Positions 1 to 62,728 of a DNA stretch of 62,728 nt are shown here, in pieces. Under the pieces are notes generated by a model that saw nothing but the letters and a program-made list of their open reading frames with translations, did not search any database and had not been told where the DNA came from. Numbering within the stretch: the first letter of the stretch is position 1; the number at the start of each line of letters is the position of its first letter. Source of the DNA: Janibacter corallicola NBRC 107790 (lineage in GTDB: Bacteria; Actinomycetota; Actinomycetes; Actinomycetales; Dermatophilaceae); contig NZ_BCSR01000012.1 of assembly GCF_001570965.1 (NCBI RefSeq), positions 1 to 62,728 on the forward strand, written 5' to 3'. The position numbers and the translations under genes were made by a program.

Positions 1-246
1 CCGGACGCGGTCACCGCGGACACCGTGGCGGGCGAGCCGGTGACCGCCCGGCTGACCGAGGCCCCCGGCAACGGCGCGGCCATCGGCGGGCTGAAGGTGG
101 CCACCGAGTCGGCGTGGTTCGCCGCCCGCCCCTCCGGCACCGAGGACAAGTACAAGATCTACGCCGAGTCCTTCCGCGGGCCGGAGCACCTCGCGCAGGT
201 GCAGGCGGACGCGGCGGCGGTGGTGGACGCGGCCCTCCGCTCCTGA
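1..246 (+). CDS. pgm: phosphoglucomutase (alpha-D-glucose phosphate-specific), C-terminal part
   Basis: The window opens inside this gene; only the last 81 codons are present. They hold the RPSGTED loop, which in alpha-D-phosphohexomutases binds the sugar phosphate in the C-terminal domain, followed by YKIYAESF. That tail is characteristic of the long bacterial Pgm family (the E. coli type) rather than phosphomannomutase or GlmM. The enzyme interconverts glucose 1-phosphate and glucose 6-phosphate in the cytoplasm, linking glycolysis to glycogen and nucleotide-sugar synthesis. The catalytic serine and metal loop lie outside the window, so intactness cannot be judged. The stop is TGA and 109 bp separate it from ilvA. 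Confidence 0.9.
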
Positions 247-355
247 CGAAGCGTGCACGAAAGGTCGTCCTGGTGCATCCCGCGTCGTCGCGGCGCCGGT
301 TTCAGGCACTTCCACGACCTCGTGTGCACGGCCTCTGCCGCTGGGACGCGATGGG

Positions 356-1624
356 GTGGGGACTACCGTGGTGCCCGTGACTTCTCCCCTGACCGCGGAC
401 GCCGTGGACGCTGCCGCCGCGCGGCTCGTCGACATCCTGGACCCCACCCCGCTGCACCGCAGCGAGCGTCTCTCCGCCGCCACCGGCGCGCAGGTCTGGC
501 TCAAGCGGGAGGACCTGCAGCCGGTCCGGTCCTACAAGGTGCGCGGCGCCTTCACCCTCATCGCCGGCCTCACCCCCGACCAGCGGGCGAAGGGGGTCGT
601 CGCCGCCTCCGCGGGGAACCACGCGCAGGGGGTGGCATTCGCCTGCCAGCGGCTCGGCGTCGACGCCCGGATCTACCTGCCGCGCAACACTCCTCGCCAG
701 AAGCGGGACCGGGTGGCAGCGCTCGGCGGCGGCCACGTCGAGATGGTCGTCGTCGGTGAGGTCTACGACGACGCCTCCCGAGCCGCCAAGGCCGACGCCG
801 CCCGCAGCGGCGCCGTGGTCGTACCGGCCTTCGACGCCGTGGACACCATGGCCGGGCAGGGCACGGTGGCCCGTGAGATCGTCGACCAGCTCGGGCGGAC
901 CCCGGACGTCGTGACCGTCCCCGTCGGTGGGGGCGGCCTGCTCGGAGGCATGGCCACGTGGCTGGCCGCGCGCTCCTCGAGCACCCGCCTCGTGGGGGCC
1001 GAGCCCGAGGGGGCCGCCTCGATGGCGGCGGCGTTGGCCGCCGGCCGGCCCATCGACCTGGACGAGGTCTCCCCCTTCGTCGACGGTGTCGCGGTGCGCC
1101 GCGTCGGTGACCTGACCCACGCCGCGGTGGATGCCACCGGCACCGAGCTGATCACGGTGCCCGAAGGGGCGGTGTGCATCGAGATGCTGCAGATGTACCA
1201 GACCGACGGGATCATCGCCGAGCCCGCGGGCGCCCTGGCGAGCACCGCCCTGGCGGACCTGGCCCTCGAGCCGGACTCCACGGTCGTCGCCGTCGTCTCC
1301 GGCGGCAACAACGACGTCTCCCGGTACGGCGAGATCGTCGAACGGGCCCTGATCCACGAAGGGCGCAAGCACTACTTCCTCGTCGACTTCCCCCAGGAGC
1401 CGGGGGCGCTGCGCCGCTTCCTCGACGAGGTGCTCGGGCCGGAGGACGACATCACGTACTTCGACTACATCAAGCGCAACAACCGGGACACCGGCACTGC
1501 CATCGTCGGCCTGGAGCTCGGCGACCCCGAGGACCTGCTGCCGTTGCTGGCCCGGATGGACGCCTCCCCCCTCGCCATCGAGCGGGTGGACCCGGACAGC
1601 CCGCTCTTCCGGGTCATCACGTGA
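356..1624 (+). CDS. ilvA: threonine dehydratase (ammonia-lyase), short regulatory form
   Basis: Predicted PLP enzyme of 422 residues converting L-threonine to 2-oxobutanoate and ammonia, the first committed step to isoleucine. The N-terminal fold-type II domain carries the PLP lysine in SYKVRGA (Lys61), the SAGNHAQG substrate loop and the phosphate-binding glycine loop VPVGGGGLLGG. Residues about 335-422 form an ACT-like regulatory domain beginning KHYFLVDFPQEPGALR, as in the single-ACT forms. The GTG at 356 is the longest start; GTGs at 368, 371 and 377 sit better behind the purine-rich GGGGTGGGG at 353-361, so the true protein may be 4-7 residues shorter. The copper operator begins 7 bp after the stop, so the next gene has its own promoter. 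Confidence 0.93.
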   Translation: MGTTVVPVTSPLTADAVDAAAARLVDILDPTPLHRSERLSAATGAQVWLKREDLQPVRSYKVRGAFTLIAGLTPDQRAKGVVAASAGNHAQGVAFACQRLGVDARIYLPRNTPRQKRDRVAALGGGHVEMVVVGEVYDDASRAAKADAARSGAVVVPAFDAVDTMAGQGTVAREIVDQLGRTPDVVTVPVGGGGLLGGMATWLAARSSSTRLVGAEPEGAASMAAALAAGRPIDLDEVSPFVDGVAVRRVGDLTHAAVDATGTELITVPEGAVCIEMLQMYQTDGIIAEPAGALASTALADLALEPDSTVVAVVSGGNNDVSRYGEIVERALIHEGRKHYFLVDFPQEPGALRRFLDEVLGPEDDITYFDYIKRNNRDTGTAIVGLELGDPEDLLPLLARMDASPLAIERVDPDSPLFRVIT

Positions 1625-1650
1625 CCTGAAATACCCCGCGCGGGTATCCT
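1621..1650 (+). promoter_or_regulatory. CsoR operator within a predicted promoter
   Basis: The sequence ATACCCCGCGCGGGTAT at 1631-1647 has perfect 6-bp arms (ATACCC/GGGTAT) around a GC-only centre. This is the pattern of known CsoR sites (T-A-C-C-C-C ... G-G-G-G-T-A). A -10-like TATCCT lies at 1645-1650 and a -35-like TGACCT at 1622-1627, spacing 17, so the operator fills the spacer. A repressor bound there would block RNA polymerase. The position directly upstream of a CsoR gene implies autoregulation. Confidence 0.8.
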
Positions 1651-1683
1651 GTTGCACAGGACACGGAGACCCGAGGAGGAGAC

Positions 1684-1965
1684 ATGGCGGGATACAGCGG
1701 AAGCAAGGAGCAGTACCTCGCGCGGCTCAAGCGCGTCGAGGGCCAGATCCGGGGCATATCGCGGATGGTCGAGGATGACACGTACTGCATCGACATCCTC
1801 ACCCAGGTCTCGGCGGCGACCAAGGCGCTGCAGGGGGTCAGCCTCGGCCTGCTCGAGGACCACGTCGGCCACTGCGTCGTCGACGCCGCCCGCGAGTCCG
1901 ACGAGGCCGCTGCGGAGAAGGTCACCGAGGCCAGTGCCGCGATCGCGCGTCTCGTGCGCTCCTGA
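1684..1965 (+). CDS. csoR: CsoR-family copper-sensing transcriptional repressor
   Basis: A 93-residue all-helical protein of the CsoR/DUF156 family. Cu(I) binding to the three-ligand site releases it from DNA. All three ligands are present: Cys35 (TYCIDIL), His60 and Cys64 (EDHVGHCVV), matching Cys36/His61/Cys65 of Mycobacterium tuberculosis CsoR with an offset of one. The start is ATG behind a strong GAGGAGGA ribosome site at 1674-1681. An operator lies just upstream, and a P-type ATPase follows after 57 bp in the same direction, the usual csoR-transporter operon. The presence of Cys, His and Cys argues for copper rather than nickel/cobalt (RcnR) or formaldehyde (FrmR) sensing. Confidence 0.93.
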   Translation: MAGYSGSKEQYLARLKRVEGQIRGISRMVEDDTYCIDILTQVSAATKALQGVSLGLLEDHVGHCVVDAARESDEAAAEKVTEASAAIARLVRS

Positions 1966-2022
1966 GGCCGAAACACCCTGCCACCTCCCCGAGGGGCGTG
2001 GCTCCCGGGGCCAGAATGAAGC

Positions 2023-4104
2023 ATGGCCATCTCCACGTCCTTGCTCTCCCGAAAGTCCTCGCCCAGCCCGTCGGGCGATGGGGCCTCGGACGAGGTCGCC
2101 TCGACCGAGCAGTCGTCGACGCCGGCAGCGATGACCACCGGGACACCGCTCGTCGAACGACTGCGGACCCCTGAGCCGACCCCCACCCAGCGGGGCGACC
2201 TCGCCCGTCGCGGTCTGGTGGCGCTCGTGCTCGCCGTCGTGACGGTCGCCATCGACCAGGGCGACTGGGGCGGCGCCGCGAACCCGTGGATCCAGCTCGT
2301 CGCGGCCACGGCGGCGATCGGCTGGCCCGGCCTGCCCTTCCTGCGCGAGGCCGTCATCCGCGCCCGGCAGGGCACCCCGACCGCGGAGGTGCTCACCTGT
2401 CTGGGCATCGTGCTGGCCTGGCTGTGGTCCCTCGGGGTCGCGGCGACCGGTGCGGGCGCCGGGGGTCGGTACTACTTCGGGGCGGCTGCGGCCATCACCG
2501 CCCTGCTCATCGGCAGCCGCTGGCTGGAGGCACGGGGCCGGGACGAGGGTCGCGCCGCGACCGACGCCCTGCTCGACCTGGGTGCGCCCGACGTCGCCGT
2601 GCAGCGGATCGACTCCCGGACCCGCGCGACCACCGAGGTGCGGCTGCCCGTGGAGGAGCTGCAGGTGGGGGACCACTTCATCGTCCGGCCCGGGGAGAAG
2701 GTCGCCCTCGACGGCGTCGTCATCGACGGTGCGAGCGCGGTCGACACCTCCCTCATCACCGGCAAGGACGAGCCGGAGAGCGTGCGGACCGGCCACCGCG
2801 TGCACGCCGGCACCCTGAACACCACCGGCCGCCTCGTCGTCGAGGCACGCGCCGTCGGTGAGGACACCACCTTCGCCGCGATCCGTCGGATCGTGGAGCG
2901 CTCCCGCACCGGGTCCACGAAGCTGCAGGAGCGCATCGACCGGTACACGGCGATCCTCGTGCCCGCCGTCGCGGTGCTCGCGGTGCTCGCCTTCGTCGGG
3001 TGGTGGATCGGCAGCGGCTCGGTCGGTACGGCCCTGGGCGTCGCGATCGCGGTGCTCGTCGTCGCCAGCCCCGCCGCGCTGGCCATCGCTGCCTCGCTCG
3101 CGCTGCTCGTCGGCACCAGCCGCGGGGTGGAGCGTGGCGTGCTCGTCACCGGGCCCCAGATGCCCGAGACCGCAGCCGACATCGACACCTTCGTCCTGGA
3201 CAAGACCGGCACGATCACCACCGGCGTCGCCCAGGTGACGGACCTGGCCGCCGCTCCGGGGCTGCACCCCGCCGCCGTGCTCACCGCTGCCGCCGCCGTC
3301 GAGTCCGGCAGCGAGCACCCGATCGCGCGGGCCATCATCGCCCGCGCCGAGGCGCAGCACATCAAGGTCCCCAGGACCACCGGGACCAGGGCGCTGCCCG
3401 GGCAGGGCATCTCCGCGAAGATCAAGGACATGCGCGTGACCGTCGGGCGCGCCGAGCTCTTCGATGACGTCCCGGCCGAGCTGGCCACGCTGGAGCGGGC
3501 CGGCACCACCGTCTTCGTCGGCTGGGAGGGCAAGGCCCGGGGCGCGCTCACCGTCTCCGACGAGGTCCGCGAGACCTCTGGTGACGCCATCCGCGCGCTG
3601 CGGGCCCGGGGGCTGCAGGTATGGCTGCTCTCCGGCGACAACGCCCACCACGCGAAGACCGTCGCCGAGCGCGTGGGCATCGACCCGGCGCACGTCCTCA
3701 GCGACGTGCGCCACAAGGACAAGGCCTCCGAGATCGCCCGGCTGCGGGGCGAAGGCCACGTCGTCGCAGTCCTCGGCGACGGGCTGCACGACACCGCCGG
3801 CGCCCGCGAGGGCGAGCTCGCCATGGCCCTGGGCGCGGACACGAAGCTCGGGCGCGAGCTCTCCGACGTCACCCTCGTGCACGGCGACCTCGTCTCCGCC
3901 CCCCGGGCGATGCGGGTCCTGCACGAGACCGTCGCGGTGATGCGTCAGAACCTCCTCGCACTCGCCGTGTACCACGCCCTGGCCCTGGTCCTGGTGCTCG
4001 CCGGCCTCATCGGCCCGCTCCTCGCCGGCGTCGCGATGGCCCTGGCCTCCGTGGTCGTGGTGGGCAACTCCCTTCGCCTCCGAAAGACCCTCGCCGACCT
4101 CTGA
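2023..4104 (+). CDS. P1B-type heavy-metal ATPase with degenerate catalytic and metal-site motifs
   Basis: A 693-residue membrane ATPase with the architecture of CopA-like exporters but no N-terminal HMA domain. Intact features are the phosphorylation motif DKTGT (Asp393), the SEHP motif (His432-Pro433) and the hinge GDGxxD. Several invariant positions differ. The transmembrane CPC metal motif is SPA (349-351). The actuator loop TGE reads TGK-D-E (246-250). The hinge GDGxND is GDGLHD (585-590). The later helices have YH where Cu(I) pumps have YN. The gene follows csoR by 57 bp, so it is probably induced by copper, but a normal Cu(I) relay is not preserved. It may move another ligand, act as a regulatory pseudo-pump, or be decaying. 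The long ORF without stops suggests it is translated. Confidence 0.85.
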   Translation: MAISTSLLSRKSSPSPSGDGASDEVASTEQSSTPAAMTTGTPLVERLRTPEPTPTQRGDLARRGLVALVLAVVTVAIDQGDWGGAANPWIQLVAATAAIGWPGLPFLREAVIRARQGTPTAEVLTCLGIVLAWLWSLGVAATGAGAGGRYYFGAAAAITALLIGSRWLEARGRDEGRAATDALLDLGAPDVAVQRIDSRTRATTEVRLPVEELQVGDHFIVRPGEKVALDGVVIDGASAVDTSLITGKDEPESVRTGHRVHAGTLNTTGRLVVEARAVGEDTTFAAIRRIVERSRTGSTKLQERIDRYTAILVPAVAVLAVLAFVGWWIGSGSVGTALGVAIAVLVVASPAALAIAASLALLVGTSRGVERGVLVTGPQMPETAADIDTFVLDKTGTITTGVAQVTDLAAAPGLHPAAVLTAAAAVESGSEHPIARAIIARAEAQHIKVPRTTGTRALPGQGISAKIKDMRVTVGRAELFDDVPAELATLERAGTTVFVGWEGKARGALTVSDEVRETSGDAIRALRARGLQVWLLSGDNAHHAKTVAERVGIDPAHVLSDVRHKDKASEIARLRGEGHVVAVLGDGLHDTAGAREGELAMALGADTKLGRELSDVTLVHGDLVSAPRAMRVLHETVAVMRQNLLALAVYHALALVLVLAGLIGPLLAGVAMALASVVVVGNSLRLRKTLADL

Positions 4105-4193
4105 GTCCTCCCACCGGCGGATGCCCACCTCCCGGTGCGCCCGGGCCGGACGTATCCTGCCGAGGAACGTGCACCTGAGGGGAAGGGGGCCTC

Positions 4194-7100
4194 GTGGGCA
4201 AGATCCACGTGGGCAGGACACTGCTGTCGAACCGGGGGCTGGAGGACGCGCTCCGCCAGGCACGAGTCGGCGACGAGCTGCACATCCACGAGGGCACCTA
4301 CCGGGCCGAGGCCATCATGCTCAACGGCATCCACCTCGTCGGTGTCGGCGAGCCGGACCAGATCGTGCTCGAGGCGCGGCTGGATGTCTGGGGCCACACC
4401 CGGATCACGGGGATCACGCTGCGGGCACCCCACTTCAGCAATGCCGTCTACCTCCGCTCGGAGGACGCCTACCTCGACCTGACCGGTGCATCGGTCGGCG
4501 GGGACCCGGCCCGCAAGTACCCCACGGTCTACGGCGACGGCGGCACCCTCGTCCTCTCCCGGACCACCATGAGCGCCCCGGAGGGGTCCCTCGGCGTGGC
4601 CCTCACCCAGAGCGGCTACCTGCACGCCACCGACTCACGGGTCGACGGCATCCAGCTCATCGGTGGGCGCGCGGTGCTCGCCGACGTCAGCACCACGACA
4701 CTCGAGGGCGCCCAGGGTGCCCGGATCGAGGCCTACAACACGCTGACGGTCCGGCCACCCGAGGGGCACCACGCCATGGCCCTCTCCGGGGAGTCGGTGG
4801 GCACCATCTCCGCCCTCCACCTGACCGACCCGCCCGTGAGCGCGCTCTGCGAGGACAGCTTCCTGCAGATCGACTCGGTGCACGGCGACGACGGCGGGAT
4901 CCGCGTCGCGGTCCGCGGCAGCTCCGTGGTCGAGTCCGAGGACGATGCCGTCACGACCTACGACCCCGACGCCCCGCCACCGCCGAAGGTCGTGACGTGG
5001 CACGTGAGCGACGCCCACGACTACCTGACCGCCGTCGCCCCGCACCTCGGCGCCGGCGACACCCTCCGTCTGGAGGAGGGCGAGTACTTCCTGCAGGACT
5101 GCGAGAACGGGGCCCTCGGCATCGCCTGCCACGTCGTCGGTGCCGGGGCGGACCGGACCGTACTGCACGGCTCGCTGTTCCTCCTCGACGGTCACGACGC
5201 ATCCGTCAGCGACCTCACCGTCGACCCCCGCGAGCACAACGGGGTGGTGAACAAGGTCGACTCGACGCTCGAGCTCACCGACGTCCGGATCACCTCGGCG
5301 AGCGAGGCCTACCCGGCCGTCTACCTGGGGTCGGGGACCACGACGATGCACGGCTGCACCGTCGAGGTGCCCGCCGACTCCGGCGCCGGGGTCACCCATG
5401 TCACCGATCGCGCCCGGCTGGACGCCACCTCCTCGGACCTCGGCTGGGTCACCGCCGTGGAACGCGGATCGGTTTCACTCCGGGACTGCGGATCCCACTG
5501 GCTCTGCGCGTCGGGGGCGACCATCACGTCGCGGGGCAGCCACGTCGTCGAGGGCAACACCCGCTCCATGCGGCAGGTCGTCGCCGAGCAGTCGGCCACG
5601 ATCTCCCTCGAGAGCCTCGCCACGGACTTCCCCGCCTTCGAGGCCTACGCCGAGGACAGCACCCTGAGCATCGAGCGCCTCACCGTGCCGGAGGACGGGA
5701 ACGGTCAGGTCCTGGTGGCCGGCGGAGCACGGGTCCGAGTGGACGAGAGGGCCGCGATCACCATCACCGACCTCGATGCGCAGGTGCAGGCCCGGCCCAC
5801 CGCGGGTACCGGGGCGACGGTCCCCGGCGAAGGGGACGTCCCGGAGGACCACCCCCTCGAGGACCCGCGCGAGGACACCCCCGGCGGGGTCGACGACCCC
5901 GGCGAGGACGCCACGGACGAGGATCCGCTCGCCCAGATCGAGGCGCTGACCGGACTGACGACGGTCAAGCAGCAGGTCCGCAAGTTCACCCGGATGGTCC
6001 GCTACAACCAGCTGCGCGAGGAGCAGGGCAAGGCCGGCAGCCCGATGGTCCTGCACAGCCTCTTCCTCGGGAACCCCGGGACCGGCAAGACCACCGTGGC
6101 CAGGCTGCTGGGCCGAGCCCTCCACCGGGCCGGCGCCATCCCCAGCGACACCTTCGTCGAGGTGACCGGCCGCGCCGACCTCGTCGGCGACACGATCGGC
6201 AGCTCCGCGAAGCTGACCACCGCGGCCCTCGAGTCCGCCCTCGGCGGGGTGCTCTTCGTCGACGAGGCGTACACGCTCTACAAGCCGCAGGCCAACGAGT
6301 TCGCCCAGGAGGCCGTCGACACGATCCTCACCTTCATGGAGAACCACCGCGACGAGATCGTGGTGCTCTTCGCCGGATACGGCGAGCAGATGCAGGACTT
6401 CATCGGCATGAACCCCGGCCTGCGCTCCCGCGTGACCAACCGCTTCGACTTCGAGGACTACACCCCGGAGGAGATCGCCGAGATCGGTTACCGGGCGCTG
6501 CTCGACGGGCAGCACACCGTCGACGAGGACCTGTACCGCGCGACCGTCGCCCGCGAGTACACGCGGGCCACCGACCGCAGCAACGGCCGCTGGGTCCGCA
6601 ACTTCAACCAGGACCTCGTCGCCGTGCTCGCCGAGCGGGTCCTCTCCTCCCCCGCGGAGACCGACATCTCCCACGTCACCGCCGAGGACCTGCACACCCT
6701 GACCGGGGGCAGCAGCCGGGACAAGGACGCACGGGTCCGGGAGCTCCTCGACGAGCTCGACGCCATGGTGGGCCTGGCACCGGTCAAGGAGTGGGTGCGC
6801 CGCCTCGTCAACCAGGTGGCAGTCGACCAGCGGCGCATGCAGCTGGACAAGGGCACCTCCCGACCGACGTACCACATGGTCTTCGCCGGCAACCCCGGTA
6901 CGGGCAAGACCACGGTCGCGCGGATCGTCGCCGAGCTCTTCCACAACCTCGGGATCCTCGCCACCCCGACGGTCAGCGAGGTGGGCGCCGTCGACCTCAT
7001 CGGCCAGTACATCGGCCACACCGAGGCGAACACGACGAGAGCCATCGACGCCGCCCTCGGCGGGGTGCTCTTCGTCGACGAGGCCTACACCCTGACCCCG

Positions 7101-7529
7101 CAGGATCGCCGCAACGACTTCGGGTACAAGGCGGTCGAGACGCTCTTGCCCCGGCTGGAGAACGACCGGGACAAGTTCGTGGCCATCTTCGCCGGCTACT
7201 CCGAGGAGATGCGCCACTTCCTGAAGGCCAATCCCGGACTGCCCTCACGCATCCCGGGGTGGGTCGAGTTCCCGGACTACTCCTCCGAGGAGGTCGCCCG
7301 CATCGTGGCGGCCAGGCTCTCCGCGAGCTGGGTCTTCGACGAGGATCACCTCCTCGAGGTGGCCGCGAGTGCCTACGACGCCGCTTCCGGCCGGGGCAAC
7401 GGCCGCTGGGCGCGCAACTTCGCCGAGAAGGTCGAGCGCGCCCAGGTCGAGTACATCGCCTCCCACGACGTCACCGACGAGGAGCTGGACCGGATCCCGC
7501 CCGAGGTCATCGCCGCCCTCGCCCCCTGA
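4194..7529 (+). CDS. tandem beta-helix / tandem AAA+ (CbxX/CfqX-type) protein
   Basis: A 1111-residue cytoplasmic protein with no signal peptide or membrane segment. Residues about 1-255 and 263-530 each resemble a right-handed parallel beta-helix and open alike (a GD-x-L-x-I/L-x-EG-T/E-Y motif), suggesting an internal duplication. An acidic linker (about 533-577) leads to two AAA+ modules of the CbxX/CfqX (SpoVK, EccA-like) family. AAA1 has Walker A GNPGTGKT at 626-633 and Walker B LFVDEAYT at Asp690-Glu691. AAA2 has GNPGTGKT at 899-906 and LFVDEAYT at Asp962. Both keep a GYxEEM-type segment and arginine-rich C-terminal parts. The start is GTG behind GAGGGGAAGGGGG at 4177-4189. The gene stands alone, with no ESX/type VII genes nearby. 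CbxX-type AAA+ rings remodel protein partners; the substrate here is unknown. Confidence 0.85.
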   Translation: MGKIHVGRTLLSNRGLEDALRQARVGDELHIHEGTYRAEAIMLNGIHLVGVGEPDQIVLEARLDVWGHTRITGITLRAPHFSNAVYLRSEDAYLDLTGASVGGDPARKYPTVYGDGGTLVLSRTTMSAPEGSLGVALTQSGYLHATDSRVDGIQLIGGRAVLADVSTTTLEGAQGARIEAYNTLTVRPPEGHHAMALSGESVGTISALHLTDPPVSALCEDSFLQIDSVHGDDGGIRVAVRGSSVVESEDDAVTTYDPDAPPPPKVVTWHVSDAHDYLTAVAPHLGAGDTLRLEEGEYFLQDCENGALGIACHVVGAGADRTVLHGSLFLLDGHDASVSDLTVDPREHNGVVNKVDSTLELTDVRITSASEAYPAVYLGSGTTTMHGCTVEVPADSGAGVTHVTDRARLDATSSDLGWVTAVERGSVSLRDCGSHWLCASGATITSRGSHVVEGNTRSMRQVVAEQSATISLESLATDFPAFEAYAEDSTLSIERLTVPEDGNGQVLVAGGARVRVDERAAITITDLDAQVQARPTAGTGATVPGEGDVPEDHPLEDPREDTPGGVDDPGEDATDEDPLAQIEALTGLTTVKQQVRKFTRMVRYNQLREEQGKAGSPMVLHSLFLGNPGTGKTTVARLLGRALHRAGAIPSDTFVEVTGRADLVGDTIGSSAKLTTAALESALGGVLFVDEAYTLYKPQANEFAQEAVDTILTFMENHRDEIVVLFAGYGEQMQDFIGMNPGLRSRVTNRFDFEDYTPEEIAEIGYRALLDGQHTVDEDLYRATVAREYTRATDRSNGRWVRNFNQDLVAVLAERVLSSPAETDISHVTAEDLHTLTGGSSRDKDARVRELLDELDAMVGLAPVKEWVRRLVNQVAVDQRRMQLDKGTSRPTYHMVFAGNPGTGKTTVARIVAELFHNLGILATPTVSEVGAVDLIGQYIGHTEANTTRAIDAALGGVLFVDEAYTLTPQDRRNDFGYKAVETLLPRLENDRDKFVAIFAGYSEEMRHFLKANPGLPSRIPGWVEFPDYSSEEVARIVAARLSASWVFDEDHLLEVAASAYDAASGRGNGRWARNFAEKVERAQVEYIASHDVTDEELDRIPPEVIAALAP

Positions 7530-7556
7530 GTCCCGGCCCGGCCCCGCGGGCACGCA

Positions 7557-7593
7557 CTCGGCCGGGCGCTCCCCCTGCGAGCGCCCGGCCGAG
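7557..7593. terminator. bidirectional hairpin terminator
   Basis: A perfect 15-bp inverted repeat (7557-7571 and 7579-7593) with a 7-nt loop lies between the convergent beta-helix/AAA+ gene and the ABC permease gene. There is no U-tract, as is common in high-GC actinobacteria, but stem length and position support termination from both sides. Confidence 0.8.
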
Positions 7594-7612
7594 TACCTCC
7601 CGGATGGCCGGT

Positions 7613-8779
7613 TCACACCTCGGCCTTCCACGCCTCCTTGAGCCGCAGCTTGCCGGAGGTCTGCAGCAGCGCCCGGCGGTAGATGCGCTCGGCGAGGACG
7701 ATGACCACCGCGGTCACCGCGACGAGGACGCCCAGGCCCAGCAGCGCCTCCCACCACGTCCCGTCACCGGCGGCCAGACGCATCGGCTGGATGATCGCCG
7801 AGAAGGGCGGGATCCACGCCAGCACCTCCGCGACGGTGCCTTTAGCGAGCAGCGCGGCGAAGAAGACCACCATGATCAGCATCGTCACCGGCATCGAGGT
7901 GGTCTGGATGTCCTCCTGCCGCGAGGCCAGTGCCCCGGAGACCGCGAACATCGCGGCGATCATCGTGAAGCCGGCGAGGAAGTAGAGGACGAACCAGACC
8001 AGGCTCGAGGTGAGGCCGGGCAGCATGTCACCCATGTCGGTGAAGCTCACCCCGATGATCCCGATGAGCGCGTAGAGCATCATCTGTCCCACGGCGAGCA
8101 CGACCATCCCGACGAGCTTGCCGATGAGCAGCTGGCGAAGGGGGATGGACGTCGCGATGATCTCCACGATCCGCGACTGCTTCTCCTCGGTGACGCTCAT
8201 CGCCAGGTAGCTGCCGAACATGATCGCCGACATGTAGAAGAGGATCGCCATGATGAAGCCGACGACCTGACCGGCAGTCTCCTCGTCCGCGTCCCCGTTG
8301 AGGCTCGCGGTGGTGACGGTCGCGCCCTGCTGCAGCGCGTCGATGCTCGTGCCGGCCTGCTGCGCATTGTCGGCCATCACCGCCTGGCTGATCTTCTCCT
8401 CCGCGAAGCCCTTGAGCTGGTCGTCGACGCCGTCCTTGCCGGTGAGCTGCCACCCGCCGTCCGTCGGGTGCAGCCACGCGTCGGCCTCTCCGTCGTCCAG
8501 GGCCGCCTCGGCGGCGTCGTCGTCGGCGACGTCCACGACATCGACGCCCACGTGGCCCCCCTTCGTCCCCGCGGTGTGCAGCACCTCACCCATCTGCTGG
8601 GACTGGCTGGTCACGGCGACGTCGAAGGTCGTGTCCTTGTTCGACTGCCAGGTCTGGAAGCCGAAGACCCCGACGAGGATGACGAGGGACAGCAGCGTCG
8701 AGCCGATGAAGGTCTTGTCCCGCAGCCGGATCGAGATCTCCCGCTGGGCGACGGTCGCCCAGGCGTTCTTGGTGTTCAT
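7613..8779 (-). CDS. ABC-2 type exporter permease (NatB/YhaP-like)
   Basis: A 388-residue integral membrane protein. It has one N-terminal helix (LLSLVILVGVFGF), a large extracytoplasmic domain of about 150 residues, then about five helices clustered in the C-terminal half. This is the layout of NatB-like ABC-2 permeases used for Na+ or drug export. EEKQSRIVEIIATSIPLRQLLIGK is the typical cytoplasmic coupling region. Its ATG overlaps the stop of the upstream ATPase gene by 4 nt, so the two are translationally coupled. The substrate cannot be read from sequence. Confidence 0.88.
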   Translation of the reverse strand: MNTKNAWATVAQREISIRLRDKTFIGSTLLSLVILVGVFGFQTWQSNKDTTFDVAVTSQSQQMGEVLHTAGTKGGHVGVDVVDVADDDAAEAALDDGEADAWLHPTDGGWQLTGKDGVDDQLKGFAEEKISQAVMADNAQQAGTSIDALQQGATVTTASLNGDADEETAGQVVGFIMAILFYMSAIMFGSYLAMSVTEEKQSRIVEIIATSIPLRQLLIGKLVGMVVLAVGQMMLYALIGIIGVSFTDMGDMLPGLTSSLVWFVLYFLAGFTMIAAMFAVSGALASRQEDIQTTSMPVTMLIMVVFFAALLAKGTVAEVLAWIPPFSAIIQPMRLAAGDGTWWEALLGLGVLVAVTAVVIVLAERIYRRALLQTSGKLRLKEAWKAEV

Positions 8780-9693
8780 GCCGTGACCTCCCGGTAGACC
8801 TCGGACAGCGCCGGGACGACCGGCGAGAGCTCGGTGACGCCACCGCGGCGCAGCCCCTCACCGAGGAGCCGCTCGAGGGTCTCGAGGCGCTCCGGCTCGG
8901 ACGCCGCCGCGAGGTCGAGGACCGCGACCGGCCCGTCGACGTCGACGACGTCCAGACCGGCGACCTCCCGGACCCAGCCGGCATCGCGAGTGGCGACCAG
9001 CCGGTGGCGACGTGGTGACCCGCCCCGCAGCTCGGCGGGGGTCCCCTGCGCCCGCACCCGACCACCGGCGAGGATGACGAGGCGGTCACAGAGCCGGTCC
9101 ACGAGGTCCAGCTGGTGGCTCGAGAAGAGGACCGGCACCCCACGGGCGGTCTGCTCGCGCAGCAGGTCGGCCATCGAGTCGACCGCGTCCGGGTCCAGCC
9201 CGGAGAACGGCTCGTCGAGGATGAGCGCTGCCGGGTCGGTCATCAGCGCGGCGGCGATCTGCACCCGCTGCTGGTTGCCGAGCGAGAGCTTCTCGACGGG
9301 ATCGCCGGTGCGCTCGTGGAGACCGAGCCGCTCGAGCAGCTCCATGACGGCCTCGCGGGAGTGGCTGCGGCTCATCCCCTTGAGCTGGCCCAGGTAGATC
9401 AGCTGCTCGGCGATCTTCTGCTTGGGGTAGAGCCCGCGCTCCTCCGGCATGTAGCCGATGGCGCGCTGGTCGGCGGTGGTGATGGGGCGCTCCCCCCAGA
9501 GCACCCGCCCCTCGGTGATGCCGAGGACGCCCATGATCATGCGCATGGTCGTCGTCTTCCCGGCGCCGTTGCCCCCGACGAAGCCGGTCATCTGCCCGGC
9601 CGGCACGGTGAAGTCCACGCCGTCGACGGCCACGACCTCGCCGAAGCGCCGGGTCAGCCCCCCCACGGTGATGCTCTGCGGTGCGGTGTCCAT
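8776..9693 (-). CDS. ABC transporter ATP-binding protein (NatA-like)
   Basis: A 305-residue ATPase partner of the adjacent ABC-2 permease. Walker A GGNGAGKTT, signature LSLGNQQ and Walker B ALILDEPFSGLDP are intact, and the C-terminal extension after residue 220 is typical of the NatA/CcmA class. The longer frame upstream is rejected. The ATG at 9693 begins MDTAPQSITVGGLTRRFG, where homology to the family starts, while the extra 37 residues are low-complexity and overlap the terminator hairpins. The operon follows a two-component system in the same direction, as in the Bacillus natKR-natAB arrangement, so that system is its likely regulator (inference). Confidence 0.92.
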   Translation of the reverse strand: MDTAPQSITVGGLTRRFGEVVAVDGVDFTVPAGQMTGFVGGNGAGKTTTMRMIMGVLGITEGRVLWGERPITTADQRAIGYMPEERGLYPKQKIAEQLIYLGQLKGMSRSHSREAVMELLERLGLHERTGDPVEKLSLGNQQRVQIAAALMTDPAALILDEPFSGLDPDAVDSMADLLREQTARGVPVLFSSHQLDLVDRLCDRLVILAGGRVRAQGTPAELRGGSPRRHRLVATRDAGWVREVAGLDVVDVDGPVAVLDLAAASEPERLETLERLLGEGLRRGGVTELSPVVPALSEVYREVTA

Positions 9694-9756
9694 GGGGACG
9701 AATCTAGGGACCGGCGCTCCTGCGCGGATCCGCCCCGGGGATGGTCTTCCGGCGAA

Positions 9757-9815
9757 GGGGGTCTCCCCCCGCGGGGGGAGACCCCCGCCCTCCCGTCCCC
9801 GCACGGGGGCGGGAC
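9757..9815 (-). terminator. tandem hairpin terminators after the response regulator gene
   Basis: Reading on the minus strand from the regulator stop, a first hairpin (about 9793-9815, one mismatch) is followed by a perfect 30-bp palindrome at 9757-9786. The palindrome overlaps a copy of the dispersed CGAAGGGG motif (9753-9760). Two stems in series between tandem genes should strongly separate the two-component operon from the ABC exporter operon. Confidence 0.7.
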
Positions 9816-9819
9816 AGGT

Positions 9820-10494
9820 TCAGTCGGACGCGACGATCCCGGCCTCGTGGGCGATGATCACGGCCCCGACCCGATCGCGCACCGCGAGCTTGGCGAAGAT
9901 GCTCGAGACGTGGGTCTTCACCGTCGCCGCCCCGATGAAGAGCTCCGCAGCGATCTCCCGGTTGGAGCGTCCGGCACCGATGAGCCGCAGCACGTCCCGC
10001 TCGCGGTCGGTCAGCTGGGCGAGGAGCTCCTCGTGCCGGCCGCCGCCGGCCGTGTCGGCCTGCTGTGCCGGGGCGCTCATCTGCTGGATCACCCGCTTCG
10101 TGACCTCCGGGGCGAGCAGCGCATTGCCGTCCCCGACGGCGCGCAGTGCCTCGACGAGCTGCTCGGCCTGGGCGTTCTTCAACAGGAAGCCGCTCGCCCC
10201 CGCCTCCAGCGCGGCGAAGAGGTAGTCGTCCCGGTCGAAGGTGGTCAGGATGAGCACCCGCCCGAGGTCCTGCGCGACGATCTCGCGGGTCGCGGCGATC
10301 CCGTCCAGCACCGGCATCTGGACGTCCATGACGATGACGTCGGGCGCCGCGGCGCGCACCAGCTCGAGCGCCTCCTGCCCGTTGCCCGCCTCACCGACGA
10401 CCTCGATGTCGTCCTCGACCGAGAGCATCATCGCGAACCCTGAGCGGATGATCGGCTGGTCGTCGACGAGCAGCACCCGCAGCACCTCGCTCAT
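9820..10494 (-). CDS. NarL/LuxR-family response regulator
   Basis: A 224-residue regulator. The receiver domain (1-120) has the acidic pocket DD at 11-12, the phospho-acceptor Asp57 in VIVMDVQMP, the switch Thr in LILTTFD and the Lys in FLLKNA. A LuxR-type helix-turn-helix follows (LTDRERDVLRLIGAGRSNREIA, then TVKTHVSSIFAKL). It overlaps the 3' end of the sensor kinase gene by 4 nt (ATGA), so the pair is co-translated. Phosphorylation by the neighbouring kinase and DNA binding as a dimer are expected from the family. The adjacent ABC exporter genes are the likely targets. Confidence 0.94.
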   Translation of the reverse strand: MSEVLRVLLVDDQPIIRSGFAMMLSVEDDIEVVGEAGNGQEALELVRAAAPDVIVMDVQMPVLDGIAATREIVAQDLGRVLILTTFDRDDYLFAALEAGASGFLLKNAQAEQLVEALRAVGDGNALLAPEVTKRVIQQMSAPAQQADTAGGGRHEELLAQLTDRERDVLRLIGAGRSNREIAAELFIGAATVKTHVSSIFAKLAVRDRVGAVIIAHEAGIVASD

Positions 10495-11792
10495 CCGCTC
10501 GCCTCCGCACGAAGGGGGATCCTCGCCCGCACCCGGTACCCGCCCATCGGCCGTGGCCCGATCTCGACGGTGCCGTCGTGGCTGGCGACCCGCTCCCGGA
10601 TGCCCAGCTGGCCCATGCCCGTCCCGGAGGTGCCCTGCCGGGGACGGCCGTCGTCGGTCACCTCCACCTCGGCGCTCGCGGCGTCGACCCGCACGATGAC
10701 CCGGGCGGTACGGGCGGTGGAGTGGCGGGCGACATTGGTCAGCGCCTCCTGGGCGGTGCGGTAGAGGGAGTGCCCGGCGGCGTCCGGGACGGCCCCGAGG
10801 GCACCCGGCGAGGCCTCGACCACCTCGTGCAGGACCTCCAGACCGGGCCGGCCGCCGGTGAGGGAGGCGACCTCCTCCAGCCCGGGCTGCGGGCCGTGGT
10901 CCTCACCGCCGGTGGCGCCCATGCGCAGGGTCCCGAGCAGGCCGCGCATCTGGCTGACCGCCTCGCGGCTGCCCTCCTCGATCCGGGAGAGGGCCCCCTT
11001 CGCCGCCTCGGGGTCGCGCTCCATCACCCGGCGGGCCGCCGAGGCCTGCACCCCGAGACCGGAGACGTGGTGGGCGACGACGTCGTGCAGGTCCCGGGCG
11101 ATACGCAGCCGCTCCTGGACCACGGCCTGCTCCCGCAGGCGGTCGGACTGCTCGGTGATGGTCGCTGCCTGCTCCTCGAGTCGGGCTCGCTGCCGTGCTC
11201 CGAGCCAGGCGACCTGCCCCCCGATGACGCCACCACCGAAGTAGAGGATGTTGATGACGCCGACCATGAGCGGGGCGGCGACGGAGGAGGGGATCAGCGC
11301 GTCAGGGTCGGTGTCGGTGACCATGTCGCTGACGACGTTGCCGACCCCCAGGCCCCAGACGAGCCAGAAGAACATCGCCGCGAGGATCAGCGCGTAGACG
11401 GCGACGAGCGCTCGCCGGTTCCGCGCCCACGCCACCCCGGCGAAGATCAGCATGAGGTAGACGACCTGGGTCGAGAGCAGGCTCGACATCATCGGGGACC
11501 AGGTCCCGATCGCCCAGTACATGAGGCTGCCGAGCGAGGCCGTGACGAGCGGCCAGCGGCGCCGGACCAGGAGCAGCAGCCCGGGCGCGGCGGTCAGCAG
11601 CCACTGCTGCCAGACGGGGTCCTCCACCTCCGCGAGGCTCCCGATGGAGCGCATCAGCGCGAGGACGAAGAGGGAGAGCAGGACCGTGACGACGGTGAGC
11701 AGGACGTCACCGCGGGTGACGGCCGCGCCGGGTCGCACCCAGTCCTCGTCGAGGGCGAGGAAGTCCTCGAAGCGCGTGGACCAGCTGCTCAT
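10491..11792 (-). CDS. two-component sensor histidine kinase (HisKA_3/NarX-DesK type)
   Basis: A 433-residue kinase. About five to six hydrophobic segments between residues 28 and 200 form the membrane sensor, followed by a coiled segment (ARLEEQAATITEQSDRLREQ). The dimerisation domain has the phospho-acceptor histidine in RIARDLHDVVAHHVSGLG, and the HATPase_c domain has the N-box ALTNVARHS and the glycine box DDGRPRQGTSGTGMGQLGIRERV. There is no extracytoplasmic sensor domain, so the signal is probably sensed within the membrane, as in the antibiotic- or lipid-sensing members of this class. First gene of the two-component operon. Confidence 0.93.
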   Translation of the reverse strand: MSSWSTRFEDFLALDEDWVRPGAAVTRGDVLLTVVTVLLSLFVLALMRSIGSLAEVEDPVWQQWLLTAAPGLLLLVRRRWPLVTASLGSLMYWAIGTWSPMMSSLLSTQVVYLMLIFAGVAWARNRRALVAVYALILAAMFFWLVWGLGVGNVVSDMVTDTDPDALIPSSVAAPLMVGVINILYFGGGVIGGQVAWLGARQRARLEEQAATITEQSDRLREQAVVQERLRIARDLHDVVAHHVSGLGVQASAARRVMERDPEAAKGALSRIEEGSREAVSQMRGLLGTLRMGATGGEDHGPQPGLEEVASLTGGRPGLEVLHEVVEASPGALGAVPDAAGHSLYRTAQEALTNVARHSTARTARVIVRVDAASAEVEVTDDGRPRQGTSGTGMGQLGIRERVASHDGTVEIGPRPMGGYRVRARIPLRAEASG

Positions 11793-11816
11793 GGCTGCGC
11801 CGTGACCACGACCGGG

Positions 11817-12458
11817 TCAGAGGGTGACGGGCCCGTTCGGGGTGTTGAACGTGACCGACATCAGGCCGGGGGTGCCGTTGGGGGCCACGAAGTCGAAGGA
11901 GATGACCGAGGAGGTCTCCTCCGCGGTGTGCCCGCCCAACCAGTCGCGCACCCGCTCGGGGTCGCCGGCGATCTGGATCGAGGCGATCGTCACGTCCGTC
12001 TCGGCCTCCTGGGACGGGTGCGGCGAGCCCTCGCCCCACTTGACGAAGAAGGGCAGCTGCGGGTCCGCGAGGGTGCCCTTGATACCGATCTGCTTCCAGA
12101 GGAACTCCCGGCCGTCGGCGAGGCGACGGTTGCCGGGGACGGCCTGGCGGTCGAGGCGCTTCTCGACCCCCTCGAGGTCCTCGTCGACCCGGAGGACCCA
12201 GCCCATCCAGCCGCCGCCGGCCTCGGAGCGGGCCCGCACGACCTGGCCGAAGGGGGCCTTGTCGGCGCTCGGGTGGTCCAGCACCTCGACGATCTCGACG
12301 TACCGCTCGTGGGCGAGCGGCAGGATCATGTTGCGCGTGCCGAAACGTGGGTGGAGACCCCCGTCCACGGGGGTGACGCCGAGAGCCTCGCCGAGACGCT
12401 CGGCGGTGGACTGGAGCCCGCTCTGGTCCGCTGCAAAGGAGACATGGTCAACGCGCAT
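11817..12458 (-). CDS. VOC/glyoxalase-like domain protein
   Basis: A 213-residue protein of the Glyoxalase_3-like family. It opens MRVDHVSFAADQSGLQSTAERLGEALG and continues with the paired beta-alpha-beta-beta-beta units of the vicinal-oxygen-chelate fold (FGTRNMILPL, RYVEIVEVLDHPSA). The ATG at 12458 was chosen because homology begins there; the frame extends further upstream but is antisense to the methyltransferase gene's neighbourhood and lacks a ribosome site. Members of this family are mostly of unknown function. It lies 47 bp downstream of the RNA methyltransferase gene, possibly in one transcript. Confidence 0.82.
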   Translation of the reverse strand: MRVDHVSFAADQSGLQSTAERLGEALGVTPVDGGLHPRFGTRNMILPLAHERYVEIVEVLDHPSADKAPFGQVVRARSEAGGGWMGWVLRVDEDLEGVEKRLDRQAVPGNRRLADGREFLWKQIGIKGTLADPQLPFFVKWGEGSPHPSQEAETDVTIASIQIAGDPERVRDWLGGHTAEETSSVISFDFVAPNGTPGLMSVTFNTPNGPVTL

Positions 12459-12505
12459 GCAGGCATCGTGACACAGCGCGCAGCCCCCGGAGTAATCGGG
12501 TACGG

Positions 12506-13315
12506 TCAGCCGGCCCGCCGCTGGCGGACCGCCTCGTAGACGACGATCGCCGCCGAGGTCGCCACGTTGAGCGAGTTCGCCTTGCCGGACATGGGGATCC
12601 GCACCCGATGGGCGGAGCGGGCGAGCGCGCTGCCGGTCAGGCCGTACTTCTCGGAGCCGACCGCGATCGCCACCGACCCGGTGAGGTCGACGTCGGTGTG
12701 CGCGACATCGGTGTCCGGTGTCGTCGCAACGACCGGCACCTGCTGCTCGGCGAGCCACCGCCAGGCCTCGTCGACCGAGGCGGCCGCGACGGGCACGGAG
12801 AAGACGGTGCCCTTGCTGGAGCGGATGACGTTCGGGTTGCCCCAGTCGGTGACCGGGTCGGCGGCGATGACGAAGGAGATACCGGCGGCGTCGGCGGTGC
12901 GCAGCATCGCGCCGAGGTTGCCGGGCTTCTCCACCCCCTCGCAGAGCAGGACCAGGGCGTCCTGCGGCAGCTCGATGTCGACGAGCCTCCGGCCGGGGGC
13001 GGCCACCCTGCTGAGGATGCCGTCGGGTCCCTGCCGGTAGGCGACCTTCTCGAAGGCGGTACGGCCGAGCTCGACGACCTCGGCGCCGACCCCACGGGCA
13101 CGCTCGACGAGTGCGGCCCCGGCGGCACGGTCGAGCATGAGCTCCGGGCAGTGGAGGATCACCCGGGGCACGACGCCCGCGTCGAGGGCGAGGCCGGTCT
13201 CCTCCAGGCCCTCGAGGAGCGTGCTGCCGGTGCTCTCCCGGGCGCGGCGGCGGCGCAGCGAGATCAGGTCCTTGAGGCGTTGGTTGGACGGCGACGTGAT
13301 GACGAGATCGGACAT
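12506..13315 (-). CDS. TrmH/SpoU-family RNA 2'-O-ribose methyltransferase
   Basis: A 269-residue SPOUT methylase. The N-terminal substrate-binding part (SPSNQRLKDLISLRRRRARE, LLEGLEE) matches the 23S rRNA methylase subgroup. The three SpoU motifs are clear: NLGAMLRTADA (motif 1, catalytic Arg), AVGSEKYGL (motif 2) and IPMSGKANSLNVATSAAI (motif 3, the knotted SAM site). It should methylate a ribose in rRNA or tRNA using SAM; the exact nucleotide is not predictable. The start is 12 bp from the divergent PAP2 gene start, so at least one of the two is probably leaderless. Confidence 0.9.
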   Translation of the reverse strand: MSDLVITSPSNQRLKDLISLRRRRARESTGSTLLEGLEETGLALDAGVVPRVILHCPELMLDRAAGAALVERARGVGAEVVELGRTAFEKVAYRQGPDGILSRVAAPGRRLVDIELPQDALVLLCEGVEKPGNLGAMLRTADAAGISFVIAADPVTDWGNPNVIRSSKGTVFSVPVAAASVDEAWRWLAEQQVPVVATTPDTDVAHTDVDLTGSVAIAVGSEKYGLTGSALARSAHRVRIPMSGKANSLNVATSAAIVVYEAVRQRRAG

Positions 13316-13327
13316 GGCAGGTCAAGC

Positions 13328-14032
13328 ATGCCCCACAATCGGTGGGTGCTCATCGACCGCGCCGTCTCCGCGCTTCGCGTCCTCGGCGCCGGATCAGCCC
13401 TGCTGGCGCTCACCGGCCTCGTCGCCGTGCTCGGTGAACGGGTCATCATCCCCTCCGCGTGGGTCCGCTCGCTGGACGAAGGGGGCGTCGGCCGCGGCAC
13501 CGGTGTGCTCACCGGCCACCCGGGGCTGGTCGACCCGGCCCACTGGTGGGCGGTGCTCAGCGGCCCGTGGGTCGTCCATCCGCTCGTCCTGGCCCTCGGG
13601 CTCCTGCTCGCGGCACGGCACCGGATCACGCTGCGCACCGCACTCGTCACCTTCTCGATCGGCATCGCCGGCGGAGTGCTCGGTGCGCTGTGCAAGGAGA
13701 TCGTCGAACGGCCTCGGCCCGACGAGGCCCTCGTGACGCTCGACTCCTGGTCCTACCCCAGCGGTCACGCGACGAACATCGCCCTCGGAGCGGTCCTCGT
13801 CATCTCCCTCGTGCGGGCCGTACGCACCGTCTGGATCCGTTGGTGTGCAACGTTGCTCGCCCTCCTCGGCGCCGCGCTCACCGCGGCCGACCGGGTGCTG
13901 CTCGGCGTGCACCACGCCAGCGACGTGGCGGCCGGCCTGGCCCTCGGCACGCTCACCGCGGTCATCGGCCTGGCGTGCTTCCCGGCGCGACCTCGCCCAG
14001 ACGCCCGGCCCGAACCTGCCAGCGACGGGTGA
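13328..14032 (+). CDS. PAP2-family membrane phosphatase
   Basis: A 234-residue integral membrane phosphatase with about six hydrophobic helices and the three-part PAP2 active site: KEIVERPRP, SYPSGHATN and DRVLLGVHHASD (family pattern KX6RP - PSGH - SRX5HX3D, here DR for SR). Such enzymes dephosphorylate lipid phosphates, for example undecaprenyl diphosphate or phosphatidic acid, on the outer face of the membrane. The ATG at 13328 is the annotated start. A -10-like CACAAT at 13334-13339 lies 6 nt before an in-frame GTG at 13346, so a leaderless, six-residue-shorter form is equally plausible. Its 3' end overlaps the convergent ABC-F gene by 71 bp. Confidence 0.88.
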   Translation: MPHNRWVLIDRAVSALRVLGAGSALLALTGLVAVLGERVIIPSAWVRSLDEGGVGRGTGVLTGHPGLVDPAHWWAVLSGPWVVHPLVLALGLLLAARHRITLRTALVTFSIGIAGGVLGALCKEIVERPRPDEALVTLDSWSYPSGHATNIALGAVLVISLVRAVRTVWIRWCATLLALLGAALTAADRVLLGVHHASDVAAGLALGTLTAVIGLACFPARPRPDARPEPASDG

Positions 14033-15605
14033 TCCCGACCCGGGCGAGGAAGCCCTCGTCGTGGCTGACGACGAGCAGCGCCCCCTCGTAGGCGGCGAGC
14101 GCGTCGACGAGCTGGTCGACGCTGTCCACGTCGAGGCTCTTGGTGGGCTCGTCGAGGACGACGAGCTGCGGGGCGGGGTCCGCGAGGAGCACGGCGGCCA
14201 GGGCCACGCGGAAGCGCTCGCCCCCCGACAGCCCGGCGACCCGCTGGTCGGCGAGGGTCCCGCGGAAGAGGAAGCGCGCCAACGACGCCCGCACCTGCTG
14301 CGGTGACGCGGTGGGCGCCGCGGCCCGGACGGTCTCGAGGATCGTCAGGTCGTCGTCGAGGTCGATCCGCTGCGGCAGGTACCCGACCTCCTCCACTCGG
14401 CGGAGCAGCCGCGCGGCCGGCGGCACCGCGACGGGCTGCCCGACCACCTCCCGCAGGAGGGTCGTCTTGCCCGCGCCGTTGGGACCGGTGAGCGCGATGC
14501 GCTCCGGCCCGCGGACGACGAAGGGGAGGTCCTCCCCCTTCGTCTGCAGCTCGAGGACGGTTCGGCCGGCGGGGACCCGGGTGCCGGGCAGCGTGATCCG
14601 CACGGACCGGTCCTCCCGCACGCGGGACTCGGCATCGGCGAGTGCCTCCCGGGCCTTCCCGAGACGGTCGTCGTGGACGTCGCGGTGCTTGGCAGCGGAG
14701 CGCTCCGCGGACATCGCGCGCTTGCCCGCGACGATCCTGGGCAGGTCGCCGCGGGCCGCAGCCCGGTTGGCGGCGCGGGCGCGCCCAGCGAGCCCCAGCT
14801 CGGCCTCGATGCGGTCACGCTTCTCGCGGCGCAGCTGCTGCTCGGCGGAGCGGACGGCATCGGCCGCCGCCTGCTGCTCGACCGTGACCGCCTCGAGGTA
14901 CACCGACCACGGCCCCTCGAAGGTGCGCAGCTCGCTCCCGTGGACCTCGACGATCCGGTCGACGTGCTCGAGCAGCTCGGTGTCGTGGCTGACGACGACG
15001 AGCGAGCGACCGGTCGGCCAGGCGTCGATCGCGGTGACGAGGCGGGCACGGGCCTCGCGGTCGAGGTTGTTGGTCGGCTCGTCGAGGAGCGCGACGTCGG
15101 CGCGCTGCAGCTGCAGCGCCGCCAGCCCGACGGTGACGACCTCGCCCCCGGAGAGAGTGCCCAGGGTCCGCTCGAACAGATCGGCGTCGCCGGTCAGGCC
15201 GAGCGTCGCAAGAGTGGAGAGGGCCTCCGCCCCGATCGACCAGCGGCCCTCGGCCAGGTCGAAGTCCGCCTGGTCGAGCGACCCGGCCTCGATCGCGGCG
15301 ATGGCCCGCAGGACCGGCGCGATGCCGAGCGCCTCGGCGACCGTGCGGCCGGTGTCCCGGCCGAGCTGCTGCGGCAGCGTCGCGACGGTGCCCGCGACGT
15401 CCACGGTGCCCGAGGTCGGGGTGAGATCACCGGTCATCAGACGCAGCAGCGTCGTCTTGCCGGAACCGTTGCGACCGACGAGGCCGGCGCGGCCGCGGCC
15501 GAAGGACCCGCTGACGTCATCGAGGACACGGGTGCCGTCGGGCCAGTCGAGGGTGAGGTGGGTGAGGGTGACGAGGGCGTCCGCCCCCGGGGTGGGTGCT
15601 GACAC
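13962..15605 (-). CDS. ABC-F family ATPase (ribosome-associated, possibly antibiotic resistance)
   Basis: A 547-residue soluble protein with two ABC domains and no membrane segment. ABC1 has GRNGSGKTT, LSGGE and ALLDEPTNNLD. A charged inter-domain linker of about 80 residues (EQQLRREKRDRIEAELGLAGRAR...) follows. ABC2 has GPNGAGKTT, LSGGERFR and VVLDEPTKSLD. ABC-F proteins bind the ribosomal E site and either assist translation or displace drugs. The start is GTG behind AGGAGA. The 236-bp leader upstream carries a 12-codon ORF and a hairpin next to the ribosome site, a layout used by drug-inducible ABC-F genes. ABC2 has NRCNG-type variation at Q/H loops typical of the group, so the drug class is not predicted. 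Confidence 0.88.
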   Translation of the reverse strand: MSAPTPGADALVTLTHLTLDWPDGTRVLDDVSGSFGRGRAGLVGRNGSGKTTLLRLMTGDLTPTSGTVDVAGTVATLPQQLGRDTGRTVAEALGIAPVLRAIAAIEAGSLDQADFDLAEGRWSIGAEALSTLATLGLTGDADLFERTLGTLSGGEVVTVGLAALQLQRADVALLDEPTNNLDREARARLVTAIDAWPTGRSLVVVSHDTELLEHVDRIVEVHGSELRTFEGPWSVYLEAVTVEQQAAADAVRSAEQQLRREKRDRIEAELGLAGRARAANRAAARGDLPRIVAGKRAMSAERSAAKHRDVHDDRLGKAREALADAESRVREDRSVRITLPGTRVPAGRTVLELQTKGEDLPFVVRGPERIALTGPNGAGKTTLLREVVGQPVAVPPAARLLRRVEEVGYLPQRIDLDDDLTILETVRAAAPTASPQQVRASLARFLFRGTLADQRVAGLSGGERFRVALAAVLLADPAPQLVVLDEPTKSLDVDSVDQLVDALAAYEGALLVVSHDEGFLARVGITRRWQVRAGRLGEVAPGSTPGR

Positions 15606-15841
15606 GGAAGATCTCCTGCCGTCGCGGCGGGCGCGCCGACGGGACGCGCGGTGCGTGGGCCGCGGTCGGTCGCGCTGGTCAGTCGCGGGAGATCTGGTGC
15701 CGCATCGGGCGGGTCATCACCTTCGGGCCGTGGGTACCGGACGCTGTCACCGACCGGTCGGACCCGCCGAGGGTAGGGCTCTCCCCTCGTCCGGGCAAGC
15801 GGTCTCAGCCGGCGGGGTGTTCCGCGCAGGCCGAGCAGCCC
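15606..15841 (-). promoter_or_regulatory. leader region of the ABC-F gene with attenuator-like hairpin
   Basis: This 236-bp gap between the HAD and ABC-F genes contains the 12-codon leader ORF (15679-15717) and, just before the ribosome site, a hairpin with CCGTCG/CGACGG arms at 15619-15642. Ribosome stalling on the leader could change which hairpin forms and expose the AGGAGA site. No clear -10/-35 pair is visible. Confidence 0.45.
15679..15717 (-). CDS. putative leader peptide MTRPMRHQISRD upstream of ABC-F
   Basis: A 12-codon ORF, MTRPMRHQISRD, ends 73 nt before the ABC-F start. A GTG directly precedes its ATG in frame. GAAGG lies 1-2 nt upstream, closer than a normal ribosome site, so initiation is uncertain. 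Short basic peptides in the leaders of resistance genes can stall drug-bound ribosomes and control attenuation. This one is proposed by position and composition only. Confidence 0.4.
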   Translation of the reverse strand: MTRPMRHQISRD

Positions 15842-16642
15842 TCACGCGCTGTCGAGGAGCGGACGCAGGGCGTCGGCGAGCCCGTCCTCCTCGACGCCGC
15901 CGGTGGTCTCGTCGGCGGCGGCGACGACCTCCTCGGGCGCGCCGCCCATGGCGACCCCGCGCGCGGCCCAGCGCAGCATCTCCAGGTCGTTGCGCTGGTC
16001 CCCGGCGGCGAAGGTCAGGTGCGGCTCGATGCCCAGTCGTCGCCGGACGAGCTCGAGAGTGGCGCCCTTCGAGACGCCCTCGGGAGCGAGGTCCAGCCAG
16101 GCGGTGTACCCGACGGCGTAGCCGACGCCGTGCAGCCCGACCGCCTCGACGAGGTCGACGAAGTCCTGGCTGTCCCCCTCGGGGTCGTGGAATGTCACGC
16201 GGGTGGTCGGCTCCCCCACGAGCTCCTCCCACGGCACGACCCGCTGCTCGCCCCAGAGGACGCCCTCGGGGTAGGGACGCTCGACCTTGAAGCCGGAGCC
16301 GACCTCCTCCACCGCGACGAGGATGTCCGGTGCGTGCTTCTTGATGAGGGTCATCGCGGGCCGCGGGTCGAAGGTCACCGTCTCGCTCACCCGGTAGCCG
16401 TGGGGCTCCTGCGGGTCGAGCGTGACCGTGACCGCCCCGTTGGAGCAGACCGCCCAGCCGTGGGTGAGCTCGAGCATCTCCAGCACGGGTGCGGTCGCCA
16501 CGACCGAGCGTCCGGTGGCGATGACGACGTGGTGACCGGCCTCGGCGACGGCGCGGACCGCCTCCCGGGTCGCCGGTCGCACCCGGCCGTCGTGGGTGAG
16601 GATGGTTCCGTCGACGTCCAGCGCGACGAGGTGCGGCTCCAT
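15842..16642 (-). CDS. HAD-superfamily (Cof-type, IIB) phosphatase
   Basis: A 266-residue soluble hydrolase. Motif I is LDVDGTIL (nucleophile Asp9, acid/base Asp11), motif II IATGR, a Lys in the motif III region and motif IV GDQRNDLEML, with a large C2B cap between motifs II and IV. Cof-type HADs dephosphorylate sugar phosphates, FMN or similar small molecules, often promiscuously; the physiological substrate is not evident. It is downstream of the siderophore operon but separated from it by a strong hairpin, so it is probably transcribed separately. Confidence 0.9.
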   Translation of the reverse strand: MEPHLVALDVDGTILTHDGRVRPATREAVRAVAEAGHHVVIATGRSVVATAPVLEMLELTHGWAVCSNGAVTVTLDPQEPHGYRVSETVTFDPRPAMTLIKKHAPDILVAVEEVGSGFKVERPYPEGVLWGEQRVVPWEELVGEPTTRVTFHDPEGDSQDFVDLVEAVGLHGVGYAVGYTAWLDLAPEGVSKGATLELVRRRLGIEPHLTFAAGDQRNDLEMLRWAARGVAMGGAPEEVVAAADETTGGVEEDGLADALRPLLDSA

Positions 16643-16663
16643 GCCTGCACGCTATCCGGCGGT

Positions 16664-16701
16664 GGTGGCCGGCGAAGGGGGCGCCCCCTCCGCCGGCCAC
16701 C
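16664..16701 (-). terminator. hairpin terminator after the siderophore operon
   Basis: Two 19-nt arms (16664-16682 and 16683-16701) are complementary with a single mismatch and virtually no loop. They lie just downstream of the siderophore-interacting protein gene on the minus strand. The left arm contains one copy of the dispersed CGAAGGGG motif, and another inverted copy follows at about 16704. Confidence 0.75.
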
Positions 16702-16723
16702 GGCCCCCTTCGCGCCCACCGGG

Positions 16724-17587
16724 TCAGCCGCGGGCGGCGCCGAGCTTCCAGTAGCCGGAGAAGGTGATGTCGCGCTTCTCCATCCCGACCGAGACGAGGT
16801 GGCGGCGCACGGACGTGGCCAGGCCGGCCTCCCCGCAGGCCCACGCGTAGTCGAAGCCCTCGGTGAGCGAGGGGTCCGCGGTGAGCGCGGCGAGCACCGC
16901 GGTGCCCGGGTCCTCGTCGCCACGCAGGTGGACGGTGACCTCGGCCGGGAGGTCGAGCCCCTCCAGCATCTCTGCTGCGGGCACCTCGACGTGGACCTGC
17001 ACCGCGTCGCCGAGGCCGGGCAGCCTGCGACGGGAGCGCTCCTGCAGGATCGCGAGCAGCGCGGGCACCGCGGTCTCGTCGGCGACGAAGAGCTGGCGCG
17101 CCGGGTCGAAGGCCGTGTACAGCGCTCCGCCGGAACGGAACCCGACGGGGTCCCCGACCTTCGCGCGCACCGCCCACGCCGACCCCGGCCCGGCGTCGCC
17201 GTGGGTGACGATGTCGACGTCGAGCTCGCTCGTGGCGCGGCGCAGCTCCCGCACGGTGTACCAGCGCAGCCCGGGCTGCTCCTCCTCGGCCATCTCGGCC
17301 ACCGCCGCTCGCACGTTGATCCGCTCGGCGTCGGGCAGGTGCAGCCGTCCGTCGGCGCCCGGCATGAGCAGTCCGAAGTACTCGTCCGGCCCGGCGAGGG
17401 CGTACTGCCCGAACTCCGGTGCGGCGAGGGTGATCCGGCGCATCGAGGGGTTCAGGTCCGTCACGGCGGCCACGGTGGCCTCGAACTGCACGTGCCCGTC
17501 GCGTTCGGCGACGGCCGCCATCGAACGGCGGTTCCACACACGGGCCGCCCCGTACAGGGCGCGGTCGGCCAGCTCGGCGATCTTCAT
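16724..17587 (-). CDS. siderophore-interacting protein (FAD/NADPH ferric-siderophore reductase)
   Basis: A 287-residue flavoprotein of the ViuB/SIP family. It has an N-terminal FAD-binding barrel (MRRITLAAPEF; RWYTVRELRRATSELDVDIVTHG, with the RxYT flavin motif) and a C-terminal NAD(P)H domain (VADETAVPALLAILQ; AWACGEAGLATSVRRHL; GYWKLGAA at the end). It reduces ferric siderophore in the cytoplasm to release Fe(II). The ATG at 17587 overlaps the ATPase gene stop by 4 nt, making it the fifth and last gene of the iron uptake operon. The longer upstream frame is antisense-like and rejected. Confidence 0.93.
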   Translation of the reverse strand: MKIAELADRALYGAARVWNRRSMAAVAERDGHVQFEATVAAVTDLNPSMRRITLAAPEFGQYALAGPDEYFGLLMPGADGRLHLPDAERINVRAAVAEMAEEEQPGLRWYTVRELRRATSELDVDIVTHGDAGPGSAWAVRAKVGDPVGFRSGGALYTAFDPARQLFVADETAVPALLAILQERSRRRLPGLGDAVQVHVEVPAAEMLEGLDLPAEVTVHLRGDEDPGTAVLAALTADPSLTEGFDYAWACGEAGLATSVRRHLVSVGMEKRDITFSGYWKLGAARG

Positions 17588-18444
17588 GGGTGCTCCTGGT
17601 TGGCTCGGGGCAGGACGACCGGGGTCCCAGTGTCCGGGTCCTGGAGGATGCGGCAGCGCACGTCGAAGACCTCCTCGACGAGCGACTCGGTGACCACCTC
17701 GCCGGGGGTGCCCTGTGCGACGAGGGCACCGTCGCGCATGGCCACGAGGTGGTCGCTGTAGCGGGCGGCCATCGCGAGGTCGTGCAGCACCATGACCACG
17801 GTCGTGCCGCGGCCGCCGTTGAGGGTGCGCACGAGGTCGAGGACCTCGATCTGGTGGGCGATGTCGAGGAAGGAGGTCGGCTCGTCGAGCAGTAGGATCT
17901 CCGGCTGCTGGGCCAGCGCGAGGGCGATCCACACCCGCTGGCGCTGCCCGCCGCTCAGCTCCTCGACGACCCGCTCGGCCAGCGTCGTCGTGTTCGTCAG
18001 CTCCATGACCTCGGCGACGACCGCGTCGTCCTCACGACTCATCCGGCGCAGCAGCCCCTGGTGCGGGTGGCGCCCGTGGGAGATCAGCTCCGCGACGGTG
18101 AGTCCCTCGGGGGTCATCGGGGCCTGGGGCAGCAGACCGATCTGCCGGGCGACGGACTTCGTCGGGATGCCGGCCAGGGAGCGCCCGTCCAGCAGGACGC
18201 TGCCGGCCTTGGCCGGCAGCAGGCGCGCCATCCCGCGCAGCAACGTCGACTTGCCGCAGCCGTTCGGCCCGACGATCGCCGTGACGGCACCGTCGGGCAC
18301 GCTCAGGTCGAGGCCCTCGACGACCGTGCGGTCCCGGTACCCGAGGGCCAGGCCCTCGGCGCGGAGGCGAGGGGGGCTCCCTTCGCCGGTGGGGGCCGAC
18401 ACCGGCGTCGTCGGGGTCTCTGGGGTGGTGTGCAGGGCGGTCAT
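17584..18444 (-). CDS. ferric-siderophore ABC transporter, ATP-binding protein (FecE/FepC-like)
   Basis: A 286-residue ATPase. After a 25-residue Pro/Thr-rich leader come Walker A GPNGCGKST, the Q-loop, signature LSGGQRQR, Walker B ILLLDEPTSFLD and the H-loop VLHDLAMAARY, which is a hallmark of iron-siderophore ATPases. It energises the two FecCD permeases encoded upstream. It is joined by 4-nt overlaps both to the upstream permease gene and to the downstream reductase gene. Confidence 0.94.
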   Translation of the reverse strand: MTALHTTPETPTTPVSAPTGEGSPPRLRAEGLALGYRDRTVVEGLDLSVPDGAVTAIVGPNGCGKSTLLRGMARLLPAKAGSVLLDGRSLAGIPTKSVARQIGLLPQAPMTPEGLTVAELISHGRHPHQGLLRRMSREDDAVVAEVMELTNTTTLAERVVEELSGGQRQRVWIALALAQQPEILLLDEPTSFLDIAHQIEVLDLVRTLNGGRGTTVVMVLHDLAMAARYSDHLVAMRDGALVAQGTPGEVVTESLVEEVFDVRCRILQDPDTGTPVVLPRANQEHP

Positions 18445-19526
18445 GCGGTCTCCACGCGGGTTCGGGTGACGATGAGCCAGATGAGGAAGGGGGCGCCGGC
18501 GAGGCCGGTGACGACGCCGACGGGCAGATTCGAGCCGCCGGGCACGAGGTAGGCGGCGACGTGGTCGGCGACGAGGACCATCAGCGCGCCGATGAGCGCG
18601 ATGTCGACCAGACGGGTCCGCCCGCGGTGCAACCGGCGTCCGATCGGCCCGGAGAGCAGCGCCACGAAGGCGATCGGCCCGCAGACCGCGCAGGTGCCGG
18701 CGACGAGGAGCACCACCCCGAACATGGCCAGCGCGCGGTGGCGTCCGGCGGCGACCCCGAGACCGGCGGCGAGGTCGTCCCCGAGGAGCACCACCCGCAG
18801 CTGCCGGTGCAGGAGCAGCATCGCCGGGATGAGGATGGCGACGAGCACGGCCAGCCGGCCCAGCTGCGGCCAGGTGACGGAGGAGACCGAGCCGGTCAGC
18901 CAGACCATCGCCTCCGAGAGCCGGTAGACGTCGGCCCGCAGCAGCACCCAGTGGGTGAGCGCCACGAGCAGGGCCGCGCAGCCGACACCGACGATGACCA
19001 GGGCCTGGGTGTTGCCCCGCCCGGCGCCGCCGCTCATCCCGACGAGGAAGGCCGCGACGGCGGTGGCACCGAGGAAGGCCGCGACGGTCACGCCGGTCCC
19101 GTCCAGCCCGAGGACGACGAGGGAGAAGACCGCGGCGGTGGAGGCACCGCCGCTCACCCCGAGGATGTCGGGGCTGGCCAGCGGGTTGCGCATGAGGTCC
19201 TGCATGATCGCCCCGGCGACCGCGAGCGCCGCGCCGGCGAGCAGGGCGCCCACCGCGCGCGGCAGCTTGGACTCCATGAGGATGAAGGTCGCCCCCGGCA
19301 CGTCGGCGCCGCCGATGATCCGCACCGCGTCCGGGATGGTGATCGTGAAGTCCCCCAAGGTCACCCGGACCACGAAGGCCGCGAGCACGAGCACGAGGAG
19401 GACGAGCGTGCGGCGCAGCGCCCACCGGGCGCGGCCGCGGCGGACCCGGCGGACGAGGTCGGCCGGGCCGGTGCCGGACGGCGATCCGGCCGCCGGGGCG
19501 GTGCTCGGGGTACGGAGGGTGGTCAC
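18441..19526 (-). CDS. ferric-siderophore ABC transporter permease (FecD/FepG-like)
   Basis: A 361-residue FecCD-family permease with about nine to ten helices. Conserved landmarks are LPRAVGALLAGAALAVAGAIMQ, NPLASPDILGVSGGAS and the ATPase-coupling loop LLGDDLAAGLGV, then GPIAFVALLSGPIGRRL. A 50-residue cytoplasmic N-terminus precedes the first helix. The GTG start at 19526 overlaps the upstream permease stop (GTGA). It pairs with the preceding permease as a heterodimer. Confidence 0.92.
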   Translation of the reverse strand: MTTLRTPSTAPAAGSPSGTGPADLVRRVRRGRARWALRRTLVLLVLVLAAFVVRVTLGDFTITIPDAVRIIGGADVPGATFILMESKLPRAVGALLAGAALAVAGAIMQDLMRNPLASPDILGVSGGASTAAVFSLVVLGLDGTGVTVAAFLGATAVAAFLVGMSGGAGRGNTQALVIVGVGCAALLVALTHWVLLRADVYRLSEAMVWLTGSVSSVTWPQLGRLAVLVAILIPAMLLLHRQLRVVLLGDDLAAGLGVAAGRHRALAMFGVVLLVAGTCAVCGPIAFVALLSGPIGRRLHRGRTRLVDIALIGALMVLVADHVAAYLVPGGSNLPVGVVTGLAGAPFLIWLIVTRTRVETA

Positions 19527-20512
19527 CGGCGTACCGCCCTTCGCGCCAGCAGGATCAGCACGGGAGCGCCGACGACGGCGGTCATGACGCCGACCTGGAT
19601 CTCGCCCGGCGGGGCGACCACCCGGCCGAGGGTGTCCGCGGCGACGACGAGGGCGGGTCCGAGCAGGAGGGCACCCAGGAGCAGCCGGCCGTGGTCCGGC
19701 CCGCCGAAGAGGCGCACCACGTGCGGCACGGCGAGTCCCACGAAGGCGATCGGTCCGGCGACCGCGCAGGCGGCGGCGGTCAGCAGCAGGGCGCCGAGGA
19801 GGGCGGCGCCGCGGGCGAGGACGACGCGCTGGCCGAGCGCCCGGGCGATGTCGTCGCCGAGGGCCATCGCGTTGAGGGTGCGCGCGGAGGTGAGGGTGAG
19901 GAGCAGCCCGATGAGCACGAAGGGCAGCACCGGCCAGAGGATCCCCGCGTCCTTGCCGGCGACCGATCCCACCTGCCAGTAGCGGAAGAGGTCCAGCGCG
20001 GCGTCGTCGGTCACGAGCAGACCGACCATGATGCTCGAGCAGGCGGCCATGATCGCGGCGCCGGCGAGCGCGGTGGTCATCGGCTGGTGGCGAAGGGGGA
20101 CGGTCAGGCTGACCGCGTGCACGAGGGCCCCGGCGATGATCACCCCGACCAACGCGGTCCACAAGTAGTCCAGGACCCCGTCGAGCAGCCCGATGCGGAT
20201 GCCGATGACGACGAGCAGCGCTGCACCGGAGTTGAGCCCGAGGATCCCCGGCTCGGCGATCGGGTTGCGGGTCAGGCCCTGCAGGACCGTCCCGGCGAGG
20301 GCGACGCAGGCCCCGACGACGACCGCGATGAGGGTGCGGTCGACCCGGGCGCCGATGATCCCGGCGGCGTCGTTGCTCCCGCCGCGCACCGCCGAGACCG
20401 CCTGGGCGAAGGGGACCGACTCGGCCCCGACGAGCACCGACACCACCACCGCCGCCACCAGGAGGAGCAGCCCCCCGGCGGCGATCGCGGTGGTGCGCGC
20501 GGCGCCCGTCAT
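19523..20512 (-). CDS. ferric-siderophore ABC transporter permease (FecC/FepD-like)
   Basis: A 329-residue FecCD-family permease. VDRTLIAVVVGACVALAGTVLQGLTRNPIAEPGILGLNSGAAL is the family core, and ALGDDIARALGQ is the coupling helix for the ATPase. About nine hydrophobic segments are visible. The ATG overlaps the binding-protein gene stop by 4 nt. Together with the second permease it forms the membrane channel for the iron complex. Confidence 0.93.
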   Translation of the reverse strand: MTGAARTTAIAAGGLLLLVAAVVVSVLVGAESVPFAQAVSAVRGGSNDAAGIIGARVDRTLIAVVVGACVALAGTVLQGLTRNPIAEPGILGLNSGAALLVVIGIRIGLLDGVLDYLWTALVGVIIAGALVHAVSLTVPLRHQPMTTALAGAAIMAACSSIMVGLLVTDDAALDLFRYWQVGSVAGKDAGILWPVLPFVLIGLLLTLTSARTLNAMALGDDIARALGQRVVLARGAALLGALLLTAAACAVAGPIAFVGLAVPHVVRLFGGPDHGRLLLGALLLGPALVVAADTLGRVVAPPGEIQVGVMTAVVGAPVLILLARRAVRR

Positions 20513-21555
20513 CCGTCGCTCTTGCCCTTGACTGCCTTGGCGATCTCGGGGACGAACTTCGTGACGGCGACCTCCATCGACAGCGGCGACGGCGAGGAGA
20601 GCGTCGTGGAGACCTGCCGGTCGGCGGAGGCGACGTAGTGGCCCTTCTTGATCGCGGGGATCTCGCCGAGGAGCGGGTCCTTGGTGATCTTCTCGATCTG
20701 CTCCTGGCCGTCGGCGTAGAAGATGAGCACGTCGGCCTTGATGTCACGGGCCTTCTCGGCGGAGATGGAGAAGAAGAACTTCTCGCCCTCGGAGTGCTTG
20801 GCCACGAGCGGGCCGTCCTTCATGCCGAAGCGTCGCAGCAGCTGCGGACGCAGGTCGTTCGTGGTGTAGATGTCGATCTTGGACAGGTCGGTGGGGACGA
20901 TCGAGGCCCAGGCGACGGTCTTGCCCTTGATCTCGGGGTACTCGGCGATCCCCTCGTCGATGACGTCGTTGGTCTTCTCGAGGAGGTCCTTCGCCTCGTC
21001 CGGCTTGCCGAGCGCCTTGCCGATGATCGTGATGCTGTCCTCCCACGGGGTCGCCCAGGCCAGGTCGGGGTAGGCGACGGTGGGGGCGATCTTCGTCAGC
21101 TTGTCGTACTCCTCCTTCGTCATGCCGGAGTTGACCCCGAGGACCAGGTCGGGCGAGAGCTTGGCGATCTCGGCGACGGGGATGCCGTCCGCGTCGTCGT
21201 AGCGGGTGATCTCCGCGTCGGGGTCGATCTTCGCCACGGCCTTGTCGAACCACGGTGTCGAGCCCCGCTTGTTGCCGCCCCAGGTGATCTTCGTGGCGCC
21301 GACCGGCACGACACCGAGGGCGGCGACGACGTCCTGGTCGCTCCAGCCGACGGTCGCGACCCGCTTCGGGGCCTCGGTGATCTTCGTCTTGCCGTGGGCG
21401 TGCTCGACCGTCACGGGGAAGGCGCCGGGCTCGGCCTCGCCGGCGCCGCCCGAGGCCTTGGTGTCCGAGCCCTCCGTCGATCCGGTGGAGCAGGCGGTGA
21501 GGGCGAGCAGGAGCGCGGGCGCGGTGGCGATCACCGCGCGGCGGTTCGGGGACAC
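20509..21555 (-). CDS. iron-siderophore ABC transporter substrate-binding lipoprotein (FecB-like)
   Basis: A 348-residue secreted lipoprotein. The signal peptide ends in the lipobox LTAC with lipidated Cys22, and a Ser/Thr/Gly-rich tether follows. The body is a type III (helical-hinge) periplasmic-binding fold: PKRVATVGWSDQDVVAALG, LSPDLVLGVNSGMT, ADVLIFYADG. It captures the ferric siderophore outside the membrane and delivers it to the FecCD permeases. The start is GTG at 21555, 23 bp from a DtxR/IdeR-type iron box. First gene of a five-gene operon with 4-nt overlaps at every junction. Confidence 0.93.
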   Translation of the reverse strand: MSPNRRAVIATAPALLLALTACSTGSTEGSDTKASGGAGEAEPGAFPVTVEHAHGKTKITEAPKRVATVGWSDQDVVAALGVVPVGATKITWGGNKRGSTPWFDKAVAKIDPDAEITRYDDADGIPVAEIAKLSPDLVLGVNSGMTKEEYDKLTKIAPTVAYPDLAWATPWEDSITIIGKALGKPDEAKDLLEKTNDVIDEGIAEYPEIKGKTVAWASIVPTDLSKIDIYTTNDLRPQLLRRFGMKDGPLVAKHSEGEKFFFSISAEKARDIKADVLIFYADGQEQIEKITKDPLLGEIPAIKKGHYVASADRQVSTTLSSPSPLSMEVAVTKFVPEIAKAVKGKSDG

Positions 21556-21577
21556 AGGGGACCTTCCGTCGAGGAGT

Positions 21578-21596
21578 TAAGGCTTGCCTAACTTAT
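21578..21596 (-). promoter_or_regulatory. DtxR/IdeR-type iron box
   Basis: TAAGGCTTGCCTAACTTAT matches 14 of 19 positions of the DtxR/IdeR consensus (TTAGGTTAGCCTAACCTAA). It lies 23-41 bp upstream of the binding-protein start, where Fe(II)-loaded repressor would block the operon promoter. It stands out as an AT-rich island in GC-rich DNA. Confidence 0.8.
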
Positions 21597-21661
21597 GATT
21601 CCCTCCCTGCCCGACGCAACCCCGGCGCGGGATCGCGGCGGGCGGAAGCCGCCGCACCACC

Positions 21662-22777
21662 GTGGCGCCCTCGGATGATTACACTCGCAGTGACGCAGAG
21701 CACATCTGGCAGCCCCCTGCCGCGACGCGCAACGGACCAAGGAGTCACCTCATCTCACCCGACGACGGCGGCGTCGACGATGCGCCACCAGCTGCCCACC
21801 CGTCCCGACGACGCGCACTGGGCATCGGCTTCGGCGCCCTCGCCGTCCCCGTCATCGGGGCGGCCGGGTACGAGTCGGTCCGCGCCGCCGACCAGGGGAC
21901 GAGCGTCCGGTCGAACCTGACCCTCATCGCCCCCGCCGCGGCCGGTGGCGGCTGGGACACCTTCCAACGGGAGATGCAGGAGGCGATGCGTGCCAACCGT
22001 CTGGTCGGCAACGTGCAGGTCCTCAACATCCCCGGCGCCGGCGGCACCATCGCGGTCGGCAGCATGAAGAAGCGCACCACTCCCAGCTACCTCATGGTCG
22101 GTGGCACCGGGCAGATCGCGGCGACCGCGCAGTTCGGCACGCCCTCCCGGATCACCGACCTGACCCCCGTCGCCCGGGTCGTCGAGGAGCTCTTCCTGGT
22201 CAACGTCCCGGCCGACTCGCCCCACAAGGACCTGGACTCCCTGGTCCGGGCGTGGCGCAAGGACCCCAAGAAGATCGCCTGGACCGGCGGGGGGTCCTCC
22301 GACCAGATGGTCATCACCGAGCTCGCCCTCGCGGCCGGGATCGATCCGGCAGACATCACCTACATCCCGTCCTCGGGCGGCGGCGAGGCCATCCAGGCGA
22401 TGCTCAACGGCACCGCCCAGGCCTCCTCGGGGGGCTTCCCCGACATCTACCCGCAAGTCCAGTCCGGGCGGCTCCGAGGGCTGGGCGTCGCCTCGAAGAA
22501 GCGGCTGAAGGGGGTCGACATCCCGACCATGCCGGAGCAGGGGTACGACGTGACCCTGACGAACTGGCGCGCCCAGTTCGCACCGCCCGGCGCGAGCAAG
22601 GAGGACGTGGCCGAGCTCGTCCGGCTCATGGAGGAGACCACCGCGACCGCCGAGTGGAAGGACGCCGTGGAACGCAACTACTGGGTCGAGGTCCCGCTCT
22701 CGGGCCAGGCGTTCGACGAGTTCATCCGGGCGGAGATCGACAAGATCGGTTCCCTGATCGAGGAGATGGGCGTATGA
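21662..22777 (+). CDS. tctC: tripartite tricarboxylate transporter substrate-binding protein (TctC)
   Basis: Up to 371 residues. The mature part has the TctC signature (LTLIAPAAAGGGWDTFQREMQ; NIPGAGGTIAVG; ALAAGIDPADITYIPSSGGGEAIQAMLNGTAQ), a periplasmic-type binding protein for citrate or related carboxylates. A twin-arginine-like signal SRRRALGIGFGALAVPVIGAAG begins at residue 48, unusually far from the GTG at 21662. A perfect AAGGAG at 21739-21744 sits 7 nt before an in-frame ATC (21752), which would place the signal 17 residues from the start. The true start is therefore unclear. The gene overlaps tctB by 4 nt. Confidence 0.88.
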   Translation: MAPSDDYTRSDAEHIWQPPAATRNGPRSHLISPDDGGVDDAPPAAHPSRRRALGIGFGALAVPVIGAAGYESVRAADQGTSVRSNLTLIAPAAAGGGWDTFQREMQEAMRANRLVGNVQVLNIPGAGGTIAVGSMKKRTTPSYLMVGGTGQIAATAQFGTPSRITDLTPVARVVEELFLVNVPADSPHKDLDSLVRAWRKDPKKIAWTGGGSSDQMVITELALAAGIDPADITYIPSSGGGEAIQAMLNGTAQASSGGFPDIYPQVQSGRLRGLGVASKKRLKGVDIPTMPEQGYDVTLTNWRAQFAPPGASKEDVAELVRLMEETTATAEWKDAVERNYWVEVPLSGQAFDEFIRAEIDKIGSLIEEMGV

Positions 22778-23322
22778 CGTCGACCGACACGAGGGACGAC
22801 CGACCCGGGGGCCCCGCCGGGCCCGAGTCCCCCACGAAGGGCGGGTTCTGGCACGGCCGCTCCGCCTTGGTGATGCCGGCGATCATCGGCGCCTTCAGCC
22901 TCTTCCTGCTCATCGGGAGCGCGCTGCTGGAACCGGGTGAGGCAGAGTTCCCCGGACCCCGTTTCGTCCCCCTGATCGTCGGCGGCACCGGGCTGGTCCT
23001 GGCCGTCCTCCTGGCGGCAGGGGTGCTCCGTCACCCCGAGCCGGTCGACGACCCGACTCCCGGGGTCCACCGCACCTATTCCGACTTCGGCGCCCTCGCG
23101 TGGGTGGCCGGCGGGTTCCTCGCCTTCGCGCTGCTCCTGCCCCATCTCGGGTGGATCCTCGCCGGCGCCCTGGTCTTCTGGTGCACCGCCCGCGGCTTCG
23201 GCTCCCGCCGCCCCCTCTTCGACGTCCTCGTCGCGCTCTTCCTGAGCTCGATCATCTACCTCGTCTTCGGCACGGCGCTGGGCCTGAACCTGCCGTCCGG
23301 CATCCTGGGAGGTGGCTTCTAG
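22774..23322 (+). CDS. tctB: tripartite tricarboxylate transporter small membrane subunit (TctB)
   Basis: A 182-residue protein with four hydrophobic helices (ALVMPAIIGAFSLFLLIG; FVPLIVGGTGLVLAVLLAAG; LAWVAGGFLAFALLLP; a split C-terminal pair ending LVFGTALGLNLPSGILGGG). This is the usual size and topology of TctB. It starts with ATG overlapping the tctC stop and ends with TAG overlapping the tctA GTG by one base. It assembles with TctA in a cation-coupled carboxylate importer. Confidence 0.9.
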   Translation: MTSTDTRDDRPGGPAGPESPTKGGFWHGRSALVMPAIIGAFSLFLLIGSALLEPGEAEFPGPRFVPLIVGGTGLVLAVLLAAGVLRHPEPVDDPTPGVHRTYSDFGALAWVAGGFLAFALLLPHLGWILAGALVFWCTARGFGSRRPLFDVLVALFLSSIIYLVFGTALGLNLPSGILGGGF

Positions 23323-24827
23323 TGGACACCCTCGAGCTGCTGATGCAGGGCTTCGCCGGAGCCCTGACGCCGGCAAACCTCATGTGGGTGGTCATCGGCT
23401 GCCTGCTCGGGACCGCCGTCGGCGTGCTGCCGGGCCTGGGCTCGTCGATGGCGGTGGCCCTGCTGCTGCCGATGACCTTCGCCCTGGACCCGACGGGAGC
23501 CTTCATCCTCTTCGCCGGCGTCTACTTCGGTGGCCTCTTCGGCGACTCCACGATGGCCATCCTCCTGAACACACCCGGACAGGCGTCGGCCATCGCCTCG
23601 ACCTTCGAGGGACACAGGATGGCCAATTCCGGCCGCGCCCCGCAGGCCCTGGCCACTGCGGCGATCGGAGCGTTCATCGGCGGCATGGTCTCCTCGGTGC
23701 TCGTCGTCTTCGTCTCGCCGAGCCTGGTGGAGTTCTCCGCGATGTTCGGCCCCGAGGAGTTCTTCGCCCTGGCGATGTTCGCCTTCATCGCCACCTCCTC
23801 CGTGGTCTCGGACAGCGTCCTCAAGGGCCTGGCCTCGCTGGTCCTGGGGGTCGGCATCACCGTCATCGGCGTCGACTCCGTCTCCGGTGTCGAGCGATTC
23901 ACCCTCGGGATGCCGCAGCTCTTCGAGGGGATCTCCCTGGTGACGGTCACCGTCGCGATCCTCGCCCTGGGCGAGGTGCTCTACATCGCCTCCCGCGTGC
24001 GACGTGACAGGGACGACCTCAAGGTCCGCAAGGCCGGACGGGGATTCCTCAGCCGTGGGGAGTTCCTCGAGGCCGCACCCGCGTGGGGCCGCGGCACGCT
24101 CATCGGGCTGCCCTTCGGGGTCGTTCCCGCCGGCGGGGCCGAGATCCCGACCTTCATCTCCTACGACGTCGAGCGTCGCCTCGACCGGCGGCGCAAGCGC
24201 CCGACGTTCGGCACGGGCGCCATCCGCGGCCTCGCTGCACCGGAGGCAGCCGGCAACGCCACGACGGGCATGGCGATGGGCGCCCTCCTGGCCCTGGGTC
24301 TGCCGATCTCGGCGACCGCGGCGATCATGCTCGCTGCCCTGCAGCAGTACGGGCTGCAGCCCGGGCCCCTCCTCTTCGAGCAGAGCGCGGACCTCGTGTG
24401 GTCGCTGCTGGCCAGCTTCTTCATCGCCATGGTGGTCCTGCTGGCCATCAACCTGCCCTTCGCCCAGCTCTGGTCGAAGCTCCTGCTGATCCCCAGCCCG
24501 TACCTCTACGGCGGGATCACCCTCTTCTGCGGCCTCGGCATCTACGCCACCGCGGCGTCCGTCTTCGACCTGGTCCTGCTGCTGGTCATCGGGATCCTGG
24601 GCTTCGTGATGCGCCGCTACGACTACCCGTTGGCGCCGCTGATGATCGGCATGGTCCTCGGGCCGCTGGCGGAGACGTCGCTGCGGGACGCACTGCTGGC
24701 ATCGGTCGGCGACCCGACCACCCTGGTCACGGGCTGGATCACCCGGGGGATCTACGCGCTCCTGCTGGTCGTCGTCGGCACCTCCGCGTGGAGCGCCCTG
24801 CGCAAGCGCACCAAGCGCGACGTCTGA
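23322..24827 (+). CDS. tctA: tripartite tricarboxylate transporter large membrane subunit (TctA)
   Basis: A 501-residue protein with 11-12 hydrophobic helices and the TctA hallmarks GTAVGVLPGLGSSMAVALLLPMTF, LLNTPGQASAIASTFEGH and PFGVVPAGGAEIPTFISYDVERR, plus PEAAGNATTG in the second half. The start is GTG in the TAGTG junction with tctB. TctA is the transport channel of the secondary, binding-protein-dependent tricarboxylate family. No TctDE two-component regulator is encoded nearby. The gene ends 2 bp from the convergent pyrE. Confidence 0.94.
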   Translation: MDTLELLMQGFAGALTPANLMWVVIGCLLGTAVGVLPGLGSSMAVALLLPMTFALDPTGAFILFAGVYFGGLFGDSTMAILLNTPGQASAIASTFEGHRMANSGRAPQALATAAIGAFIGGMVSSVLVVFVSPSLVEFSAMFGPEEFFALAMFAFIATSSVVSDSVLKGLASLVLGVGITVIGVDSVSGVERFTLGMPQLFEGISLVTVTVAILALGEVLYIASRVRRDRDDLKVRKAGRGFLSRGEFLEAAPAWGRGTLIGLPFGVVPAGGAEIPTFISYDVERRLDRRRKRPTFGTGAIRGLAAPEAAGNATTGMAMGALLALGLPISATAAIMLAALQQYGLQPGPLLFEQSADLVWSLLASFFIAMVVLLAINLPFAQLWSKLLLIPSPYLYGGITLFCGLGIYATAASVFDLVLLLVIGILGFVMRRYDYPLAPLMIGMVLGPLAETSLRDALLASVGDPTTLVTGWITRGIYALLLVVVGTSAWSALRKRTKRDV

Positions 24828-24829
24828 GG

Positions 24830-25384
24830 TCAGGTCAGGCCCAGGTCGGCCAGCCCGAAGGCGTGCCGGTACTCGAACCCGGCCTCGGCGAACTTGTCCG
24901 CGGCGCCGGTCGCGCGGTCGGCGATCGTGGCGACCGCGACGACCTCGGCACCCGCCTCGCGGGCGGCGGTGGCGGCCTCGAGCGGGGAGGCGCCGGTCGT
25001 CGAGGTGTCCTCGACGACGAGCACCCGGCGACCCGCGATCGAGGGCCCCTCGATCCGCTGCTGCAGCCCGTGCGCCTTGCCCGCCTTGCGCACGACGAAG
25101 GCGTCCAGGCGCTCCCCCTTCGCCGCGCCGGCGTGCAGCATCGCCGTGGCGACCGGGTCGGCGCCCAGGGTCAGCCCGCCGACGGCGTCGAAGTCCAGGT
25201 CCGAGGCGAGGTCGAGCATCACCCGACCGACGAGCGGGGAGGCCTCGCCGTCGAGGGTGACGCGGCGCAGGTCGACGTAGTAGTCGGCCTCCTTGCCGGA
25301 GGAGAGGGTGACCCGTCCGTGGACGATGGCCTTGTCCTTGATGATCTGCAGCAGGCGGGCGCGGTCGGCAGCGATGTCAGTCAC
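24830..25384 (-). CDS. pyrE: orotate phosphoribosyltransferase
   Basis: A 184-residue type I PRTase with the PRPP loop VLVVEDTSTTGAS and the N-terminal motif KDKAIVHGRVTLSSGKEADYYVDLRRVTLDGEA, typical of actinobacterial PyrE. The catalytic Lys is in the VVRKAGKAHG loop. It makes orotidine 5'-phosphate from orotate and PRPP in pyrimidine synthesis. GTG at 25384 was taken as the start because homology begins with TDIAADRARL; the 12-residue upstream extension is Arg/Gly-rich and not conserved in type. Confidence 0.93.
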   Translation of the reverse strand: MTDIAADRARLLQIIKDKAIVHGRVTLSSGKEADYYVDLRRVTLDGEASPLVGRVMLDLASDLDFDAVGGLTLGADPVATAMLHAGAAKGERLDAFVVRKAGKAHGLQQRIEGPSIAGRRVLVVEDTSTTGASPLEAATAAREAGAEVVAVATIADRATGAADKFAEAGFEYRHAFGLADLGLT

Positions 25385-25448
25385 GCCCCGCAGTCTCCCA
25401 CGGCCCCAGGCCCGCCCCATCGATCTCCCTCGCCGGTTCGTGGGCGGT

Positions 25449-26210
25449 TCACTTCCGCCGGTGCAGTGCGCTGACCCGGGGATTGCGCACCAGAGTGCGT
25501 GGGACGTGGCGCAGGAGGCCCACGACCGCCTTGTACTGCGGGCTGGGCACCGAGGTGGCCTTGCCCGAGTCGGCGTCGTCGAGCGCCTCCCGCACGAGCG
25601 CGTCGGCGGCCAGCCAGAAGGGGCCGGTGCGCTTCTTGTCGATGCCCGCGCGCTCGTGGAACTCGGTGCGGACGTACCCGGGCAGCAGCAGTGTGGCCGT
25701 GACGCCCGTGCCCGCGAGCTGCCCGGAGAGGGACTCGGTGAAGGTCGTGACCCAGGACTTCGCCGCGGCGTAGGTGCCGCTGGCCAGCAGGCTCGCGACC
25801 GAGGAGACGTTGATGATCCGCCCGCTCCCCCGGTCGGTCATCGCTCCGGCGGCCGCGTGGCTGAGGACGAGGACTGCCCGCACGAGCACGTCGAGCAGCT
25901 GCTCCTCGTCCACGAGGTCGGCCTCCGGGAAGGGGGCGCCCAGTCCGTAACCGGCGTTGTTGATCAAGAGGTCCACCGGGTGCGCGGGGTCGCGCAGCCG
26001 CTCCGCGACGCGTTCCAGCGCATCGCGGTCGGACAGGTCCGCCGGCAGCACCTGCACGGTCACGCCGTGGGCTTCGCCCAGCTCGGCTGCGAGCGTATCG
26101 AGGCGGGTCTCGTCCCGGGCGACGAGGACCAAGTCCTCTCCCCGGGTCGCGAGCTGGATGGCGAACTCCCTGCCGATGCCGGCGGTGGCGCCGGTGACGA
26201 GCGCGCTCAT
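25449..26210 (-). CDS. SDR-family short-chain dehydrogenase
   Basis: A 253-residue classical SDR with the cofactor motif TGATAGIGREFA, NNAGYG and the catalytic Ser-Tyr-Lys (INVSSVASLLASGTYAAAK). The ARDETRL segment after beta2 suggests NADPH preference. The C-terminal basic tail (RHVPRTLVRNPRVSALHRRK) resembles membrane-associated SDRs acting on lipids or ketones, but the substrate is unknown. Its ATG overlaps the stop of the dienelactone hydrolase gene, so the two are likely co-expressed. Confidence 0.9.
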   Translation of the reverse strand: MSALVTGATAGIGREFAIQLATRGEDLVLVARDETRLDTLAAELGEAHGVTVQVLPADLSDRDALERVAERLRDPAHPVDLLINNAGYGLGAPFPEADLVDEEQLLDVLVRAVLVLSHAAAGAMTDRGSGRIINVSSVASLLASGTYAAAKSWVTTFTESLSGQLAGTGVTATLLLPGYVRTEFHERAGIDKKRTGPFWLAADALVREALDDADSGKATSVPSPQYKAVVGLLRHVPRTLVRNPRVSALHRRK

Positions 26211-26959
26211 GAGCCCAGCTGCGCGTCGAACAGCTCCCGCAGCTCCCGGAAGTGCCGCTCGGCGCCGGCCTCCTGGTAGCTCGAGGTGTCGCTCATCGTG
26301 TAACCGTGCGGGGCGTCCGGGTAGACCGCCGTCCGCGCCGACAGCCCGTACTCATCCAGCGCCGCGTCGAGGCGCGCCACGTCCTCGGGCGGGTTGGTCG
26401 TGTCGTGGTCGGCGTGGCCGTAGACGAAGGCCGCCGTGGATCCGGCGAGCCGCAGGTGCGGGCTGTCCGGCTGGTCGGTGGCGATCTGCGCGCCGTGGAA
26501 GCCACCGCAGGCCGCGACGCCCGGCTCGAGGCCGGCGACCCGCGTGGCGAGCTTCGCGCCCATGCAGTAACCGGTCACCCCGATGGGCCCGTCCGCCACG
26601 CCCTCGAGGCCCCGCAGGGCCTGCACGTAGTGGGGCGCGTCGGCCTCCATTCGCTCACCCGTCAGCTCGGCGAGCAGCGGGCGCGTGACCTTGCCGTAGG
26701 AGGCCCGCTGGTCCGGGTCGCTCAGGTCGGCGTCCGGGGAGGGGCGGGTCTGCTCGGCGCTCCCGGAGCGGTAGAAGGTGTTCGGCGCCAGCACGACGTA
26801 TCCCCAGGAGGCGATCCGGTCGGCCATCTCCTCGATCCGGGGCCGCAGCCCGATCGCGTCCATGCACAACAGCACGCCGGGATGGGGCGCGTCGTCGGGT
26901 CGGGCGACGACGGCCTCGGCGGTGCCGTCGGCGGCGGGGATCTCGATGAGCGGTCGCAT
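26207..26959 (-). CDS. dienelactone hydrolase family protein
   Basis: A 250-residue alpha/beta hydrolase with the dienelactone-hydrolase triad: the nucleophile Cys in GYCMGAKLA, Asp in YGHADHD and His in PDAPHGYT. The N-terminal IPAADGTAEAVVARPDD and GVLLCMDAIGLRP are typical of the family. Such enzymes open lactone or ester rings in aromatic degradation, although many actinobacterial members have unknown roles. It is the first gene of a two-gene unit with the SDR and is divergent from exonuclease III (66 bp between starts). Confidence 0.9.
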   Translation of the reverse strand: MRPLIEIPAADGTAEAVVARPDDAPHPGVLLCMDAIGLRPRIEEMADRIASWGYVVLAPNTFYRSGSAEQTRPSPDADLSDPDQRASYGKVTRPLLAELTGERMEADAPHYVQALRGLEGVADGPIGVTGYCMGAKLATRVAGLEPGVAACGGFHGAQIATDQPDSPHLRLAGSTAAFVYGHADHDTTNPPEDVARLDAALDEYGLSARTAVYPDAPHGYTMSDTSSYQEAGAERHFRELRELFDAQLGS

Positions 26960-27025
26960 GCCCTCGACGCTACGACCTCCGGACCACGGCGGCCACCCCG
27001 AGGCCCGCCGGTTAGTGTGGCGACC

Positions 27026-27865
27026 GTGCGACTCGCGACCTGGAACGTGAACTCCATCCGCTCCCGCATCGACCGCGTGGCGGCGTGGCTGCAGCGCAGC
27101 GACGTCGACGTGCTGGCGATCCAGGAGACGAAGGCCAAGGAGGACCAGTTCCCCCACGACCGCTTCACCGAGCTCGGCTACGAGGTGGCCCACCACGGCC
27201 TCAACCAGTGGAACGGTGTCGCGATCGTCTCCCGGGTCGGCTTGGAGGACGTCCAGATCGGCTTCGACGGCGACCCGGGCTGGGGTGACCCTGTCGCGCC
27301 GGAGGCGCGCTCGATCGGCGCCACCTGCGGGGGCGTCCGCGTCTGGTCCCTCTACATCCCGAACGGGCGCGCGCTCGAGGACCCCCACATGGACTACAAG
27401 CTCACCTGGCTCGAGCAGCTGCGCGGGCGCGCCAACGAGTGGGCCGCCGACGGCACCCCCCTCGCCCTCTGCGGGGACTGGAACGTCGCCCCGCAGGACG
27501 AGGACGTCTGGTCGGTCGAGTACTACGAGGACAAGACCCACATCTCCGCTCCGGAGCGGGCGGCCTTCAACGCCTTCCTCGAGGACGGTTTCACCGACGT
27601 CGTGCGCCCCCACGCTCCCGGGCCGGGCACCTACACCTACTGGGACTACCAGCGCCTCGCCTTCCCCAAGAAGCGTGGCATGCGCATCGACTTCGTCCTC
27701 GGCTCCGCACCCTTCGCCGAGCGGGTCACGGGCGCCGAGATCGACCGCGAGGAGCGCAAGGGCAAGGGCGCCAGCGACCACGCGCCGGTCATCGTCGACC
27801 TGGACGGAGATGCCCCGATGAGCGAGGACCCCCCGGCCCGAGCCTCGAAGGGGGGCGCCGCGTGA
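27026..27865 (+). CDS. xth: exodeoxyribonuclease III
   Basis: A 279-residue AP endonuclease/3'-5' exonuclease of the Xth family. Catalytic motifs are TWNVNSIRSR (Asn), IQETKAKEDQF (metal Glu), YIPNGR, GDWNVAP (Asp/Asn), RIDFVLGS and GASDHAPV (Asp-His). It repairs abasic sites and 3'-blocked ends. The start is GTG at 27026. A -10-like TAGTGT at about 27013-27018 lies 7 nt before it, so the mRNA is probably leaderless. The C-terminus has a short Pro/Lys-rich tail, and the stop overlaps the following hydrolase gene (GTGA). Confidence 0.93.
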   Translation: MRLATWNVNSIRSRIDRVAAWLQRSDVDVLAIQETKAKEDQFPHDRFTELGYEVAHHGLNQWNGVAIVSRVGLEDVQIGFDGDPGWGDPVAPEARSIGATCGGVRVWSLYIPNGRALEDPHMDYKLTWLEQLRGRANEWAADGTPLALCGDWNVAPQDEDVWSVEYYEDKTHISAPERAAFNAFLEDGFTDVVRPHAPGPGTYTYWDYQRLAFPKKRGMRIDFVLGSAPFAERVTGAEIDREERKGKGASDHAPVIVDLDGDAPMSEDPPARASKGGAA

Positions 27866-28770
27866 CCTCGCCGACCGCGGCACCCGAGACCCTCGGGTCT
27901 CCGCCGCGCGTCACCGTCGAGGTCCCCGGTGGCGCCCGCGTCGCCGTCTTCGACCACCCCGCGCCGGAGCCGGCCCCCGGCACCCCGACCGTGGTGCTCG
28001 CCCACGGCTGGTGCCTCACCCACGAGACGTGGGACCCGGTCGTCACCGAGCTGCAGCACCGGCGGCCCGATGTGCGGGTCCTCACCTACGACCAGCCCGG
28101 TCACGGCCTGTCCACGTCCGCGGACTCCCGGCGGGCCGAGATCACCCACCTGGGCCGGACCCTCGAGGCGGTCCTCGCCGACCGCGTCCCGGACGGGGAG
28201 CTCGTCCTCGCCGGCCACTCCATGGGAGGGATGACCGTCATGTCCCTCGGCGCCCTCGCCCCGGACCTGCTGGCCCGCCGGGTGCGCGGTGTCGGGCTCT
28301 TCGGTACCGCCGCCCACCTGGGGCACCGGCGCGGCCTCCCCGGCGAGCGGTTCGTCATCGGCCTGCTCGCCCACCTGCCCGCCACGGCGAAGGGGCTGCC
28401 GACCGTGCCCGCCCTGACCGCCCACAACCTCTTCGGGGACCACCCCGACACCGCCGCGGTCCGCGCGGTGAGCCGGATGACCCGCCGCACCCGCGCGAAT
28501 GTCGTTGCCGACTGGTTCGGCGCGCTCGGGCGCATGGACCTGCGGGAGTCGCTCTCCCCCTTCGCCACGATCCCGACGGTGCTGACCACCGGAACCCGGG
28601 ACCGGCTCACCCCCGTCTCCGCGGGCCGGCGCACCGCCGCGGCCATCCCCGGGTCGACCTTCTGGTCGTTGCCGGGGGTCGGGCACATGCTCACCTACGA
28701 GGCCACCGACGCGGTGGTCGACCGGCTCGGGCTACTCCTCGACGCCGAACCCGCGGGCCAGCGAGCCTGA
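27862..28770 (+). CDS. alpha/beta hydrolase
   Basis: A 302-residue alpha/beta-fold hydrolase. It has the oxyanion HGW motif (VLAHGWCLTHETWDPV), the GDQPGHG-type turn (YDQPGHGLST), the nucleophile elbow GHSMGG, an acid in TTGTRDRLTP and the histidine in LPGVGHMLTYE. The lid between strands 6 and 7 is long. The substrate is unknown; similar proteins are esterases or lipases. It is translationally coupled to xth by a GTGA overlap. Its last 39 bp overlap the convergent MFS gene. Confidence 0.88.
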   Translation: MTSPTAAPETLGSPPRVTVEVPGGARVAVFDHPAPEPAPGTPTVVLAHGWCLTHETWDPVVTELQHRRPDVRVLTYDQPGHGLSTSADSRRAEITHLGRTLEAVLADRVPDGELVLAGHSMGGMTVMSLGALAPDLLARRVRGVGLFGTAAHLGHRRGLPGERFVIGLLAHLPATAKGLPTVPALTAHNLFGDHPDTAAVRAVSRMTRRTRANVVADWFGALGRMDLRESLSPFATIPTVLTTGTRDRLTPVSAGRRTAAAIPGSTFWSLPGVGHMLTYEATDAVVDRLGLLLDAEPAGQRA

Positions 28771-30420
28771 GCCCTCCCGGCGCCGGATCCCCAGCAGGGC
28801 GAAGGAGATCACCGCGCCGACGAAGGCGGCGATCGCGGCACCGATGAAGACGGTGTGCACCTGCAGCAGCGCGGCGTCGAGCAGCGCCCGGCCGGAGGTC
28901 TGCTGGGCCTCCGGGAGCGCCTCGACGGCCTCGTAGTAGCGGTGCAGGCCGACGCCGGTCAGCAGCGCGAGCCCGACGACCATGCCGACCATCCGCCCGA
29001 CGACGACGAGGCTGCTCGCGCTGCCGTGCACGTCCTGCGGCGAGTCGGCCAGGGCTGCGTCGTTGACCGGGGCCAGCGCCATCCCGAGCCCGAAGCCGAC
29101 GAGCGCGAGCAGCACGGTCGCCGAGGCCTGCTCCAGCGACCCGCGCTCCCAGCCGGACATGAGGACCAGGCCGACCCCGCCGATGAGCAGCCCGACCCCG
29201 GAGGAGAGGCCGTCCCCGACCCACCGCAGGATCCAGCCACCGACGACCGCGCCGACGGGGACCGCGACGAGGAACTTCACCAGCTCCATCGCGGCCTCGG
29301 TCTGGCTCCCGTCGGTGGTCAGGCGGGAGAAGAGCGGCACGTCGACGACGACGGCGACGAGCGCGACGCCGACGAGGAAGGAGACGAGCAGCGCCCAGCC
29401 GGTCCGCCCCCGGACGGTGCCGCGCGGGATGAGCGGCTGCTCCGCGCGTTGGTGGCGCCACAGGTAGCCGAGCGCGGCGACCACCGCGACCGGCAGCAGG
29501 GCGTACCCGAGCGGGCCGACGACCTCGGTCTCCGGGTCGGCGCTGGAGAAGGTGAGGATGACGCACCCGAGCGCCGTGCCGAGCAGCAGCGCGCCGGGAA
29601 GGTCGCTGCGGCGCAGCGGCGGCCACCAGCGACGGTGGGACGCCACGACGAGCCCGAGGGCGAGCAGCGCGGTGACCAGTCCGATCGGCGTCAGCAGCCG
29701 CGAGTCCCCGTCACCGAAGGGGACGAAGGGGATCCCGAGGTAGACGTCCGTGGCGAGGGCCGGTGGCGCGGCCAGCGTCAGCCACAGCAACCCGACGGTG
29801 AGCGCACCGACCGCCGTGAGCAGCGCGGGCGGCCGACCGACGTCGCCGGCGACGGCCGCGACGCACACGGCCATGACGACGCCGAGGACGGCGTTGAGCC
29901 AGAAGATCGCCCGCCAGTCCGCGACGAGCAGGACCGCAGCGCCCAGCAGCGGGCCGAGCACGGAGCCGAGCTCCTGGACGGCGCCGACCAGGCCGAGCGG
30001 GAGCCCCCTTCGCCCGGGGGGCCAGAGGTCGGCGACCAGGGCCAGCGTGGCGGGGACCAACCCTCCGCCGCCGACGCCCTGGACGACGCGACCGGCGACG
30101 AGGACGTCGAGGTCGACGGCGAGCGCGGTGACGCCGGAGCCGACGACGAAGACGAGGAGGCACCCGAGCAGGATCCGGGAGCGGGAGACGACGTCGGCGA
30201 GACGGCCGATGAGCGGCAGCACCGCGACGTAGCCGAGGAGGAAGCCGGAGATGATCGGCGCCGCGCGCTGCAGGTTGTCCAGCCCGAGGCCGACCCCGTT
30301 CATCATGTCGGTCAGCGCGAGGACGACGACATAGGTGTCCGCGGCGGCGAGCGCGACCGCGGTGGAGGCCACCGCGAGCAGGACGCGGGGGCGGGCACCG
30401 GGCACCGGGACGGTGCTCAC
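28732..30420 (-). CDS. MFS transporter, 14-helix (P55/Rv1410c-like), partner of LprG
   Basis: A 562-residue major-facilitator protein of the DHA2 (14-helix) type. Motif A is GRLADVVSRSRIL; an arginine in VVQGVGGGG is motif B and GAVQELGSVLGPLLGA is the antiporter motif C. It is co-translated with an LprG-like lipoprotein (4-nt overlap). That pairing matches the mycobacterial lprG-Rv1410c operon, which exports triacylglycerol/lipoglycan and confers drug tolerance. A role in moving cell-envelope lipids is therefore inferred from context; simple drug efflux is the alternative. Confidence 0.88.
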   Translation of the reverse strand: MSTVPVPGARPRVLLAVASTAVALAAADTYVVVLALTDMMNGVGLGLDNLQRAAPIISGFLLGYVAVLPLIGRLADVVSRSRILLGCLLVFVVGSGVTALAVDLDVLVAGRVVQGVGGGGLVPATLALVADLWPPGRRGLPLGLVGAVQELGSVLGPLLGAAVLLVADWRAIFWLNAVLGVVMAVCVAAVAGDVGRPPALLTAVGALTVGLLWLTLAAPPALATDVYLGIPFVPFGDGDSRLLTPIGLVTALLALGLVVASHRRWWPPLRRSDLPGALLLGTALGCVILTFSSADPETEVVGPLGYALLPVAVVAALGYLWRHQRAEQPLIPRGTVRGRTGWALLVSFLVGVALVAVVVDVPLFSRLTTDGSQTEAAMELVKFLVAVPVGAVVGGWILRWVGDGLSSGVGLLIGGVGLVLMSGWERGSLEQASATVLLALVGFGLGMALAPVNDAALADSPQDVHGSASSLVVVGRMVGMVVGLALLTGVGLHRYYEAVEALPEAQQTSGRALLDAALLQVHTVFIGAAIAAFVGAVISFALLGIRRREGSGSLARGFGVEE

Positions 30421-31106
30421 GTGGGTCGGTCGATCTCGACGGACTTGCCGTAGTCGGAGATCTTCAGGGTGAAGGTGGTCTGCTTCTCCTCGTAGAAGTT
30501 GCCGGTGATCTCCACGGTGCGCAGCTCACCGCTGTCCGGCTCGATGCCGTAGGTGACGTCGAAGTCGTCGGCGCCCTTGCCGAGCAGGAAGAGCCGCTGG
30601 ATCTCCGTGGCCGGCACCGTGCCGGTGTACTCCTGCAGGACGGTGTCGCCGGAGCGCACCCGCTCGCCCTCCTCGGCGCCGGTCGTCTTCTCGAGGACCT
30701 GGTCGACGCCGGAGCCGGCGCGGAAGAACTCCGCGGGGTTCGGCGAGCCGAGGTCGGCCATGTCCACGGGGTTGTAGTCCTTGGTGAAGAAGGACATCCA
30801 CGTGTCCTTGTCGATGGCGATGATCTTCACGCCGGCCGAGTTGCCCTTGATGACACCGGTGACCTGGCCCTTGAACTTCGGGGTCTTCGCGTCGATGATG
30901 CCGGACCCCTGGGCGGCGGAGACACCGTTGCGCCCCTTGGGGATCGCGCTCTGCTCGAGGTCGAAGACCACCGACTTGCCGCTCGTGAAGCGCTTGCGCG
31001 CCGTGGCGAGCGCCTCCTTCGGCGGGGTGGCCTCCTCGAAGGCGGAGCAGCCGACGGTGCCGATGACGGCCAGCGGAACGGCCGTGAGGAAGGAACGACG
31101 TCGCAT
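30417..31106 (-). CDS. LprG/LppX-family lipid-binding lipoprotein
   Basis: A 229-residue lipoprotein: basic n-region MRRRS, hydrophobic core, and lipobox TVGC with Cys20. The body matches the LppX_LprAFG fold, a half-barrel with a lipid cavity: KSVVFDLEQSAIPKGRNGVSA, GQVTGVIKGNSAGVKIIAIDKDTWMSFF, SGELRTVEITGNFY. In mycobacteria LprG carries triacylated lipids, working with the MFS pump encoded next to it. Here the two genes also overlap (ATGA). The preceding flavin monooxygenase gene ends 9 bp upstream and may be in the same transcript. Confidence 0.88.
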   Translation of the reverse strand: MRRRSFLTAVPLAVIGTVGCSAFEEATPPKEALATARKRFTSGKSVVFDLEQSAIPKGRNGVSAAQGSGIIDAKTPKFKGQVTGVIKGNSAGVKIIAIDKDTWMSFFTKDYNPVDMADLGSPNPAEFFRAGSGVDQVLEKTTGAEEGERVRSGDTVLQEYTGTVPATEIQRLFLLGKGADDFDVTYGIEPDSGELRTVEITGNFYEEKQTTFTLKISDYGKSVEIDRPT

Positions 31107-31115
31107 GGGGTCAAC

Positions 31116-32177
31116 CTAACCGCTGCCACCCCGGATCGCGTGGTGATCCACGTCTCCCGGGAGCAGGCGCAGCAACGGGTCGCGCACCGGTGGGAGCCGG
31201 CGGCTGGTGGCGGTGCGCATCGCGACGGTGGCCGTGGCCCGCAGGGCCTGGGTGCGCAGGTGGCGCCGGCGGGCGAAGGGGGCGGGCGCCCCCTTCGCCC
31301 CGTGGCGGTGGACGGCGCCCGCCAGGACGAGCGCGTCATGGATGGCCTCGTTGGCGCCGCGGCCGAGATTGGGAGCCATGCCGTGGGCCGCGTCGCCGAT
31401 GAGCACGAGCCCGTCGGCAGTGATCCGGCGCATGGCGGGGGTGAGCAGGATCCGCTGGGCGTCCGCGCCCTCGCCGGCGATCCGCAGGACCTCACCCAGC
31501 CGGGGGTCCCAGTCGGCGAAGTGGCGCGTCGCCAGGGCCAGCACGTCGGCGTGGTCGACGGTCGGGGTGCGGGGCCCCGGGTCGTGCACGGAGCAGAACC
31601 ACGCACTCCCCCTCGGCCCCGGGGTCGCCCCGAAGACCCCGCCCGGGCCCCACCACTCGGTTGGATCGGTGGCCTCCTGCGCCAGGTGACCACGGAGTAC
31701 GACTTGGTCGGTGGCCACGGGGTCGGTGCCGGGGAAGGCATCCCGTCGGCAGGTGGAGCGGACCCCGTCGGCGCCGACGACGAGGTCGGCGCCGAGCTCC
31801 GCGGCGAGGGCGCGAGGGTCGGTCACGCCGGTGGTCATCCGGGTGACGCCCTCGGGCAGCGCCCCCTCGAGGGCCGCGACGAGGGCGGGCCGCGGGACGA
31901 AGGTCAGCCGCGGCACCCGTCGGCTCGTGAGAACCTCGCCGCGGGAGTCCCGCAGGGTGCCGTGGTCACTGGCCCTGCCGGCCGCCGCGAGCTGCTCGCC
32001 GAGGCCGATGCGGCCCACCGCCGCGAGGGCCGGGCGCCACAGCGTGAGGACGGTGCCCGCCCCCGCCCGCTCGGGCCGCTCCTCGACGAGGGTGACCTCG
32101 ACCCGGCGCGGGTCCAGCGCGGCAGCGAGGGCGAGCCCGGCGATGCCGCCACCGACGACGAGGACGCGTTCACGCAC
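31116..32177 (-). CDS. FAD-dependent monooxygenase
   Basis: A 353-residue class A flavoprotein hydroxylase. It has the Rossmann dinucleotide motif GGGIAGLA (9-16), the DG motif VVGADGVRS and the FAD ribityl motif LIGDAAHGMAPNLGRGANEAIHDA. It is shorter than phenol-type hydroxylases and lacks a thioredoxin-like C-terminus, resembling small aromatic or polyketide hydroxylases. The substrate is unknown. Codons for AKGAPAPFAR lie in a perfect 13-bp inverted repeat (31271-31300) made of two opposed CGAAGGGG motifs. Confidence 0.9.
   Translation of the reverse strand: MRERVLVVGGGIAGLALAAALDPRRVEVTLVEERPERAGAGTVLTLWRPALAAVGRIGLGEQLAAAGRASDHGTLRDSRGEVLTSRRVPRLTFVPRPALVAALEGALPEGVTRMTTGVTDPRALAAELGADLVVGADGVRSTCRRDAFPGTDPVATDQVVLRGHLAQEATDPTEWWGPGGVFGATPGPRGSAWFCSVHDPGPRTPTVDHADVLALATRHFADWDPRLGEVLRIAGEGADAQRILLTPAMRRITADGLVLIGDAAHGMAPNLGRGANEAIHDALVLAGAVHRHGAKGAPAPFARRRHLRTQALRATATVAMRTATSRRLPPVRDPLLRLLPGDVDHHAIRGGSG
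31271..31300. repeat. inverted pair of CGAAGGGG motifs inside the flavin monooxygenase gene
   Basis: Perfect 13-bp arms (GGGCGAAGGGGGC and its complement) with a 4-nt loop. Both arms are copies of the dispersed octamer in opposite orientation, within coding sequence. Confidence 0.85.
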
Positions 32178-32297
32178 CCCTCGACGGTAGCGGTGGCCGG
32201 GTCCCTCCTCGCGAGCACAAGAGGTAGTGGATCTGCCCGATACCCACGGTCGAACGACGCGAGATGCACCAGGACGCCCCTTTGTGCACGCGAGCGG

Positions 32298-34865
32298 TCA
32301 CGTCAGGGAGAGGCCCTCCCCGGCGACGTCCACGGTGACGGCGGTGCCGTCGCGCACGTCGCCGGCGAGCAGGGCGGTGGCCAGCCGGTCCCCGATCTCC
32401 CTCTGCACCAGGCGGCGCAGCGGCCGGGCGCCGTAGGCGGGGTCGTAGCCCTTCTCGGCGAGCCAGGCCCGTGCGGCCTCGGTGACCTCGAGCTCGATGC
32501 GGCGGTCGGCCAGCCGGGTGGCCAGCTCGCGCACCTGCAGCTCGACGATGTGGCCGAGCTCGTCCCGGCTGAGGGCGTCGAAGACGACGATCTCGTCCAG
32601 CCGGTTGAGGAACTCCGGCTTGAAGGACTGGCGCACCACGCCCATGACGGACTCGCGGCGGGCCTCCCCCTCGAGCGTCGGGTCGGTGAGGAACTGGCTA
32701 CCGAGGTTGCTCGTCATCACGAGGATGACGTTGCGGAAGTCGACCGTGCGGCCCTGGCCGTCGGTCAGCCGCCCGTCGTCGAGCACCTGCAGCAGGATGT
32801 CGAAGGTCTCGGGGTGGGCCTTCTCCACCTCGTCGAGCAGCACGACCGAGTAGGGCCGACGGCGGACCGCCTCGGTCAACTGACCGCCCTCCTCGTAGCC
32901 GACGTAGCCGGGCGGGGCCCCGATGAGCCGCGCGACCGAGTGCCGCTCGGAGTACTCCGACATGTCGATGCGGACCATCGCCCGCTCGTCGTCGAAGAGG
33001 AAGTCCGCGAGCGACTTGGCCAACTCGGTCTTGCCGACACCGGTCGGGCCGAGGAAGAGGAAGCTGCCGGTCGGCCGGTCCGGGTCGGCGATCCCGGCCC
33101 GCGAGCGGCGCACCGCGTCGGAGACGGCCCGCACGGCCTCGGTCTGGCCGATGAGGCGGGAGCCGATGATCGACTCCATGCTCAGCAGCTTCTCGGTCTC
33201 GCCCTGCAGCAGCCGACCGGCGGGGATGCCGGTCCAGGAGGCGATGACCTCGGCGATGTCGTCACTGCCCACCCGGTCCTTGACCATGGGCGAGACATCG
33301 CTCGCCTCGAGCTGGTCCTCGTGCGCCTGCGCCTCGTCGAGCTCGGCCTCGGCGGCCGGGATCTCCCCGTAGAGCAGGCGCGAGGCGCCCTCGTAGTCGC
33401 CCTCGCGCTGCAGCCGGTCGGCCTGCGTGCGCAGGTCGTCCAGCCGGGCCTTGAGGTCACCGACGGCGTTCAGGCCGGTCTTCTCGGCCTCCCACCGCGC
33501 GGTGAGGCCGGCGAGCTCCTCGGACTTGTCGGCGAGGTCGGCGCGCAGCCGCGCCAGCCGCTCCTTGGAGGCCTCGTCGGTCTCGTTGGCGAGGTGCAGC
33601 TCCTCCATCTTCAGCCGGTCCACGGCACGGCGCAGCTCGTCGATCTCGACCGGGCTGGAGTCGATCTCCATCCGCAACCGCGAGGCGGCCTCGTCGACGA
33701 GGTCGATCGCCTTGTCGGGCAGCTTGCGCCCGGTGATGTACCGGTCCGAGAGCGAGGCGGCCGCGACGAGCGCGCTGTCCTCGATCTCCACCTTGTGGTG
33801 GGCCTCGTAGCGCTCCTTGAGCCCGCGCAGGATCGCGATCGAGTCCTCGACGCTCGGCTCACCGACGAAGACCTGCTGGAAGCGCCGCTCCAGCGCCGGG
33901 TCCTTCTCGATGTGCTCGCGGAACTCGTCCAGGGTCGTCGCGCCGACGAGGCGCAGCTCCCCACGGGCGAGCATCGGCTTGAGCATGTTGCCCGCGTCCA
34001 TCGCGCCGTCACCGGTCGAGCCGGCACCGACGACGGTGTGCAGCTCGTCGATGAAGGTGATGACCTGCCCCTCGGAGGCCTTGATCTCCTCGAGGACGGC
34101 CTTGAAGCGCTCCTCGAACTCACCGCGGTACTTCGCCCCCGCGACCATCGCGGACAGGTCGAGGCTCACGAGGCGCTTGTCCCGCAGGGACTCCGGCACG
34201 TCGCCGTCGACGATGCGCGCCGCGAGGCCCTCGACGACGGCGGTCTTGCCGACACCGGGGTCACCGATGAGCACGGGGTTGTTCTTCGTGCGGCGGGAGA
34301 GGACCTGCACGACGCGTCGGATCTCGGCGTCGCGGCCGATGACCGGGTCGAGCTGGCCGTCCCGGGCCATCGCCGTCAGGTCGGTGCCGTACTCCTCGAG
34401 CGACTCGCCGCCGTCGGCGGGCGTCTCGGAGGTCACCTTCCGCCCGGCCCGCAGCTCGTCGATCTTCGCCTCCATGTCGGCCGCCCCGCGCTTCTCCACC
34501 GCGGCCAGGTGGCCGGTCTCAGCGAGCGCGAGCAGGAGCAGGTCCAGGGCGAGGTGGGTGTCCCCCTTCGCCCGCATCAGGGTGTCGGCCTGCTGCAGGA
34601 CGGCGCCGAGCTCCCGGCCGATGCCCGGAGGCTGGGTGGAGCCGCTGGTGCGCGGGAGGGCACGAAGGGCGGCGTCGGCCTGCCCGAGGACGTGCGCGGC
34701 TCCCGTACCGGCGGCCTGGAGCAGGGTGTCGCACTGCGCGGTGTCGAGCTGCACGAGCGCGCTGACGAGGTGGTCCGCGGTGACCTCGGCGTGGCCTTCG
34801 CTCTGTGCGGAGCGCTGGGCCAGGGCGATCGCCTCCGCGACCTTGGTGGTCGGCTGGAACTCCAT
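32298..34865 (-). CDS. clpB: ATP-dependent disaggregase ClpB
   Basis: A full-length (855-residue) Hsp100. It has an N domain (1-140), AAA-1 with Walker A GDPGVGKT (Lys207) and Walker B, the coiled-coil middle domain (about 395-525, [21 protein letters not shown]...), and AAA-2 with GPTGVGKT and the [12 protein letters not shown] pore loop. With DnaK/DnaJ/GrpE it solubilises aggregated proteins. A HAIR operator lies 61-81 bp upstream, placing it in the HspR regulon with the dnaK operon 9 kb away. It runs on the minus strand; no co-transcribed neighbour is seen. Confidence 0.97.
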
Positions 34866-35051
34866 GGATCTCCTTCGGGGTCAAGGGCTGTGTGGTCGGT
34901 CTTCGTCAGGTCCAACCGCAGCAAAGTTGAGTCTATTCCGCTCAACCCTGAGTCCGGCGCCGCCGCCCCTCCCCGCGCCACCCCGGCGTCGATGCGTTGT
35001 TACCGTTGCTGCGAACACTGTGCAAGAACGACACCCCGCCCGCGGAGGACC
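34866..35051. promoter_or_regulatory. divergent promoter region of clpB and the cofactor transporter
   Basis: A 186-bp intergenic region. Its AT-rich stretch at 34917-34946 contains the HAIR operator for clpB. The half near 35000-35051 should carry the promoter of the ABC permease gene, with a GGAGGA ribosome site at 35044-35049. No iron box or riboswitch-like sequence was recognised there. Confidence 0.6.
34926..34946 (-). promoter_or_regulatory. HspR operator (HAIR) of clpB
   Basis: GTTGAGT-N7-GCTCAAC, matching the HspR-associated inverted repeat CTTGAGT-N7-ACTCAAG at 11 of 14 positions. The same GTTGAG/CTCAAC core occurs twice before dnaK. HspR with DnaK as co-repressor would silence clpB in the absence of heat stress. 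Confidence 0.88.
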
Positions 35052-36146
35052 ATGACCGCCCTCACCACGCCCACCCGGGCGGACGAGGTACACGACGACC
35101 TCGGGCTGGGTGCCCGTCGCCGCCGGGCGAGCGCCTGGACGCTCGGCCTGCTGGCCCTGCTCGTCGTGTCCGTGATCGTCTCCGTCGGCAGCGGCGCGGT
35201 GACCGTCCCGCCCACGGAGACCGCTCGGATCATCGCCCACCACCTCGCGGGCCTCTCGGAGCAGACCTGGTCCGTGGCCCGCGACGCGATCATCTGGGAC
35301 GTGCGCCTGCCCCGGGCGCTCCTCGCGGTCGGCGTCGGCGCCGGGCTGGCGGTGTGCGGCACCGCGCTGCAGGCCATGGTCCGCAACGTCCTGGCCGACC
35401 CGTACCTGCTCGGCGTGAACTCCGGCGCCTCCAGCGGCGCGGCGGCGGCGATCCTCTTCGGTGCCGGAGCCGGTGCCGGTGCGCACGCCCTGCCCGCGAG
35501 CGCCTTCGCGGGCGCCCTCGCCGCCTCGCTGCTCGTCCTCGTCGTGGCCCGCTCCGGGGGGAGGGTCACCTCCCTTCGCCTGCTACTCGCGGGGGTGGCC
35601 GTCGGCTACGCGCTCTACGCGGTGACCAGCTTCCTCATCTTCGCCTCCGACTCCGCCGAGGGCTCACGGTCGGTCCTCTTCTGGCTGCTCGGCTCGCTCG
35701 CGCTGGCCTCCTGGGGCGCCCCGCTGCTCATCGTCGGGATCGTCGTCGTGCTGACCGTCCTCGCCCTCCTGCGGAACGCCCGCCGGATGGACGCCCTGGC
35801 CATCGGCGACGAGACCGCCCAGACCCTGGGCATCGCCCCGGACCGCTTCCGGGTTCACCTGCTGCTGCTCGTCGCGCTGTGCGTCGGGGTCGTCGTCTCC
35901 GCCTCCGGCAGCATCGGCTTCGTCGGGCTGGTTATCCCCCACCTCGCCCGCCGCGCCGTCGGGTCCGGGCACCGGCAGGTCGTCCCGGTCGCCGCGCTCA
36001 TGGGCGCGATCTTCCTCGTGTGGGCCGACATCGTGGCCCGCACGGTGCTCGCGCCCCAGGAGATCCCGCTCGGGATCCTCACCTCGCTCGTCGGCGCCCC
36101 CTTCCTCCTCGTCCTCATCCGCCGCATGCACGTCTCGTCCACCTGA
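35052..36146 (+). CDS. FecCD-family ABC transporter permease (F420-0/iron-complex-type cassette)
   Basis: A 364-residue BtuC/FecCD-type permease with about ten helices: [46 protein letters not shown] is the family core, [11 protein letters not shown] the ATPase-coupling helix and [17 protein letters not shown] the late conserved segment. It is the first gene of a permease - binding protein - ATPase - methyltransferase operon. The cassette resembles the one annotated in other Actinobacteria as a proposed F420-0 transporter; cobalamin or siderophore import are alternatives. The ATG at 35052 has a good ribosome site. Confidence 0.9.
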
Positions 36147-36183
36147 ACCACCCGCCCGGTCCACCCCCGATCACGGAGCAGCC

Positions 36184-37197
36184 TTGTCACTCGTGACCAC
36201 CCGACGCGTCCGCGTCGCCACCCTCACCCTCGTCACCGCCCTGCTGGCCGCCTGCGGCGGCTCCGGCAGCGCCGAGGACGCCGAGACCCGACCGGACGAG
36301 GGGCACTACCCCGTCACGGTGGAGAACTGCGGCCAGCAGGTCACGATCGAGTCCGAGCCGACGAACGTGGCGATGCTCAAGTCCGCGGTCGTGCCCTTCC
36401 TCACCTCCGTCGGGGTCCTGGACCACGTGGGCGTCAAGGCCGGCGCCTACCCGGAGGGGTACTTCTCCGGTGACGTCGCCCGGCAGGTCGAGGAGATCGA
36501 CTCCCTCACCGACCGCACCGACGCCTCCGGCCACCTGCAGATCTCCAAGGAGGCGGTCATCGAGCGCGAGCCGGACCTCGTCCTCGGGCACACCGACAAC
36601 CTCAACCGGGCCTCGCTGGAGGAGGTCGGCATCCCGAGCCTCGAGGCCTCCGGGCTGTGCACGCAGAACCTCCCGGAGCCGGGCTTCCAGCAGATCTACG
36701 ACGAGGTCGAGATGTACGGGAAGGTCTTCAACCGCGAGGAGGAGGCAGCGGACGCGATCGCGGGTCTGAAGAAGCGGGTGGAGAAGGTCACGAGCTCCAC
36801 GACGAAGGGGGAACGCACCGGCGCCGTCCTCTACCCCACCGTCGGCGGCGGCACGACCTATGCCTACGGCAACAAGTCGATGCCGGATCCGCTCCTCGAG
36901 GCGGCCGGGATGGAGAACGTCTTCGGGGGGCAGGACCAGCGCGTCTTCGAGGTCACCCTCGAGAAGCTTCTCGAGAAGGACCCGGACGTCATCGTCCTGC
37001 TGCACTCCGACGGCGACCCGAAGAAGGTCGAGCAGGCACTGACCTCCCTCCCCGGGGCCGACAAGCTGACCGCGGTGCGCACCGGGCAGGTGCACACCGA
37101 GCTGTTCAACTTCGCCGAGCCGGCGAGCCCACTCGTCGTCGACGGGCTGGAGCAGCTCATCGAGAACGTGCGCGCGGCCGAGAAGGACCAGACGTGA
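36184..37197 (+). CDS. ABC transporter substrate-binding lipoprotein (F420-0-type family)
   Basis: A 337-residue lipoprotein. The signal ends LLAAC (Cys24) and the body is the helical-hinge binding fold. Diagnostic-looking segments are YPVTVENCGQQVT, MLKSAVVPFLTSVGVLDHVGVKAGAYPEGYF, LTDRTDASGHLQISKE and LVLGHTDNLNR, which resemble (from memory of the family) the proposed F420-0 binding proteins more than FhuD/FepB. Two cysteines (NCG and GLCT) may form a disulfide. The start is a TTG at 36184, five bases after GGAG; a GTG at 36193 is the alternative. Confidence 0.85.
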   Translation: MSLVTTRRVRVATLTLVTALLAACGGSGSAEDAETRPDEGHYPVTVENCGQQVTIESEPTNVAMLKSAVVPFLTSVGVLDHVGVKAGAYPEGYFSGDVARQVEEIDSLTDRTDASGHLQISKEAVIEREPDLVLGHTDNLNRASLEEVGIPSLEASGLCTQNLPEPGFQQIYDEVEMYGKVFNREEEAADAIAGLKKRVEKVTSSTTKGERTGAVLYPTVGGGTTYAYGNKSMPDPLLEAAGMENVFGGQDQRVFEVTLEKLLEKDPDVIVLLHSDGDPKKVEQALTSLPGADKLTAVRTGQVHTELFNFAEPASPLVVDGLEQLIENVRAAEKDQT

Positions 37198-37961
37198 TCG
37201 AGGCCAGCGGGCTGCGCTTCGCCTACGGGGCCACCCCGATCATCCACGGTGTCGACGTCACGAGCAGGCCGGGGCGGGTGCTCGGCCTCATCGGGCCCAA
37301 CGGCAGCGGCAAGACGACCCTGCTGCGGCTGCTCCACGGCGGCCTCTCCCCCGCGTCCGGCGAGGTGCGCATTGACGGCCGGCCGCTGGAGGAGATCGAC
37401 CGCGGCGGGCTCTCCCGCCGGGTCGCCGTCGTGGTCCAGGAGGCCGGTGGCGAGAGCACGATGACCGCCGCCGAGATGGTCCTGCTCGGGCGCACCGCGC
37501 GCCTGTCCGGCTTCCAGCGCACCAGCTCCGAGGACGTCGCCGCCGCGACCCGCGCGATGGACCGAGTGGGTGCCCGGCACCTGGCCCGGCGAGACTTCGC
37601 CGCACTCTCCGGAGGCGAGAAGCAGCGCGTGCTCATCGCCCGCGCCATCGCCCAGGACGCGGACCACCTACTGCTCGACGAGCCGACCAACCATCTCGAC
37701 ATCCGCTACCAGCACGAGGTCCTGGGCCTGCTGCGCTCGGTGGGTCGGACCACCGTCGTCGTCCTGCACGACCTCAATCTCGCCGCCCGCTACTGCGACG
37801 ACGTCGTCCTCCTCGAGGAGGGACGAGTCGCCGGCAGCGGCCCGGTCGCCGAGGTGCTCGACCCGGAGCTGCTGACCCGGGTCTACGGGATCGGGGTGCG
37901 CCGGGTGGACGCCGAGGACGGCCTCCACCTGCTCTTCACCCCGCTGGAGGGAGCCGCATGA
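37194..37961 (+). CDS. ABC transporter ATP-binding protein of the cofactor/iron-complex cassette
   Basis: A 255-residue ATPase with Walker A GPNGSGKTT, signature LSGGEKQR, Walker [12 protein letters not shown] and the H-loop VLHDLNLAARYCDDVVLL, all typical of BtuD/FecE-class importers. GTG overlaps the binding-protein stop (GTGA), and its own stop overlaps the methyltransferase ATG. It supplies energy to the permease dimer encoded at the start of the operon. Confidence 0.93.
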   Translation: MIEASGLRFAYGATPIIHGVDVTSRPGRVLGLIGPNGSGKTTLLRLLHGGLSPASGEVRIDGRPLEEIDRGGLSRRVAVVVQEAGGESTMTAAEMVLLGRTARLSGFQRTSSEDVAAATRAMDRVGARHLARRDFAALSGGEKQRVLIARAIAQDADHLLLDEPTNHLDIRYQHEVLGLLRSVGRTTVVVLHDLNLAARYCDDVVLLEEGRVAGSGPVAEVLDPELLTRVYGIGVRRVDAEDGLHLLFTPLEGAA

Positions 37962-38659
37962 CCGGGCCGGTGCAGGAGCAGATCGATCACTACTGGGACC
38001 TCCGGGCGCGGACCTACCACGCCCACCAGCAGCGCAGCGACCGGGAACAGGTCGACCAACGCCTGTGGGGCGGGATCTGGGCCGAGGTGCTGCCGGAGCC
38101 GCCCGCCGACGTCCTGGACCTCGGCACCGGCAGCGGCCACGCCGCCTTCGTCATGGCGGGGCTCGGCCACCGGGTCACCGGTCTGGACGCCTCCACCGAG
38201 ATGCTCCGAGTCGCGAAGGAGCGGGCCCGGAGCGCGAAGGGGGCGGTCCCCACCTTCGTCCACGGCGACGCCGTCGCGCCGGACCTGGCCGAGGGCGGCT
38301 TCGACGCGGTCACCTCCCGGTACCTCATGTGGACGCTGCGCGACCCGGTCGCGGCGCTGCGCCGGTGGCGCCGGCTGCTCCGGCCCCGCGGGGTGCTCGC
38401 CCTCGTGGACGCCACGTGGTTCGAGGAGGGCCTGGCCGGGTCCCCGGAGGAGTTCATCGACTCCTACGAGGGGCTGCTGGGGGACCTCCCGCTGGCCACC
38501 GCCGAGAGCATCGCCGCCACCGAGGACGTGGTGCGCGCCGCGGGTTACCGCGAGGTGCGCACCCGCCCCCTGCACGAGGTGCTCGAGACCGATCTGCGGC
38601 TCGGTGCGGCGCCCGGCCACCGGCCGCGCCTGCAGCACCTGGTCACCGCCCGGCCCTGA
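37958..38659 (+). CDS. class I SAM-dependent methyltransferase linked to the ABC cassette
   Basis: A 233-residue Rossmann methyltransferase: motif I VLDLGTGSGHAAFVMAGLG, acidic end of beta2 GLDAS, motif post-I HGDAVAPDLAEGGFDAVTSRYLMWTLRDP and motif III LLRPRGVLALVD. Its opening (QIDHYWDLRARTYH) recalls methyltransferases that follow metal- or cofactor-uptake genes. It overlaps the ATPase gene by 4 nt, so it probably modifies the imported compound or its precursor. The substrate is not predictable. Confidence 0.85.
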   Translation: MTGPVQEQIDHYWDLRARTYHAHQQRSDREQVDQRLWGGIWAEVLPEPPADVLDLGTGSGHAAFVMAGLGHRVTGLDASTEMLRVAKERARSAKGAVPTFVHGDAVAPDLAEGGFDAVTSRYLMWTLRDPVAALRRWRRLLRPRGVLALVDATWFEEGLAGSPEEFIDSYEGLLGDLPLATAESIAATEDVVRAAGYREVRTRPLHEVLETDLRLGAAPGHRPRLQHLVTARP

Positions 38660-38661
38660 CG

Positions 38662-38680
38662 GGGTCCCGGCCGAGGACCC
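38662..38680. terminator. short hairpin between convergent genes
   Basis: GGGTCC (38662-38667) and GGACCC (38675-38680) are complementary across a 7-nt loop in the 33-bp gap between the methyltransferase and LCP gene ends. A second weak pair (GAGGAC/GTCCTC) overlaps it. The stems are short, so this is a tentative bidirectional terminator. Confidence 0.4.
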
Positions 38681-38692
38681 ACCGACGAGTCC

Positions 38693-40192
38693 TCAGCAGG
38701 TGGCGTCGATGTCGCTGAGCTTGTCCTTGTTCGTGCTCTCGCTCGGCGAGGGCTCGTCCGGCTCCGGCTCGCTGGAGCTCGAGCTCGAGGAGCTGGGCTC
38801 CGGCTGGTCGCTCGGCTCCGGCGGGTTGACCGCCTTGTCGACCATCGCGTGGATCTTCGCGTAGTCCGGGTCGGTGACGTCGATGTTCTGGTTGGTCAGC
38901 GGGAGGGACTTGATGTCGTCCGCGTCCTGGATGCGCAGCACGAGATCGGCCCACTCGTCGAGGTCCTGCCGGGGGATGTCGACCCGGACGTTGTCCTCGA
39001 GGGTCTTGGCCAGTGCCGGGTAGCGCAGCACCATCGTCTTGGGGTCGACCTGGTCCAGGAGGGCACCGACCATGCAGCGCTGCCGACGCATCCGGGAGAA
39101 GTCGCCGTCCTTGGACTCCGCGCGGGAGCGGGAGTACCAGAGCGCCTCGAAGCCGTCGAGGTGCTGCTTCCCGGGCTCGATGTAGCCGGTGGTGCCCACG
39201 ACGGTGCCGTTGACGAGCTCGCAGCCGATGCAGACCCGGTCCTTGACGTTGATCGTGACCCCACCCATGGCGTCGACGAGCTCCTGGAAGCCGTCGAGGT
39301 CCACGACCGTGGTGTAGTCGATGTCCAGCCCGAGGATCTGGGAGGCGGCGTCCTTGGTGACGGCCAGGCCGGGATCGTCGGTCTCGAAGAGGTCGGCGTT
39401 CTCCTCCCCGAGCATCCAGACGTACTCCATGAGGCAGTCGTTGCCGCAGTTGTACCCGTCGGGGTACTTCTCCGAGAGCGGGTTCTTCGCGGAGAAGGGA
39501 ATGTCCTCCAGGTTGCGCGGGATGCCGAAGAGGACGGTCTCGCCGGTCTGGGTGTCGACGCTGGCGACGATCACCGCATCGGGGCGCACCCCGGTCCGGT
39601 TGGGTCCGGCGTCGGAGCCGATGAGCATGACGTTGACCCGGTCCGTGTCCGCCCACGGGTCGTCGCCTTCGCCGGGGCCGACCGCACCGTCGGGGCGGAT
39701 GCTGTCGAAGACCGTGTTGAGCACCGAGCGCTGGATGTTGGCGTAGCGCACCGCCTGCGTCGCGGGCGCGAAGACGAGCAGGGCAGCGATCGTCGTGAAG
39801 ACGATCATCGCGATCTTGGGGCCGGTGCTCATGCCCTCGGGGTAGTTGTCGCGCGCGGTGGTGATGATCCCCCAGATCCACGCCGCGGCACCGACGACGA
39901 TGACGAAGGTCGCGACGAGCAGCACCGCGCCACTGACCCCGACCCGGATGACCGACGAGGCCAGGCCACGACTCAGGGCGAAACCGCAGACGAAGAGCAG
40001 CGCCAGGACGAAGAGGGTGACCATCGTCCACCCGGTCCGGCGGCGGGAGGGGATCAGCCCCAGACCTGGCACGAGCGTGCTGGCCGCGGTGAGGACGTAG
40101 AAGCGTCGGACGCGCCTGCCGTGCTCACGCGAGCGGGCCCCCCGCTGACCCACGGAACGCCCGGGCACACGGGCGTTGCTCTCGGATGTCAC
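38693..40192 (-). CDS. LytR-CpsA-Psr (LCP) family cell-wall glycopolymer ligase
   Basis: A 499-residue membrane protein with three to four N-terminal helices (residues about 30-155), longer than the single helix of most LCPs. The extracytoplasmic LCP domain has DRVNVMLIGSDAGPNRTGVRPDAVIVASVD, the arginine motif FGIPRNLEDIP and WYSRSRAESKDGDFSRMRRQRCMVGALL. It transfers polyprenyl-linked glycopolymers to peptidoglycan. Cysteines near 250 and 315 could form disulfides. The C-terminus is a Ser/Glu/Pro tail including eight serines in a row. The start GTG at 40192 follows GAAGAGG. Confidence 0.93.
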   Translation of the reverse strand: MTSESNARVPGRSVGQRGARSREHGRRVRRFYVLTAASTLVPGLGLIPSRRRTGWTMVTLFVLALLFVCGFALSRGLASSVIRVGVSGAVLLVATFVIVVGAAAWIWGIITTARDNYPEGMSTGPKIAMIVFTTIAALLVFAPATQAVRYANIQRSVLNTVFDSIRPDGAVGPGEGDDPWADTDRVNVMLIGSDAGPNRTGVRPDAVIVASVDTQTGETVLFGIPRNLEDIPFSAKNPLSEKYPDGYNCGNDCLMEYVWMLGEENADLFETDDPGLAVTKDAASQILGLDIDYTTVVDLDGFQELVDAMGGVTINVKDRVCIGCELVNGTVVGTTGYIEPGKQHLDGFEALWYSRSRAESKDGDFSRMRRQRCMVGALLDQVDPKTMVLRYPALAKTLEDNVRVDIPRQDLDEWADLVLRIQDADDIKSLPLTNQNIDVTDPDYAKIHAMVDKAVNPPEPSDQPEPSSSSSSSSEPEPDEPSPSESTNKDKLSDIDATC

Positions 40193-40389
40193 TGGTCAGC
40201 TACCTCTTCGGGTCGGGGGCGACAGGTGCCGGGTACCGACGGTGCTCCGGCCGGTAGATGGTGGCACACATGGATGTGAACGCCCCAAACCGGTGAAAGG
40301 TTGCATCCGGCGAGGGTCGATTCCCACGAACGGGCAGGGGGCTCGCCTCCGGGGCGACACGCCGACGCCGCCCACCCCGGCGTCCCGCG
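40193..40389. promoter_or_regulatory. 197-bp intergenic region upstream of the LCP gene
   Basis: Noncoding gap between the LCP gene start and the end of the DinB-like gene, both on the minus strand. A relatively AT-rich patch at 40261-40315 includes TTCACA, a plausible -35 for the LCP gene, but no matching -10 is clear. No riboswitch fold was recognised. Confidence 0.35.
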
Positions 40390-40953
40390 TCACGGCCTCC
40401 TGCCGGTGAGGGCGACGAGTCGGTCCTGCCGGGAGGCGTCGGCTGCCACGGCGACGGGTGGCGCGAGCATCCCCTTCGCCCGGAGGTGCTCGCCGGAGGC
40501 GGTGAGCGCCTCCTCGATCTGGTCCAGCTCCCGGTCGGAGAAGGTGGTCTCCCCACCGAGCGTGCGGGCGATGTCCCAGCGGTGGATCAGCAGGTCCAGC
40601 CCGAAGGTGGCCTCGAAGACCCGGCCGACGCTGGGTCCGTCCTCGCCACGCCGGTGGGGATGCTCGGCGAAGCCGTCGTCGGCCAGCTGCCGGGCGACGG
40701 CCTCGGCATGGGTGCGCCAGGCCATCGCGGCGCCGAGCTGCTCGACGGTCGGCGCCGGATCGGGCATGTCCGCCCCCGCCAGCAGGAGGAAGTCGCGCTG
40801 GCTCTCGATGAGGTGTTCCACGACGTCGACGCCGGACCACCCCGGGCAGGGGCTCGCGGCGGTGAGCGCCTGCGGGTCGGCGCGGTCGAGCAGCCGCATC
40901 AGCGGGGTGTTCTTGCGGTCGAAGACGGAGGCGGCGTCCCGGGGAAGAGGCAT
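40390..40953 (-). CDS. TIGR03086-like mycothiol-dependent/DinB-superfamily metal-binding protein
   Basis: A 187-residue four-helix protein of the DinB/maleylpyruvate-isomerase type. CPGWSGVDVVEHLIESQRDFL and LDLLIHRWDIARTLGG carry the metal-ligand histidines expected in the TIGR03086 family. Related proteins use mycothiol and a divalent metal, but most have no assigned reaction. The ATG at 40953 was preferred over the longer frame, since homology begins at MPLPRDAASVFDR and GGTGGGG precedes it. It is divergent from the SGNH hydrolase gene (95 bp). Confidence 0.82.
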   Translation of the reverse strand: MPLPRDAASVFDRKNTPLMRLLDRADPQALTAASPCPGWSGVDVVEHLIESQRDFLLLAGADMPDPAPTVEQLGAAMAWRTHAEAVARQLADDGFAEHPHRRGEDGPSVGRVFEATFGLDLLIHRWDIARTLGGETTFSDRELDQIEEALTASGEHLRAKGMLAPPVAVAADASRQDRLVALTGRRP

Positions 40954-41047
40954 GTCCCCACCATGCCACCGCGTGGCTGAACCCTCGGTGAACCCCTGCC
41001 GACAGGCCTTGATCATGTGGCCCCCGGCAGGTGGCATGGGGATCGAC

Positions 41048-41896
41048 ATGAGCGGGCTCCTCGTCGCGATCGGCGACTCCTTCACCGAGGGCGTGGGTGA
41101 TCCGCACCTGCACTACCCCAACGGGGTCCGCGGCTGGGCGGACCGCCTGGCGCGACAGCTGGGGCGGGCGGACCCGTCGTGGCGGTATGCCAACCTCGCG
41201 ATCCGCAGCAAGTTCCTCGACCAGGTGGTGGCCGAGCAGCTCGAGCCGGCCATCGCGATGGGGCCCAGCCACATCTCCTTCAACGCCGGGGGCAATGACC
41301 TGCTCTCGCTGCGCGCCGACGTCGACTCGATCGCGCGGCGCTACGAGGCGGCACTGGCCCGGCTGACCGCGACGGGTGCCCGGGTGATCCTCGTGACGAC
41401 CTTCGAGCCGCGGACCAGTCGTCTGGTCCAGCCGTTGGTTCGGCGCGTGGGCGACTTCAACGACGTGATCCGCGACCTGGCGGCGACGTACGACGCGACT
41501 CTCGTCGACCACGCGCGGATGCCGGAGTTCCACGAGCAGATGCTGTGGGCGCCGGACCGGATCCACATGTCCCGCCCGGGGCACAAGCGGATGGCCGCGA
41601 CGATCGCCGAGCGGATCGGGGTGCCGCACACCCTCAAGCTGCGTGACCTCGTGCCGGTCGAACCGGTCGACTGGCGTCGGGCCCTGCGCACGGAGGTCGG
41701 CTTCGCGCGGGATGAGGTGGTTCCGCTGCTGCGGCGCCGGATCACCGGGCGCAACGAAGGGGACACCACCCGTCCGAAGTGGCCGGTGCCCATCCACCCC
41801 GCGGACGGGATGAAGCGGCTGGCGGCGCAGCAGGCGATGACGACGGCCCTGATCCATGTGGTGGATCATGAGTCACCACATGGATCAGGGCCGTAG
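41048..41896 (+). CDS. SGNH/GDSL-type hydrolase
   Basis: A 282-residue esterase/lipase-like protein without signal peptide. The four SGNH blocks are visible: AIGDSFTEG (nucleophile Ser), NLAIRSK (Gly/Ala block), FNAGGNDLLS (Asn) and DRIHMSRPGHKRMA (Asp-x-x-His). The conserved part ends near residue 200; the last 80 residues are basic and less conserved. The final 17 codons and the stop lie inside a perfect 21-bp hairpin, so the extreme C-terminus (TTALIHVVDHESPHGSGP) is dictated by the terminator rather than by selection on the protein. ATG at 41036 is an alternative start. Confidence 0.88.
   Translation: MSGLLVAIGDSFTEGVGDPHLHYPNGVRGWADRLARQLGRADPSWRYANLAIRSKFLDQVVAEQLEPAIAMGPSHISFNAGGNDLLSLRADVDSIARRYEAALARLTATGARVILVTTFEPRTSRLVQPLVRRVGDFNDVIRDLAATYDATLVDHARMPEFHEQMLWAPDRIHMSRPGHKRMAATIAERIGVPHTLKLRDLVPVEPVDWRRALRTEVGFARDEVVPLLRRRITGRNEGDTTRPKWPVPIHPADGMKRLAAQQAMTTALIHVVDHESPHGSGP
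41843..41894. terminator. 21-bp perfect hairpin between SGNH and hspR genes
   Basis: Arms 41843-41863 and 41874-41894 are exact inverted repeats with a 10-nt loop. The hairpin contains the end of the SGNH gene and the first base of its TAG stop, and lies 17 bp beyond the end of hspR, so it can serve both convergent transcripts. Its arms are less GC-rich than the surroundings (CTGATCCATGTGGTG). Confidence 0.8.
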
Positions 41897-41910
41897 TGTC
41901 CGAAGGGGGC

Positions 41911-42369
41911 TCAGCGCCGACGCCGCGCCGGGTCCCAGACCACGAGGGCCTGGCCGGCGGACCGGCCGCGCGGACGCTCACCGTGGCGAAGGGCGACGAC
42001 GTCACCCTCCGAGCCGACGGCGAAGAACCGCCGCCCCTGCCCGAGCTCGTCGTGGGCGCGATCCAGCTCCGCGCGCAGCTCGCCGACCCGGGCGCGCAGC
42101 GCAGCGACCTGGTGCTCGAGCTCGAAGATCCGCTGGATCGCCCCGAGCGAGACGCCCTCCTCCTGGGAGAGACGCTGCACCTCCCGCAACCGGGTGACGT
42201 CGGCGGCGCTGTACCGCCGGCCGCCACCGCGGGTGCGTGACGGGGTGACCAGTCCGATCCGGTCGTACTGGCGCAGCGTCTGCGCGTGCATGCCGGCGAG
42301 CTCGGCAGCCACGGAGATGACGAAGACCGGCGTCCTGTCGTCCCCGCTGAACCCGGAGATCCGGGCCAT
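41911..42369 (-). CDS. hspR: heat-shock repressor HspR (MerR family)
   Basis: A 152-residue MerR-type regulator. The winged-helix domain (FVISVAAELAGMHAQTLRQYDRIGLVTPSRTRGGGRRYSAADVTRLREVQRLSQEEGVSLGAIQRI) matches HspR closely. It is followed by a dimerisation helix (ELEHQVAALRARVGELRAELD) and a basic tail. It represses dnaK and clpB operons through HAIR sites, using DnaK as a heat-sensitive co-repressor. The ATG at 42369 was chosen; the 25-residue upstream extension overlaps dnaJ. Last gene of the dnaK-grpE-dnaJ-hspR operon. Confidence 0.95.
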   Translation of the reverse strand: MARISGFSGDDRTPVFVISVAAELAGMHAQTLRQYDRIGLVTPSRTRGGGRRYSAADVTRLREVQRLSQEEGVSLGAIQRIFELEHQVAALRARVGELRAELDRAHDELGQGRRFFAVGSEGDVVALRHGERPRGRSAGQALVVWDPARRRR

Positions 42370-42391
42370 CGAACTCACTTCCTTCGTCGGC

Positions 42392-43417
42392 TCAGTCGCG
42401 GGCCCTGGCTGCGAGGTCGGCCCGCGGGTCCTCCTCGCGCGCATCGCGCAGGACCTCGATCGCCTCCCGCTCGGCGTCGCCGAGGTCGGTCGGCACGACC
42501 ACCTGGACCCGTGCGAGCAGGTCGCCCGTGGCCTTCTTCGTCTTCACGCCGCGGCCCTTCAGCCGCAGCATGCGTCCGCTCGGCGTGCCGGGTGCGACCT
42601 TGACCTTGACGCCGGCCCCGTCGAGGGTCGGCACCGTGACGGTCGCCCCGAGGGTGGCCTCGGGGAAGGTCACCGGCAGGTCGAGCACGAGGTTGTTGCC
42701 GTCGCGCTCGAAGACCGGGTGCCTCGCGACGCCCACCGTGAGGATGAGGTCGCCGCGCTGCCCACCGGCGCCGGCGTGGGCGCCTTTGCCGCGCAAGCGG
42801 ATCTTCTGCCCGTCCTTGACCCCTGCCGGGATCTTGGCGTTGACCTTCTCGCCGTTCACGTCGAGGGAGATGGTGCTCCCTTCGACCGCGTCGCGGAAGC
42901 TCAGCGAGGTCTTGGCGGTCAGGTCCGCGCCCTTCTGCGGGCCGCGGGGCGGCGGGCGGAAGCCCGCTCCCTGGCCACCGAAGCCGGCGCCACCACCGCC
43001 ACCGAACATCGAGAGGATGTCCTCCAGGTCCGGCTCGCCACCGCCCCCGCCGAAGGGGGAGCCGCCCCCGGTGCTGTAGCGCACGCGCGGACCGCCACCC
43101 CCTCCGCCGGCGAAGGCGCTGAAGATGTCCTCGAAACCCCCGTTGCCGCCCGCGCCGCCGGCGGTGAACCGGGCACCGCCGCCGGCCATCGAGCGGATCG
43201 CGTCGTACTCCTGACGCTGCTCGGGGTCGGAGAGGACGGCGTGGGCCTCGCCCACGTCCTTGAACTTCTGCTCCGCCTCGGCATCGCCGGTGTTGCGGTC
43301 CGGGTGGTACTGCTTGGCGAGCTTGCGGTAGGCCTTCTTGATCTCGGCCTCGTCAGCGTCCTTGCCGACGCCGAGGACGGCGTAGAAGTCCTTGTCCAAC
43401 CAGTCCTGACTGGCCAT
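42392..43417 (-). CDS. dnaJ: DnaJ/CbpA-type co-chaperone lacking the zinc finger
   Basis: A 341-residue J-domain protein: the J domain (1-75) with HPD in AKQYHPDRNTGD, a long Gly/Phe-rich region (about 78-150), then two C-terminal substrate-binding beta domains starting KGADLTAKTSLSFRDAVEGSTISL. No CxxCxGxG repeats are present, so it is a class B DnaJ (CbpA-like) although located in the dnaK operon. It stimulates DnaK ATPase and delivers clients. The operon spacing to grpE is 42 bp. Confidence 0.95.
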   Translation of the reverse strand: MASQDWLDKDFYAVLGVGKDADEAEIKKAYRKLAKQYHPDRNTGDAEAEQKFKDVGEAHAVLSDPEQRQEYDAIRSMAGGGARFTAGGAGGNGGFEDIFSAFAGGGGGGPRVRYSTGGGSPFGGGGGEPDLEDILSMFGGGGGAGFGGQGAGFRPPPRGPQKGADLTAKTSLSFRDAVEGSTISLDVNGEKVNAKIPAGVKDGQKIRLRGKGAHAGAGGQRGDLILTVGVARHPVFERDGNNLVLDLPVTFPEATLGATVTVPTLDGAGVKVKVAPGTPSGRMLRLKGRGVKTKKATGDLLARVQVVVPTDLGDAEREAIEVLRDAREEDPRADLAARARD

Positions 43418-43459
43418 GTCCCCTCCTTTCCGAGGTCTTCGTCGTCGGTTGCACGGTGC

Positions 43460-44049
43460 TCACTGCGGGTCGGCGACCGCGACGCGCGCGGGCCGCAGCA
43501 CCCGCTCGCCGGCCCGGTAACCGGGCTGGAGCACGGTGACCACGGTCGTGGCGGTCGCGTCCGAGGGCAGGTCCTCGTCACCGGCGTCCCACTCGGCGTG
43601 CATGAGCGCCTCGTGGACGTTGGGGTCGAAGACCTCTCCCTTGGAGCCGACGCGCTCCAGACCGTGCGCCTTGCCGAGGGTCTGCTCGAGCTTGTCGGCG
43701 ATCGCCCGGAAGGGGCTGCCCTCGGGCAGGTCCCCGTGCTGACGGGCCAGCTCGATCTCGTCGAGGACCGGCAGCAGACTCTCGAGCACGTCGTGGGCGG
43801 CGCGGATCTGGATGTCCGCACGGTCGCGGTCCACGCGCCGCTTGTAGTTGACGTACTCCGCCTGCAACCGCTGCAGGTCCGCGAGGCGCTCCTCGGCGAG
43901 GGCGGTGTCCGGGTGGACCTCTGCCTCGCCCTCCGGCGAAGGGGAGGTGGCCTCCCCTTCGCCGGTGGGCGCGACGTCGACCTGCTCCTCGACCTCGGGA
44001 GCGGCCTCCTCGGCCGTCACCTCGGGGTCCACGGGCTGGTTCTGGTCGG

Positions 44050-44053
<4 letters not shown>
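43460..44053 (-). CDS. grpE: nucleotide exchange factor GrpE
   Basis: A 197-residue GrpE. An acidic N-terminal tail (1-60) precedes the long coiled-coil helix ([27 protein letters not shown]) and the C-terminal beta domain ([39 protein letters not shown]). It releases ADP from DnaK. It overlaps the dnaK stop by 4 nt. Part of the acidic tail is encoded within a perfect 15-bp inverted repeat (43933-43965) formed by two opposed CGAAGGGG motifs. Confidence 0.96.
43933..43965. repeat. inverted pair of CGAAGGGG motifs inside grpE
   Basis: Perfect 15-bp arms (CCGGCGAAGGGGAGG and its complement) with a 3-nt loop, again two opposed copies of the octamer, in codons for the acidic GrpE tail. Confidence 0.85.
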
Positions 44054-45930
<1,877 letters not shown>

Positions 45931-45980
45931 GTGAGGCGCTCCTTCGTGATTCGGGTGCCGGGGTGGTTGCCCCCGGGCAG

Positions 45981-46001
45981 GTTGAGTTGCTGTCACTCAA
46001 C
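45981..46001 (-). promoter_or_regulatory. HspR operator (HAIR 1) of the dnaK operon
   Basis: GTTGAGT-N7-ACTCAAC is a perfect 7-bp inverted repeat and the best HAIR match in the window (consensus CTTGAGT-N7-ACTCAAG). It lies 51-71 bp upstream of the dnaK start. Confidence 0.92.
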
Positions 46002-46042
46002 TTACGGACCGGTCACGACCTGCGCAAATCCGAAGCCCAAAA

Positions 46043-46063
46043 GTTGAGTTCACTTGGCTCAAC
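46043..46063 (-). promoter_or_regulatory. HspR operator (HAIR 2) of the dnaK operon
   Basis: GTTGAGT-N7-GCTCAAC, 62 bp further upstream than HAIR 1, close to six helical turns. Multiple HAIRs upstream of dnaK are also known in Streptomyces. The region 46064-46182 beyond it contains a small CCCCCTGGGGG palindrome and no gene. Confidence 0.88.
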
Positions 46064-46182
46064 TATGGACGAAGGGAGTTTGTTCCCGGCCGCCCCCTGG
46101 GGGAAGTTCGCCTCCTGAACCGTTCGTCGCACCTCCCTAGGGAGATGCGGATCCAGGTTGGGCACCCGGGAGACTGGCGGAC

Positions 46183-46627
46183 ATGACAGGGACTCCCCGG
46201 AAGGTGGCCCTCCACTGGAGCGGCGGCAACCGGTCCGCACTCGCTCTGCTCGAGCTGCGTCGTGACGACGCCGTGCAGGTCGATAGCCTCGTGACCGCCG
46301 TGCAACCGGCGCGTCCACGGTGCACGAGATCCCGGTCGAGCTCCTCCTGACGGAGGCGGAGAGCATCGGCCGGCCCTGCAGACGCTGACCGTCCAGGGCT
46401 GGGGCTCGACGGGTACGTCGAGACCGTCACGGAGGCATCGCTCGATATGCGCCGAGGGCGTCGACCCGTGCGACGAGCAGGGCGAGTTCCACTCCTTCTC
46501 GTTCGCAGGCGGCCCCTTCGCCAGCCCTGTCGACTTCACGCTGTCCGCGCCGCGGCGGATCTCTGAGGAGATCGGCACGACGAGTGGGTCGCGGACCTAC
46601 ACCTACTGGCTGGCCACACCGCGTCCG
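46183..46627 (+). pseudogene. decayed PP-loop ATPase (Dph6/YbdM-type) pseudogene
   Basis: Fragments in different frames match the intact gene at 54255-54974. The first is HWSGG (key loop SGGKDS here SGGNRS), then after a frameshift near 46310 come VHEIPVELLLTEAESIG and, after a gap, GVDPCDEQGEFHSFSFAGGPFASPVDF and RTYTYWLATP. The middle third (the segment containing STECIEHVLASG in the intact copy) is missing. The Lys and Asp of the PP-loop are lost. The remnant therefore has at least one frameshift and an internal deletion of about 250-280 bp. It touches the 3' end of the convergent fusion gene. Confidence 0.85.
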
Positions 46628-46628
46628 G

Positions 46629-47954
46629 TCAGCGCGCACCTCGCCGGAGGGCGAGCGCCCACCGCTGTTCGTGCTCACGGATGAGCCGGGTCGTTCGCGC
46701 CCAGTGCTCGCCGTGCCCGTCGATGTACATGGAGCCCCACGGCTCCCGACCACGGGCGTGCGAACTGCGCAGCAGCTCGTGCATCGCGGCGGCCCGATCA
46801 CCCATGGCCTCGGGCAGCGAGACCCGCAGCTCCTCGTCCGCCGCGTACCCGTCGACGAAGGCCGACAGCCGGGCGGCAGAGTCCTCGACGTCGGCCCCGG
46901 GGAAGAGGTGGCCGAAGGCGAGCGCCGCGTAGGCAAGGTCCCACAGCCGCGTGCTCGGGCCCGCCCCGCCCCAGTCGATGAAGACCAGCCGGTCTCCGTC
47001 GATGACGAGGTTCCACGGCGCGAGGTCGTTGTGGCACACCAGGTCCGGCCCGTCCGCCGGGATGAGCACCTCCCAGTCGGCAGGCACCTCCAGACCCTCG
47101 CTCGCGTCGTGGATCCGGCGGATCAGAGTACCCGCCCGGCGCACGGTCGTGGTGTCGAGGGGCGTACGGTCCATGGCGAGGTCGCCGGGCACGAAGTCGA
47201 GGACCTGCCGTCCGCGATCGTCGCGCCCGCGGAGCTCCGGCACGTCGATGCCCCGACGTCGCAGCTCGTGGGTGAAGTCCGCGGTACGTGGGGTGGTCCG
47301 CAGCCAGGGCTTGCGCATCGTGTCACCGACCCGGACGACTCCGGCAGACGCGTTGCCTCCCGACAGTGCCTCCTCGACCACCACGTTCACCTCGGTGAAC
47401 TCGCGGACCAGCACCTCCAGACGCTCCACGTCGAGGGAGACCGATGTCGGCAGCCGCAGCGTCACGGAGGTACCCGAGTGCCCCGACCACGGCACCTCGC
47501 GCAGCTCGGAGTCCGGGCAGCCGTGCCGGTACGACTGCCGCCAGGCCCCCTCACGTCGCCGGTTCTCGTGCACGAGGACCGGCGAGACCGCGGCGACGGT
47601 ACTCATCCCCCGGCGCGGGAGCCCGTCCGGCAGCACAGGCGGGTCTTCCGCGTCGAAGAACCGGACGTCACGAGTGGCCATGACGGGTTTGCGCACGGGG
47701 CGGCCGGCCTCATCGCGTCGCGTGTCGGTACCGCGTCCGTCATCGACGACCTCCACGTCCGGTCCGTCCACCGTCACGGTGACGTGTCCCCGCCGGCCGG
47801 TGGCTGCCGCTTCGTCGTCCGCATAGGCGACCACCTCGAGGACGAGGTGCACCGGCAAGGCATCACCCAAGGACTCCGACAGCTCCCTGGCCCGGAGCAG
47901 GTGGTCGGTGTCCACCTCGTGCGACCAGTCGTGAGTCGTCACCGTCCACCCCAT
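46629..47954 (-). CDS. fusion of GyrB-like GHKL domain and aminoglycoside phosphotransferase-type kinase
   Basis: A 441-residue protein with two parts. Residues about 1-205 look like the ATP-binding domain of DNA gyrase B: LVLEVVAYADDE (40-48) aligns with GyrB EVVDNAIDE but lacks the metal-ligand Asn, VDDGRG (70-75) is retained and GTSVTLRLP matches the end. Residues about 212-441 are an APH/choline-kinase fold: GGNASAGVVRVGDTMRKP, catalytic CHNDLAPWN (Asp310, Asn315) and IDWGGAG (Asp327). The kinase site is intact and the GHKL site is not. The ABC-F resistance-type gene lies directly upstream. A drug-modifying role is possible; so is a small-molecule kinase. Confidence 0.8.
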   Translation of the reverse strand: MGWTVTTHDWSHEVDTDHLLRARELSESLGDALPVHLVLEVVAYADDEAAATGRRGHVTVTVDGPDVEVVDDGRGTDTRRDEAGRPVRKPVMATRDVRFFDAEDPPVLPDGLPRRGMSTVAAVSPVLVHENRRREGAWRQSYRHGCPDSELREVPWSGHSGTSVTLRLPTSVSLDVERLEVLVREFTEVNVVVEEALSGGNASAGVVRVGDTMRKPWLRTTPRTADFTHELRRRGIDVPELRGRDDRGRQVLDFVPGDLAMDRTPLDTTTVRRAGTLIRRIHDASEGLEVPADWEVLIPADGPDLVCHNDLAPWNLVIDGDRLVFIDWGGAGPSTRLWDLAYAALAFGHLFPGADVEDSAARLSAFVDGYAADEELRVSLPEAMGDRAAAMHELLRSSHARGREPWGSMYIDGHGEHWARTTRLIREHEQRWALALRRGAR

Positions 47955-47981
47955 GCACCCACGGTACGGCCGGTGGTCCAC

Positions 47982-48063
47982 ACGGACTGCAGGTCGGCTC
48001 GTCGACCGCGTGAGACCCGGCACACGGGGCCCGGCGTTCTGCCCGGGCCGACCTGCAGTCCGT
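47982..48063 (-). repeat. 17-bp inverted repeat with 48-nt loop
   Basis: Two exact 17-nt arms (47982-47998, beginning ACGGACTGCAGG, and 48047-48063) flank 48 nt that itself can pair (CCCGG/CCGGG). The structure occupies most of the 119-bp gap between the ABC-F gene and the fusion gene. It could be a large terminator, a regulatory RNA fold, or the trace of a mobile element. Confidence 0.7.
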
Positions 48064-48073
48064 CTGGCGCTGC

Positions 48074-49723
48074 TCACCCGACCGACAGCTCCAGCCGCGG
48101 CCACTCCCGCAGGTCCCGCAGCAGTTGCCGGTCGTGCGTGGCCACGACGACCGCCGAGTGGGTCGTCCGCAGTGCCTCCGTCATCTCGTCGACGAGCCGG
48201 GGCGAGAGGTGGTTGGTCGGCTCGTCGAGGACGAGCAGGTCCGGCTCGTCCGCGAGGCACAGCGCGAGGTGCAGACGTCGCTGCTGCCCCTGGGACATCC
48301 GCTCGACCGGTGCGGCGAGGGCCCGCCGGTCGAGCAGACCCAACGACGACAGCGAGGTCCGCCCGCGCACGCCGGCGGCCTCGCGCGCGCCCACGTGCCG
48401 CTCGAAGAGCCCGTGCGCGCTCACCCCCGTCGGCCAGTCCGGCACCTCCTGCGAGAGCACGGCGATCCGGGCCCCGGTGTGCTGCACCCGATGGCCGGTC
48501 GTCGGCTCGAGCATCCCGGCGAGGACGGCCAGCAGGGTCGACTTGCCGGACCCGTTCGGCCCGGTGAGCAGCAGCCGGTCTCCCCCGGACAGCTCCAGCG
48601 AGACGTCCTGCGGGAGCCGCCCGGCCACCGTCACGTCGGAGCAGGTGACGACGGGCCTCCCGGACCGGGTTCCCACCGTCGGCCAGCTCAGCTCGAGCGG
48701 TGGCTCGGGCACCGTGACGGCGTGCACCTCGAGCTTCTCCTGGCGTCGGTTGACGGCCTGGACGACCCCACCGGCACGGGTGGCCCGCTGGTGCTTGCCG
48801 GTCCCCTTGTCCGGGCGCCAGCCGGTGCGCAGCCGCGAGCGCGCATCCGCGGCCGCCTGCACGAGCCGCTCGTGCTCGGTCCGCTGGTGGGCGAAGTCCT
48901 GCTCCCAGCGTGCCCGGTCCGCCCGGCGCCCCTCGACCCATCCGTCGTAGCCGCCGGCGTACAGCCGCGGCCGCCCGTCCTCGCTCGGGTCGAGGTCGAG
49001 GAAGGACCGAGCGACATCCCGCAGCAGCGCCCGGTCGTGGGTGACGACGACGAACCCGCCGGGGTGCTCGCGCAGCCTCGCGGTGAGGAAGTCCAGGCCC
49101 GCCGCGTCGAGGTGGTTCGTGGGCTCGTCGAGGAGCATCAGGTCGGGTCGGGCACCGAGCACGCAGGCCAGGCGCACCCGGTAGCGCTGCCCCACCGAGA
49201 GGGTCGACAGCTCGCGGTCGCGGTCGGTGCACGCGCGCAGCCCCGCGAGAGCCACGTCGACGCGTCGGTCGGCGTCCCACGCGTCGAGCGCGGAGGCCCG
49301 CTCCAGCGCGTCGGCGTAGGCATCGGCGGCACCGGGGTGCTCCTGCGCCAGCGCCTCGGTCTCCGCGTCGAGGTCGGCCAGGGCCCGACGCGAGTCCGCG
49401 ATCGCGAGCTCGACGAGGGACCCGACGGTCTCGCCACGACCGACGTCGAGGGCCTGCTCGGCGAGCGCGATCGACCCGGACCGGACGACCGTGCCGGAGT
49501 CGGGTTCCAGCAGGCCCGCGAGGACGTGCAGGAGGGTGGTCTTGCCGCGGCCGTTCTCACCGACGATCGCCAAGCGGGAGGTCGCGGAGACGGTGACGTC
49601 CACGTCCGTGAGGACGGGGTGCCCGCCGAGCGTGACCGAGACGCCTTGGGCGCGGATGTGGGCGCTGCCGCCAGCGGGGTTCCCGCGAATCAGGGCAGCG
49701 CGTGCATGGGTGGTGCTGTACAT
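48074..49723 (-). CDS. antibiotic-resistance-type ABC-F ribosomal protection protein
   Basis: A 549-residue tandem ABC protein without membrane segments. ABC1 has [17 protein letters not shown] and [11 protein letters not shown]. The interdomain linker ([27 protein letters not shown]) is long, followed by the segment [27 protein letters not shown] seen in actinobacterial resistance ABC-Fs. ABC2 has [17 protein letters not shown] and [10 protein letters not shown]. Such proteins displace macrolides, lincosamides or streptogramins from the ribosome. The 5' leader encodes a MRLR peptide, which supports drug-inducible expression. Macrolide specificity is inferred. Confidence 0.9.
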
Positions 49724-49945
49724 GTGCTCTCTTCGGCTCGTGGGGAGCCGGGCACGCCAAAGGGGGCCGCCCGGCGAGTGCGCGGGACGGCGTACAGAGC
49801 GAAGGGATGAAGGGCTCGGCCGCCGTCAGCGGCCGGTCCGCAGCCTCATCGAGGCGATGCCTGAGTACATGGCACCCATGCTAATCGTGGGTCGTTCTCG
49901 AGGCCATACGATAAATGAGCCAACCCCCTTGCGACCGGGAGCATC
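49724..49945 (-). promoter_or_regulatory. attenuator-type leader of the resistance ABC-F gene
   Basis: This 222-bp region has, on the minus strand, a -10-like GATTAG at 49881-49886, a leader ORF starting at 49870, GC-rich potential stems (CCGGCCGC/GGCGGCCG around the leader stop) and a final hairpin at 49734-49750 (CGGCTC/GAGCCG, 5-nt loop) directly before the GAAGAGAG ribosome site of the ABC-F gene. The order matches translational or transcriptional attenuation leaders. The opposite strand supplies the start of the SRPBCC gene. Confidence 0.65.
49826..49870 (-). CDS. leader peptide MYSGIASMRLRTGR with MRLR arrest motif
   Basis: A 14-codon ORF, MYSGIASMRLRTGR, ends 102 nt before the ABC-F start. 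It contains MRLR, the Arg-x-Arg arrest motif at which macrolide-bound ribosomes stall in the ErmDL leader (also 14 residues). The -10-like GATTAG lies about 10 nt upstream, so the peptide is probably translated from a leaderless mRNA. An in-frame ATG at 49879 would add MGA. It begins MYS, like the ABC-F protein itself. Confidence 0.7.
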   Translation of the reverse strand: MYSGIASMRLRTGR

Positions 49946-50401
49946 ATGACCGACCCAGACGTGACCTGCCATGACGAGACCGGCGCGATCGTGCGTCGTG
50001 CCGTGATCGAACGCCCGGCGACCGAGCTCTACGGGGTGCTGGCGGACCCGCGCCGCCACCACGAGGTCGACGGGGGCGGCACCGTCGGCGAGGTGGTCTC
50101 GGGGCAGGCGCCGCTGACCACGGGCGAGCACTTCACCGTGCGGATGAAGTTGTTCGGCGTCCCGTACCGCCTCAGGAGCACGGTCACCGCCGCGACGCCC
50201 GGCGAGGTCGTCGAGTGGCGCCACCCCTTGGGACACGGCTGGCGCTGGGAGTTCGCGGAGCGCCCGGACGGCAGCACGGAGGTCACCCACAGCTTCGTCT
50301 ACGGGGCGAGCCCGATCGGGGCGGTCCTGCGCCGTACGGCGGCCACGGCGAACGGCAAAGGCATGACGAGGTCGCTGGCCAACCTCGCCCGCGCAGCCTG
50401 A
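49946..50401 (+). CDS. SRPBCC (START-like) family protein
   Basis: A 151-residue single-domain protein: RRAVIERPATELYGVLADPRRHHEVDGGG, then GEHFTVRMKLFGVPYRLRSTVTAATPGEVVEWRHP and VTHSFVYG. This matches the polyketide cyclase/START-like helix-grip fold with its hydrophobic cavity. The ligand is unknown. The ATG at 49946 follows a GGGAG ribosome site. Its promoter region is shared with the divergently transcribed ABC-F leader. Confidence 0.85.
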   Translation: MTDPDVTCHDETGAIVRRAVIERPATELYGVLADPRRHHEVDGGGTVGEVVSGQAPLTTGEHFTVRMKLFGVPYRLRSTVTAATPGEVVEWRHPLGHGWRWEFAERPDGSTEVTHSFVYGASPIGAVLRRTAATANGKGMTRSLANLARAA

Positions 50402-50730
50402 CCCGGCCGACGCGGGACACCTCGCCCGGAGGGCTCCGCCCCAGGAGACGCCGGTGCCGTTCATGTTCCTCGGGGATCTCGGCTCGGCGGAGTCGTTGTA
50501 GTAGCCGACGTCCTTCGTGTTCCATCCGCCGACATGTCGCCGGTCGATGTAGGCGTCGATCCGTGTGCCATGGCAGCTGGACGCCGCCGGGGCCTCCGGT
50601 GCCGCTGCGCGGACCATTGAAGCAGTGACCTGGCCCACACAAGGCGTCATCGTGTTCTTGCGCCACGCGGCCCGGGCCCGGCATGCGGGCCCCACCCCCG
50701 CCCAAAGGGGCGATCGGGGACAATGGACCC
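50402..50730. other. 329-bp region without an intact gene; possible minus-strand remnant
   Basis: No convincing complete gene. On the minus strand between about 50630 and 50440 a frame encodes CHGTRIDAYIDRRHVGGW and continues with NTKDVGYYNDS and MNGTGVSWGG, with codon and residue composition like a real exported-protein fragment. The frame then runs on antisense to the SRPBCC gene without a sensible stop. It may be the remnant of a truncated gene. The right end (50719-50724, GACAAT) is a likely -10 for the CDF gene. Confidence 0.35.
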
Positions 50731-51669
50731 ATGGGTGCAGGACACGACCACACCCCGAGCGCCGAGGACGCAGGACGCCCCGGGGACTTCCGCCGCAAGC
50801 TGGCCATCGCCTTCGGCATCACCGCGCTCATCGTGCTCGCCCAGGCGACCGGCGCCTGGCTCACCGGCAGCCTCGCGCTGCTGACCGACACCGCCCACGC
50901 CCTCACCGACGCCTCCGGTCTGCTCGTCGCCCTGGTCGCCGGCACGCTCATGCTGCGGCCCCCTTCGTCCCGACGGACCTGGGGCTTCCGCCGAATCGAG
51001 GTGATGGCCGCTCTCGGGCAGGCCGCTATCCTGCTCCTCGTCGGCGCCTACACCGCGGTCGAGGGGATCCGCCGCCTCTTCGCCCCACCCGAGGTGCCGG
51101 CGCAGGAACTGCTCGTCTTCGGCGTCATCGGCCTCGTCGCCAACCTCACCGCCATCGCGGTCCTCGCCTCGGGCAGGTCGGCGAACTTCAACATGCGTGC
51201 CGCCTTCCTCGAGGTGCTCAACGACGCCCTCGGCTCGGTCGGGGTGATCGTCGCCGCGATCGTCATGGCCACCACCGGGTACCTGCGGGCGGACGCGATC
51301 GCCGGACTCTTCATCGCGGCTCTCATCCTCCCCCGCGCGATCAAGCTGCTGCGGGAGACCTCCAGCGTGCTCATGGAGTTCACCCCGAAGGGCCTGGACC
51401 TGGCGGCCGTCCACGAGCACATGCTCTCCGTCGAGCACGTCCGGGAGGTCCACGACCTGCACGCCTCGACGGTGGCGACCGGGCTGCCGACCCTCACCGC
51501 TCACGTCGTCGTCGAGGAGGAGTGCTTCGCCGACGGTCACGCGGCCGAGGTGCTCGCACAGGTCAAGGAGTGCGTCGCCGAGCACTTCGACGTGGCGATC
51601 CACCACTCGACCATCCAGATCGAGACGCCGACGATCAGCGAGGAGGAGCCGGGGTCGGTGAAGCATTGA
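50731..51669 (+). CDS. cation diffusion facilitator (CDF) metal exporter
   Basis: A 312-residue CzcD-type CDF protein with six helices and a C-terminal ferredoxin-like metal domain (VHEHMLSVEHVREVHDLHASTVATGLPTLTAHVVVEE). The transmembrane site uses HALTD in helix 2 (HxxxD), but helix 5 has EVLND where CzcD zinc pumps have HVLGD, so a Glu replaces the His. Zn(II)/H+ antiport is most likely, though altered selectivity is possible. GACAAT 6 nt before the ATG suggests a leaderless transcript. The longer upstream frame is rejected. Confidence 0.92.
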   Translation: MGAGHDHTPSAEDAGRPGDFRRKLAIAFGITALIVLAQATGAWLTGSLALLTDTAHALTDASGLLVALVAGTLMLRPPSSRRTWGFRRIEVMAALGQAAILLLVGAYTAVEGIRRLFAPPEVPAQELLVFGVIGLVANLTAIAVLASGRSANFNMRAAFLEVLNDALGSVGVIVAAIVMATTGYLRADAIAGLFIAALILPRAIKLLRETSSVLMEFTPKGLDLAAVHEHMLSVEHVREVHDLHASTVATGLPTLTAHVVVEEECFADGHAAEVLAQVKECVAEHFDVAIHHSTIQIETPTISEEEPGSVKH

Positions 51670-51692
51670 CGGCGTGCGCCAGACTGCTCTGC

Positions 51693-52167
51693 ATGGACTT
51701 CCCTTCGGCGCGTGCACCCAGCGAGGACGATCTCGCCCTGATCGACCTCGCCACCCGCACCATCGACGCCGCCACTGACGCGGACCCGCCGGAGTCCGGC
51801 GAGGGGGGTGCACACGGTGGGCGCGGCCGTCATGGCCGGTGACCACCGGACTTTCACCGGGGTGAACCTCTACCACTTCACCGGCGGCCCCTGCGCCGAG
51901 CTCGTCGCGCTCGGGACCGCACGCGCCCAGGGCGCCCGGGAGGTCGTCACGATCGTCGCCGTGGGGAGCGGTGGTCGTGGGGTGCTCACGCCGTGCGGCC
52001 GGGACCGGCAGGTGCTCGCTGACTACCACCCCCGCTGCCGGGTCATCGTCCCGACGGGGCAGGGACCGCGGAGCGTCACCGTCGGCGACCTGCTCCCGGG
52101 CGGCTACCGCGGGCCCGACGCCGTGGACGAAGACGGCACTCGGCCAGAGCTGGCGGGCGACCGATGA
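51693..52167 (+). pseudogene. cytidine deaminase-like gene with frameshift and altered zinc site
   Basis: The first 39 codons (MDFPSARAPSEDDLALIDLATRTIDAA...) and the rest (VHTVGAAVMAGDHRTFTGVNLYHFTGGPCAELVALG...) are in different frames. They are joined by a run of six G at about 51803-51808; one G fewer would restore a single 157-residue protein of the blasticidin-S/cytidine deaminase type. The catalytic CAE is present, but the PCxxC zinc motif reads PCGRDRQ, with Asp for the second Cys. The downstream part could start from its own GTG at 51808. Its stop overlaps the next gene's ATG. Confidence 0.75.
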
Positions 52168-52793
52168 GCGACGACGTCTGGGACCTCGTCCGCACCGAGC
52201 GCCGCGCACTCGTCGCCGACCTCGCCACCCTGCCCGCGGAGCAGTGGGAGACACCCTCGCTGGCGCAGGGGTGGACCGTCCACGACGTCGCCGGGCACCT
52301 CGTGACCAACGCGAGGGTCACCCCCTTCGGGCTCGTGGTGGCGATGGCGCGCGCGAAGGGGGACTTCGACCGGCAGAACGACGCCGGCGTCGCAGCGGGC
52401 CGCGGCGACTCCCCGGCGCAGACCCTGGAGCGGCTGCGGGCGGTCACCGACCGGCGGACCGGCCCCCCGACGTGGCTCGCCCCGTTGGAGAGCCGACTCG
52501 TCGAGGAGGTCGCCCACGGGGAGGACATCCGCGGCGCCGTCGGCATCAGCCGCGACTACCCGACCGCTGCGGTGGTCCCCGCGATCCGCTACCAGGCCCG
52601 GACCAAGGACTCCCTCGGCGGCGGGCGCTCGCTGGCCGAGCGGGTCACCCTCGTCTGCGAGGACGCCGACCTGCGCCTCGGTGACGGCCCCGAGCTGCGC
52701 GGCAGCGCTCTGGCCCTGCTCATGGTGCTCACCGGCCGACGGCACGCGCTCGAGTCGCTGCACGGCCCGGGGCTCGCCCTCCTCGACCCGTGA
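52164..52793 (+). CDS. maleylpyruvate isomerase-family mycothiol-dependent protein
   Basis: A 209-residue protein of the TIGR03083 family. GWTVHDVAGHLVTNARV and RLVEEVAHGEDIRGAVG carry the three metal ligands (His, Glu, His) expected for the DinB-type N-terminal domain, followed by the SCP2-like C-terminal part. Characterised relatives use mycothiol in ring isomerisation; the reaction here is unknown. It overlaps the deaminase remnant (ATGA) and the EamA gene (GTGA). Confidence 0.85.
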   Translation: MSDDVWDLVRTERRALVADLATLPAEQWETPSLAQGWTVHDVAGHLVTNARVTPFGLVVAMARAKGDFDRQNDAGVAAGRGDSPAQTLERLRAVTDRRTGPPTWLAPLESRLVEEVAHGEDIRGAVGISRDYPTAAVVPAIRYQARTKDSLGGGRSLAERVTLVCEDADLRLGDGPELRGSALALLMVLTGRRHALESLHGPGLALLDP

Positions 52794-53704
52794 CCCGCAC
52801 CCTCGTCGCCGCCTCGGCGGGCCTCGCGGCCGTCGCGGCGGCCGCACTCTGGGGCACCACCGGGACCTCGCAGGCCCTCGGGCCGGCCGGCACCGACCCC
52901 GTCTCGGTGGGCACGCTGCGCATCGTGGTCGGCGCGATCACCCTGGTCCTGCTCGCCCTGGCGACTGCCCGGCGCGGCGCCGCCCCACCGTCTGCCCGTC
53001 CGGCATGCGTCCCCGCCCCCGTCGTCGTCCTGCTCGGCGGCGGCTGCGTCGCGTCCTACCAGGCGTGCTTCTTCGAGGGGGTGGCCCGCTCCGGGGTGGC
53101 GGTCGGCACCGTCATCGCGCTCGGGACCGCCCCGCTGGCGACCGGCCTGCTCGGCCTGCTCCTCTCGGAGAGACCGACCGGCCGCTGGGCCGTGGCCACC
53201 AGCGCGGCCGTGGCGGGAGTCGTCCTGCTCGTCGCGGGCTCCGGCGCAGACGCCCCGGTCGACGCCGTGGGCATCGCGGCGGCAGTCGGCGCCGGACTGT
53301 CCTACGCGGGCTACACCGTCGCCGCGCGCACCCTGCTGCTGCGTGGCGCGCGCGGCACCCTGGTCATGGCCGGGCTCTTCGTCACCGGCGCGCTCCTGCT
53401 GCTGCCGACGCTGGTGGGCGCCGACCTCACGTGGCTCACCGAGCCGACCGGCCTGCTCATGGTGCTCTGGCTCGGGGTCGTCGCCACCGGCCTGTCCTAC
53501 GTGCTCTTCCAGCACGGCCTGGCCCGGCTCTCCGCGGGCACGGTCGCCACCCTCTCCCTCGCCGAACCGGTGACCGCCACCCTGCTCGGTGTCCTCGTCC
53601 TCGACGAGCGCCTCTCCGTCGCCTCCGCCACCGGCATCGTCGTGGTCCTGGCGAGCCTCCTGCTCATCGCCGCGCCGAGGCGACGACCGGCGCTGCCCGG
53701 GTAG
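52790..53704 (+). CDS. EamA/DMT-family transporter
   Basis: A 304-residue membrane protein with ten hydrophobic helices in two EamA repeats (AAAALWGTTGTSQALGPAGTDPVSVGTLRI ... and AAAVGAGLSYAGYTVAARTLL...). The second repeat ends with the motif LAEPVTATLLGVLVLDERLS typical of metabolite exporters of the RhaT/YdcZ-like superfamily. Substrates range from amino acids to cofactors and are not predictable. The GTG start overlaps the upstream stop. Confidence 0.9.
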   Translation: MTRTLVAASAGLAAVAAAALWGTTGTSQALGPAGTDPVSVGTLRIVVGAITLVLLALATARRGAAPPSARPACVPAPVVVLLGGGCVASYQACFFEGVARSGVAVGTVIALGTAPLATGLLGLLLSERPTGRWAVATSAAVAGVVLLVAGSGADAPVDAVGIAAAVGAGLSYAGYTVAARTLLLRGARGTLVMAGLFVTGALLLLPTLVGADLTWLTEPTGLLMVLWLGVVATGLSYVLFQHGLARLSAGTVATLSLAEPVTATLLGVLVLDERLSVASATGIVVVLASLLLIAAPRRRPALPG

Positions 53705-53715
53705 GGTCGACGGGC

Positions 53716-54258
53716 ATGAACCGCTACGCCGCGCTGCTGCGCGGGATCGCGCCGAGCAACCCGAACACGAGGAACGACCGCCTCCGCGGGGTCTTCGAGG
53801 AGCTCGGCCTCGAGCACGTCACCTCGGTGCTGGCCAGCGGCAACATCCTCTTCCGCAGCGACGACGGGGACGTGCCCGCGCTCGAGCGCCGCATCCAGTC
53901 GGCCCTGACCGAGCGGCTCGGCATCGGCGGCGGCACGATCATCCGCGAGCACGCCGAGCTGCGTGCCCTGCTGGCGAGCGACCCCTTCCCCGGGCTCGTC
54001 CACGGCCGCGGCAGCTACCTGACGGTGACCTTCCTCAAGGAGGGGACGCCGGAGCCGCAGCTGCCCGAGCTCTCCGATCCGCGCATGCGCATCGTCGGGC
54101 ACGACCGGGACGCCCGCGCCGTGCTGACCGTCATCGACAACAGCGAGCCGGGCAGCACCCCGGACTTCATGAGCTGGCTGGAGCGCACCCACGGCAAGGA
54201 CATCACCACCCGCACCTGGCTGACCGTGCAACGGATCGTGGCCAAGCTGGAGGCGTGA
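53716..54258 (+). CDS. DUF1697 family protein
   Basis: A 180-residue protein matching DUF1697: MNRYAALLRGIAPSNPNTRNDRLRGVFEELGLEHVTSVLASGNILFRS is the conserved start, with TPDFMSWLERTHGKDITTRTWLTVQRIVAK at the end. The function of the family is unknown. TAGGGT at 53702-53707, eight bases before the ATG, looks like a -10 of a leaderless transcript. Its stop overlaps the following gene (GTGA). Confidence 0.88.
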   Translation: MNRYAALLRGIAPSNPNTRNDRLRGVFEELGLEHVTSVLASGNILFRSDDGDVPALERRIQSALTERLGIGGGTIIREHAELRALLASDPFPGLVHGRGSYLTVTFLKEGTPEPQLPELSDPRMRIVGHDRDARAVLTVIDNSEPGSTPDFMSWLERTHGKDITTRTWLTVQRIVAKLEA

Positions 54259-54974
54259 TCCCGGCCGTGCAGCGGGTCGCCTTCCACTGGAGCGGCGGCA
54301 AGGACTCCGCCCTCGCGCTCATCGCACTCCTCGATGACGAGGACGTGCTCGTCGACCGGCTCGTCACGACGGTCGAGCGCGGCCGGAATGCCTCGACCGT
54401 CCACGACATCCCGACGGCCCTGCTGCGGGCGCAGGCCGAGAGCATCGGTCTGCCGCTGCACACGGTGGCGATCCCCGGCCCCGGACTCACCGGCTACACC
54501 GAGGCGATGGCCGCGGCCGCGGCGGAGATGCGAAGGGAGGGCATCGACGCCTTCGCCTTCGGGGACCTCGCCGCCTCCGGCGTCCTCGAGCACCGGCGGG
54601 AGCAGGCCCGGCCGCTGGGGATCGAGGTGCTCACGCCGCTCGGGGAGCTGACCTCCACGGAGTGCATCGAGCACGTCCTCGCCTCGGGCATCCGCGCCAC
54701 CACGGTCGTCGTCGACGCCTCGCTGCTCGGGCCGGAGGCGGTCGGCGTCCCTCTCGACCGGGGCTTCGTCACGAGCCTGCCGCCCGGCGCCGACCCCTGC
54801 GGCGAGCTCGGCGAGTACCACTCCTTCGCCCACGACGGTCCGCTCTTCCGGTGGCCGGTCCCCTTCGTCCTGGGGGCGGCGCGCCGGACCGAGGAACGGA
54901 TCCGGACCACGGAGGGCCTGCGGACCTACGCCTACTGGATGGCCACGCCGCTGCCGGCGTCCCATCCCGGGTAG
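54255..54974 (+). CDS. PP-loop ATPase of the Dph6/adenine nucleotide alpha hydrolase family
   Basis: A 239-residue ATP-binding protein. The PP-loop FHWSGGKDSALAL is intact, as are STVHDIPTALLRAQAESIGLPL and GADPCGELGEYHSFAHDGPLF, the signature of the diphthine-ammonia-ligase-like family. Bacteria lack diphthamide, so the substrate is unknown; the family may adenylate and amidate a small molecule or RNA. A decayed relative lies at 46183-46627. GTG start, overlapping the DUF1697 stop. Confidence 0.9.
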   Translation: MIPAVQRVAFHWSGGKDSALALIALLDDEDVLVDRLVTTVERGRNASTVHDIPTALLRAQAESIGLPLHTVAIPGPGLTGYTEAMAAAAAEMRREGIDAFAFGDLAASGVLEHRREQARPLGIEVLTPLGELTSTECIEHVLASGIRATTVVVDASLLGPEAVGVPLDRGFVTSLPPGADPCGELGEYHSFAHDGPLFRWPVPFVLGAARRTEERIRTTEGLRTYAYWMATPLPASHPG

Positions 54975-54995
54975 CCCCTGTGTAGCGTCGATCTC

Positions 54996-55583
54996 ATGCC
55001 CTCGCGCCGCAGCTTCACCCGTGCCGAGCTGCAGACCTTCCGCGACACGGAGGTGCCCGACCTCCTGCCCTGCCCGGGGCAGGACCTGCGCCTGCTCTTC
55101 GTCGGGATCAACCCCGGCCTGTGGACCGCGGCGACGCAGACCCACTTCGCCCATCCGGGCAACCGCTTCTACCCGGCACTGCTGCAGGCAGGGGTCCTCC
55201 GGCAGCGCGTCGACCCCTCCGCGGGGATGAGCGACGCCGACCGCGAACACGTTCGCGAGCGCGGGATCGGGATCACCAACATCGTGCGCCGGGCGACCGC
55301 ACGGGCCGACGAGCTCACCGCCGCGGAGCTGCGCGAGGGCGGTGAACGGCTGCGCGAGACCGTGCGCACCGCGGCTCCGGCGGTGGTCGCCGTCGCCGGG
55401 ATCACGGCCTACCGCAAGGCCTTCGGGGCGCGCGGAGCCGCCGTCGGCGAGCAGCCGGAGGCCTTCGAGGGCGCCGGGCTGTGGGTCGTGCCCAACCCCA
55501 GCGGGCTCAACGCCCACGAGACCATCGACTCGCTCGCCCGCGCCTACGCCGGGCCGGCGCGGGCCGCGGACGTCATCGGCTGA
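54996..55583 (+). CDS. mug: G/T(U) mismatch-specific DNA glycosylase
   Basis: A 195-residue Mug/TDG-family glycosylase: LFVGINPGLWTAATQTHFAHPGNRFYPAL carries the GINPG active-site motif (catalytic Asn) and VVPNPSGLNAH the second motif that penetrates the DNA helix. It removes uracil or thymine from mismatches with guanine, a frequent lesion in GC-rich genomes. It lies 21 bp after the Dph6-like gene and shares a terminator hairpin with the convergent thioesterase gene. Confidence 0.93.
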   Translation: MPSRRSFTRAELQTFRDTEVPDLLPCPGQDLRLLFVGINPGLWTAATQTHFAHPGNRFYPALLQAGVLRQRVDPSAGMSDADREHVRERGIGITNIVRRATARADELTAAELREGGERLRETVRTAAPAVVAVAGITAYRKAFGARGAAVGEQPEAFEGAGLWVVPNPSGLNAHETIDSLARAYAGPARAADVIG

Positions 55584-55598
55584 GCCGCCGGCTCAGCC
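55578..55598. terminator. bidirectional hairpin covering both stop codons
   Basis: GGCTGAGCC-GCC-GGCTCAGCC, a perfect 9-bp stem. It contains the TGA of mug (55581-55583) and the TGA of the thioesterase gene on the other strand (55593-55595), so a single hairpin ends both convergent transcripts. Confidence 0.7.
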
Positions 55599-56060
55599 CC
55601 GGCCCATCCCCTCCGGCATGAGCACCGCGACGACCTTGCCCTTCGCGACGACCGTGCCGTTCGCCTCGACGGTCTCGGAGACGACGACCTTGCGTTCGGT
55701 GACCTCCTCGATGACCCCGCGCAGCGTCAGCTCCACGCCCATCGGGGTGGGCGCGACGTAGTCCACGTGCAGCGAGCCGGTCACGTAGCGCAGCGGTGGC
55801 TCGCTTCCCATCTCGCGGCCCTGCGCCCGGTGCCCCGCGGCGGAGGCACTCCCGGTGCCGTGGCAGTCGACGAGGGAGGCGATCAGCCCGCCGTAGACGT
55901 ACCCGGGCAGTGCGGTGTGCTCGGGACCCGGGGTGAAGGTCGCCACCGTCTCGTCACCGTCCCAGTAGGACTTCAGCTGGTGACCGGAGGCGTTGTTGGC
56001 CCCGCAGCCGTAGCAGTGCGAGAGCTCGGGCGGGTAGGTGTCCTGGAATGCCTGACTCAT
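55593..56060 (-). CDS. PaaI/hotdog-fold thioesterase
   Basis: A 155-residue hotdog protein: CYGCGANNASGHQLKSYWDGDETVATFTPGPEHTALPGYVYGGLIASLVDCHGTG with the catalytic segment (GYVYGG and the DCHGT helix) typical of acyl-CoA thioesterases of the PaaI/4HBT class. The C-Y-G-C-G cluster near residue 20 is common in actinobacterial members. It hydrolyses an acyl-CoA of unknown identity. The ATG at 56060 was preferred over the longer frame, which starts inside the lipid kinase gene. Confidence 0.87.
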   Translation of the reverse strand: MSQAFQDTYPPELSHCYGCGANNASGHQLKSYWDGDETVATFTPGPEHTALPGYVYGGLIASLVDCHGTGSASAAGHRAQGREMGSEPPLRYVTGSLHVDYVAPTPMGVELTLRGVIEEVTERKVVVSETVEANGTVVAKGKVVAVLMPEGMGRG

Positions 56061-56095
56061 GCTCCGCACGGTAGCCCGCCGTGGGGAGGGAGACG

Positions 56096-56971
56096 TCAGG
56101 CGAGGATGCGCAGCGCCCCCGGCAGGACGGTGAAGGTCATCGGCGTCCGGCCGACGAGGTCGCCGTCGGCGTACACGCGATACCCCTCCGGTGCACTGAC
56201 CTCGACCTCCTGCCCGTGGTCGCCCCGGATGTCGACCCCGTCGACCTGGGTGCCCCGGAAGTAGCGCGGCAGCAGGAGGGGGTACCGCCACCGGGGCAGC
56301 CCCTCGACGGTGGTGATGGCGAGCCGGCCGTCCTCGAGGCTGGCGCCGGGCGTGGCGATCATCCCGGCACCGAAGTGCCCGGAGTTGCCGATCGCGACAC
56401 CCCAGCCCCGGAAGCTGCGCGTCACCCCGTCGGTCGACATCGTGATTGACGTCGGGCGGCTCTCCAGGAGCGCCCGCGCCCCGCCGTAGACGTACACGAG
56501 CCCGCCCGGCAGCCGGGCCGGCGCCTCGTTCGCGTGGTGGTTGGCCAGCGAGTCGTAGCCCACCGTGGCCACCCCGAGGAAGGGGACCTCCCCCGCCATG
56601 CCGATGTCCACCCGTCGCTCCGTGGCGAACGGGAGGCGCTCGGCCGCCTCACGCAGGTCCCGGGAGCCGCCGATGGCCCGGATGAAGTCACAGCCGCGCC
56701 CACCGGGCAGTGGAGCCACGACGGCACCGGAGCGGACCGCACCCTCGGCCACCCGGGCCATGAGCCCGTCACCGCCGAGGGCGAGCAGCAGCTGCTTCTC
56801 CGGGTCGGCGCCGGCACCGACCTGCACCGCGTGCGCTGCCGACCGCGTGACGACCACCTCGACCGACCAGCCGTGCGAGCGCAGGACCTCGCTCGCCTCC
56901 CCCACCATGTTCCGGGCGCGACCGTTGCGGGCGGCGGGGTTGACGACGAGCAGGACCTCACGCGCAGTCAT
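56096..56971 (-). CDS. diacylglycerol kinase-family lipid kinase
   Basis: A 291-residue protein of the DgkB/LCB5 family. VVNPAARNGRA is the N-terminal nucleotide loop and ALGGDGLMARV the catalytic GGDG (usual family form GGDGTxN, here with Leu for Thr). GNSGHFGAGMIATPGASLEDGRL is the conserved C-terminal part. It phosphorylates diacylglycerol or a related lipid at the membrane. Spacing to the thioesterase is 35 bp and both are on the minus strand. Confidence 0.88.
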   Translation of the reverse strand: MTAREVLLVVNPAARNGRARNMVGEASEVLRSHGWSVEVVVTRSAAHAVQVGAGADPEKQLLLALGGDGLMARVAEGAVRSGAVVAPLPGGRGCDFIRAIGGSRDLREAAERLPFATERRVDIGMAGEVPFLGVATVGYDSLANHHANEAPARLPGGLVYVYGGARALLESRPTSITMSTDGVTRSFRGWGVAIGNSGHFGAGMIATPGASLEDGRLAITTVEGLPRWRYPLLLPRYFRGTQVDGVDIRGDHGQEVEVSAPEGYRVYADGDLVGRTPMTFTVLPGALRILA

Positions 56972-57000
56972 CGCGATCCTTCTTCCGGGGTCGGTGGCGG

Positions 57001-57708
57001 TCAGCGGGCGACGTAGACGGTGTTGCTGGACTCCCCGCGGGTGAGGGGGTTGGCGAAGCTGACCACGTGCGCCACCACGTCATCGAAGACCTGCTCCAGC
57101 AGGCCGGTGAACCCCGCCTCCGGGGGGTCGTCGGACCAGAGCGCGAAGACGCCTCCGGGCCGGAGGTGCTCGGTGAGCCGACGCAGCCCTGCCTCGGAGT
57201 AGAAGGGGGCGTGCCCCGGGTGGAGCAGGTGGTCCGGCGTGTGGTCGATGTCCAGGAGCACCGCGTCGACGCGCCGACCCGGCGAGTCGGCGTCGAAGCC
57301 GCCCTCGGAGGCAGCCAGCGCGAAGAAGTCCTCGTGCCGGAGCCGGGTGCGGGGGTCGCGCACGAGGGCGGCGGCATCCGGCAGCAGCTCGCGCTCGTGC
57401 CAGTCGATGACCTCGGCCATCGCCTCGATGACGACGAGCGAGCGCGTCCGCGGGTCCTCCAGCGCCGCCCGGGCGGTGCAGCCGAGCCCGAGGCCGCCGA
57501 CGACGACGTCGAGCGCCTCCCCCTTCGCCTCGGCCAGGCCCAGCCGGGCCAGCTCGATCTCGGCGACGGTGAAGAGGCTCGACATGAGGAACTCGTCGCC
57601 GAGCTTGACCTCGTACACCTCTGCCCCCGTGGTGGGCTCGGCCCGCCGCCGCAGGCTGATCTCACCGCGTGGGGTCTCGCTCCAGGCCAGTTCCTCGAAA
57701 CGTCGCAC
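57001..57708 (-). CDS. spermidine synthase-like methyltransferase-fold protein
   Basis: A 235-residue Rossmann protein related to polyamine aminopropyltransferases: VYEVKLGDEFLMSSLFTVAEIELARLGL, the nucleotide motif VVVGGLGLGCTARAALED, and AVLLDIDHTPDHLLHPGHAPFYSEAGLRRL. The N-terminal beta domain of true SpeE is short. Many such proteins in Actinobacteria have no shown polyamine activity, so the function is left open. It is divergent from the GNAT gene (47 bp), whose transcript seems leaderless. Confidence 0.82.
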   Translation of the reverse strand: MRRFEELAWSETPRGEISLRRRAEPTTGAEVYEVKLGDEFLMSSLFTVAEIELARLGLAEAKGEALDVVVGGLGLGCTARAALEDPRTRSLVVIEAMAEVIDWHERELLPDAAALVRDPRTRLRHEDFFALAASEGGFDADSPGRRVDAVLLDIDHTPDHLLHPGHAPFYSEAGLRRLTEHLRPGGVFALWSDDPPEAGFTGLLEQVFDDVVAHVVSFANPLTRGESSNTVYVAR

Positions 57709-57755
57709 GCGAGACAGTGTGACCTCTCCCGGTGGCCCGGGGCAGGATTGACACC

Positions 57756-58316
57756 GTGATCACCATCCGTCCTCGCCGCGACGCGGACCTCGTCGAGCTC
57801 GGGCAGATGCTCCTCGAGCAGCAGCCGGTGTCCGGCTACCCGCACCACATGCCGCTCAGGAGCACGGCCGAGGCCTTCATCCGCCGGCCGGGGCAGCGCG
57901 CGGCGTGGGTCGCGGAGGAGGACGGCCGGTTGCTCGGGCACGTCGCGATCTCCGTCCCGGCGGATCCGGCGACGCTGCCGGAGGGCGACGCCGACCTCAT
58001 CCGCGAGTGGATGGGGGCGCACGACCGACCGCACGACCGCCTCGGCGAGGTGGTGCTGCTCTTCACCTCCCTGGCGGCGGCCGGCACCGGGGTCGGGCGT
58101 CGTCTGCTGGACACCGCCGTCGCCGCCATGGACGAAGGGGGCCTCGCCCCCTGCCTCGACGTGCACGTCAACGGGGCGGGGGCGCTGCGGCTGTACCACC
58201 GGACCGGGTGGCAGGAGGTCGGTCGGGCCCGACCGACCTGGCTCGACGCGGACTCGCCGGACGTCGTCGTGATGGTCCTCCCCCGCGGCCGACCGGCGGG
58301 CAGACTGTCGGTATGA
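57756..58316 (+). CDS. GNAT family N-acetyltransferase
   Basis: A 186-residue acetyltransferase. ITIRPRRDADLVELGQML is the first strand-helix, LLFTSLAAAGTGVGRRLLDTAVAAM carries the acetyl-CoA pyrophosphate loop (AAAGTGVG), and NGAGALRLYHRTGWQEVG is motif B. The acceptor is unknown. GTG at 57756 is taken as the start: AGGATT at 57744-57749 is a likely -10, six bases upstream, giving a leaderless mRNA. The eight-residue longer form is unlikely. It overlaps the SDR gene (ATGA). Confidence 0.88.
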   Translation: MITIRPRRDADLVELGQMLLEQQPVSGYPHHMPLRSTAEAFIRRPGQRAAWVAEEDGRLLGHVAISVPADPATLPEGDADLIREWMGAHDRPHDRLGEVVLLFTSLAAAGTGVGRRLLDTAVAAMDEGGLAPCLDVHVNGAGALRLYHRTGWQEVGRARPTWLDADSPDVVVMVLPRGRPAGRLSV

Positions 58317-59086
58317 GCCACTCCCGCGCCGTCCTCGTCACCGGTGCCTCCCGCGGCATCGGGCGCGCCGTCGCGAGGGCCTTCGCCGAGCACGGGGACC
58401 GCGTCGCGGTCCACGTCCGCTCGGCGGTGGCGGAGGGTGAGTCGACGGTCGCCTCGCTCCCCGGCGAGGGGCACGCGCTGGTCACCGCCGACCTCGGGGA
58501 CGCCACGGCCGCAGCTGAGCTCGTCGCGAGGGCGGAGGCGGCGCTCGGGCGGCCGGTGACCGTGCTCGTCAACAACGCCGGGATCGCGACCACGCCCGCG
58601 CTCGCCCATCCGCCGGCGGAGACCTCGGCGACAGAGTGGCAGGCGGCGTGGGAGGAGTACCTGCGGGTCAACGCCCTCGGCACCGCGATGGTGACCCACG
58701 CGATGACCCGCCGGCTCATCGAGGTCGGGCTGCCCGGCCGGGTCGTCTCGATCGGGACCCGCGGGGTGCACCGGGGCGAGCCGGAGTTCCCCGCGTACGC
58801 CGCCTCCAAGGCCGCGTTGCACTCGATGGACGCCTCGCTCGCCGTCGCGCTCGCGCCCCACGGGATCGCCGTGGCGACCGTCGCGCCGGGCTTCGTCGAG
58901 ACCGAGAGGGTGAGGGACCGGCTGGACTCCGCTGCGGGGGAAGCCATCCGGGCGGACTCCCCCTTCGGCCGGGTGGGGCGCCCCGAGGAGGTGGCCTCGG
59001 CCGTGCTGTGGTTGGCCTCCCCGGAGGCCGTCTGGACCTCCGGCGCCACGCTCGACCTCAACGGTGCCTCCCACCTGCGACCATGA
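58313..59086 (+). CDS. SDR-family oxidoreductase
   Basis: A 257-residue classical SDR: TGASRGIGRAVA, NNAGIAT, IGTRG (serine replaced) and the active-site YAASKAALHSMDASLA. The usual catalytic serine position (VSIGTRG) has Gly/Thr, so the Ser-Tyr-Lys triad is partly altered. C-terminal GRVGRPEEVASAVLWLASPEAVWTSGATLDLNG is typical of FabG-like members. The gene overlaps GNAT and ends 4 bp before hrpB, suggesting one transcript. Confidence 0.88.
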   Translation: MSHSRAVLVTGASRGIGRAVARAFAEHGDRVAVHVRSAVAEGESTVASLPGEGHALVTADLGDATAAAELVARAEAALGRPVTVLVNNAGIATTPALAHPPAETSATEWQAAWEEYLRVNALGTAMVTHAMTRRLIEVGLPGRVVSIGTRGVHRGEPEFPAYAASKAALHSMDASLAVALAPHGIAVATVAPGFVETERVRDRLDSAAGEAIRADSPFGRVGRPEEVASAVLWLASPEAVWTSGATLDLNGASHLRP

Positions 59087-59090
59087 CGCG

Positions 59091-61700
59091 GTGAGCGACG
59101 TCGACCCGGCCCGCATCGGTGCGGGGCTCCCCTTCGCCGAGGCGCTGGCGGACCTGCGCGCGGCGGTCGAGGGGCGCGGCGTGGCCGTCGTCCAGGCGCC
59201 GCCGGGCTCCGGCAAGACGACCCTCGCGCCGCCCCTGCTCGCCGACGTCGTCGAAGGCCGGGTCGTCGTCACCGGGCCGCGCCGGGTGGCCGTCCGCTCC
59301 GCCGCCCGGCGCCTCGCCCGGCTGACCGGCACCGACCTCGGCGACCTCGCCGGCTACACCGTGCGGGGCGAGCGGCACGTGCGGCGCTCCACGCGAGTCG
59401 AATTCGTCACCCCAGGGGTGCTCGTGCGCCGGCTGCTCTCCGACCCCGAGCTCACCGACACCGCCGCCGTCGTGCTCGACGAGGTCCACGAGCGGGCGCT
59501 CGACACCGACCTGCTGCTCGGGATGCTCGCCGAGGTGCGCCAGCTGCGTGACCTCCCGCTCGTCGCGATGTCCGCGACCCTCGACGCCCCCGGGATCGCC
59601 CGTCTGCTCGGTGACGACGTCGGGCCCGCGCCGGTCGTCGACAGCGAGGGCTCCCTGTACCCGCTCGAGGTCGAGTGGCGGCCCGCGCCCGGACCCCGGA
59701 CCGATGCCCGGGGCGTGTCCCTCGACTTCCTCGAGCACGTGGCCACCACGACCGCGGCCCACCACGGCGAGGGGGACCGCGCCCTGAGGCGCGACGGAGC
59801 GGGTCCCACGCCCCGCGTGGGCGCCTCGAAGGGCGACACCCTCGTCTTCGTCCCCGGCGCCCGCGAGGTGGACCGGGTCGTGGAGCGACTGCGCGGCCTC
59901 GTGACCGGAGCCGAGGTCCTGCCGCTGCACGGCCGGCTCGCGCCCCGCGAGCAGGACAGGGCGATCAGCACCGGGGACGGCCCCCGGATCATCGTCTCGA
60001 CCGACCTCGCCGAGTCCTCCCTCACCGTGCCCGGCGTCCGGCTCGTCGTCGACGCCTGTCTCTCCCGCGAACCGCGACGCGACGCCGCCCGCGACATGAC
60101 CGGCCTCGTCACGGTGCAGGCCTCCCGGGCCTCGATGACCCAGCGGGCCGGGCGCGCCGCCCGCCTCGGTCCGGGCCGGGTGGTCCGGCTCGTCGAGGAG
60201 TCGGTGTGGACCCACGCCCCCGAGCACGTCACGCCGCAGATCACCACCGCCGACCTCACCGACACCGCGCTGACACTGGCCGCGTGGGGGTCGCCGCGCG
60301 GTGACGACCTGCCGCTGCTGACCCCACCACCCGCGGTCGCGATCACCGCCGCCGAGCGGACGCTGCGGGGGCTCGGACTGATCGACACCGACGGCCGCAT
60401 CACCGACGACGGGCTCGCCGCGACCCGGGTCCCCGCCGATCCACGCCTCGCCCGTGCCCTGCTCGACGGCGCGCCGCTCGTCGGACCCCGTCGCGCAGCG
60501 GAAGTGGTCGCCGTGCTGTCCGGCGACCTGCGCAGCGAGGACGGTGACCTGGACCGGCTGGTCGCCGAGCTGCGCTCCGGCCGGGTCCGCGATGCGGCCC
60601 GGTGGCGTCGCGAGGTCGATCGGCTGACCCGGCTGGCCCCCGCGGGGGACGGGACGTCGGCGGATGGCGGGGACTGCTCCACCGGCGACCGGGACGCCGG
60701 GCGCGAGGGCGGTCCGGTCTCGGGGCTCGTCACGGCCCTGGCCCACCCGGGGCGGGTCGGGCGCCGCGTCGGCGACGGCCCGACCTACCTGCTCGCCTCC
60801 GGCACCCGGGCTGCGCTGCCGGCGGGAAGCCCCCTTCGCCACCACGAGTGGGTGGCCGTGGCGGACGTGGGACGCACCGACGCGAAGGTCGCGGCCGGCA
60901 CCGGTGCCGTCATCCGCCTCGCGGCCGGGATCGATCGCGGCGACGCCGAGACCGCCGCGGCCGGGCTGCACGTCCGCGAGGTCCGCGCCGAGCTGGGCGA
61001 GGGGCGGGTCCGTGCCCGCGAGGTCGATGCCATCGGCGCGATCGAGCTCGCCTCCACCCCGGTGCGCGCCGACGCGGCGACCGGCGCCGGTGCCGTGGAG
61101 CGCGCCCTCGCCGCCGGGGGACTCGATGTCCTGCACTGGTCCGAGGCGGCCGATCGCCTCCGGCGGCGCCTCGCCGCGCTGCACCACCACCTCGGTCAGC
61201 CGTGGCCGGACGTCTCCGACGACGCGCTGGCCGGCCGGCTGGCCGAGTGGCTCGGCCCGGAGCTGCAACGGATCGCCACGGGGACCCCGGTGGGCCGGAT
61301 CGACCTGACCGACCCCCTTCGCCGGCTGCTGCCCTGGCCGGAGGCGACCCGGCTGGAGGAGCTGGCTCCGGAGCGGCTGCAGGTGCCCAGTGGCTCCCGC
61401 GCCGCGATCACCTGGCCGCCGCACGACGACCCTTCTGCCGCACCGGTGGTCGCGGTGAAGCTGCAGGAGTGCTTCGGCCTCGCCGAGACCCCTCGTCTCG
61501 TCGACGGCCGGGTTCCGGTGCTCTTCCACCTGCTCTCCCCCGCCCGGCGGCCGCTCGCGGTGACCGACGACCTGGCCTCCTTCTGGTCCGGGCCGTATGC
61601 CCAGGTGCGCGCCGAGATGCGCGGGCGCTACCCGAAGCATCCGTGGCCGGAGGACCCGTGGAGTGCACCGGCGACGGCACGCACGAAGCACCGGATGTGA
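59091..61700 (+). CDS. hrpB: DEAH-box ATP-dependent helicase HrpB
   Basis: An 869-residue DEAH/RHA helicase. Motif I is APPGSGKTT, motif Ia GPRRVAVRSAARR, motif II DEVH, motif III SATLD, then motif V STDLAESSLTVPG and motif VI QRAGRAAR, followed by HA2-like and HrpB-specific C-terminal domains (ITWPPHDDPSAAPVVAVKLQECFGL). The role is RNA or RNP remodelling; loss is usually tolerated. GTG at 59091 is preferred over the longer frame. It is among the genes richest in the CGAAGGGG motif (three reverse copies). Confidence 0.93.
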   Translation: MSDVDPARIGAGLPFAEALADLRAAVEGRGVAVVQAPPGSGKTTLAPPLLADVVEGRVVVTGPRRVAVRSAARRLARLTGTDLGDLAGYTVRGERHVRRSTRVEFVTPGVLVRRLLSDPELTDTAAVVLDEVHERALDTDLLLGMLAEVRQLRDLPLVAMSATLDAPGIARLLGDDVGPAPVVDSEGSLYPLEVEWRPAPGPRTDARGVSLDFLEHVATTTAAHHGEGDRALRRDGAGPTPRVGASKGDTLVFVPGAREVDRVVERLRGLVTGAEVLPLHGRLAPREQDRAISTGDGPRIIVSTDLAESSLTVPGVRLVVDACLSREPRRDAARDMTGLVTVQASRASMTQRAGRAARLGPGRVVRLVEESVWTHAPEHVTPQITTADLTDTALTLAAWGSPRGDDLPLLTPPPAVAITAAERTLRGLGLIDTDGRITDDGLAATRVPADPRLARALLDGAPLVGPRRAAEVVAVLSGDLRSEDGDLDRLVAELRSGRVRDAARWRREVDRLTRLAPAGDGTSADGGDCSTGDRDAGREGGPVSGLVTALAHPGRVGRRVGDGPTYLLASGTRAALPAGSPLRHHEWVAVADVGRTDAKVAAGTGAVIRLAAGIDRGDAETAAAGLHVREVRAELGEGRVRAREVDAIGAIELASTPVRADAATGAGAVERALAAGGLDVLHWSEAADRLRRRLAALHHHLGQPWPDVSDDALAGRLAEWLGPELQRIATGTPVGRIDLTDPLRRLLPWPEATRLEELAPERLQVPSGSRAAITWPPHDDPSAAPVVAVKLQECFGLAETPRLVDGRVPVLFHLLSPARRPLAVTDDLASFWSGPYAQVRAEMRGRYPKHPWPEDPWSAPATARTKHRM

Positions 61701-61780
61701 CCCGCCACGGGTGCCGTCCGGAGTGCTGTCGGCCTACCCCGCGTCGACGTCCTCGCGCGGGCGGTACCGCCGACCGACGA

Positions 61781-62614
61781 TCATCGGCGCGAGCGGCCCG
61801 TGATCCGCAGGTAGTAGCCGTCGGGGTCGTGCACGCGGAAATCGGTCAGGTGCCACTCGCGCTCGGTGAGGTCCTCGGCGGGCTCGATCCCCGCAGCGAG
61901 GACCCGGTCGCGCTCGGCCCGCACGTCGTCGACGTCGAGGACGATCTCGGTGCCGCTCGGGAGGTGCCGGTGCTCCGCCGGTCGGGCGGGGGACTCGAGC
62001 ATCCCGATCCGCACAGCGTCCCGGCCGATCCACGCGTACGGCGGATGGTCCGTGCGGGAGAGCACCTCGAAACCCAGCGCGGTGTAGAAGCGCAGTGAGG
62101 CCTCGATGTCCGCGGGAAAGATCTCGATCCGCAGCGTCATCCCCACCCCCTCCCCACTGGCACCTGTTGCGGCTGCCACGAGCCGTCGCAGCACCCACCG
62201 GTAGCCGGGTGCGGCCATGCGCGCGGCGACCGCCTCGAGCGGGCGCGCGGGGGCCGGGAGCCAGGGGAGGGTCAGCTCCTCGCGCCACCGGACCACAGCC
62301 CCGCCGCGAAGGGGGTCCACCCGCACCTCGATCCGACCACCGACGACCCGGCCGACCTTGACGACGGTCGCGGTTCCCCCTTCGGCATCAGTCGGTGGGG
62401 ACCACGTGGTGATGCGCATCGGGTCCTCGAAGCCGACCGGGCCGAACGACGTGCGGCCGGTGAACCCGGCCCGGTCGCCCAGCCGGGTCGCCGGCGGGTC
62501 GAGGTCGACGCGGGTGAGCGGGACGAGCGCGCTCTGCCGGTCGAGGTCCCAGACCCGTTCCCAGGCCTGCGCCGGGGTCAGGTCGGTCTCGACCCGGACC
62601 AGGAACTCGCTCAC
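61781..62614 (-). CDS. SRPBCC-VOC fusion protein
   Basis: A 277-residue ORF in two parts. Residues 1-158 are an SRPBCC/START-like domain (MSEFLVRVETDLTPAQAWERVWDLDRQSALVPLTRV ... VRWREELTLPWLPAPARPLEAV). Residues 159-277, from MTLRIEIFPADIEASLRFYTALGFEVLS, form a VOC/glyoxalase domain ending WHLTDFRVHDPDGYYLRITGR. These normally occur as separate proteins; here no stop separates them, so this is either a natural fusion or two genes that lost a stop. The GTG start overlaps the upstream gene's stop (GTGA). Confidence 0.8.
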   Translation of the reverse strand: MSEFLVRVETDLTPAQAWERVWDLDRQSALVPLTRVDLDPPATRLGDRAGFTGRTSFGPVGFEDPMRITTWSPPTDAEGGTATVVKVGRVVGGRIEVRVDPLRGGAVVRWREELTLPWLPAPARPLEAVAARMAAPGYRWVLRRLVAAATGASGEGVGMTLRIEIFPADIEASLRFYTALGFEVLSRTDHPPYAWIGRDAVRIGMLESPARPAEHRHLPSGTEIVLDVDDVRAERDRVLAAGIEPAEDLTEREWHLTDFRVHDPDGYYLRITGRSRR

Positions 62615-62728
62615 GCGTCGGTCGGAAGGAGCCCACGCAGGAAGGCGGCCTGCCCGATGTGCTGGGTGTCGTCGTTGACGACACTGACGAGCCGCACTCC
62701 GAGGGTGACCGGCGGGTCCCAGGAGGTG
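62611..62728 (-). CDS. DinB/DUF664-type protein, C-terminal fragment
   Basis: The window ends inside this gene; only the last 38 codons are visible, with the frame read from the minus strand. The tail TSWDPPVTLGVRLVSVVNDD followed by TQHIGQAAFLRGLLPTDA matches the end of DUF664/DinB-superfamily proteins, where the histidine (QHIGQ) is a metal ligand. It overlaps the SRPBCC-VOC gene by 4 nt, so the two are co-transcribed. Confidence 0.75.
   Translation of the reverse strand, partial: TSWDPPVTLGVRLVSVVNDDTQHIGQAAFLRGLLPTDA

Follow-up and report, generated by a model that had tools for sequence, protein, structure and literature searches.

The question raised by this locus is why one octamer, CGAAGGGG, recurs so often in unrelated genes. 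The window analysed was the whole 62,728-nt stretch of Janibacter corallicola NBRC 107790 (contig NZ_BCSR01000012.1), and 48 copies of the word (26 forward, 22 reverse) were found between positions 588 and 62384, against a mean of 3.8 and a maximum of 9 in 100 dinucleotide-preserving shuffles and 7.4 expected under a third-order Markov model. The over-representation was confirmed as a real signal. The preliminary description of this DNA had counted about 47 copies (26 and 21) with about 5 expected; the excess stood, and the exact figures are those given above. Its statement that most copies are extended did not hold, the full GCGAAGGGGG being present in only 19 of the 48, while a G directly follows the core in 34. 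The word, which reads as the core CCCCCTTCG on the opposite strand, is not a palindrome. The copies of CGAAGGGG are listed below by coordinates, strand and location; the gene calls were our own, made by codon-position GC, and their start positions may be off.

588..595, +, ilvA (gene call, Pfam)
1072..1079, -, ilvA (gene call, Pfam)
1162..1169, +, ilvA (gene call, Pfam)
5828..5835, +, coding
8136..8143, +, coding
8558..8565, -, coding
9753..9760, +, outside gene calls
10510..10517, +, coding
10995..11002, -, coding
12248..12255, +, coding
13477..13484, +, outside gene calls
14519..14526, +, ABC-F gene (Pfam); left arm of hairpin pair 14519-14542, fold -19.7 kcal/mol
14535..14542, -, right arm of hairpin pair 14519-14542
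16673..16680, +, outside gene calls; left arm of hairpin pair 16673-16712, fold -26.8 kcal/mol
16705..16712, -, right arm of hairpin pair 16673-16712
20091..20098, +, FecCD permease gene (Pfam)
20407..20414, +, FecCD permease gene (Pfam)
25115..25122, -, coding
27846..27853, +, coding
28388..28395, +, coding
28557..28564, -, coding
29715..29722, +, MFS transporter gene (Pfam)
29724..29731, +, MFS transporter gene (Pfam); 9 bp from the 29715 copy, same strand
30005..30012, -, MFS transporter gene (Pfam)
31274..31281, +, FAD-binding protein gene (Pfam); left arm of hairpin pair 31274-31297, fold -30.3 kcal/mol
31290..31297, -, right arm of hairpin pair 31274-31297
34563..34570, -, clpB (Pfam)
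36803..36810, +, coding
38235..38242, +, coding
40471..40478, -, coding
41755..41762, +, coding
41901..41908, +, outside gene calls
43051..43058, +, dnaJ (Pfam)
43937..43944, +, grpE (Pfam); left arm of hairpin pair 43937-43961, fold -29.2 kcal/mol
43954..43961, -, right arm of hairpin pair 43937-43961
46513..46520, -, outside gene calls
50960..50967, -, coding
52322..52329, -, coding; inverted pair with 52354 in the other arrangement (CCCCTTCG first)
52354..52361, +, coding; partner of 52322
54860..54867, -, coding
57520..57527, -, coding
58133..58140, +, coding
58960..58967, -, coding
59129..59136, -, hrpB helicase gene (Pfam)
60831..60838, -, hrpB helicase gene (Pfam)
61314..61321, -, hrpB helicase gene (Pfam)
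62307..62314, +, coding
62377..62384, -, coding

Gene positions and Pfam matches placed copies inside the ilvA, ABC-F, FecC, HrpB and grpE genes, as had been described. A search of the window against Rfam returned 0 matches, and a literature search with the octamer as letters gave, among the matches listed, titles on unrelated subjects.

The signal proved as strong, dispersed and genome-wide as had been held: the 3.1-Mb genome contains 2,201 copies, one per 1.4 kb, against 142 of the reversed word used as a control. When a sample of this genome was analysed, 335 copies were found where a third-order Markov model predicted 56; 269 of the 335 lay within genes, 142 in sense and 127 in antisense orientation. 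The commonest coding frames, xCG-AAG-GGG (95 of the 269) and C-CCC-TTC-G (87), are built from codons frequent in high-GC DNA, as would be expected if the word were a mere by-product, whether of codon usage, of base composition or of a family of hairpin repeats. However, after within-gene synonymous shuffling only 56.2 ± 5.7 coding copies were obtained against the 269 observed, the reversed control word showing 17 against 16.9 in the same procedure, and most copies are single and lie outside hairpins. Because the shuffling and Markov expectations fall far below the observed counts, the by-product reading is refuted, and we regard it as virtually out of the question. The otherwise rare leucine frame CCC-CTT-CG, to which attention had been drawn earlier, does occur, in a minority of 28 of the 269 coding copies. 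Single-mismatch forms of CGAAGGGG were enriched about twofold at most, except for one rare variant (5 vs 0.8). In orthologous Janibacter DNA, the word was kept in 204 of 396 comparisons (0.52) against 0.367 for control octamers whose matching was by GC content alone; the pairs of species are not independent of one another, and some run the opposite way (for example L011-L012, with 1 of 8 kept). Neither codon usage nor a lack of conservation between orthologs, both named in the preliminary description as possible grounds for rejection, removed the signal.

Within the window, forward and reverse copies number 23 and 12 before 45 kb and 3 and 10 after it, a nominally significant difference (Fisher 0.011; 0.023 of 300 permutations with every split point allowed). 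This local imbalance is what favors an FtsK/KOPS-like or other segregation guide, a role proposed earlier on account of the uneven orientation. The unevenness was reproduced locally but was lost across the genome, where the two orientations number 1110 and 1091. In the complete genome of a relative (G008, contig start near dnaA, 20 evenly spaced 20-kb samples), the leading strand carried 192 of 359 copies (P 0.21), with 94/81 in the first half and 86/98 in the second, so that the replichore skew was not significant. A segregation guide is highly improbable on these counts.

The copies are denser between genes than within them: in the sample of the own genome one occurs every 722 bp of intergenic DNA and every 1543 bp of genic DNA, and in G008 the corresponding spacings are 359 and 1479 bp. 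For hairpin pairs of CGAAGGGG, chance would give about 2.4 where 21 were counted and about 3.2 where 24 were counted, an excess of about eightfold, and the four such pairs in the window fold at -19.7 to -30.3 kcal/mol.

Among 186 genomes of the family, all 16 of Janibacter and all 3 of genus g64 were rich in CGAAGGGG, and the other 167 were at background; seven named Janibacter loci were also rich, and Knoellia contained zero copies. In related genera the abundant octamer is a different one, CGGCATAC, or a word that departs from it by a single letter; the one Knoellia locus, for example, contains 16 copies of CGGCATAC in 21 kb. By our own tally, CGGCATAC reached at least 800 copies in at least one genome for 30 of 53 genera, and the variants CGGCATCC and CGGCATTC were abundant in further genera; outside the family, CGGCATAC never exceeded 180 copies in 362 sampled genomes from 19 other families of the order. 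An excess of hairpin pairs of CGGCATAC, sought in G022, was not found there. In a tree of 36 genomes built from TadA as a single gene with a midpoint root, all nine CGAAGGGG rows lay on one side of a branch with support 99/95, and the family octamers appeared as clade-specific words following phylogeny. CGAAGGGG and CGGCATAC have little sequence in common, and the label "dialect" therefore rests on their mutual exclusion and on phylogeny. The word CGGCCTTC in G101 was tried as an intermediate dialect and rejected, since the signal in 20 kb (18 vs 3.5) was lost in 80 kb, where its 23 copies fell outside the seven top words. ClpB identity to the window was 83-84% in g64 and 83-85% in several other genera, and did not separate g64.

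By analogy, the excess, the two orientations, the intergenic enrichment, the hairpin pairs and the dialects are genomic hallmarks of the neisserial DNA uptake sequence (DUS). We read CGAAGGGG, with a probability of about 0.75, as a putative DNA uptake sequence of Janibacter and g64 that would act as a self-recognition tag in natural transformation, a dialect of a family-wide system in which CGGCATAC is the commoner word. The parts of PMC3630211 and PMC2397512 drawn on here describe the same features in the Neisseriaceae: a short non-palindromic word in thousands of copies at about 1 per 1-1.5 kb (DUS spacing about 1.1-1.5 kb; PMC2397512), intergenic enrichment, frequent inverted pairs capable of forming stem-loops, and several dialects in one family that track phylogeny. 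The present putative system differs in belonging to the Actinomycetota, in its unrelated word and in that a PilT-type pilus was not found in Janibacter. Moreover, CGAAGGGG is mostly genic (269/335), whereas neisserial copies lie mostly between genes (PMC2397512), and the Neisseria dialects have a CTG core in common (PMC3630211), unlike CGAAGGGG and CGGCATAC. The USS of the Pasteurellaceae is likewise an over-represented word, of 9 bases, with subtypes within one family (PMC3630211), and differs in word, phylum and pilus; its receptor is itself only predicted, according to the part of PMC12616744 drawn on here.

A Chi-type hotspot, also among the roles proposed earlier, would be a site at which RecBCD ends degradation and begins RecA loading. 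CGAAGGGG resembles Chi in being a G-rich, polar word of octamer length, and RecB exceeded the family cut-off in 5 of 5 Janibacter and 3 of 3 g64 genomes, as against 3 of 12 others tested. RecB was also present, however, in G024, G025 and G131 (and below the cut-off in G098 and G058), all of which lack CGAAGGGG, and the counterpart CGGCATAC is abundant in G022, G032, G169 and G193, where no full RecB match was found. The leading-strand bias reported above is not significant, and the polarity gives Chi no support; nor do the frequent hairpin pairs, which to our knowledge have no known role in Chi. A hotspot of this type is quite unlikely. A DNA uptake sequence, the best-fitting role, was absent from the roles that the preliminary description listed, and its interpretation as a whole was partly supported.

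Transformation of Micrococcus luteus needs comEA/comEC and tad loci and involves no type IV (pseudo)pili, as given in the parts of PMC12849477 and PMC6370729 drawn on here; the term "uptake sequence" is absent from PMC12849477. Two Micrococcus loci (21 and 10 kb) contained 4 and 0 copies of CGAAGGGG and 0 and 1 of CGGCATAC. Janibacter has the same set: comEA, comEC, TadA, TadB/C-type, TadE and TadG-like genes were found in the own genome, so that an uptake machine is predicted from gene content (comEA, comEC and the Tad loci). Of the 186 family genomes, 180 had ComEC, among them motif-poor ones, and ComEA was present in 56 of 58, the own-genome match being below the model cut-off but carrying the Pfam domains. 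The idea that the motif was lost where competence genes had been lost was set aside as uninformative. A strong motif was present in 34 of 47 genera with a Tad-1 ATPase and in 0 of 6 without one (P 0.0012, phylogeny not corrected). The other 13 of the 47 have no strong motif; nineteen genera were motif-poor, and sampling for other words covered those other than g3, g44, g61 and g65. In the motif-rich genomes G122, G143 and G105 the Tad ATPase was found only as remnants or pieces, and in G003, G032, G146 and G149, also motif-rich, only in parts.

The word could instead be the site of an unrelated DNA-binding or DNA-modifying protein (a methyltransferase, a nucleoid protein or a HIP1-like system) and be kept by selection. 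Any clade-specific protein might maintain such a word, and some motif-poor genera do have ComEC and a Tad ATPase. Such a site predicts neither the hairpin pairs, nor the replacement of one word by another within the family, nor the link to the Tad ATPase; HIP1, moreover, is a palindromic octamer, which CGAAGGGG is not. We consider this reading unlikely.

PilT-type type IV pili were rejected as the uptake machine of the family, since PilT reached the family cut-off in 0 of 16 Janibacter and 0 of 20 other family genomes; 10 of 58 genomes in all passed it, and the fragments in G020 were below it. Because PilT lay below the cut-off in all 36 family genomes, the CGAAGGGG system is not assigned to the ComP system, and it may have a like function. 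We judge it to be a putative new uptake-sequence system based on the Tad pilus. When a DNA receptor was sought among pilin genes near the Tad ATPase, none was identified; the pilin sequences were extracted by pattern, with gaps and some wrong frames, and the tree was made from TadA only. In G000 and in two g64 genomes TadF has the same ending, PRYE, which may reflect plain ancestry.

In the proposed mechanism, the Tad/Flp pilus would bind double-stranded DNA carrying the octamer, probably via a minor pilin (TadE/TadF type) or ComEA; ComEA and ComEC would import one strand, and RecA would recombine it. Because fragments bearing the octamer would be taken up preferentially, each chance copy would be spread by biased import (molecular drive), and copies would accumulate wherever they are tolerated. 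The switch of dialect would go back to the common ancestor of Janibacter and g64, in which the receptor would have changed its specificity. Mobile DNA interrupts the Tad ATPase gene in several relatives; among 27 chosen genomes seven had a split TadA, and in G008 it was truncated. The insert in G022 contained 1 motif in 11.0 kb and that in G008 contained 0 in 5.7 kb, with motifs dense outside both. Scarcity of the motif in mobile DNA is expected for any clade-specific chromosomal motif.

The wider reading, which we think somewhat probable, is that this family of Actinomycetota invented uptake sequences independently of the Neisseriaceae and Pasteurellaceae, that these are read by a Tad/Flp pilus in place of a type IV pilus and exist in several dialects, that CGGCATAC was completely replaced by CGAAGGGG in the Janibacter ancestor, and that mobile elements counter the system through insertion into the ATPase gene. 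In the literature found, uptake sequences are described for two Gram-negative families, and none of the matches listed concerned one in Actinomycetota. If true, this reading would add another independent origin, with a different pilus, and would mean that self-recognition in bacterial transformation has evolved time and again. With a switch of dialect between related genera, and with motif-poor and motif-rich species side by side in one genus, both the search for the receptor and the old question of selection versus molecular drive would become open to direct test. It would also suggest that many members of the family are capable of natural transformation and that tagged DNA could be used to work with them.

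The octamer CGAAGGGG, counted on both strands, occurs 48 times in the window, between 588 and 62384, where 100 dinucleotide shuffles gave 3.8 on average; the strong excess claimed in the preliminary description was confirmed, with one copy more than the 47 counted there. A fifth G follows 34 of the 48 copies, but the full longer word GCGAAGGGGG, to which most copies had been said to extend, was found at only 19. In the genome containing the window (3.1 Mb, 92 contigs), 1110 forward and 1091 reverse copies were counted, against 80 and 62 of the reversed word used as a control. Two copies at 29715-29731 of the window lie on the same strand, 9 bp apart, within an MFS transporter gene. Other words were also frequent: ATGCGCAT in the window (8 vs 0.4), GGTGCGCA/TGCGCACC in the sample of the same genome (140 vs 37 expected, an approximately 4-fold excess), and, strongly, AAACCCTA (12 vs 0.1 expected) and ACCCTAGG (40 vs 1.0 expected) in the sample (L141-L160) of G008, a complete genome of a CGAAGGGG-rich relative. 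In certain Arthrobacter phages the octamer is perhaps a cohesive end. It is present in the abstracts of two papers on such phages (PMC9119123, PMC9476940).

The abundance of CGAAGGGG is not due to codon usage. When synonymous codons were shuffled within the genes of 463 kb of the window's own genome, 56.2 ± 5.7 coding copies were expected and 269 were observed, so that the excess survived the frequency check proposed at the outset; in G008 (400 kb sampled) 242 were observed vs 49 expected, and the reversed word occurred as predicted (17 observed, 16.9 expected). A third-order Markov model predicted 56 copies vs the 335 observed in the own-genome sample. As for the proposed conservation of copies between related species, CGAAGGGG was kept in 204 of 396 site comparisons (0.52) in alignments of eight Janibacter sequences, vs 0.367 for GC-matched control octamers, with pairs that vary and some opposite in direction.

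The octamer is 2-4 times denser between genes than inside them (1 per 722 bp vs 1 per 1543 bp in the own-genome sample; 1 per 359 bp vs 1 per 1479 bp in G008), although genes still hold 269 of the 335 copies of the own-genome sample, 142 on the coding and 127 on the opposite strand. Pairs of CGAAGGGG followed within 40 bp by its partner CCCCTTCG numbered 21 in the own-genome sample (approximately 2.4 expected) and 24 in G008 (approximately 3.2 expected), whereas the reverse order was about as frequent as chance predicts (3 and 5) and pairs on one strand were rarer than that (2 and 2). Most of the pairs listed, four of which lie in the window, form perfect or near-perfect stems. With the distance extended to 60 bp, 21 of 26 pairs in G008 (9 convergent, 8 co-directional and 4 divergent) and 11 of 23 in the own genome (5, 4 and 2, respectively) fell in gaps between gene calls, a placement that would suit terminators. 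Copies of CGAAGGGG were spaced a little more evenly than expected at random, with coefficients of variation of 0.89 and 0.86. Among 5-kb bins, the seven below 68% GC had 1.3 copies each vs 3.8 in the 85 others, as is partly expected of a G-rich word.

The uneven orientation described for the window is present but modest (0.023 with all split points allowed). In G008, no significant replichore skew was found, with 192 of 359 copies on the leading strand (P 0.21), the contig starting near dnaA and the terminus being assumed half-way. The proposal that the octamer serves as a KOPS-like guide is therefore not supported, as a significant skew, which such a role requires, was not found. Among rival readings that name an enzyme, the chief one, also suggested early on, is that CGAAGGGG is a Chi site: RecB exceeded the cut-off in 8 of 8 genomes of Janibacter and a related genus (g64) vs 3 of 12 others. 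Against it, no significant polarity relative to replication was seen for the word, and among the other relatives the presence of RecB does not track the words. RecB was patchy in the 20 genomes of the family (f1) that were tested, being over the cut-off in Janibacter, g64, G131, G025 and G024, with no full match in G022, G032, G169, G193, G202, G016 and G029.

The DnaJ protein of the window shares 78-85% identity with seven named Janibacter loci and 66% with Knoellia (DNA identity of the window 79-81% and 78.7%, respectively; family Intrasporangiaceae by NCBI). All seven Janibacter loci carry 9 to 23 copies of CGAAGGGG each and the Knoellia locus carries none, which lends support to the assignment of the window to Janibacter. 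Genome-wide, 1,198 to 2,588 copies were counted in all 16 Janibacter genomes and 2,589 to 3,180 in all three of g64, vs 84 to 396 in the remaining 167 of 186 family genomes and 51 to 342 in 22 genomes from elsewhere in the order, outside this family.

A second octamer, CGGCATAC, recurred in a blind count of 20 kb samples from other genera of the family. In 30 of the 53 genera (186 genomes counted), one or more genomes carry over 800 copies, with a maximum of 4,724 in 4.2 Mb (control 388) and similar forward and reverse numbers, vs 7 to 41 copies in Janibacter and g64 and at most 180 in 362 genomes of 19 other families (396 genomes of the order sampled). One-letter variants were found as CGGCATCC in G202 (62 vs 7.5) and G031 (45 vs 7.0) and as CGGCATTC in G027 (43 vs 2.5), and G018 carries CGTCATAC alongside CGGCATAC. 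In G022, a CGGCATAC-rich relative, 150 coding copies were observed vs 12.6 expected from the synonymous shuffle; this word is likewise not codon-driven. Its hairpin pairs showed no excess there (3 and 2 by order, approximately 2.2 expected each), so the hairpin hallmark was shown for the Janibacter word only. The single-species outliers G139 (g66), G065 (g45) and G114 (g62) have 19 to 50 copies of CGGCATAC where most congeners have hundreds to thousands; as natural losses, these could help to reveal what maintains the word. Single 20 kb stretches of G071 (L175), G089 (L176), G095 (L195) and G161 (L198) are rich in other words (for example CCGTCGAA 29, CGTAGCGA 14, AACGACAA 15 and CCTGTCCG 13), and are perhaps local repeat arrays.

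CGAAGGGG is best read as a putative DNA uptake sequence. Papers on the neisserial DUS (PMC3630211, PMC2397512) describe copies that are similarly spaced and enriched between genes, that form hairpin pairs and that differ as dialects within the family; most neisserial copies, however, lie between genes, whereas the Janibacter word lies mostly within them. Among the matches listed in the open-licence literature, none reported an uptake sequence in Actinomycetota. A 2025 review presents Neisseria as the exception requiring a DUS (PMC12236230), and a 2023 paper states that none has been reported in mycobacteria (PMC10526031).

The own genome encodes ComEA (SLBB and helix-hairpin-helix) and ComEC, together with a Tad locus on contig 41 (ATPase, two T2SSF proteins of TadB/C type, TadE, a TadG-like protein, a short Flp-like protein with no Pfam match and a second TadE-like protein below the cut-off), a second Tad locus with a DUF4244 protein on contig 59, and a third locus on contig 1, where a weak PilT-family match lies beside genes judged by eye to be pilus-like. 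In 16 Janibacter genomes, no match reached the cut-off for PilT of type IV pili. According to two papers (PMC12849477, PMC6370729), Micrococcus luteus, of the same order as Janibacter, is transformed with ComEA/ComEC and tad loci and without type IV pili. ComEC matches came in two or three parts in G002, G099, G101, G123, G128, G151, G160, G171, G184, G191 and G203 and were weak in G007, G136 and G139, possibly because this competence gene is targeted by insertions too, or because contigs break there.

No orthologue of the Tad-1 ATPase was found in genera g43, g15, g51, g60, g7 and g14 (11 genomes tested; best match below 200 bits), in which neither CGAAGGGG nor CGGCATAC is abundant; in each of the other 47 genera, one or more genomes gave a match at E 4e-110 or below. 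A motif was present in 34 of these 47 vs none of the six (P 0.0012, uncorrected for phylogeny). Against a link between word and pilus stand the 13 genera with the ATPase but no strong motif, the motif-rich G122, G143 and G105, with remnants or pieces of the ATPase only, and G003, G032, G146 and G149, with parts only. In a midpoint-rooted tree of the ATPase from 36 genomes, all nine CGAAGGGG rows together make up one side of a branch (support 99/95) placed among CGGCATNC and motif-poor rows; the simplest reading, drawn from a single gene with a possible link of its own to the trait, is that the word switched once, in an ancestor shared by Janibacter and g64.

The ATPase gene is split into at least two parts, separated by 3.9 to 79 kb within a single contig, in G022, G111, G164, G172, G184, G186 and G201, that is, in 7 of 27 genomes picked for weak or missing ATPase matches; G184 and G186 belong to a motif-poor genus (g2). 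The large inserts recur at a small number of sites, with break points near residue 165 (one), at about 200-209 (three) and at 213 to 234 (three). In G008, the first 275 residues are followed by other genes. Insert content was read for two interruptions:

G022:C43:9233-21506 (L179/L180), ATPase gene interrupted by an 11 kb insert with serine recombinase genes
G008:C1 near 2241740 (L253), ATPase break with a restriction-modification set

The G022 insert carries serine recombinase genes, with matches to the Pfam families Resolvase and Recombinase, a second resolvase and one copy of CGGCATAC vs approximately 12 expected (P 6e-5). Adjoining the G008 break is a 5.7 kb stretch with genes for Vsr, a cytosine methylase and a restriction enzyme of Eco29kI type; it has no CGAAGGGG vs approximately 4.6 expected at the genome mean rate, and the opposite side has 20 copies in 17.4 kb. 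Elements disrupting competence genes are known in other bacteria (cf. Croucher et al.). Because its ATPase gene is interrupted by mobile inserts, as competence genes are elsewhere, a role of this Tad locus in DNA uptake is supported, short of proof. The pilus or its tip, as the putative receptor, would bind DNA carrying the octamer; such DNA would be imported preferentially, and this import would both spread the octamer and keep exchange among kin.
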